Source of the DNA: a virus
Direction: 5' to 3' (one strand)
DNA length: 24,929 bases
IMG/VR virus record: IMGVR_UViG_3300008108_000740
Span: 1-24,929 of that record
A program made the translations under genes and the position numbers. Each line of letters opens with the position of its first letter. Position 1 is the first letter of the stretch. This document shows positions 1 to 24,929 of this stretch, piece by piece. The notes beneath the pieces are model-generated. The model saw only the letters and a list, made by a program, of their open reading frames with translations, made no database searches and was not told the DNA's origin.

Positions 1-22
1 ATTATAAATGATATTATTTAAT

Positions 23-1186
23 ATGGCAAATATACCTATTTGGCCAGGAACTTCATCATTTGTATCAGGTTCTGGTCAAACCCCATTTGGTTTTTATGAT
101 AGTGATGTTTCTTTCCAACAAGAAGCCGATAAAGTAGCAAATTGGTGTGCTCGTAGGTTAGGTTATCCATTAATGGAAATTGAATTGCAAGACATCAATT
201 TCTACACAGCATTTGAAGAAGCAATTACAGCATATAGCAATGAAGTATACCAATATAAGATACGTGAAAACTTCTTTTTAATGCAAGGTAATTCTACCGG
301 ATCTTCATATAATAATCAAATAATTACCCCTAATTTAGGAAGCACAATTCGTATTTCCCAAACATACGCTGTTGAAGCAGGAACAGGAGGAAATGTACCT
401 CAATATACAGCTTCATTTGATATGATACCTGGTATTCAAGATTATGATTTAAAAGAAATCATGTCTAGTTCATATGGGATAACATCATCTATTGAGGTTA
501 AAAAAATATTCTATGAGTCTCCTCCAGCTATTGTTCGTTATTTTGATCCATACGCTGGTACTGGTACTGGTATTCAGTCATTATTAGAAACATTTGGATT
601 TGGACAATTCTCACCAGGAGTTAATTTTTTATTAATGCCTATATATTTTGATGTTCAAAAAATTCAAGCAATTGAATTAAATGACCAAATAAGAAAATCA
701 GCATATTCATTTGATCTGGTGGATAATAAATTAAGAATATTTCCTATTCCTACTACTGATAATAAAATGTTCTTTCATTATATATTTGTAGATGATAGAA
801 ATAGTGTTATACCTCTTAGTGGAAGTGGATTAGGTCCGGGTAGAATCACAGACGTATCAAATGTACCTTATACTAATCCAACGTTTGCTTTAATCAATTC
901 AGTAGGTAAGCAGTGGATTTATCAATATACATTAGCTATATGTAAAGAAATGCTAGCATATATTAGAGGTAAATATACACAGATTCCTATTCCAGGAGCT
1001 GAAGTAACCTTAAATCAAGCTGATTTATTAGCCGATGCTAGAACTGAAAAAGAAAAATTACTTGAAGTATTAAGAGCAAACTTAGATATGGCTTCACGTA
1101 AAACACAATTAGAAAACCAAGCATTGGAAGCAGAGGCAATACAAAAAGCATTGAATAACGTACCAATGGGAATTTATATATTTTAA
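23..1186 (+). CDS. Neck / head-completion protein, T4 gp13-like
   Basis: Probably a structural protein of the neck joining the portal to the tail. The N-terminal part carries a pattern seen in gp13-type connectors: a helix with ARRLGYP followed by an acidic stretch (MEIELQD) and a helix with EEAI..YS. The middle is a mixed beta region rich in aromatic residues, and the C-terminal 80 residues are a charged helix (EKEKLLEVLRANLD). Length is about 387 residues against 309 for T4 gp13. I chose ATG 23 (MANIPIWPG) over an in-frame ATG at 8; the true upstream boundary lies at the window edge. The next gene starts 2 nt downstream. The assignment rests on motif resemblance plus position just before a gp14-like and a gp15-like gene; another head-tail connector is possible. 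Confidence 0.55.
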   Translation: MANIPIWPGTSSFVSGSGQTPFGFYDSDVSFQQEADKVANWCARRLGYPLMEIELQDINFYTAFEEAITAYSNEVYQYKIRENFFLMQGNSTGSSYNNQIITPNLGSTIRISQTYAVEAGTGGNVPQYTASFDMIPGIQDYDLKEIMSSSYGITSSIEVKKIFYESPPAIVRYFDPYAGTGTGIQSLLETFGFGQFSPGVNFLLMPIYFDVQKIQAIELNDQIRKSAYSFDLVDNKLRIFPIPTTDNKMFFHYIFVDDRNSVIPLSGSGLGPGRITDVSNVPYTNPTFALINSVGKQWIYQYTLAICKEMLAYIRGKYTQIPIPGAEVTLNQADLLADARTEKEKLLEVLRANLDMASRKTQLENQALEAEAIQKALNNVPMGIYIF

Positions 1187-1188
1187 TT

Positions 1189-1527
1189 ATGATTAAACTA
1201 CAGAATCTATTATTAGAATCACTTTCTATTTACGAAATAGAAGTAATGATTAAAGTAGAAAGACAAGCTAATAAGGTAGACATATACAATGAAATTAGAG
1301 GTATAGATGGAGTAGTTGTTGTTAAAGTAGAACAAAATAACTATTTAAATACTTTAATTACTGACCAAACAGAATACTCTTTACTTCATATGAAATTTAT
1401 TGTAAGAAAAGAACCAAAAGATGAGTTAGCTGAAATTAAAAGAAGAGCATTAGTAACTCAAAAAATACCAGGCTTATTAAAATTTATACCTAGATATAAA
1501 ACTTTAGAAAAAATAACTACGATATAA
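1189..1527 (+). CDS. Small tagged protein (112 aa) with N-terminal MIKLQNLLLE
   Basis: Function not recognised. Residues 1-10 match the tag shared by five proteins here (M-I-K-L-x-x-L-L-x-E), ending in L-L-E, which fits a T4-type prohead-protease cleavage pattern. The rest alternates strands and helices (IEVMIKVER, DIYNEIRGIDGVVVVKVEQ, LLHMKFIVRKE), suggesting a small ferredoxin-like beta-alpha-beta fold, and the C-terminus is basic. It lies between the two neck genes, and its stop overlaps the next start (TAATG), so it is co-translated with neck proteins. It could be a minor neck component, or, if the tag is a capsid-targeting signal, a head cargo protein. Being a real gene is well supported by spacing. 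Confidence 0.8.
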   Translation: MIKLQNLLLESLSIYEIEVMIKVERQANKVDIYNEIRGIDGVVVVKVEQNNYLNTLITDQTEYSLLHMKFIVRKEPKDELAEIKRRALVTQKIPGLLKFIPRYKTLEKITTI

Positions 1528-2063
1528 TGAGTTTATTTGGAGCAAATAGAGACATAAGTTTATTTAGACACGTAAATAGAGAATTACTTAATGATATAAT
1601 TGAGCAAAAAGTAGGATATTATAAAATAGTACTAGATCGCACTGAACCAAACATGTATGGTGAGGCTTCTAAAAAAACATATAACGATCCTGTACTAATT
1701 AATTGCTTGATTGAACGTGGAGATACGACTTCAGCCGTAGATGATTTTGGCCCTGATATTAGTCGTAATATTACTTGCCGCTTTTTACGCGATGATCTCG
1801 CAGGTATTGACTTAAGCACCGAACTTGGCCCAGATGCTAGAGGCTTTACATATAACATAGTACCTGAAATAGGAGATGTAATATTATGGAATAATGATTA
1901 TTATGAAGTTGATAATGTTAATGAAAATCAGTTAGTTGTAGGTAAGGATTATAACTATTCTTATTCATCTAATACCGACAATTTTGGTTCTTCATGGTCA
2001 ATAATATTATCATGCCATTATATGAGACCAGAAATACTAGGTATAACCCAAACAAGACTATAA
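1527..2063 (+). CDS. Neck protein, T4 gp14-like
   Basis: Likely neck protein that completes the head-tail joining surface. The protein (178 aa) shows the gp14-type order: an N-terminal helix (RHVNRELLNDIIEQ), a strand followed by a MYGEASKKTYNDP segment (gp14 relatives have a YGED-like motif here), then a DDFGPDISRNITCRF region, then the I-GDVILWNNDYYEVDNV strand pair and a C-terminal beta strand. T4 gp14 is longer (256 aa), so this is a compact version. It overlaps the preceding gene by one base and is followed 11 nt later by another tagged gene. The identification is by pattern and by the gp13-gp14-gp15 order. Confidence 0.6.
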   Translation: MSLFGANRDISLFRHVNRELLNDIIEQKVGYYKIVLDRTEPNMYGEASKKTYNDPVLINCLIERGDTTSAVDDFGPDISRNITCRFLRDDLAGIDLSTELGPDARGFTYNIVPEIGDVILWNNDYYEVDNVNENQLVVGKDYNYSYSSNTDNFGSSWSIILSCHYMRPEILGITQTRL

Positions 2064-2070
2064 TATTTAT
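2064..2070 (+). promoter_or_regulatory. TATTTAT motif upstream of tagged gene 2075
   Basis: AATATTTATTGACATG, 4 nt from ATG 2075 and overlapping the end of the gp14-like stop region. As with the tape measure, the motif sits unusually close to the start codon. Confidence 0.4.
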
Positions 2071-2074
2071 TGAC

Positions 2075-2434
2075 ATGATTAAATTAATAGACATATTAAA
2101 TGAAGCAGAAATTCCTGTAACCGGAGCAAGTGGTGAAAAAGTAGCATCTTTTAAACCTAAAAAAGATGGTGAGGCTTTTGAAAGAGGATATAAAAGTATA
2201 AAAACTTCTATAGACCCGGAAACAGGTACCTTTACACAAGAATTTGAAGCTTTACCTAAATTTGATGAAATAAGAAGAAATCTTTTAAAATATAGAAGAG
2301 AAGTCCAAGCATTTAAATTTTCAACTAATGAAGATGTAGCTAAAGTAGCTAAAGATGCGAATGCTACTCTATATAAAGCTGCTCAACTAGTATTAGCTTT
2401 AGATAAAATGTTAGAATTACAAAGACAAAAATAA
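2075..2434 (+). CDS. Small tagged protein (119 aa) with N-terminal MIKLIDILNE
   Basis: Function not recognised. An in-frame ATG exists at 1994, but the ATG at 2075 is preferred: it falls just after the upstream stop, follows an ATATTTAT motif, and gives the MIKLIDILNE tag found on four other proteins. After the tag come a flexible Gly/Lys-rich stretch (TGASGEKVASFKPKKDG) and a charged C-terminal helical half ending in LALDKMLELQRQK. It lies between the gp14-like and gp15 genes, with only 2 nt before the latter. By analogy with T4 internal proteins it could be a packaged head protein cleaved after the LNE; this is inference. Confidence 0.75.
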   Translation: MIKLIDILNEAEIPVTGASGEKVASFKPKKDGEAFERGYKSIKTSIDPETGTFTQEFEALPKFDEIRRNLLKYRREVQAFKFSTNEDVAKVAKDANATLYKAAQLVLALDKMLELQRQK

Positions 2435-2436
2435 TA

Positions 2437-3699
2437 ATGGCTAAATCTCTTAAACCTATACCTAAAAATGCAGCTGAAATTAGTCAAGAACAAGTTACTC
2501 CTTATTTAAAAAATCAAGGAAAACCTGTTAGTGATACTGTTTTTTCTAAAAATAGAGGTAAAGATATATCATTTAAGGGAGATACTGTTAAAGATGTAAG
2601 TATAGGAATAGAAGATTTAGATTATGCTGTGTTATACTATTTTGAAAATGTTATAAAACCTAGTGTAATTCAAAATGGACAACAAATAACTGTTCCCGTA
2701 ATTTATGGTTCTCCTGAAAGATGGAAATCAGTTCAAGCCGATGGTTTTTATCGTGATGCTAACGGTAAAGGATTAGCTCCTTTAATTATGTTTAAACGTG
2801 AAAGTGTTGAAAAAAATAGAAGTCTAGGAAATAAATTAGATGGCAACAGAGCCCATTTATATCAGGTTATAGGTACAAAATATAATATAAGAAATGCATA
2901 TGATAGATTTTCAGTTGTAAATAACAGAATACCTTCAGAACAATATTATATAAGTACTGTTCCTGACTATGTTACTTTAACCTATTCGTGTGTTATATTT
3001 ACTGACTATGTTGAACAAAATAATAAGTTAGTAGAAGCTATTAATTTTGCTTCAGATTCATATTGGGGAGATCTAAATAGGTGGAAGTTTAAAGCAAGAA
3101 TAGACTCATTTACTACAACTACTTTATTAGAACAAGGAGAAGACAGAGCAGCTCGCTCTACATTTAATCTTATTTTAAATGGATATATAATTCCTAATAC
3201 GGTAAATAAAGATTTAGCAGTAGCTCGTAGCAAATTTTACACAACATCACAGGTAGTATTTAATTTAGAGGTAATAGATAGTGGTGGTACTATAACTAAT
3301 ATAGACGAAATGAAATTTGCAAATAAACCAGCAGCTAAAAACGCTACAGGAGCTACTTCATTTATAGGAGGAGGAATTAATATAACTAGTGTAATTGGAG
3401 CAGGTAATGATGACGTAGAGTACATAAATACTAATATTGCTAAAATAGCCAATAGCATAACCATTCCTGATACAGCAATTTTTTATAGCTCATCTATATT
3501 GCAACCACCAGCAGGCTCAAGTTTACCTCCTACATCAGTAAATAATTTTGTATTTTATATTAATGGCCAATACGTTCCTTCTTCTGCTATAACATTATCA
3601 GAAAGTGGAGGAAATGTAACAGCATTATTTAATACATCATCTATAGGATATTCATTAAGTTTAACAGACGAAATAACAGCAATAGGGAAATTCACATAA
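2437..3699 (+). CDS. gp15: Proximal tail sheath stabiliser / tail completion protein, gp15-like
   Basis: Caps the head-proximal end of the tail tube and sheath in T4-like phages. The pattern follows T4 gp15 closely: a helix then I-T-VPVIYGSPERWKS (about residues 83-97; T4 has VPITYAS at this place), then a YSCVIFTDYVEQNNKLVEAI strand-helix (about 183-202), then a WGDLNRWKFKARIDSF region, and an acidic loop followed by R-STFNLILNGYIIPN (about 240-254). The family core ends near residue 260. This protein is 420 aa against 272 in T4 because of a Gly/Ser/Asn-rich C-terminal extension of about 150 residues that looks like a small beta domain. Its stop overlaps the next start by one base. Confidence 0.8.
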   Translation: MAKSLKPIPKNAAEISQEQVTPYLKNQGKPVSDTVFSKNRGKDISFKGDTVKDVSIGIEDLDYAVLYYFENVIKPSVIQNGQQITVPVIYGSPERWKSVQADGFYRDANGKGLAPLIMFKRESVEKNRSLGNKLDGNRAHLYQVIGTKYNIRNAYDRFSVVNNRIPSEQYYISTVPDYVTLTYSCVIFTDYVEQNNKLVEAINFASDSYWGDLNRWKFKARIDSFTTTTLLEQGEDRAARSTFNLILNGYIIPNTVNKDLAVARSKFYTTSQVVFNLEVIDSGGTITNIDEMKFANKPAAKNATGATSFIGGGINITSVIGAGNDDVEYINTNIAKIANSITIPDTAIFYSSSILQPPAGSSLPPTSVNNFVFYINGQYVPSSAITLSESGGNVTALFNTSSIGYSLSLTDEITAIGKFT

Positions 3700-4082
3700 T
3701 GGCACTAATAACCAGTAAACAAATACAGTACCCATTATCGGGCTTATTCAGTGGATCGTTTAGCGGTGATGGTAGTGGTTTGACTAACTTATCGATTGAT
3801 GGATTTCAAATAACCTCAGGAAGTGTTAGTGCTAGTGTTAATCCAATAGGAGATTTATTTTTAGTTAAGTCAGCAAGCGCTGAATTTTTAAAAATAACTT
3901 CTAATACTACAACTATAACTAATGATATTTTTATAATTAAGGATAACAACAATAAACCAACATTTACTATAAGTGAAAGTATAATATATTTTGCTACTCA
4001 GTCAACTGAATTAACAGGTTCAACTATAGCTGGAAGTATGTATTTTACTTCATCATCGTTTTACGTAGGACTAGAAAACTAA
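3699..4082 (+). CDS. Short fibre-like structural protein (127 aa)
   Basis: A small Ser/Thr/Gly/Ile-rich beta protein opening the fibre locus. The N-terminus (PLSGLFSGSFSGDGSGLTNL) is typical of modular phage fibre shafts, and the C-terminus (GSMYFTSSSFYVGLEN) resembles the short G-x-[IM]-Y-[FV] endings of the longer fibres at 6178 and 11997. It starts inside the gp15 stop (TAATG), so it is translationally coupled to the tail-completion gene. It may be a short tail or collar fibre, or a fibre trimmed to its two ends. No catalytic residues or transmembrane segments are visible. Confidence 0.65.
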   Translation: MALITSKQIQYPLSGLFSGSFSGDGSGLTNLSIDGFQITSGSVSASVNPIGDLFLVKSASAEFLKITSNTTTITNDIFIIKDNNNKPTFTISESIIYFATQSTELTGSTIAGSMYFTSSSFYVGLEN

Positions 4083-4085
4083 ATA

Positions 4086-4093
4086 TATTTATA
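4086..4093 (+). promoter_or_regulatory. TATTTATA motif upstream of fibre gene 4116
   Basis: TATTTATA within ATATATTTATAAC, 22 nt before the ATG and just after the preceding stop. It is one of about a dozen copies placed upstream of genes here; candidate late promoter. Confidence 0.5.
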
Positions 4094-4115
4094 ACAAACA
4101 TAAAAACAATATACA

Positions 4116-6158
4116 ATGGCAGAATGGAAAAAAGTCGTAGTCTCAGGTTCTGTAGCTGAATTAGAAAACCACTTTAATGGTGAACCAACAATAAATCCTT
4201 GGTCAACTGGTCTTGATGGAAGTTATTTCAGTACATTTTCACCTACAACCTACACTTCAGATATATTAAGATTTATAGCAGGGTTATTAAGCGCCTCAGC
4301 TCCTGCACCTTCACCTAACACTAGAACATTCGCTAATATTAGTGAAACTATTACAAACAACGGTACTGGAACTGCACCTGCAGGTTATGTACCTCAAAGT
4401 TTTACAGGTGCTGATTTAACTTATTTAGTTAATCAAGGGTTTGCTTCAGTAGGTGGTACTTTATTTCCTAGTAGAACAATATTCAATAACTCAAGTTTTA
4501 ATATAGTTTATAATAGTGTTGCTGGTGGTTCTACAACAGTATCTTCATCCGCTGATGCTCAATTATTTGGTTTAGGAACTTTATCTGAGGTTCCATTTCG
4601 TGTGTCAGGAGCAATAAGTTGGTTTTACTCAGATAACAACAGTGAAACCGTAACTGCAACTTCACAATCACAAGCTTTATTATCATTATCAACTACAGGT
4701 TCTTCAGGTGGTTTAACGTTAGCTAGAATTAACACAGCTAATCCATTAGTTATCCCTCCAGCATTCCAAGATGGTAAATTTGCTGGTGTATTTAGTTCAG
4801 GACTATTCAATAATGGAAGATCATTTACTAGTGTAAGTTCATCAGGTTGGTACCATATATCAGCATCTATTAGAATAAATACCGGTTCTTCAGCATACAG
4901 CACAGCACAAACTATTACTGAAAGAGTATTTTATGCTCCAACAACTAATATTAATACTAACATTGGTAGTAATAGTTTATCATATACAGGTGGTGTAACA
5001 GCTTCATTAACAGCAACATCACGCTCATTAAGTGGTGCTCCTTATTTATTAACTGCTACTTGGTCTCAAATATCAACAGCAAGTGGTTTCTTCTCACCTT
5101 TATATGCTGCTGATTCAACATTATCTGATTTAAACACAGCAAATTCATTAGTTGCTTTAAGTGGTATAACAGCTGCTTCAACCGCTGGAGGTACAGTTCA
5201 AACTGCAAATGCTATATTTGATTCAACAGGCGTAACTCCAAGATCAACAGGTACAGTACCTTTTATAAATGATATAGTTAAATTAAGTGGTAGTGTATCA
5301 TTTAATGCTGGTTCAAGTGGTGCTACAAATATCCAACAAGGAAGTTCTTTATCTACAACTACATTTACAGTATTAACAAGAGGTAAAGACAGAACCGGAA
5401 CCCAATCAACATTAAACACACAAACTTATTTATTTCACTCAGCCAGTGCTTTTGATCAACCATTATCTTCAGGATCAATGGCTTATTATGGTAGAGCACA
5501 AGGATTTGATTCTAATACATTAACTGGTGGATCTGAAACATTCGTAGGAGAAACTTCTAGATTACGAATAGATAATAATGTTTTATCAGGTTCATATAAT
5601 AGTGGAGGAAAATGGACTACCGGTTCATATAGCGCTTACACATTAGGAGCATTAGATTTACAAGTTAAACCTGGATTCTTAGTAAGACCAGGTGGTTCAT
5701 ATGGTTATTGGTTAGCAGATCCAAACAGTGGTAAAACATATAAATACTATGCTAGAGCATTTAGACGTGATTTAGCAACTGCTGCTACTTCAATGACTAT
5801 AAACGTAGGTAGAACATTAGTAGGCTGGAACTCAGCTACATCTGGTGTAGCAGTTGCTTTAGTATTTGCTAGTTCAGGTGTCAATTTATATTCTACTCCT
5901 AGAATTTATGACCCAACTGCTACAACATCTAACTTAATTAGTGCTAATGTATCTAATGATGATTTTATTAATCCGTTTACTAGAAACATAGATTTATATG
6001 GTAATACAGGTGGTAGTGTTGCTTCAACAACATATACAGTTCCATTAAGAGCAGCAGATGGTATGACATTAGATACTACTTACAGAGACTTAATTGTACT
6101 TGTAAGATACAATGGAGACCAATTACCAATAACAAGTATAGCAGTAACATATTCATAA
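4116..6158 (+). CDS. Large fibre/adhesin-like virion protein with MAEWKKVVVSGS N-terminus
   Basis: A 680-residue, low-charge protein rich in Ser, Thr, Gly, Ala and Asn with almost no Cys, typical of extended beta-rich virion appendages. Residues 1-12 share W-K-K-V-x-x-S-G-S with the fibre at 8870 (MPNWKKVLTSGS), which I take as a common attachment tag. Repeated strand-like units such as GSVSFNAGSSG and GGVTASLTATSRSLSG suggest several Ig-like or beta-sandwich domains, and the C-terminus (RDLIVLVRYNGDQLPITS) is a compact beta end. It is preceded by a TATTTATA motif and an A-rich leader without Shine-Dalgarno. The precise role (whisker, collar or tail fibre) cannot be told from sequence. Confidence 0.7.
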   Translation: MAEWKKVVVSGSVAELENHFNGEPTINPWSTGLDGSYFSTFSPTTYTSDILRFIAGLLSASAPAPSPNTRTFANISETITNNGTGTAPAGYVPQSFTGADLTYLVNQGFASVGGTLFPSRTIFNNSSFNIVYNSVAGGSTTVSSSADAQLFGLGTLSEVPFRVSGAISWFYSDNNSETVTATSQSQALLSLSTTGSSGGLTLARINTANPLVIPPAFQDGKFAGVFSSGLFNNGRSFTSVSSSGWYHISASIRINTGSSAYSTAQTITERVFYAPTTNINTNIGSNSLSYTGGVTASLTATSRSLSGAPYLLTATWSQISTASGFFSPLYAADSTLSDLNTANSLVALSGITAASTAGGTVQTANAIFDSTGVTPRSTGTVPFINDIVKLSGSVSFNAGSSGATNIQQGSSLSTTTFTVLTRGKDRTGTQSTLNTQTYLFHSASAFDQPLSSGSMAYYGRAQGFDSNTLTGGSETFVGETSRLRIDNNVLSGSYNSGGKWTTGSYSAYTLGALDLQVKPGFLVRPGGSYGYWLADPNSGKTYKYYARAFRRDLATAATSMTINVGRTLVGWNSATSGVAVALVFASSGVNLYSTPRIYDPTATTSNLISANVSNDDFINPFTRNIDLYGNTGGSVASTTYTVPLRAADGMTLDTTYRDLIVLVRYNGDQLPITSIAVTYS

Positions 6159-6177
6159 TAAAAAGTAATAATACAAC

Positions 6178-8319
6178 ATGGCAATTGATAGAACAATAAA
6201 ATCAAGTAGGCTCTTACAAAGTAGACGCTATACACAAGCATCATTATCAGATGCTCAAGAAGCATTTACCAGTGTATTAGATATAAACTCTAGAGAAGTA
6301 TATGCTCAGGCAAGCCTAATACCTACATCTAGTTTACCCTTCTCAGGTTCAAGCCAAAGCGGCAGTATATATTCTGTTGGAGGACAAAACATATTAAGAT
6401 ATTGGTTTCAACATCCATTAACACCATCAAACGTTGTTAGTGGTTCAGTAGTTGATGCCTGGTTCTTTATTGATCCATCAGGATCAGCGGTTACTCCTCA
6501 GATCATACAAACAGGTCAACAAAATAATTTTGTATCAAACAAATACGCTTCACCATCATTAACAAACGCAGATGCTCAAGATAACCCTCCAGGTTACAAC
6601 ATTGTAGTTTTAATCGACAATGTAAAACAAAATCCAGCTTCATATCAGTTTGATTATAAAAATGGTGTTTTACAATTTGTTACTGCTGCTCCACTTCCAA
6701 CAGCTGTAGTTAGAGTAACAGCCTATCAATATGTTGGTCAAACAGTTGATACTGCATTAACCAACTTAAGTGCCTCTATTTCAGGAGTTAGCGGTTCATT
6801 AAGTAATTTAAGTAGTGATAAAATTGCTACAGGTGCTGTTACCGCTTCAGTTGCTACAGGTTCAAATACATTTACTATTACAAATGGTGGTACTTCATTA
6901 TTTAAAATAAAAAATAATGGTGCTATAGAGCATGGACCTTCAGTATTAGCTGAAGGAGTTTATTCATATGCTGCTGGTGATTCTACTAAAGCAATTGGGG
7001 ACTATTCACATGCTGAAGGTAATAGCACATACGCCGGTTTTAAAGGATATAATTCTGTTGATATAGGTTCGACAACCCCAGGTGATATTTACTTAAATGC
7101 AGGTTATGGTGATGTTTCAAGTCAATTTTCTAGTGGTTATATAGTATTAGATGATACTAATTACAACCAAGCCTACCTCACTACTAAACTAGAAATAGCA
7201 AATGTTCAGTTTGATGGTACTAATACAATTATAACATTAGTTAATACAAGTATCACAGGAACTGGAGCTATAATAGGTGTTTTTAATAATCCAACACCAA
7301 CTGGAGCAGACCAAATAGCAGGAAACACTTCACATGCTGAAGGTTTTAATACTCAAGCCTTAGGAAATTATTCACATGCTGAAGGTGATACTACTAAAGC
7401 AATAGGAAGTTATTCACATGCAGAAGGTAATGGTACTCAAGCAACAGGATACGCTTCACATGCTGAAGGCACTAGTACTCAAGCATTAGGAGATTATTCA
7501 CACGCTGAAGGTGAAAGTACAATTGCCTCTGGATACGCATCACATGCAGAAGGTCTTAATACTCAAGCAATAGGAAATTATTCACATGCTGAAGGTTCTG
7601 ATACTCAAGCCTTAGGAAATTATTCACATGCTGAAGGTGAAAATACAACAGCATCTGGATACGCATCACATGCTGAAGGTGTAGGTACAATTGCATCCGG
7701 TTCTGGACAAACAGTAATGGGTAAATACAATACCCAAAACAATGATACTTCATTAGTAATAATAGGTAATGGTATTGATGATAGTACTAGAAGTGATTTA
7801 GTATTATTTAATTCAACAGACGTTGCATTTAACGTACCAGTAGCATCTGTAAATGTAGATTCAAATGCTTTTACAATTATAAGCGCATCTAGTACATTAC
7901 TTAATGTAGCAAATTCTGGATTAGTTACAGTATCAAATTTAACAGTAAATGATAACTTAGTTGTAAACGGTACCGCTTCATTTATTAATACAGAAAACTT
8001 ATCTGTTAAAGATAGATTCATATTAATTAATAGTGGTTCTTCTACATTAGCAGATTCAGGATGGGTTACCCAATACAACGCAGCCGGTTCAGGTTCAGCA
8101 TTTTATTTAGATGCAGATACAACAGGAACATATGGTCGTTTTGCAGTAGCATTTGATGTTGTAGGTAATGAAAGTATTGTAACCGCTAACGAGTATGTAG
8201 TTACCGCTCGTCAAGCATCAGGAGCACCCCCAGCAACACCAACATGGGGTGGTGCAACCAACGGCTTCGGTAATATTTACGTAAACAGTGATAACGGTGA
8301 TATCTTTATCTATTCTTAA
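6178..8319 (+). CDS. Tail fibre with YadA-head-like SHAEG repeats
   Basis: A 713-residue fibre. Residues 1-230 form an N-terminal virion-binding and strand region (with NGVLQFVTAAPL and a coiled LTNLSASISGVSGSLSNLSSDK stretch). One SHAEG occurs near residue 277, followed by an inserted stretch of about 100 residues, then nine consecutive 14-residue repeats of the form SHAEG-x-x-T-x-A-x-G-x-[YA] from about residue 385. This is the hallmark of the left-handed beta-roll in YadA and Hep/Hag heads, which trimerise. A cap region with MGKYN and IGNGIDDSTRSDL follows, also present in the fibre at 11997. The C-terminus (GNIYVNSDNGDIFIYS) is a short beta end. Probably a trimeric host-binding fibre. Confidence 0.8.
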   Translation: MAIDRTIKSSRLLQSRRYTQASLSDAQEAFTSVLDINSREVYAQASLIPTSSLPFSGSSQSGSIYSVGGQNILRYWFQHPLTPSNVVSGSVVDAWFFIDPSGSAVTPQIIQTGQQNNFVSNKYASPSLTNADAQDNPPGYNIVVLIDNVKQNPASYQFDYKNGVLQFVTAAPLPTAVVRVTAYQYVGQTVDTALTNLSASISGVSGSLSNLSSDKIATGAVTASVATGSNTFTITNGGTSLFKIKNNGAIEHGPSVLAEGVYSYAAGDSTKAIGDYSHAEGNSTYAGFKGYNSVDIGSTTPGDIYLNAGYGDVSSQFSSGYIVLDDTNYNQAYLTTKLEIANVQFDGTNTIITLVNTSITGTGAIIGVFNNPTPTGADQIAGNTSHAEGFNTQALGNYSHAEGDTTKAIGSYSHAEGNGTQATGYASHAEGTSTQALGDYSHAEGESTIASGYASHAEGLNTQAIGNYSHAEGSDTQALGNYSHAEGENTTASGYASHAEGVGTIASGSGQTVMGKYNTQNNDTSLVIIGNGIDDSTRSDLVLFNSTDVAFNVPVASVNVDSNAFTIISASSTLLNVANSGLVTVSNLTVNDNLVVNGTASFINTENLSVKDRFILINSGSSTLADSGWVTQYNAAGSGSAFYLDADTTGTYGRFAVAFDVVGNESIVTANEYVVTARQASGAPPATPTWGGATNGFGNIYVNSDNGDIFIYS
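7330..7707 (+). repeat. Nine 42-nt tandem SHAEG repeats
   Basis: Nine in-frame units of 42 nt (14 codons) start at 7330, 7372, 7414, 7456, 7498, 7540, 7582, 7624 and 7666, each opening with a variant of TCACATGCTGAAGG. A tenth isolated copy is at 7006. Spacing is exact, so unit gain or loss would keep the frame. Confidence 0.9.
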
Positions 8320-8322
8320 ACA

Positions 8323-8330
8323 TATTTATA
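8323..8330 (+). promoter_or_regulatory. TATTTATA motif upstream of gene 8342
   Basis: TATTTATA in CATATTTATAATAAA, directly after the SHAEG fibre stop and 11 nt before ATG 8342. Candidate late promoter. Confidence 0.45.
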
Positions 8331-8341
8331 ATAAAATAGTT

Positions 8342-8542
8342 ATGGCATTTACAGCAACACACATAGACAACAACGTTAAAAAAGAACAAACAACAACTCT
8401 ATCTCCATCACAGTTAAATACAAAGGAGATAGAGATGTTGTTATCTCTAATAAAAAGATCAACATTCCTTGGAGAGGATGTAGAGACTATTTATCATATG
8501 GTGGTTAAACTACAAAACCAATATTTGGAACAAACAAAATAA
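8342..8542 (+). CDS. Small helical protein (66 aa), paralogue of the next gene
   Basis: Function not recognised. The start at ATG 8342 (MAFTATHID) is preferred to an in-frame ATG at 8288, which lies inside the upstream fibre gene. The sequence is a short polar lead followed by two amphipathic helices (KEIEMLLSLIKRS and DVETIYHMVVKLQNQYLE) separated by FLGE, i.e. a helical hairpin. The neighbouring 73-residue protein has the same layout (ELNFIRQSLE, IQGKDAKFLATLQVKIEQELAE), suggesting a duplicated pair. It lies between two fibre genes, so a scaffold or chaperone role is conceivable but not shown. Confidence 0.7.
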   Translation: MAFTATHIDNNVKKEQTTTLSPSQLNTKEIEMLLSLIKRSTFLGEDVETIYHMVVKLQNQYLEQTK

Positions 8543-8549
8543 TTAAGTT

Positions 8550-8771
8550 ATGAATATATACTCAGTTGATTTAACTCTAAATGAGTTAAACTTTATCCGT
8601 CAATCATTAGAAACAGTTACCATACAAGGTAAAGATGCTAAATTTTTAGCTACACTTCAAGTAAAAATTGAACAAGAACTGGCTGAAATACAAAAAATGA
8701 TACAAGCAGAAGAACAAAAGAAAATGCTTGCCCTATCAGAGACTATAACTAAAAGTACATCTAAAAAATAG
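8550..8771 (+). CDS. Small helical protein (73 aa), paralogue of gene 8342
   Basis: Function not recognised. A helical hairpin with a G-K-D-A turn (compare G-E-D-V in the previous protein) and a longer charged second helix running into a Lys/Ser-rich tail (TKSTSKK). It starts 7 nt after the preceding stop with the leader AATTAAGTTATG, so the two are probably co-transcribed. The end is followed by a TATTTATA motif and a structured leader for the next fibre. Confidence 0.7.
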   Translation: MNIYSVDLTLNELNFIRQSLETVTIQGKDAKFLATLQVKIEQELAEIQKMIQAEEQKKMLALSETITKSTSKK

Positions 8772-8778
8772 TTTTCCA

Positions 8779-8786
8779 TATTTATA
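8779..8786 (+). promoter_or_regulatory. TATTTATA motif at head of structured leader
   Basis: TATTTATA in CCATATTTATACTAG, 83 nt upstream of ATG 8870. The intervening leader holds an 8-bp hairpin, unlike the short A-rich leaders elsewhere. Candidate late promoter. Confidence 0.4.
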
Positions 8787-8817
8787 CTAGACCATTGGCC
8801 TGTAAAAGGAAGTAGGC

Positions 8818-8840
8818 ATATACACGGCATAAGTGTATGT
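8818..8840 (+). promoter_or_regulatory. Hairpin in 5' leader of fibre gene 8870
   Basis: Inverted repeat ATACAC/GTGTAT (8820-8825 with 8833-8838), extendable by one G-T and one A-T pair, with a 7-nt loop. No T-run follows, so it is not a standard terminator. A second small palindrome (AACC..GGTT) lies at 8845-8854. Confidence 0.4.
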
Positions 8841-8869
8841 ATCTAACCGTGGTTTAATTATATATCAAC

Positions 8870-10417
8870 ATGCCTAACTGGAAGAAAGTCTTAACTAGCG
8901 GTTCAGATGCCGCCTTAAACACATTAACTGTATCTAACGGTATAACAGGTTCTCTATTAGGAACTGCTTCATTTGCTTCAACAGCATCTTTTTCATCAAC
9001 AGCATCATTCATCAATGTAACAGGCTCAAATGTTTTTGTTCAAGGTGGTAATAGTTTTGGCGCAGGCGCTGTATTAGGAACAAATGATAATCAATCTTTA
9101 ATATTAGAAACGAGTGGTTCTGCTAGGTTAACTATAACAAACGCGGGTATAGCTCGTTTTTCACGTACAGGTAGTGGTAACTTAGTAGAATTATATGATA
9201 ATAACAATAATATAGTTACTCGTTTTCTTAATAATGGTCAAGCTGTTTATACTGAGGCTGTAACTATTCCTTATTTAATAGGAGGATTAGGAGGAACATT
9301 AAATATTTTCGGTAGCACATTTATAGGAGCGGATTTTGCCGTTACTCCAAATGCTCGTTTACATATAAGAGGGGCAGGCTCTGGGTCAGCTACCACAGCG
9401 TTACGTGTTCAAAATAGCGCTTTAACATCATCATTAGTAATCTTAGATAACAATTCAGGTTCATATAATGGGGGTTTTACATTTACTGGTAATACAATTA
9501 TCTCAGGTTCTGAAACTATTTCAGGTTCAATAACATTTACTAGAGCATCAACTCCATCAGCTGCAGGTGTAATTGGACGTGGAGCACTTGGGCTTGAAAT
9601 CAGAGGTGTAGATGGTGGTTCAGGTGGGCATTTATCGTTACTTAATGCTGGAGGTGACGGTGTATTAGTAGGTATTAGCAGTACTAGACATTTATCAACA
9701 TATGGTAGACTTGGTGTAGGTATCGGATTAGCAACACCATCATCCCGTTTACAAGTTAGAGGAGAGGGTACTACAAATGCTACCGAAACGCTACGTATAC
9801 AAAACAGTGCAGCAACCTCTTCATTAGTAATCTTAGATAACAATTCAGGTTCATATAATGGTAACTTTGATATAACTGGTAGTTTAACTACAACGGGAAA
9901 TGTTGGTATAGGTAGGAGCTCTGCTACTGCAAGTTTAGATGTAGCAGGCACAACTCGTCTCTCAGGCTCATTCAACACAGCAGCATCTGGCTCAATCTTA
10001 ACCGTAATAGGTTCAGGTTCAGCGCAACCAATATTTACAGTACAAGGTTCACAAGGTGAATTGTTCTCTGTAACAGATAGTTTATCAGGATCTTTATTTA
10101 GTGTTAATGACATATCAGGTCTTCCTATTATGGAAGTATTCTCAGATAACACCATTTTAATGGGTGATTATCAAGATCCAATGTTATTAACAACTAGAAA
10201 AATAACACAAACAAATTCAGGTTCGTTTGTTGTATATAGTATACCAACAGCATCGTACGATGGAGCATTTTTTGAATTCACAATAAAATCAGGTTCAAAT
10301 GCAAGAGTAGGAACTATAATGAGTACGTGGGCTGGATCTTCAATTGAATTTTCGGAAGTAGATACAATGGATATAGGTAATACAACAGCAGTAGGTTTAA
10401 CCCAAATCATATGTTAG
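8870..10417 (+). CDS. Modular tail fibre with MPNWKKVLTSGS N-terminus, C-terminally truncated
   Basis: A 515-residue fibre sharing the W-K-K-V-x-x-S-G-S start with gene 4116. It continues with the shaft module GITGSLLGTASF, which recurs in the fibre at 11997. Two copies of a unit RL-x-x-RG-x-G...LR-x-QNSA-x-TSSLVILDNNSGSYNG occur near residues 163-203 and 293-333, 130 codons apart. A TTTGNVGIG module and a region LFSVTD..SGSLFSVNDISGLPI..VFSDNTILMGDYQ lead to a beta-rich tip (FVVYSIPTASYDGAFFEFTIKSGSNARVG). The final GNTTAVGLTQIIC looks cut short: such tips usually continue for a few dozen residues, and here the frame is lost at about 10400 against a LamG-type sequence. Function inferred: host-binding fibre. 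Confidence 0.75.
   Translation: MPNWKKVLTSGSDAALNTLTVSNGITGSLLGTASFASTASFSSTASFINVTGSNVFVQGGNSFGAGAVLGTNDNQSLILETSGSARLTITNAGIARFSRTGSGNLVELYDNNNNIVTRFLNNGQAVYTEAVTIPYLIGGLGGTLNIFGSTFIGADFAVTPNARLHIRGAGSGSATTALRVQNSALTSSLVILDNNSGSYNGGFTFTGNTIISGSETISGSITFTRASTPSAAGVIGRGALGLEIRGVDGGSGGHLSLLNAGGDGVLVGISSTRHLSTYGRLGVGIGLATPSSRLQVRGEGTTNATETLRIQNSAATSSLVILDNNSGSYNGNFDITGSLTTTGNVGIGRSSATASLDVAGTTRLSGSFNTAASGSILTVIGSGSAQPIFTVQGSQGELFSVTDSLSGSLFSVNDISGLPIMEVFSDNTILMGDYQDPMLLTTRKITQTNSGSFVVYSIPTASYDGAFFEFTIKSGSNARVGTIMSTWAGSSIEFSEVDTMDIGNTTAVGLTQIIC
9431..9471 (+). repeat. 41-bp direct repeat, copy 1
   Basis: Identical to 9821-9861, 390 bp apart (130 codons). It encodes TSSLVILDNNSGSYNG in both halves of the duplicated fibre unit. 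In-frame spacing would allow loss of one unit by recombination. Confidence 0.9.
9821..9861 (+). repeat. 41-bp direct repeat, copy 2
   Basis: Exact copy of 9431-9471 within the second duplicated unit of the same fibre gene; flanking DNA has diverged although protein similarity persists, which suggests conversion or constraint on this stretch. Confidence 0.9.
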
Positions 10418-11072
10418 TGGTTCTACCGTTTGGAACGATATATCAAATTTTAACAATAATACAACCTTAGTACCTAATGGAGCATCAAATATTTCATTTA
10501 ATACAAGTAGTTTAGGCAGTATTTCATTCACAAATAATGCTTGGGGTAGAATAAATAATGTGAATGATATAAATGGGTTTACTCGAGGACCACATTGGGA
10601 TTTAAACTGGACTTTAGATTTTTGGGTTAACAGTCCATTAACAAGGATAGGCGCGGTACTTGGAGCCCGAACAGCAGTATCGGGACAACAAGGATTACAA
10701 ATATTTGTAACATCTGTTAATAACGGATGGACCTATTGCAAAGTAAATCGCGATGTTGATTTGTTTTCAACTTTAAATCAACCATCAATATTAAACTCAG
10801 TTAATCGTTGGATGCACTTCGCAGTTACGTCCGAAGATGCTGTTACATATAGAATATATGTTAATGGGGTACAAATACATGTTAATAGTATAAACTGGAG
10901 AGATAATGCACTTCGAGTAAATGTATCTTCAACAAACCCATACTTAATAAGTACAGACAATACCAATTGGCAAACTGGTGATTATAGTTGTTACAAACTA
11001 TATAATAGAACATTAACAGCTAATGAAGTTAGAAGAAACTTTGAAGCAACTAGAGGTAGATATGGATTATAA
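10401..11072 (+). pseudogene. LamG-like (concanavalin fold) fibre fragment, 5' truncated
   Basis: The frame is open from 10401 (after TAA 10398-10400) to 11072 and reads as a LamG-type domain: NPKSYP-like opening PKSYVSGSTVWNDISNF, a SISFTNNAWGRINN strand, LDFWVNSP, WMHFAVTSEDAVTYRIYVNGV, and the typical closing YKLYNRTLTANEVRRNFEATRGRYGL. No ATG or good start precedes the domain; a GTG at 10560 would omit its first third. The missing N-terminus (normally a GLVLYLDA-type strand) and the truncated fibre immediately upstream indicate that the end of one gene has been joined out of frame to the middle of another. LamG-like domains in phage appendages usually bind carbohydrate. It may be real recombination or an assembly join. 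Confidence 0.65.
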
Positions 11073-11325
11073 TAACAGACAATTTATGATATTTAGTGTA
11101 ACTGAGTTACCTAATATCAATTTTACTCAAGTAAATGAAACATCAATAGACACAGTAAGAAAATCAGTTGATGGAACAAAAACATTTGTTAAATGGGATG
11201 GAGAAGAAATACCATCATCCGTAGATACTTTAGAAACTAAAGAAGGTCCTTACACATACGAGGAAATGATAGAAATATTAGCTACAGAGGAATGGACTGA
11301 TCCTAATCTAATAATAGGAATATAA
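11062..11325 (+). CDS. Small acidic protein (87 aa) following LamG gene
   Basis: Function not recognised. The start is ATG 11062 (MDYNNRQFMIFSVTELP), overlapping the LamG stop by 11 nt; an ATG at 11023 in the same frame lies deeper inside the LamG gene and is less likely. The protein has a strand-rich first half, then TVRKSVDGTKTFVKWDGEEIP and a helix YTYEEMIEILATEEW. Its coupling to a fibre gene, and the presence of other tiny ORFs after fibres at 13578 and 16551, suggests a fibre-associated accessory (assembly factor or cap). Ends one base before the next ATG. Confidence 0.7.
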   Translation: MDYNNRQFMIFSVTELPNINFTQVNETSIDTVRKSVDGTKTFVKWDGEEIPSSVDTLETKEGPYTYEEMIEILATEEWTDPNLIIGI

Positions 11326-11326
11326 T

Positions 11327-11957
11327 ATGAGTACAGTAGGTAGTTGGCAAGGACCAGGCATAATTAAAGATAATAGTTTAGTGGTATATATAGACCCAAG
11401 TAGCCCAAATTGTTATTATTTACAATCAGGTTCTGTAGTGAATAATATGGGAGACCAAACTTATCGTTCATATACTGTATCATACTATACTGGTTCTTTA
11501 TCAAGTGCTTCATTTAATACTATTGATAAAACCTTTGACCATAGATTTAAATTAGAAGGAGGTGGAGGAAGTCGTGTCACTACTGATTTTACAATACAGC
11601 AAACTATATTTTACCCAACAGGTTCACCTAACACTATAGATTATTCATTTACTACACAAGTAGGTTCAGGTACCGGTATAGGTATGGGATTAGGTAATGC
11701 TGCTAGTTCTAGTTTTTTAGTTTTAGCTGGAGGTACTCGTTTTGTTTTAAGTAACATCCCAAGAAATCAATGGTTTAACTTAACCTATACTAAAGAGGGT
11801 AGCATATGATAATATGTTTTTAGGTTCAAGTGGTGGTTCATTAGCTCTTACAAATTACTATATACGAGCAGCAAATTTATTAGTGTATAATCGAGCCTTA
11901 ACTCCAACTGAAATAATGCAGAATAAGACAGTTCTGGGAGCAAGAGTTGGAATATAG
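11327..11957 (+). pseudogene. LamG-like fibre protein with internal lesion
   Basis: The first 160 codons (11327-11809) begin with a complete LamG opening (GPGIIKDNSLVVYIDPSSPNCYY) and run through IQQTIFYP and FVLSNIPRNQWFNLTYTKEGS before a premature TGA. Directly after it, another frame (GAT at 11808 to TAG 11955-11957) encodes the expected end of the same fold: DNMFLGSSGGSLALTNYYIRA, NLLVYNRALTPTEIMQNK and VLGARVGI. The normal intervening hairpin (x-x-YVNG-type strand) is missing, so sequence has been lost as well as the frame. Without the lesion this would be a LamG protein of about 200-250 residues. The preceding small gene ends one base upstream. Confidence 0.65.
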
Positions 11958-11959
11958 AA

Positions 11960-11967
11960 TATTTATA
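11960..11967 (+). promoter_or_regulatory. TATTTATA motif upstream of fibre gene 11997
   Basis: TATTTATA in GAATATTTATATATAACC, 29 nt before ATG 11997. Candidate late promoter. Confidence 0.5.
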
Positions 11968-11996
11968 TATAACCTGGAAAGTGAAAGGAACAAAAA

Positions 11997-13574
11997 ATGA
12001 ACGAATTTAAAGTAAGAAATGGTCTCATAGTAGACTCAGGAGTATCTGTTATAAGCGGATCTCTAATTGTATTAGGTGGTATAACAGGTAGCTTATCAGG
12101 ATCAAGCACTGGTGGTGGCGGTGGAAGCGGTAGCGCTTTTCCGTTCACAGGCTCAGCTCAAATAACTGGTAGTTTAGGAGTAACAGGAAGTTTAACTACA
12201 ACAGGAAATGTTGGTATTGGAACAGCTGCTACATCAACAGCATTCACAGTTGGTGGTAGAGCAACTATAACTCAACGGTTACGATTAGGAACAACAGGTG
12301 ATCCTAATAGTACATTAGAAGTTTGGGGTAATGGTGTATTCTTAACTGGTGGCGGAGCTACATGGGCTATCTTTGACCAAACAAACCAAAGATTAGGCAT
12401 AGGTAAAAGCTCAGCTAATTCCACCTTAGATGTTAGTGGTAGTGTTATCATATCAGGTTCACTAAATGTAACTGGAGGAATAACTGGAAGTTTACTAGGA
12501 ACAGCATCATACGCCACCCAAGCATTAAGTGCATCGTGGGCCCCATCAACGGGTGGAGGTCCAGCATTTCCATTCACAGGTTCAGCAGGCATCTCAGGAA
12601 GCTTAGCAGTTGATGGTCCTGTTTTAATAACAGGTAGTGGAGCAACATCAACTACAAACGCTTTAGTAGTAAATAATTCATCAAACCAATATAGTCTTAT
12701 AGCTAGAAATGATGGCATAATTTTAACTCGAGGATTAATTCTATCAACAACAGATCCAAATAATCCTCCATTTAGTCGTACCGGCTCTATAGTAGCAGGA
12801 AATTCTTTAACATCTGGCTCAGATTATTCTTTAGTACTTGGTGAGGGTGTGATCGCTCAAAATAGATCAATTGCTGTAGGTAGTTCATTAACCTCTACTT
12901 CCGGAAGTGATTATACTTTAAATATAGGTGAAACAAATATCATATCGTCTTCATATAGTACAGCTTTAGGTACTTTAAATACCGTTAGAGGTAACTATGG
13001 ATTAGCGATAGGAAGACAAAACCTTGTATCAAGTAGCATAGCAACTAACAGTTATAGTACAGCTATAGGATTACAAAACACAGCTTCTGGGTATATTTCA
13101 TTAGCGTTAGGTGAGTCAAATAAATCATTAGGTGCTAGAGCAGTTTCTATTGGTGCTGCTAATAATACTATAGGTAGTTTAGATGTAGCTATAGGTAGTT
13201 TTAATAATGTAAATGGTGGTAACACTATAGTAATAGGAAATAACCTAAGTTCATCTATTGCCTCACAAATAGTAATGGGTCAATATAATATTACTGATTC
13301 AAACGCTATATTTATCTTTGGGAATGGTATAAACGCTGGCTCAAGATCAAACTTAATAACAGCTACTCAAACTAGTGTTATTGTTTCTGGTTCATTAAAT
13401 ATAACGAGTGGTATTACGGGTTCGTTACTTGGTACTGCTTCATTCGCAACTCAAGCATTAACAGCTTCATTTGCTCCTAATTATGTTTTATCTTCTAGAA
13501 TAACATCAGGAACTTTAGCACCAAATAATGCTAGTGGTTCAGATGGTGATATTTATTTTCAATATACAACATAA
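11997..13574 (+). CDS. Tail fibre with YadA-head-like central domain
   Basis: A 525-residue fibre with N-terminus MNEFKVRNGLIVDSGVSVISGSL (a phage-fibre opening in which the shaft starts at once). A poly-Gly hinge (STGGGGGSGSAFPFTGSA) precedes shaft modules TTTGNVGIG and GITGSLLGTASYATQALSAS. From about residue 300 to 430 there are degenerate YadA-head repeats (YSTALGTLNTVRGNYGLAIG, YSTAIGLQNTASG, LDVAIGSFNNV). The MGQYN..FGNGINAGSRSNL segment matches the SHAEG fibre at 6178. A second GITGSLLGTASFATQALTASFAP module and DGDIYFQYTT end the protein. Unusually for this window it has a Shine-Dalgarno-like AAAGGAA about 8 nt before the start. It probably forms a trimeric receptor-binding fibre. Confidence 0.8.
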   Translation: MNEFKVRNGLIVDSGVSVISGSLIVLGGITGSLSGSSTGGGGGSGSAFPFTGSAQITGSLGVTGSLTTTGNVGIGTAATSTAFTVGGRATITQRLRLGTTGDPNSTLEVWGNGVFLTGGGATWAIFDQTNQRLGIGKSSANSTLDVSGSVIISGSLNVTGGITGSLLGTASYATQALSASWAPSTGGGPAFPFTGSAGISGSLAVDGPVLITGSGATSTTNALVVNNSSNQYSLIARNDGIILTRGLILSTTDPNNPPFSRTGSIVAGNSLTSGSDYSLVLGEGVIAQNRSIAVGSSLTSTSGSDYTLNIGETNIISSSYSTALGTLNTVRGNYGLAIGRQNLVSSSIATNSYSTAIGLQNTASGYISLALGESNKSLGARAVSIGAANNTIGSLDVAIGSFNNVNGGNTIVIGNNLSSSIASQIVMGQYNITDSNAIFIFGNGINAGSRSNLITATQTSVIVSGSLNITSGITGSLLGTASFATQALTASFAPNYVLSSRITSGTLAPNNASGSDGDIYFQYTT

Positions 13575-13577
13575 AAT

Positions 13578-13757
13578 ATGATTAAAATAGAAAAAAATAT
13601 AGAGGTAGAATCAAACAAAAAATATATAACCTCTGAAAATGGAGAATTTAATGATAATGATTTTGTTAAATGCAAACTTAAAACCGAATCATTAGATAAC
13701 ACAGTAATGTTTTTAGCATCACAAATAAAAAATATAAACAATGAAAGTAGCAATTGA
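13578..13757 (+). CDS. Tiny ORF (59 aa) between fibre genes
   Basis: Starts MIKIEKNIEVESNKKYIT 3 nt after the fibre stop and ends in TGA at 13757, overlapping the next gene by 17 nt. It is charged, with DNDFVKCKLKTESLDNTVMFLASQI, and no family is recognised. Note that its start does not match the M-I-[KR]-L-x-x-[LI]-L-x-E tag. Translational coupling on both sides and the A-rich leader support a real gene. Like 11062 and 16551 it is a small ORF directly 3' of a fibre gene. Confidence 0.6.
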   Translation: MIKIEKNIEVESNKKYITSENGEFNDNDFVKCKLKTESLDNTVMFLASQIKNINNESSN

Positions 13758-15882
13758 ACAAATATTTAATGGGTCGTTAGACCAAGTTGCAATAGGCGGT
13801 GCTTATGATGCAACAAAAATAAACAGAGGTAAGCATACAGGACAATTCAATCTTGGTCCAAATGCAATTGACAAATTTGTAGGGCCTGCCCCTGTTGGTG
13901 TGGCTAACTTCGGTCAATCATCATTAGCCATACCCTCTCATTTTGTTCATCCAGTCAAAATAACGGACGATTTATTTTGGATTTTTGGTGCGGATGTTGC
14001 TGCTGCTGCTGCTACCCGTAGGGTTCAGTTATGGACATTTGTGCCTTCAACAAATACGTATACGTTCGTAGGTGCAATTACTTGTACATTTCCGACTGCC
14101 ACTGCTCATACAGTAAGAGGCATTCGTGTTATTCTTGAAAACTACACAACAGGTACAGTAGGTGTAAGCGGAACTGCCGTTACTGGCACAAGTACAGCTT
14201 GGAATACAGACCGATTATCGGTAGGTTCACGCATAGGGTTTGGTTCTACGAATCCGAACAACATAACGCAATGGTTTCAGATTTCAGCAATTGGTTCTGA
14301 CACATCAATTACGTTGACAACTTCAGCAGGAACAGTAGCATCAGGGACGCCTTACGTCATTCAGGATTTAATGATTGTGCAAGCTACAACCAACGCAACT
14401 GCTACTAATGGTGGATTGTTTATTACAAAAGGGTTGCAATTTGCGGATTTTCAAAATCCGGCATCTACAATTCCTGCCGCTACGACTGTTGATAGGATAA
14501 AGGCGGTGTATTGGTTAAGGGATGCTGCACCAATAACTAATACTGCTATTGGTGGTTGTGCATTGGGTGATAGAGATACTTGGGGACAGCAATACGTTTA
14601 TTCAACAAATGGCGCAGCGACTTCGTTAATAATATATCGTTACAATATTAGAGCGGCTCTCACTCCAAGTGCGGGTGCATTTACCTTAACTGGAACAGAC
14701 ATAGTAATTACAGGTGCGCAAACTGTTACGGGTAACATTTCTCAGTTTAACAATGGTAGAGTGGCAACATTGCAACACGGAGCGGGTAGTGGCGTTACTT
14801 CTTTATACCTGCTTACCACCACTCGTATTATTCGTATTCCTCTTTCAAGCATAACCACAGGTAACACTTCCTTTGTTGCGGATACTATGAGCGAAGTCGT
14901 TCCGGGCGGTACTGAAACAAATGTTGCTATTAGCACATTTACTACATTAGATGTTGCTCAATCAATGGATAAACTTGTTATCGCCGGTGGTTCAAACACA
15001 GTATCATTGTACATCACCGATTATTACACAGGGGGCCAGCAAATAGATAGGAGAGCAAATATCCTATCAACACAAATGGTTTCGTCACTGCGTGACGTTG
15101 ATAGTCCAATCTATGTTCACTCTATTGTTGGTCAAGCGCCTTCTGTTTGGGTTGAAGATGGATGGTTATTTTGGATGTATGGTACGGCCATAACAACTAA
15201 TACAAATGCTTTAAGTGTATATCCACTTGCAGCAGATTTGGATTTTCAAGCTGATATAAACAACAGGATAATACTACCTAAAATAACATTAGGTGCTACA
15301 CCTGCTAAGATGTACAGAGTTACCACAACAAGCATGGGTAATATAGGCGACTTAACAATGGGAGTTTCACCTGACTTTTATAAACTACAAGTTCGCACAT
15401 CGGGTATAGATGATAATACAGGTATTTGGACTGACGTTTCGGATAACGGTGATTTGTCAGGATTGGGTACACCTTCAAACATTCAGTTTGCATTGCAGTT
15501 TAGAACTGCTGGTGTGATTATGTTGCCAGCAAGAGTGTTGAGTTTGGCTTTAATATATGAAACAGACGATGCTTTACCAAGTCAGTATCGTTGGAATTAT
15601 TCTGATTTTAACACTTCTAATGGTACATTTGCTTGGGTACAAGCTACCTTGTTTGGTACATCAATTGGAACACATACAATAAACATTTATCGTGCTGATA
15701 CAGATGCTTTAGTATTAACACAAGCAAGCACATCAACCACTAATGGAACATTTGAAAATTGGAACGGTTCATCTTGGGTATCTGGATTAGGTGCTGATAC
15801 TGTTGGTAGACGTAGAAGATTTGTACCATCAGGTTCATTGCCTGGATCTGTTGATTTATATGCTAAAATAACAATTGCATAA
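13741..15882 (+). CDS. Large beta-rich virion/adhesin protein of elevated GC
   Basis: A 713-residue protein without a family I can name. It is rich in Thr, Ala, Gly and Val with recurring strand pairs (LWTFVPSTNTYTFVGAI, VSLYITDYYTGGQQIDRR, VSSLRDVDSPIYVHSIVG), compatible with beta-propeller or beta-helix folding. A segment near residues 140-200 (GVSGTAVTGTSTAWNTDRL, VGSRIGFGSTNP, WFQISAIGSDTSITL) resembles small Ig-like or baseplate-decoration domains. The C-terminal 150 residues form another beta domain ending GSVDLYAKITIA. DNA from about 13.9 to 15.1 kb has GC near 43% in two 60-nt samples, against about 33% in a neighbouring sample, and uses GCG/CCG/CGG codons rare elsewhere, suggesting recent acquisition. 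Start ATG 13741 follows an A-rich leader; the stop overlaps the next start. Confidence 0.65.
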   Translation: MKVAIEQIFNGSLDQVAIGGAYDATKINRGKHTGQFNLGPNAIDKFVGPAPVGVANFGQSSLAIPSHFVHPVKITDDLFWIFGADVAAAAATRRVQLWTFVPSTNTYTFVGAITCTFPTATAHTVRGIRVILENYTTGTVGVSGTAVTGTSTAWNTDRLSVGSRIGFGSTNPNNITQWFQISAIGSDTSITLTTSAGTVASGTPYVIQDLMIVQATTNATATNGGLFITKGLQFADFQNPASTIPAATTVDRIKAVYWLRDAAPITNTAIGGCALGDRDTWGQQYVYSTNGAATSLIIYRYNIRAALTPSAGAFTLTGTDIVITGAQTVTGNISQFNNGRVATLQHGAGSGVTSLYLLTTTRIIRIPLSSITTGNTSFVADTMSEVVPGGTETNVAISTFTTLDVAQSMDKLVIAGGSNTVSLYITDYYTGGQQIDRRANILSTQMVSSLRDVDSPIYVHSIVGQAPSVWVEDGWLFWMYGTAITTNTNALSVYPLAADLDFQADINNRIILPKITLGATPAKMYRVTTTSMGNIGDLTMGVSPDFYKLQVRTSGIDDNTGIWTDVSDNGDLSGLGTPSNIQFALQFRTAGVIMLPARVLSLALIYETDDALPSQYRWNYSDFNTSNGTFAWVQATLFGTSIGTHTINIYRADTDALVLTQASTSTTNGTFENWNGSSWVSGLGADTVGRRRRFVPSGSLPGSVDLYAKITIA

Positions 15883-16184
15883 TGAGTTTTCAACTTACAT
15901 TTGGTGGCGGTGAAGCGGTGATCGTCAAAGATAAAGGTATAGTAAATACTGTACAGGGATTTGTTAGTGATGAAACTGTTGTTTCTAAAAACATAATGGC
16001 ACTACCTACCACTTTTATATTTCAACTTTATGATTATAAACAGGCTCCTCTGATTAGTATAGTTAATATTAAAGTTTGGATAAAAGTTAGTGGAATATGG
16101 AAAGAATCTATTATATGGATAAAAGTAAATGAAATCTGGAAACAATCTACTTCTTTTATTAAAGTAAGTGGAATATGGAAATAA
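15882..16184 (+). CDS. Small protein (100 aa) with three W-I-K-V-x-x-I-W-K repeats
   Basis: Starts in the TAATG overlap with the large preceding gene. The N-terminal half (LTFGGGEAVIVKDKGIVNTVQGF) is a beta-like segment. The C-terminal third is three 13-residue repeats: WIKVSGIWK (66-74), WIKVNEIWK (79-87) and FIKVSGIWK (92-100), after which the ORF stops at once. Such aromatic W..V..IWK repeats are found in phage tail-tip and fibre proteins; I cannot name the family more exactly. Because sequence downstream is a 5'-truncated fibre, this ORF may itself have lost its normal C-terminus. Confidence 0.65.
   Translation: MSFQLTFGGGEAVIVKDKGIVNTVQGFVSDETVVSKNIMALPTTFIFQLYDYKQAPLISIVNIKVWIKVSGIWKESIIWIKVNEIWKQSTSFIKVSGIWK
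16077..16181 (+). repeat. Three 39-nt repeats encoding [WF]IKVxxIWK
   Basis: Units at 16077, 16116 and 16155, period 39 nt (13 codons), in frame with the host ORF; third unit incomplete because the stop follows IWK. Confidence 0.8.
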
Positions 16185-16196
16185 GTAATAGAATAA

Positions 16197-16551
16197 ATTG
16201 TAAATTATATTATTACTCAATTATCAGGTTCTAATGTTGAACTTGAAGTATTAAGTACTGGTGTAAGAATAGGTAATATAATAGGAGATGCTCATACTGT
16301 AACAGGTAGCTTTGGGTGTAAATGGATCAGGTACTTTTGCTGGTAATATTATAGCTATAGGTTCATTAACTGTTAATGGTCAAGTACGAGTAAATAATCA
16401 ATCAGGAGGGACTCCAACAGAACAAGGTACATCGGCTGGTGTTGTATCTAATTATTGGGCCACAGAAGATGGTAAGTTTTTAAGCACACTAGCAGTATGG
16501 TTAACAATAAATTTAAACGGTATTGCTTATTATCTTCCAGCATATGAATAA
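16197..16551 (+). pseudogene. Fibre 3' remnant with a one-base frameshift
   Basis: A coding remnant in two frames. From 16197 to 16310 one frame reads ITQLSGSNVELEVLSTG, VRIGNIIGD and AHTVTGS with no start codon. At 16311-16313 a TTT replaces the expected TT (AGC-TTG-GGT), and the coding sense continues one frame over from 16312 as LGVNGSGTFAGNIIAIGSL, TVNGQVRVNNQSGG, VSNYWATEDGKFL and INLNGIAYYLPAYE, ending TAA 16549-16551. GS-LGVNGSG is the usual fibre shaft wording, so a single T insertion is the simplest explanation. The gene is also missing its 5' part. The last bases overlap the start of the next small ORF, which preserves the coupling of an intact gene. Confidence 0.65.
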
Positions 16552-16715
16552 TGATTAAATCAACACCAGAAATAGAAGCAAAAATAAAAGCCAGTGGAGT
16601 ACCAATTGTTGAAATAACTTTTCAACAACTTTCTCAAGCTAAACTTGCTACTGAAGAAGAAATTTTATATATTTATAATAAACATAAACAAAATGGCAAT
16701 ACAAGTAACAGGTAG
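16551..16715 (+). CDS. Tiny ORF (54 aa) after the fibre remnant
   Basis: ATG 16551 overlaps the fibre TAA by one base; the ORF reads MIKSTPEIEAKIKASGVPIV then FQQLSQAKLATEEEILYIYNK and ends TAG 16713-16715, overlapping the next gene by 23 nt. Mostly helical and charged. It has no recognised family. Its position directly after a fibre gene parallels 11062 and 13578. The TATTTATA motif for the next gene lies inside its 3' end. Confidence 0.6.
   Translation: MIKSTPEIEAKIKASGVPIVEITFQQLSQAKLATEEEILYIYNKHKQNGNTSNR
16670..16677 (+). promoter_or_regulatory. TATTTATA motif upstream of gene 16693
   Basis: TATTTATA in TATATATTTATAATAAAC, 15 nt before ATG 16693, lying within the 3' end of the preceding ORF. 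Candidate late promoter. Confidence 0.45.
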
Positions 16716-17010
16716 TCTTCAAGTAGGCTTAGCATATTATAACAACCCAATTATTGAATTAATACCTCATTTAACATACAGAGGTATGATAGCAATGGAT
16801 GCTAATGTTTGCGCTCCAGCTTACAATCCAGAAACATCAAGTAGTTATTACACTCAAGTAACAACACTACCTTATTACCCGCAAATATCTGAGTTACAAT
16901 ATCCTGCATCACCAGTAGATCCTTATAGTGATTTAATTTACGCTTTGGAAACATTTGTGATTGAAGATTTACAACCTAATAATTCAGGTTCAATATTTAA
17001 TAGATTTTAA
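16693..17010 (+). CDS. Small structural-type protein (105 aa)
   Basis: The start at ATG 16693 (MAIQVTGSLQVGLAYYNNP) is preferred to an in-frame ATG at 16645, which lies inside the preceding ORF and upstream of the promoter-like motif. QVTGSLQVG is fibre-like wording; the rest is Tyr/Pro-rich (YRGMIAMDANV, YYTQVTTLPYYPQ) with a helical SDLIYALETFVIEDL segment. Probably a virion component at the end of the fibre locus, but not assigned to a family. Confidence 0.65.
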   Translation: MAIQVTGSLQVGLAYYNNPIIELIPHLTYRGMIAMDANVCAPAYNPETSSSYYTQVTTLPYYPQISELQYPASPVDPYSDLIYALETFVIEDLQPNNSGSIFNRF

Positions 17011-17047
17011 TTTGGAGTTTTAAGAAAAAGTTATTATAATTAAAATA

Positions 17048-17272
17048 ATGAAAAAAATATTTGAATTCATAAAAACTATTTTAGGGTTTGTTAAAGAAAC
17101 AACTACTGAAATAAAAGAAATTAGTAATGAAGTACTAGAAGTGGTTGAAACTTCTAATAAAATAGAAGAAAAAGTAACTGAAACAACTGAAGAAGTAGAA
17201 CCTATAACTGAAGAAGTAGAACCTACTCCTAAAAAAGCTAAAAAGAAACATTACCCAAAGAAAAAAAAATAA
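17048..17272 (+). CDS. Charged coiled-coil protein (74 aa) with Lys-rich tail
   Basis: Function not recognised. An amphipathic N-terminal helix (KKIFEFIKTILGFVKE) is followed by a Glu/Thr/Val-rich coiled-coil-like stretch with a short tandem repeat (EEVEPITEEVEPTP) and a strongly basic end (KKAKKKHYPKKKK). Acidic middle and basic tail suggest binding to nucleic acid or to a charged virion surface; this is only inference. No transmembrane segment is evident. It is separated by 37 nt from the preceding gene and by 3 nt from the next, whose GTG start suggests coupling. Confidence 0.65.
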   Translation: MKKIFEFIKTILGFVKETTTEIKEISNEVLEVVETSNKIEEKVTETTEEVEPITEEVEPTPKKAKKKHYPKKKK

Positions 17273-17275
17273 GTA

Positions 17276-17509
17276 GTGCTTAAATTATTAGAAATAGCTG
17301 AAGCCTGGATTATTGCTGAAAACCCTAATTCTGAACAAAAAGCAATAGCTGAGTCTAGAATAGAGATATGCAATAGTTGCCCTGAAAAAACATTTGTAGA
17401 TATGTTTGATACTTATATATGTGGTGTATGTAGTTGTCCTCTATCTAAAAAAATATTTAGTTCAAGACCAGGCCCAGAAGCTTGCCCTAAACAAAAATGG
17501 ATAAAATAA
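17276..17509 (+). CDS. Cys-rich zinc-ribbon-like protein (77 aa)
   Basis: Starts at GTG 17276, 3 nt after the previous stop. Six cysteines at 32, 35, 49, 52, 54 and 70 are arranged C-x2-C...C-x2-C-x-C...C, with CNSCPEK at the first pair, CGVCSCPLSKK at the second and ACPKQKW near the C-terminus. This is the layout of small zinc-ribbon proteins common in phage genomes, whose function is generally unknown. The remainder is an N-terminal helix (LLEIAEAWIIAENP). Zinc binding is inferred from the Cys pattern. Such Cys density is unlike every other protein in the window, so a structural role is doubtful; a regulatory or assembly role is possible. Confidence 0.7.
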   Translation: MLKLLEIAEAWIIAENPNSEQKAIAESRIEICNSCPEKTFVDMFDTYICGVCSCPLSKKIFSSRPGPEACPKQKWIK

Positions 17510-17514
17510 AGAAT

Positions 17515-17787
17515 ATGTCAGAAATTAAAAAACTAACCCAAGAAGAGATCGATTCGATCAAAGCCCTACAAGTACAATATAACAAGGTTATATTCGAATT
17601 AGGTTCAATTGAAAGTCAACTAATGTTGATTAAAAAACAAACAGAGGTATTAGAAACAGAAAAAACAAAAATTGTATCTGATATCGACAAAATAGGTGAA
17701 TCTGAAAAAACATTGATTGATTCACTTCAAACTAAATACGGCGCTGGTAACATAAATATCGAAACTGGCGAAATTACACCTCTTTAA
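17515..17787 (+). CDS. Coiled-coil protein (90 aa)
   Basis: ATG 17515 (MSEIKKLTQEEIDS) starts 5 nt after the previous stop; an in-frame ATG at 17497 would add MDKIKN and overlap the upstream gene. The body is one long coiled coil (ALQVQYNKVIFELGSIESQ, LETEKTKIVSDIDKIGESEK) ending in a short Gly-rich segment (KYGAGNINIETGEI). Resembles small helical phage proteins of unknown function; it could be a tail or head assembly factor. It directly precedes the tail-sheath transcription unit. Confidence 0.7.
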   Translation: MSEIKKLTQEEIDSIKALQVQYNKVIFELGSIESQLMLIKKQTEVLETEKTKIVSDIDKIGESEKTLIDSLQTKYGAGNINIETGEITPL

Positions 17788-17819
17788 TCTCTGTTCTGCG
17801 TTTTATATAGACTAGTTGA

Positions 17820-17827
17820 TATTTATT
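17820..17827 (+). promoter_or_regulatory. TATTTATT motif upstream of tail sheath
   Basis: GATATTTATTAG, 39 nt before the sheath ATG at 17867 and after the coiled-coil stop. Variant of the recurrent TATTTATA motif; candidate late promoter. Confidence 0.45.
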
Positions 17828-17866
17828 AGTAGATTAATCTTTAATAAATTCAATTAAATATATAAA

Positions 17867-19591
17867 ATGGCAGAACAAATTATTTCACCTGGTGTATTCC
17901 AAATAGAGTCAGACCAGAGCCTTTACACAACCCAACCACCTGCGTTAGGTGCAGCAATAGTAGGTCCTACAGTTATGGGTAGACCTTTTGTACCTACTTA
18001 TGTTACTACATATTCTCAATATCTAGCATTATTTGGTGATATTTTTAAGAGTGGTAGTTACTACTATGAATACTTTACTTCACAAGCAGCTAAAGAATAT
18101 TTTCAAAATGGCGGTCAGTCATTATTAGTTACTCGTATTATTAGCGGATCAGCTAATGCAAGTACGTATGCTACATCTAATATTCCTGCTGCTTCAGGTA
18201 CAGGATCATCATTCCAATTAGAAGTTTTATCATGGGGTGACCAAATGAATAACACTTCTAGCTTAGTAAGTGGTGCTTTAGCAAGTGGTTCTTCACTAAA
18301 CGTACGTTGGGAGGTAACATCAGTAAATACAGGAAGTGGTACTTTCACTTTAGTAATTCGTCGTGGTGACGATAATGATGCTCAGAAAAATATTTTAGAA
18401 ACATGGGCTAACGTAAGTTTAGATCCTCAATTACCTAACTACATTTCTCGTGTAATAGGTGATTTAAAACCTGTTTATACAGCAGCTACAGGTAATAGCT
18501 CAGCATATATTAATTTTACTGGAACTTACCCAAACATATCACAGTATGTTCGTGTTTCATCAGTTACTACTCCAAATGTAGATTCAATTGACAATAATGG
18601 TAATTATAAAGCTACTCAATACAGTGGAAGTTTACCTACAGTAGGAAGTGGATCATATGGTGGTTCGTTCAGTGGAGGTGTAGCAGACACAAACGCTGCT
18701 AAGTTGATGAATGAAAACATTACCTCAGCAAGTATTCAAGGATTTACTCCAGCAGATTATAATACAGCATTTAGTTTATTATCTAATGCAGATGAATACA
18801 GATTTAATATGTTGTTAGCTCCTGGTGTTGGATTAGATAACTCAGCTGTATCTACTATGATAGCAACAGTAGAAGGACGTGGCGATGCAATCGCTATTAC
18901 AGATGCTGGTGTTTATGGAACTGCAATCGGAACTGCAACTCAAAATGCTTCAGGTCAATCAAGTAATTATGCTGCAACTTATTATCCTTGGGTTCAATTA
19001 TTCTCAAGTGGTTTAGGAAAAGTAGTATGGTGTCCTCCATCAACAGTAATAGGTGGTGTATTAGCATTTAACGATAGAGTAGGTGCTGAATGGTTTGCTC
19101 CAGCTGGTTTAAACAGAGGTGGTATTCCTTCAGTAGTTCGTCCTGAACGCAGATTACAACAAACAGATCGTGATACATTATATAGTGGAAATGTTAACCC
19201 AATTGCAACATTCCCAGGTACTGGTACTTGTGTATGGGGTCAGAAAACATTGCAACGTAAACCAACATCTTTAGATCGTGTAAATGTAAGACGTTTATTA
19301 ATAGCATTAAAAGATTTTATCGGTGGTGTATCTCGTACATTAGTATTCGAACAAAACACAACAGTAACTCGTAATAGATTCTTATCACAAGTTAATCCTT
19401 ATTTAGAGTCAGTAGTGCAACGTCAAGGTTTATTTGCTTATAAAGTAGTAATGGATGATACTAATAATACAGCAGATGTAGTTGATAGAAACCAATTAGT
19501 AGGCCAAATTTATATTCAACCTACTAAAACAGCTGAATTTATTATCTTGAATTTTAACATTCTACCAACTGGAGCTACATTCCCAGCTTAA
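17867..19591 (+). CDS. gp18: Tail sheath protein, gp18-like
   Basis: Forms the contractile sheath around the tail tube. The N-terminus AEQIISPGVFQIESDQS is the typical sheath opening (SPGVY..E.D.S), followed by ALGAAIVGPTVMGRPFVP and a TYSQYLALFGD loop. The middle holds a variable beta insertion (about residues 100-270). The C-terminal domain has the conserved sheath elements: RLLIALKDFIGGVSRTLVFEQN, RNRFLSQVNPYLESVVQRQGLFAYKVVMD and the handshake-strand region AEFIILNFNILPTGATF. Length 574 aa against 659 in T4 gp18. It is flanked by a TATTTATT motif upstream and a strong terminator downstream, so it is probably a separate, highly expressed unit. Confidence 0.93.
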   Translation: MAEQIISPGVFQIESDQSLYTTQPPALGAAIVGPTVMGRPFVPTYVTTYSQYLALFGDIFKSGSYYYEYFTSQAAKEYFQNGGQSLLVTRIISGSANASTYATSNIPAASGTGSSFQLEVLSWGDQMNNTSSLVSGALASGSSLNVRWEVTSVNTGSGTFTLVIRRGDDNDAQKNILETWANVSLDPQLPNYISRVIGDLKPVYTAATGNSSAYINFTGTYPNISQYVRVSSVTTPNVDSIDNNGNYKATQYSGSLPTVGSGSYGGSFSGGVADTNAAKLMNENITSASIQGFTPADYNTAFSLLSNADEYRFNMLLAPGVGLDNSAVSTMIATVEGRGDAIAITDAGVYGTAIGTATQNASGQSSNYAATYYPWVQLFSSGLGKVVWCPPSTVIGGVLAFNDRVGAEWFAPAGLNRGGIPSVVRPERRLQQTDRDTLYSGNVNPIATFPGTGTCVWGQKTLQRKPTSLDRVNVRRLLIALKDFIGGVSRTLVFEQNTTVTRNRFLSQVNPYLESVVQRQGLFAYKVVMDDTNNTADVVDRNQLVGQIYIQPTKTAEFIILNFNILPTGATFPA

Positions 19592-19599
19592 CAATAATA

Positions 19600-19634
19600 A
19601 TGTAGAGGGGTGAAAACCTCTCTACATATTTTTA
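19600..19634 (+). terminator. Terminator after tail sheath gene
   Basis: Perfect 12-bp stem (one G-T pair) ATGTAGAG../..CTCTACAT, 19600-19611 with 19616-19627, with a GAAA tetraloop, followed by a T-rich tail (ATTTTTA). A textbook rho-independent terminator 9 nt after the stop. Confidence 0.9.
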
Positions 19635-19644
19635 AATTATATAA

Positions 19645-19652
19645 TATTTATC
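19645..19652 (+). promoter_or_regulatory. TATTTATC motif upstream of tail tube
   Basis: TAATATTTATCAATAG, 21 nt before ATG 19674 and directly after the sheath terminator. The placement between terminator and gene is the expected one for a promoter. Confidence 0.5.
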
Positions 19653-19673
19653 AATAGATAACAATTAAATAAC

Positions 19674-20159
19674 ATGCCAGTACTTTCAGCAAACGAGATA
19701 ATGTTCACTGCGTTTGAACCAAAAGTTCAAAATCGCTTTATCATGTACATAGATGGTATTCCTGCTTACCTAATTAAAAAAGCAAGCTCACCTTCATTAG
19801 ACGCAGGTGAAGTAGTATTAGACCATATTAACGTTTACCGTAAAATTAAAGGTAAAGTTAGATGGAATGATATGAACTTAGAATTATACGACCCTATCAC
19901 TCCATCAGGTGCTCAAGCAGTAATGGAATGGGTTCGTTTATCACATGAATCTGTAACGGGTCGTGATGGTTACTCAGATTTCTACAAGAAAGATATTACA
20001 TTAGATGTATTAGGCCCAGTAGGTGATGTCATCAGTGAATGGGTTATCAAAGGAGCATATGTTAAAACAGCTAACTTTGGTGATTACGATTGGGCAAATG
20101 ATCAAGCAATTAACTTATCAGTATCGATTGCTATGGATTATTGTGTATTGAACTTCTGA
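19674..20159 (+). CDS. gp19: Tail tube protein, gp19-like
   Basis: Forms the inner tail tube. The length of 161 aa is nearly that of T4 gp19 (163). Family features: N-terminal NRFIMYIDGIPAYLIKKASSPSLD, where the strand leads into the tube-tube contact region; KGKVRWNDMNLELYDPITPSGAQAVMEWV; and the C-terminal beta part DITLDVLGPVGDVISEWVIKGAYVKTANFGDYDWANDQAINLSVSIAMDYC. It immediately follows the sheath gene as in T4 (18-19 order). TGA is used as its stop, showing the standard code. Flanked by terminators on both sides. Confidence 0.93.
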   Translation: MPVLSANEIMFTAFEPKVQNRFIMYIDGIPAYLIKKASSPSLDAGEVVLDHINVYRKIKGKVRWNDMNLELYDPITPSGAQAVMEWVRLSHESVTGRDGYSDFYKKDITLDVLGPVGDVISEWVIKGAYVKTANFGDYDWANDQAINLSVSIAMDYCVLNF

Positions 20160-20177
20160 TCTTTAATTAAGAAAATA

Positions 20178-20191
20178 GCGATCCAAATCGC
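20178..20191 (+). other. Small hairpin after tail tube
   Basis: GCGAT/ATCGC inverted repeat with a 4-nt CCAA loop just after the tube stop, before the main terminator. No T-run follows; it may protect the mRNA 3' end. Weak evidence. Confidence 0.3.
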
Positions 20192-20198
20192 GTCTTCT

Positions 20199-20238
20199 AA
20201 TCCTTCTATATATATATTAGTATATAGGAGGATTTTTT
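20199..20238 (+). terminator. Terminator after tail tube gene
   Basis: Long stem AATCCTTCTATATA/TATATAGGAGGATT (20199-20212 with 20221-20234, one T-G pair) with an 8-nt loop and a T-run directly after. Strong rho-independent terminator. Confidence 0.88.
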
Positions 20239-20284
20239 ATGCTTAAAAAAAACAAATTAAACAAATATTATTAGAAAATATATC

Positions 20285-20809
20285 ATGATAAAACTATCCC
20301 AAATATTGAAAGAAATATCATCATCTCCTGAATACCTCACTTTAAATACAAATGATAAAAACTTATACGAAACATATATATTATTAGGAGAATTATTAAA
20401 TCCGGATAATTCATATCCATATGAAGAAAAGATAAAAGGGTTATGGGAATATAAGGATATAATGGATAATATATATTTTGTTCGATTAACATATCAACCA
20501 ACAACTCAACCTCATTTTGAGTTAAAAACAGGATATTATAATGAACATGGTAAACCTCAATACGACCCGCCAGTACCTGATAATTCAACTAGTAAAGATT
20601 GGGATAAACGAAGTGATACTGTTGCTAAAATATATCGTGATGAAATAATACCTATGTTTATAGAGCAAAACATAAGTAATATATTAATCATAAAACCACT
20701 AGAAATTAAAAGATATCAATTTAGTGTAAGATTAATAGATAAATTTACCCCTAACAACATTCAGATAAAATATAATAAACCTCAATCTATTGTTTTAACA
20801 AAACCATAA
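20285..20809 (+). CDS. Tagged protein (174 aa) with N-terminal MIKLSQILKE
   Basis: Function not recognised. Residues 1-10 match the shared tag (M-I-K-L-x-x-I-L-x-E, ending L-K-E). The rest is a folded, aromatic-rich domain: YFVRLTYQPTTQPHFELKTGYY, NEHGKPQYDPPVPDN, DKRSDTVAKIYRDEIIPMF and LEIKRYQFSVRLIDKF, suggesting a mixed alpha/beta domain rather than a fibre. The gene sits alone between the tail-tube terminator and the chaperone transcription unit, in its own slot. If the tag acts like the T4 capsid-targeting sequence, this would be an internal head protein cut after residue 10. Confidence 0.75.
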   Translation: MIKLSQILKEISSSPEYLTLNTNDKNLYETYILLGELLNPDNSYPYEEKIKGLWEYKDIMDNIYFVRLTYQPTTQPHFELKTGYYNEHGKPQYDPPVPDNSTSKDWDKRSDTVAKIYRDEIIPMFIEQNISNILIIKPLEIKRYQFSVRLIDKFTPNNIQIKYNKPQSIVLTKP

Positions 20810-20817
20810 TATTTATC
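20810..20817 (+). promoter_or_regulatory. TATTTATC motif followed by a terminator
   Basis: TAATATTTATCACC overlaps the end of the tagged gene; about 40 nt later there is a terminator hairpin and then a second motif at 20890. If it is a promoter it would give a very short transcript. Confidence 0.35.
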
Positions 20818-20855
20818 ACCACGAAATTACTTTTTCCGAAGTATACAGAAAGATT

Positions 20856-20885
20856 GGCTTGGCTTTTGCCAGGCCTCTTCTTATC
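20856..20885 (+). terminator. Terminator before chaperone gene
   Basis: GGCTTGGC/GCCAGGCC stem (20856-20863 with 20868-20875, one T-G pair) with a TTTT loop and a T/C-rich tail (TCTTCTTAT). GC-rich for this genome. Confidence 0.75.
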
Positions 20886-20889
20886 GTTA

Positions 20890-20897
20890 TATTTATA
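20890..20897 (+). promoter_or_regulatory. TATTTATA motif upstream of tail chaperone
   Basis: TTATATTTATATAAAA, 18 nt before ATG 20916, directly downstream of a terminator. Candidate late promoter. Confidence 0.5.
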
Positions 20898-20915
20898 TAA
20901 AATAATAAGTTATAA

Positions 20916-21686
20916 ATGGAAAATACTGTTACAAAACCAAAATTCCCAACAGAGATAGTAGATTTACCTTCAAAAGGTTTACTTTATCCTAAAGAAAACC
21001 CACTATCAAGCGGTAAAATTGAAATGAAATATATGAGCGCGCGCGAAGAAGATATTCTTACAAACGCAAACTATATTAAACAAGGTACTGTTATTGATAA
21101 ACTATTGCAAGCTCTTATTGTATCTCCTATCAATTATGATGATTTATTGATTGGTGATAAAAATGCAATTTTAGTTGCCGCTCGTATATTAGGATATGGT
21201 AAAAATTACCAATTTACTTACGTTAATTCGCAAGGTCAAGAAGTAGACGCGGTAGTTGACCTAACTACTCTTAACGACAAGATAATCGAAGATTCTCTTT
21301 ATACCCCCGGTTTAAATGAGTTCAATTTTAAACTACCTCACTCAGATAATACTGTGACTTTTAAGTTATTAACACATGGTGATGAAAAGAAAATTGAAGC
21401 TGAAATAAAAGGTTTACAGAAAATCAATCCAAGTGCTACTTATGACGTAACTACTCGTTTAAAATACATGATTACATCAGTAAACGGTAATCGTGAAGTA
21501 AAAGAGATACGTGAATTCGTAGATAATTTCTTAATGGCTAGGGATGCCAGAGCATTACGTGAATATTATGTTAAAATACAACCTGATATTGAACTAAAAT
21601 ATATTCCTAATGACGAAAACTATGTTGGGGAGGGCATAGATATTCCTATTTCTCTTAACTTTTTTTGGCCTGACTCAGGAATATAG
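20916..21686 (+). CDS. Tail assembly chaperone / gp26-like baseplate hub protein (short form)
   Basis: The N-terminal half carries the gp26-family signature: VDLPSKGLLYPKENPL, then KIEMKYMSAREEDILT and a helix IDKLLQALIVSPI, followed by KNAILVAARILGYGKNYQF. A beta region (FNFKLPHSDNTVTFKLL) and an acidic helix (DEKKIEAEIKGL) follow, and the short form ends NFFWPDSGI. The gene stands between tail tube and tape measure, the standard position of G/GT-type chaperones, which bind the tape measure during assembly. T4 gp26 is 208 aa; here 256. A second frame continues for another 90 codons downstream, so a frameshifted long form is likely. The label could be baseplate hub or tail chaperone; position favours chaperone. 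Confidence 0.75.
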   Translation: MENTVTKPKFPTEIVDLPSKGLLYPKENPLSSGKIEMKYMSAREEDILTNANYIKQGTVIDKLLQALIVSPINYDDLLIGDKNAILVAARILGYGKNYQFTYVNSQGQEVDAVVDLTTLNDKIIEDSLYTPGLNEFNFKLPHSDNTVTFKLLTHGDEKKIEAEIKGLQKINPSATYDVTTRLKYMITSVNGNREVKEIREFVDNFLMARDARALREYYVKIQPDIELKYIPNDENYVGEGIDIPISLNFFWPDSGI

Positions 21687-21939
21687 ATTAGTTTTATTTA
21701 GTCAAATACACGACATTTGTTTCTGGGGACAAGGTGGATATGATTGGAATACTGTTTATGATATGCCCGTTTGGTTACGTACGTTTACCTTTAATAAAAT
21801 AAAGGAATACCATGATAAACAAAACGAGGAGATTGAAAAGCAGCAAAATATGATGAATAATAACAGTAAAAAACAAGAATTAGCAAAACCAAATATAACC
21901 CCTAAACCAGATTACGTTACAAGAGCACCTAAAAAATAG
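21640..21939 (+). CDS. Frameshift extension (T-like) of the tail chaperone
   Basis: The +1 frame relative to 20916 opens after TAG 21637-21639 and runs to TAG 21937-21939. From 21667 it reads GLTQEYRLVLFSQIHDICFW, GQGGYDWNTVYDMPVWLRTF and TFNKIKEYHDKQNEEIEKQQ, then an Asn/Lys/Pro-rich tail. This is coherent protein with no start codon near its 5' end, so it is best read as the C-terminal part of a longer product joined at the T7 run 21660-21666 (AAC-TTT-TTT-TGG in the short frame, TTT-TTT-GGC in the long frame). The fused form would be about 340 aa. A T-run length error would give the same picture. The stop lies in the terminator loop. Confidence 0.65.
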   Translation: MFLFLLTFFGLTQEYRLVLFSQIHDICFWGQGGYDWNTVYDMPVWLRTFTFNKIKEYHDKQNEEIEKQQNMMNNNSKKQELAKPNITPKPDYVTRAPKK

Positions 21940-21949
21940 GTGCTTTTTT
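21924..21949 (+). terminator. Terminator overlapping the chaperone extension stop
   Basis: AGCACCTA/TAGGTGCT 8-bp perfect stem (21924-21931 with 21937-21944), five-A loop, followed by TTTTT. The last codons and stop of the extension are inside the hairpin. Confidence 0.85.
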
Positions 21950-21952
21950 GTA

Positions 21953-21960
21953 TATTTATA
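21953..21960 (+). promoter_or_regulatory. TATTTATA motif directly before tape measure start
   Basis: TATATTTATAACATATG: only 4 nt between motif and ATG 21965, directly after a terminator. If it is a -10 element the transcript would be leaderless or nearly so. Confidence 0.45.
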
Positions 21961-21964
21961 ACAT

Positions 21965-23935
21965 ATGGCTGACGATAAAGATAAAATAATAAAAGATTTA
22001 AATCAAGCATTAGATAGCTTAGACCAAAGAATTAACGGAGCGGTAAATACATTAAACACTCAGTTTATTACTGGTTTAACTAATTCTATAAATAAGGCTA
22101 GAGATTTAACTAAGGCTTTTGAAGATGGTGAAAAAATTGAAAAAAAATTAACATCCGAACGAAGAAAAATTAATAATAGTATAGATTCTAGTCTTCGTTT
22201 AGAAGCTAAATTACAAGATAAAATATTAAAAGCTAACACAACAGGAAACTATACTAAAGCCGCATCTCTACAAATCCAATTAGACTCTCTAGTAGCTCAA
22301 AGAGAAATAAATGAGGAATTAGATTATAATTTACTACAACTAGAGAAAGCAAATAGTTTAGAAAGGCAACTAACAGAAGAAAAGAAAAAACAAAATTCAC
22401 TCAGCGGAGTAGCTAAAAAACTATATGACGATAACTTTAAAAAAATAGTAAACTCTTTTACTACCCTACAAGGTGTAATAGATTTACTGATTAAAGCTGC
22501 TTTTAATTTTAATAAAGTATCAGTCGATGTAGGTAAGAATTTTGGATATGGAGCAGATCAAGCAGATAGATTAACATCTAATTTAGCATCAGCTGCTAGA
22601 AATTCAAGTAATGTTAACTTTACATTAAAGAATGCGGCCGAAGCAATGACCCAGTTGAATGAACAAACTGGATTTGTTGCAGAATACTCAGCACAAACAC
22701 TTGAAACTCAAATAATGTTAACCAAACAGTTTGGTTTAACAGCAGAAGAGGCATCAGGAATATATAAGTTCTCAGTATTAACTGGTAAATCTACAGAACA
22801 AATAAACAAGTCGATGGTGGGAGCATATGTTGCTGCTCGTAATCAACTTGGAGTAGGAATACCATTTAAAGCTACTATGGCTGAAGCCGCTAAGGTGTCA
22901 GGTCAATTAGCAGCTAACCTAAAAAATAATCCTGAGTTTATAGTTAAAGCAGTAGCTCAAGCAAAAGCATTAGGTACTACTTTAGAACAAACTAAAAAAC
23001 AGGGTGAATCATTATTAGAATTTGAATCTTCAATTGAAGCTGAATTAAAAGCTGAATTATTGACAGGTCAAGCCCTTAATTTAGAAAGAGCTAGAGCAGC
23101 AGCATTAATGGGTGACCAAGTTACAGTAATGAAGGAACTTAATAATCAAGGAATGACACTTGAGAAGTTCCAAGCAATGAATGTATTAGCCCAAAAATCA
23201 TTTGCTTCTGCTATTGGTTTAAGTGCAGATGAATTAGCAAATCAACTTAGACAACAGAAATTAGCAGTTGAAAGTGGTAAGTCATTAGCTCAAATTACTG
23301 AGGAAGAAGCAATAGAAGCACAAAAACGCCAAAACATACAAGATAAATTTAATGCTGCTGTCGATAAATTAAAAGACTTAATAGGTAATTTAGTAGCAGG
23401 TCCTCTTGGTAAGTTTTTGGATATGATAAGTAGTATATTATCTCATACAACTGCTTTAAAAATAGTTGTAGCAGGATTGGCAGGATATATGGTAGCCTCT
23501 CTTATCCCCTCATTTAGTAGATTAGCAGTAATAATGAGATATATAAGAATGCAAGGAATAGGAACTGCTATAGCTACTGCTATTTCAAATCCATTTGCCG
23601 CTATAGCTGGTTTGGCTACGGCCGGTATAGTAGGAGCATATTTAAATTCCAAAACGGCAGATGACATGGTATCTGAAGGAGGTTATGGGAAACGCACATT
23701 ATTAGCTCCAGAAGGTGCTATTAAGTTAAATGATAAAGATACAATAATAGCGGGAACTAATTTAGGTAGATCTAACCCACAACCTCAACAAATAGACAAC
23801 ACAGCTTTAATAGCAGCTATCAATAGACAAACCGATGTAATAGCTAGTAAAAATTATACACCAACATTACAAGCAATAGTAGAGGGCTCAGTATTAGCAA
23901 CGGGAACTGTTCAAAATTCTTATAACTTAGCTTAA
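21965..23935 (+). CDS. Tail tape measure protein
   Basis: Sets tail length and is threaded through the tube. At 656 aa it is close to T4 gp29 (590), implying a tail of similar order. The N-terminal 160 residues are charged coiled coil (DQRINGAVNTLNTQFITGL, EDGEKIEKKLTSERRK). The middle is helical with FGYGADQADRLTSNLASAA and LERARAAALMGDQVTVMKEL. Two hydrophobic stretches lie near residues 495-515 (ALKIVVAGLAGYMVASLI) and 543-560 (AAIAGLATAGIVGAYL), typical of tape-measure C-terminal regions. The end has EGGYGKRTLLAPEGAIKLND and a short helical tail. Position right after the chaperone confirms the role. Motif TATTTATA and a terminator precede it. Confidence 0.88.
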   Translation: MADDKDKIIKDLNQALDSLDQRINGAVNTLNTQFITGLTNSINKARDLTKAFEDGEKIEKKLTSERRKINNSIDSSLRLEAKLQDKILKANTTGNYTKAASLQIQLDSLVAQREINEELDYNLLQLEKANSLERQLTEEKKKQNSLSGVAKKLYDDNFKKIVNSFTTLQGVIDLLIKAAFNFNKVSVDVGKNFGYGADQADRLTSNLASAARNSSNVNFTLKNAAEAMTQLNEQTGFVAEYSAQTLETQIMLTKQFGLTAEEASGIYKFSVLTGKSTEQINKSMVGAYVAARNQLGVGIPFKATMAEAAKVSGQLAANLKNNPEFIVKAVAQAKALGTTLEQTKKQGESLLEFESSIEAELKAELLTGQALNLERARAAALMGDQVTVMKELNNQGMTLEKFQAMNVLAQKSFASAIGLSADELANQLRQQKLAVESGKSLAQITEEEAIEAQKRQNIQDKFNAAVDKLKDLIGNLVAGPLGKFLDMISSILSHTTALKIVVAGLAGYMVASLIPSFSRLAVIMRYIRMQGIGTAIATAISNPFAAIAGLATAGIVGAYLNSKTADDMVSEGGYGKRTLLAPEGAIKLNDKDTIIAGTNLGRSNPQPQQIDNTALIAAINRQTDVIASKNYTPTLQAIVEGSVLATGTVQNSYNLA

Positions 23936-23936
23936 A

Positions 23937-23944
23937 ATATTAAT
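23937..23944 (+). promoter_or_regulatory. ATATTAAT motif variant upstream of gene 23960
   Basis: ATATTAATAATAAATTAAAAATT before ATG 23960 differs at only two positions from the 24600-24622 leader, which holds the standard ATATTTATA. Taken as a variant of the same element because the whole 23-nt leader is conserved. Confidence 0.4.
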
Positions 23945-23959
23945 AATAAATTAAAAATT

Positions 23960-24583
23960 ATGATAAGATTAATAGGTTTATTAAAAGAAAATATAAATTA
24001 TTTAAAACCTCAAAATAGTGAAGAAAAATTATTACCTCTTCCTAAAAAAGCAAAAGATAATGAAGGAAATACTGTAACACTAATAGGTCAAGAATCTAAA
24101 TTTATATATTGGGATGATAATGGAAATAGATGGACTTCAGATGGTGAGAATCTATATAGTAAATATAAGATGAATAGATATGATGCAATAGAATTTAAGA
24201 AAAAACCTAAACTAGAACCGGAAGCTGTAGACAAAGCTTGGGAAAAAGCATATGATGAACATACAGACTCATTAAAAATATTTGTTAACGATATATTAGA
24301 AGTTCCATATGATGTTAATTTAGGATGGAGAGATGGCGTCGATGAAGATATTATTTTTATCACATCTAAAATATATGGTACTAATCCAACTACTTTTACT
24401 ACTTACCATAAAGAAGTAGATGGAGATCAGATAGATTATAAATATGAATCATATAAACCAATAAATGCCACCGCAGATGAAATTGAAGATGCTTTAACTA
24501 AAAGAAAATTAAAAAAATTAGGTTTGGAAGGAACGATTAAATTGGTTGATCTATTAAAAGAATACACTAAATTAGTTTCCTAG
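23960..24583 (+). CDS. Tagged protein (207 aa) with N-terminal MIRLIGLLKE and a C-terminal tag copy
   Basis: Function not recognised. Residues 1-10 match the shared tag (M-I-R-L-x-x-L-L-x-E). The body is hydrophilic: KKAKDNEGNTVTLIG, IYWDDNGNRWTSDGENLYS, AWEKAYDEHTDSLKIFVND and VDEDIIFITSKIYG. Near the C-terminus (about residues 192-201) TIKLVDLLKE repeats the tag pattern, followed by YTKLVS, so the protein carries tag-like elements at both ends. It lies right after the tape measure with a 24-nt leader and a leader/tag cassette nearly identical to that of the next gene. A packaged internal head protein, processed at [LI]-x-E sites, is the working hypothesis. Confidence 0.75.
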   Translation: MIRLIGLLKENINYLKPQNSEEKLLPLPKKAKDNEGNTVTLIGQESKFIYWDDNGNRWTSDGENLYSKYKMNRYDAIEFKKKPKLEPEAVDKAWEKAYDEHTDSLKIFVNDILEVPYDVNLGWRDGVDEDIIFITSKIYGTNPTTFTTYHKEVDGDQIDYKYESYKPINATADEIEDALTKRKLKKLGLEGTIKLVDLLKEYTKLVS

Positions 24584-24600
24584 ATTTTTTAATTCTGTAA

Positions 24601-24608
24601 TATTTATA
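24601..24608 (+). promoter_or_regulatory. TATTTATA motif upstream of gene 24623
   Basis: TAATATTTATAATAAG, 14 nt before ATG 24623, in the 39-nt gap after the preceding stop. Candidate late promoter. Confidence 0.5.
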
Positions 24609-24622
24609 ATAAGTTAAAAATT

Positions 24623-24929
24623 ATGATAAAATTAATAGATTTATTAAATGAATCTCAATATTCTCAATTAGAATTAACACCAATGGGGGAATTACTTCTT
24701 AATTACCTCAACTCAGATGTTGAATCTGATAAACCTGAAAATTATCATCTATCTTCAAGAGATGAACAAATATTAATGGATATGGGAATGTATGTTACTG
24801 ATGGCTTATATACTGATAATAAATTTACTAATTTAGATATATTTGCATTAGATATAGCATCTGGAGAATATCAAGATCCACAATTAGGTAGACAAAAAGT
24901 TTTAAATAAAATAAATACTGCTATCAAAA
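24623..24929 (+). CDS. Tagged protein with N-terminal MIKLIDLLNE, truncated by the window end
   Basis: Open to the last base with no stop (102 codons visible). Residues 1-10 are the shared tag ending L-N-E. The rest so far is acidic and helical: LELTPMGELLLNYLN, SSRDEQILMDMGMYVTDGLY, NKFTNLDIFALDIASGEYQ and LGRQKVLNKINTAI, with no family recognised. It is preceded by the TATTTATA motif and a leader shared with gene 23960. Possibly one of a run of consecutive tagged genes that continues beyond the window. Confidence 0.7.
   Translation, partial: MIKLIDLLNESQYSQLELTPMGELLLNYLNSDVESDKPENYHLSSRDEQILMDMGMYVTDGLYTDNKFTNLDIFALDIASGEYQDPQLGRQKVLNKINTAIK

Follow-up and report, generated by a model that had tools for sequence, protein, structure and literature searches.

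Five genes with a common leader

The window, that is, the whole stretch of viral DNA that was analysed (24,929 nucleotides), contains five genes whose products open with nearly the same ten residues:

8-1186: head-tail adaptor gene (phrog_211)
1189..1527, + strand: gene 1189, 112-aa protein adjoining the head-tail adaptor gene, with relatives in several genomes
1189..1218, + strand: leader MIKLQNLLLE of gene 1189
2075..2434, + strand: gene 2075, 119-aa protein without Pfam match, with relatives in several genomes
2075..2104, + strand: leader MIKLIDILNE of gene 2075
20285..20809, + strand: gene 20285, accessory protein of 174 aa that follows the tail tube gene
20285..20314, + strand: leader MIKLSQILKE of gene 20285
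23960..24583, + strand: gene 23960, 207-aa accessory protein, found among 290 sources in contigs of this phage alone
23960..23989, + strand: leader MIRLIGLLKE of gene 23960
24536..24562, + strand: IKLVDLLKE, a further tag-like stretch near the C-terminus of gene 23960 (residues 193-201)
24623..24929, + strand: gene 24623, accessory protein cut off at the window end (136 aa in the relative G001)
24623..24652, + strand: leader MIKLIDLLNE of gene 24623

All five leaders were read directly from the sequence and recovered by a six-frame motif scan, on the plus strand and with the coordinates and letters of the first-pass annotation. As it had also noted, Leu8 and Glu10 are present in five of five, and the bodies behind the leaders are unlike each other: the proteins fall into five different blastp clusters. 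The sharing is real and beyond chance. From residue frequencies in the 30 plus-strand genes, 7.6e-6 such leaders are expected, and shuffling residues 2-31 over 20,000 rounds gave a mean of 0.00025 matches and a maximum of 1. With Leu8 and Glu10, each leader ends in [LI]xE, the cleavage consensus given for gp21 in excerpts of PMC9026906. The open reading frame of gene 2075 has an alternative start 27 codons earlier, at 1994; the start at 2075 is supported because the homolog in G008 begins directly at its leader, MKLLDILRE.

None of the window proteins (four of them complete, the fifth taken as its G001 copy) had a Pfam match over the cut-off, to an ADP-ribosyltransferase or otherwise, and PHROGs had no match for genes 1189, 2075 and 20285. 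The body of the 1189 protein is predicted to be ferredoxin-like, its first strand starting at residue 13, and is confidently folded behind leader residues 1-9 (pLDDT below 50). Of the two leaders modelled, this one is predicted disordered, which favours a propeptide, and the other is a low-confidence helix over residues 4-10, which counts against one. In a PDB search, the 1189 body pointed to no more than a general ferredoxin-like arrangement (TM 0.4-0.56, best E 1.6e-3), and its best viral matches are uncharacterised proteins.

Genes 1189 and 2075 look like a pair conserved in relatives, in several of which they lie close together, a few kilobases after the capsid gene; they may be permanent parts of the head or neck and not effectors. 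Genes 20285, 23960 and 24623 look like variable accessory cargo. The first has one weak relative, in G004 (29% identity), which lacks the class A leader (MIKLxDILNE type), a point against a propeptide. Within the 290 sources, the other two are confined to contigs of this phage (for gene 23960: G001, L001 and L002). Over the 40,070 residues that the tagged proteins comprise, the C-terminal IKLVDLLKE of gene 23960 is the sole internal tag-like stretch; it is possibly a processing site, as is reported for T4 Alt (PMC5694885).

A motif of gene starts in relatives

In G001, a relative of 171,732 bases that spans the window, the whole-genome motif search suggested earlier, run in a looser form over six frames, gives seven matches: the five window leaders and two more at 146206 and 146464, all at gene starts. 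In IMG/VR, the motif matches at least 120 stretches, versus 2 when the same codons are permuted. Across the 290 sources, 279 of 282 matches lie at gene starts, and all 140 pattern matches counted for this purpose head an open frame of 30 aa or more and have no more than 59 open codons before them. The 239 non-redundant tagged proteins group into 82 blastp clusters, one of which over-merges 82 proteins and one of which holds a probably spurious 31-aa ORF of G002. Up to eight carriers were found per contig examined (G013, without its last 3,757 bases). G003, G004 and G008 have one class A match each, the latter two without their last 1,881 and 53 bases, respectively, and this scarcity counts against a propeptide.

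Among 166 sources not picked by the pattern, Glu10 occurs in 38 of 50 non-redundant MI[KR]L starts, not all independent as related phages are included, and in none of 39 starts with MI[KR] followed by a residue other than Leu. Since the MI[KR]L starts of these sources mostly carry it, Glu10 is not imposed by the regular expression. A hydrophobic residue 8 together with Glu10 is likewise found in 38 of the 50; the 12 starts without Glu10 count against a propeptide. In the tagged proteins of the 290 sources, Leu4 and Leu8 are encoded by all six leucine codons, and the constraint therefore lies on the peptide, not on the DNA. Literature searches found no report of this leader. By their titles, the papers on "capsid targeting" that these searches listed deal with T4, T4-based vectors, P1, P22 and giant phages, none with an uncultured clade.

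Prohead protease, putative cleavage sites and the probable role of the leader

The first-pass annotation had asked for a gp21-like prohead protease and for [LI]-x-E sites in the major capsid, scaffold or core proteins; G001 has such a protease and a gp21-type site in its capsid protein. Its protease matches PF03420 (E 1.8e-32); the window fragment itself gave no match to a gp21-type protease. The gp23-type capsid protein of G001 (E 2.5e-78) has VxE|A aligned with Glu65 of T4, and [LIV]xE stands at this column in the capsid proteins of 13 of 13 distinct relatives, G001 included. The start of T4 gp24, MAKINELLRE, places its final Glu in the same column. In the protease, H85, S140, D168 and E187 (T4 numbering) are kept in all 28 aligned sequences, T4 included; the first three are the catalytic residues, and E187 closes an [LIVM]xE in 26 of the 28.

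Among 51 homologs of the cargo that carry another leader, [LIVMF]xE coincides with the junction in 28 (null 2.5%) and lies within three residues of it in 47 (null 15.5%). This count leaves out subjects in which a class A leader stands up to 30 residues ahead of the junction or up to 6 behind it; its 51 rows include several near-class-A variants just outside the regular expression (such as MTKLLDILKE, MISISKLLNE and MIKLSEILNQ) and two proteins, L282:4217 and L242:9847, with a class A leader further upstream. Where cargo domains are embedded in larger proteins of relatives, [LIVMF]xE lies exactly at the junction in 15 of 54 cases and within three residues in 37.

The ten-residue leader is thus very probably a T4-type capsid-targeting propeptide removed by the gp21-type protease. 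The N-terminal stretch, with its hydrophobic residues 4, 7 and 8, would dock the protein on the prohead core, the presumed partner, during head assembly. The protease would cut after L-x-Glu10, and the body would stay in the head with the DNA and be injected at infection. The conserved positions are those that, according to the available text of PMC9026906, govern targeting (4 and 7) and processing (8 and 10) of T4 IPIII; by the same text, an Asp at position 10 stops processing in T4. The earlier proposal of internal capsid cargo is in this way supported by the protease, the capsid site, the start-specific motif and the [LIVMF]xE junctions on homologous cargo. In Flavobacterium phage immuto, an isolate relative obtained on Flavobacterium sp. 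LMO8 whose protease is gp070, the predicted cuts would fall after MIKLIDLLTE in gp231, after MRLLELLRE in gp082, after the IIKE of the gp084 leader, after QIVSE in the capsid protein gp066 and, within gp088, at MAE ahead of GRYD. The literature searches found no virion mass spectrometry or proteomics for this phage or for immuto; the accessible part of PMC7077304, on Baltic Flavobacterium phages, contains neither "FspM" nor "proteomic" nor "mass spectrometry" and seems not to be about immuto.

There is a slight chance that the leader is an uncleaved docking peptide for the head core or for another part of the virion (neck, tail or baseplate), as the five window genes sit among head-tail adaptor, sheath, tube and baseplate genes. 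However, Glu10 closes an [LI]xE that corresponds to the site in the capsid protein, cargo homology behind other leaders often starts right after a Glu, and two tagged genes of G001 precede the protease gene by about 21 kb, a long way from the tail genes of the window.

Less probable still is that the leader, as a short linear motif, binds something outside the virion, for example a clamp, a polymerase or a phage compartment of the infected cell. Several tagged bodies do resemble cytoplasmic enzymes (an exonuclease, a nucleotidase, a phosphoribosyltransferase), but the placement is strictly N-terminal and ends in a protease-type site. Furthermore, T4-type portals are commoner in tagged contigs, 18 of 33 versus 3 of 35 controls. 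The 33 come from 36 contigs of 30 kb or more in a list of 80 motif carriers, less L239, L265 (the same as G002) and L272, with L292-L331 outside the test; the 35 are the controls that reach 30 kb in a set of 120, and in them the portal alone was sought. None of gp20, gp21, gp23 and sheath was found in 13 of the 33 tagged contigs, which counts against a propeptide, although these contigs are fragments. Moreover, the same blind scan for shared leaders picks out internal proteins of T4: over 50 kb (60-110 kb), this positive control returned one pair only, the MKTYQEFIAE of IPII and IPIII.

Chance, low complexity or a conserved DNA element at translation starts, which an AT-rich genome (GC 0.313) and a TATTTAT motif ahead of 37 of 241 plus-strand genes might suggest, is refuted by the shuffles, the permuted codons and the occurrence of every synonymous codon at Leu4 and Leu8, and retains practically no probability.

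Comparison with known systems and nature of the cargo

As a probable propeptide, the leader is closest to known head-targeting sequences of T4. The first-pass annotation had ascribed a ten-residue tag of MKTYQEFIAE type to IPI-III and Alt: this holds for IPII and IPIII in the T4 record, but not for IPI (MKTFKEFTST, with [LI]xE at residue 19) nor for Alt, which loses 6-7 residues according to the portions of the papers at hand. Like the IPII/IPIII leader, the present one has ten N-terminal residues common to proteins with unlike bodies, a bulky residue 4, hydrophobic residues 7 and 8, Glu10 and an [LI]xE end, in a genome with a gp21-type protease and a gp23-type site. On the contrary, its letters are MIKLxDILNE, its carriers number up to eight per contig instead of two with identical leaders in the T4 stretch, homologous cargo occurs behind other leaders, and packaging is here a prediction. 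The short cleaved propeptide of gp24 (PMC5694885, in excerpt) is very similar in pattern, M-x-K-[LI]-x-[DE]-[LI]-L-x-E, although gp24 is a shell protein and not cargo.

Alt is described in extracts of PMC9026906 and PMC5694885 as a head-packaged ADP-ribosyltransferase cut at both ends. Its leader is shorter, and the five window proteins have no such Pfam match, but tagged proteins of other contigs include predicted ADP-ribosyltransferase-type folds: one in L259 matches ART-PolyVal (E 1.3e-27), and another, at L191:15758-16198, has a DarT/Tpt1-like fold. In phage P1, an N-terminal signal of DarB, longer than 9 and shorter than 30 residues, carries a reporter into the head, and its authors found no common sequence among Dar N-termini by BLAST (PMC9024508, partial text). 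The present leader, judged from its letters, is probably also an N-terminal capsid-targeting signal, but one short sequence is common to many proteins. The polyvalent proteins of phages and conjugative elements, with diverse modular domains predicted to be injected (PMC5512222, in part), share the ART-PolyVal domain; here, many carriers are small and stand behind a leader, and in larger proteins of relatives the domains meet at or close to [LIVMF]xE. The giant phages phiKZ and SPN3US have a prohead protease that cuts after Glu, as is probable here, and head propeptides thought to target, although, in the same excerpts of PMC5694885, these are mostly longer, with the motif S/A-x-E or A-x-E.

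Many unrelated proteins of an uncultured bacterial virus thus share what looks like the T4 head-loading label. The usual route to injected proteins is proteomics on virions of cultured phages. With a leader that is specific to gene starts and matches the protease, candidates of an uncultured clade could be listed from sequence. The idea, expressed in the available part of PMC9026906, that T4-like phages can fill their heads with diverse proteins by means of targeting sequences becomes testable with many natural tagged cargoes.

The Pfam and PHROGs searches took in 119 of the 239 tagged proteins. Some tagged bodies look like enzymes of ordinary metabolism (NT5C, phosphoribosyltransferase), and L242 has a nucleotidase homolog without the tag; both points count against a propeptide. 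L295 is not claimed as an anti-CBASS protein, its Acb1 match being weak (E 3.7e-4, below the Pfam cut-off), nor are kinase-like proteins, picked by eye, of which the one tested (L232:404) gave no kinase match. A broader reading, somewhat short of an even chance, is that a large uncultured T4-like clade has a diversified, exchangeable injected arsenal: modules would stand behind three interchangeable leaders, A, B and C, or be fused into larger proteins that the prohead protease would cut in the head, at [LIVMF]xE boundaries, into separate effectors. Among the cargo would be ADP-ribosyltransferases, zeta-like proteins and perhaps an Acb1-related 2H phosphodiesterase. Besides class A, the leaders would comprise class B, LRxLIKEEIxxxLxE, and class C, RMQxLAGIxxE; the latter resembles the C-terminus of the gene between the protease and the capsid protein.

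A ten-residue leader on unrelated proteins

The five leaders reported by the first-pass annotation (genes at 1189, 2075, 20285, 23960 and 24623 of the window) were confirmed. The most likely reading of this leader, of the type MIKLxDILNE (class A; proteins carrying it are termed tagged), is a capsid-targeting propeptide. From residue frequencies, 7.6e-6 leaders are expected by chance in the 30 starts of the window, and none of 20,000 shuffles contained more than one. Nearly the whole window is covered by G001, a relative of 171,732 bases: nine of ten sampled 40-mers are present, in the same order and with small length differences, and the sheath protein is identical. The whole-genome search that had been suggested, run as a six-frame scan of G001 with the looser motif M[IVL][KRN][LIVMFY]xx[LIVMF][LIVMF]xE, returned seven matches, each at a gene start: those of the window and two more, at 146206 and 146464. 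Gene 23960 has a second tag-like stretch, IKLVDLLKE (window 24536-24562), six residues short of its C-terminus.

A blind scan for pairs of genes whose first ten residues are similar and whose bodies differ recovered, as a positive control, one pair in 50 kb of T4, MKTYQEFIAE (none in the control slice). Among the relatives, it gave 12 pairs in G001 (1 in the control slice), 15 in G002 (0), 23 in G013 (0), 10 in G005 (2) and 5 in G011 (0). The pairs in G008 (3; control 0), G003 (1; control 1) and G004 (2; control 1) are not of class A, and many of the 11 (control 3) in the isolate Flavobacterium phage immuto (NC_055915) are signal-peptide-like.

In IMG/VR, a codon pattern encoding MIKLx[DN]IL[NK]E is present in at least 120 stretches, against two for the same codons reordered. 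Each of the 140 matches listed, from 120 stretches, begins an open frame at least 30 aa long, and the frame stays open upstream for a median of 4 codons and never for more than 59. With a looser motif, 279 of 282 matches in 290 sources (3.90 Mb, pattern-selected sources included) have a stop no more than 40 codons upstream. In 166 sources chosen without the pattern, Glu10 follows 38 of 50 MI[KR]L starts and none of 39 MI[KR] starts lacking the Leu; at the remaining positions 5-16, Glu does not exceed 16%. No mention of the leader, in various spellings, was found in the literature searched.

Of 33 tagged contigs that reach 30 kb, a T4-type portal was found in 18, gp21 in 16 and gp23 in 12, and the four that reach 130 kb have the three together; a sheath was found in 2 of the 15 without portal. 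The T4-type portal occurs in 3 of 35 control contigs, drawn by an arbitrary 14-mer. TATTTAT, a candidate late promoter that resembles the reverse complement of the T4 one, precedes 37 of the 241 + strand genes in G001 by no more than 30 nt (3.4 expected), including tail tube, baseplate hub and the tagged genes 24967, 146206 and 146464.

Protease, capsid protein and proposed processing

The window itself, an IMG/VR fragment of 24,929 bases, has no protease match; the gp21-like protease that the first-pass annotation proposed to look for was found among the relatives, as was a capsid-protein site of the kind it named ([LI]-x-E in that proposal, [LIV]xE here). In G001, the protease matches PF03420 at E 1.8e-32, and the capsid protein is of the gp23 type (E 2.5e-78). 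The 13 distinct capsid proteins of relatives that were aligned to T4 gp23, two of them partial, all show [LIV]xE in the Glu65 column, and the next residue is Ala in 11; in L251, the sequence is RLLNE, then A, its ending matching that of the tag. The Glu of T4 gp24 (MAKINELLRE) falls in the same column. An alignment of 28 proteases, that of T4 among them, shows H85, S140, D168 (presumably the catalytic residues) and E187 to be invariant (T4 numbering), with [LIVM]xE at E187 in 26. The capsid-protein propeptide can itself start tag-like (MDLKNILNE in L272, MELNQLFE in immuto).

The mechanism is already known from T4. There, gp21 cleaves after L/I-x-E, and ten residues of IPIII are enough to direct a protein to the head; residues 4 and 7 are important for this targeting, residues 8 and 10 for the processing (PMC9026906). 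All four are conserved positions of the present leader, which would dock on the prohead core; judging by the matching sites, a gp21-type protease would then cut after Glu10. By analogy with T4, the proteins may be packaged in the head and then injected. An N-terminal targeting signal, as proposed here, is also described for P1 DarB (PMC9024508). A literature search for virion data on the tagged proteins found none. What is new is that a leader of another sequence occurs in an uncultured clade, how many and how varied its carriers are, and that other leaders and internal boundaries with [LIVMF]xE can take its place.

Leader exchange and other leader types

Homologs of tagged bodies with another leader, aligned to the body start, comprise 51 non-redundant cases in 15 families, some of these leaders being near-class-A variants. 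In 28 of the 51, [LIVMF]xE coincides with the junction (null 2.5%); in 47, it is no more than three residues away (null 15.5%). In 54 cases, from 12 families, the body lies deeper than 40 residues inside a larger protein; here 15 have the motif at the junction itself (null 3.2%) and 37 within three residues (null 19.7%). GTLYHFTD-type domains follow MIKLIDILNE, MKISELKLLIKEEINNVLNE or MKKSQLKQLIKEEILKALNE; AFFIGEDD follows MIKLIDILNE or MKTIKLKQLIRNVINE; GxYD domains follow MIKLIDILKE or lie internally after SLNE (L241) or MAE (immuto gp088); and GGAYG domains are internal, after LNE, LSE or LAE. Among the exceptions, some leaders end in Q or D, and one nucleotidase is tagless. In immuto, tagged-cargo homologs (gp080, gp082, gp084, gp087, gp088) cluster at 107131-113946, ahead of the gene annotated as terminase (119017), and some are labelled as unlikely enzymes, e.g., gp082 as tRNA agmatinyltransferase.

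The gene that separates those of the protease and the capsid protein has ISRMQKLANIIK as its C-terminus in G001 and G005, with close variants in G002 and G013, and a second gene ends in MERFQKLANIIK in G001 and G005.

Genes with ISRMQKLANIIK/MERFQKLANIIK C-terminal ends
G001 168116-169327 and 158524-159483 (L094); matches in G002, G005, G013, G004 and immuto gp083

This motif also occurs near the N-terminus of other genes, mostly followed by Glu (e.g., INEAKRFQELAGINE), as if a scaffold tail were reused as a leader. Another leader type, LRxLIKEEIxxxLxE-like, is enriched within residues 1-22 in G001, G002, G005, G008, G013 and immuto (observed vs. expected: G001, 7 vs. 1.0; G013, 5 vs. 0.07; immuto, 7 vs. 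0.78), some listed genes belonging to class A or class C (RMQxLAGIxxE).

The tagged proteins

By blastp, the bodies of 239 non-redundant tagged proteins fall into 82 clusters, one of them over-merged. A Pfam search of 119 representatives gave 40 families at E ≤ 0.01, each in at most five members; the 25 listed include ART-PolyVal (1.3e-27), RNase_T (7.1e-11) and zeta toxin (1.6e-6), these three above the cut-off, as well as SET and Pribosyltran. NT5C falls just under the cut-off, and 2H/Acb1 under it. The predicted model of the GTLYHFTD protein (mean pLDDT 73) matches Tpt1 with Z 11.1 (rmsd 2.5 over 108 residues) and DarT with Z 9.2 (rmsd 3.8 over 127 residues). T4 Alt is itself an ADP-ribosyltransferase (PMC9026906).

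Relatives of genes 1189 and 2075 are present in several genomes; in G002, G005, G008 and G013 they are at most about 1 kb apart and lie a few kb beyond the capsid gene. Gene 20285 has one weak relative, which lacks the class A leader, and in the 290 sources, 23960 and 24623 occur only in this phage's own contigs. In the model of 1189 (mean pLDDT 88), residues 1-9 are predicted to be disordered and precede a folded, ferredoxin-like body whose first strand is at residue 13, as would be expected of a removable leader.
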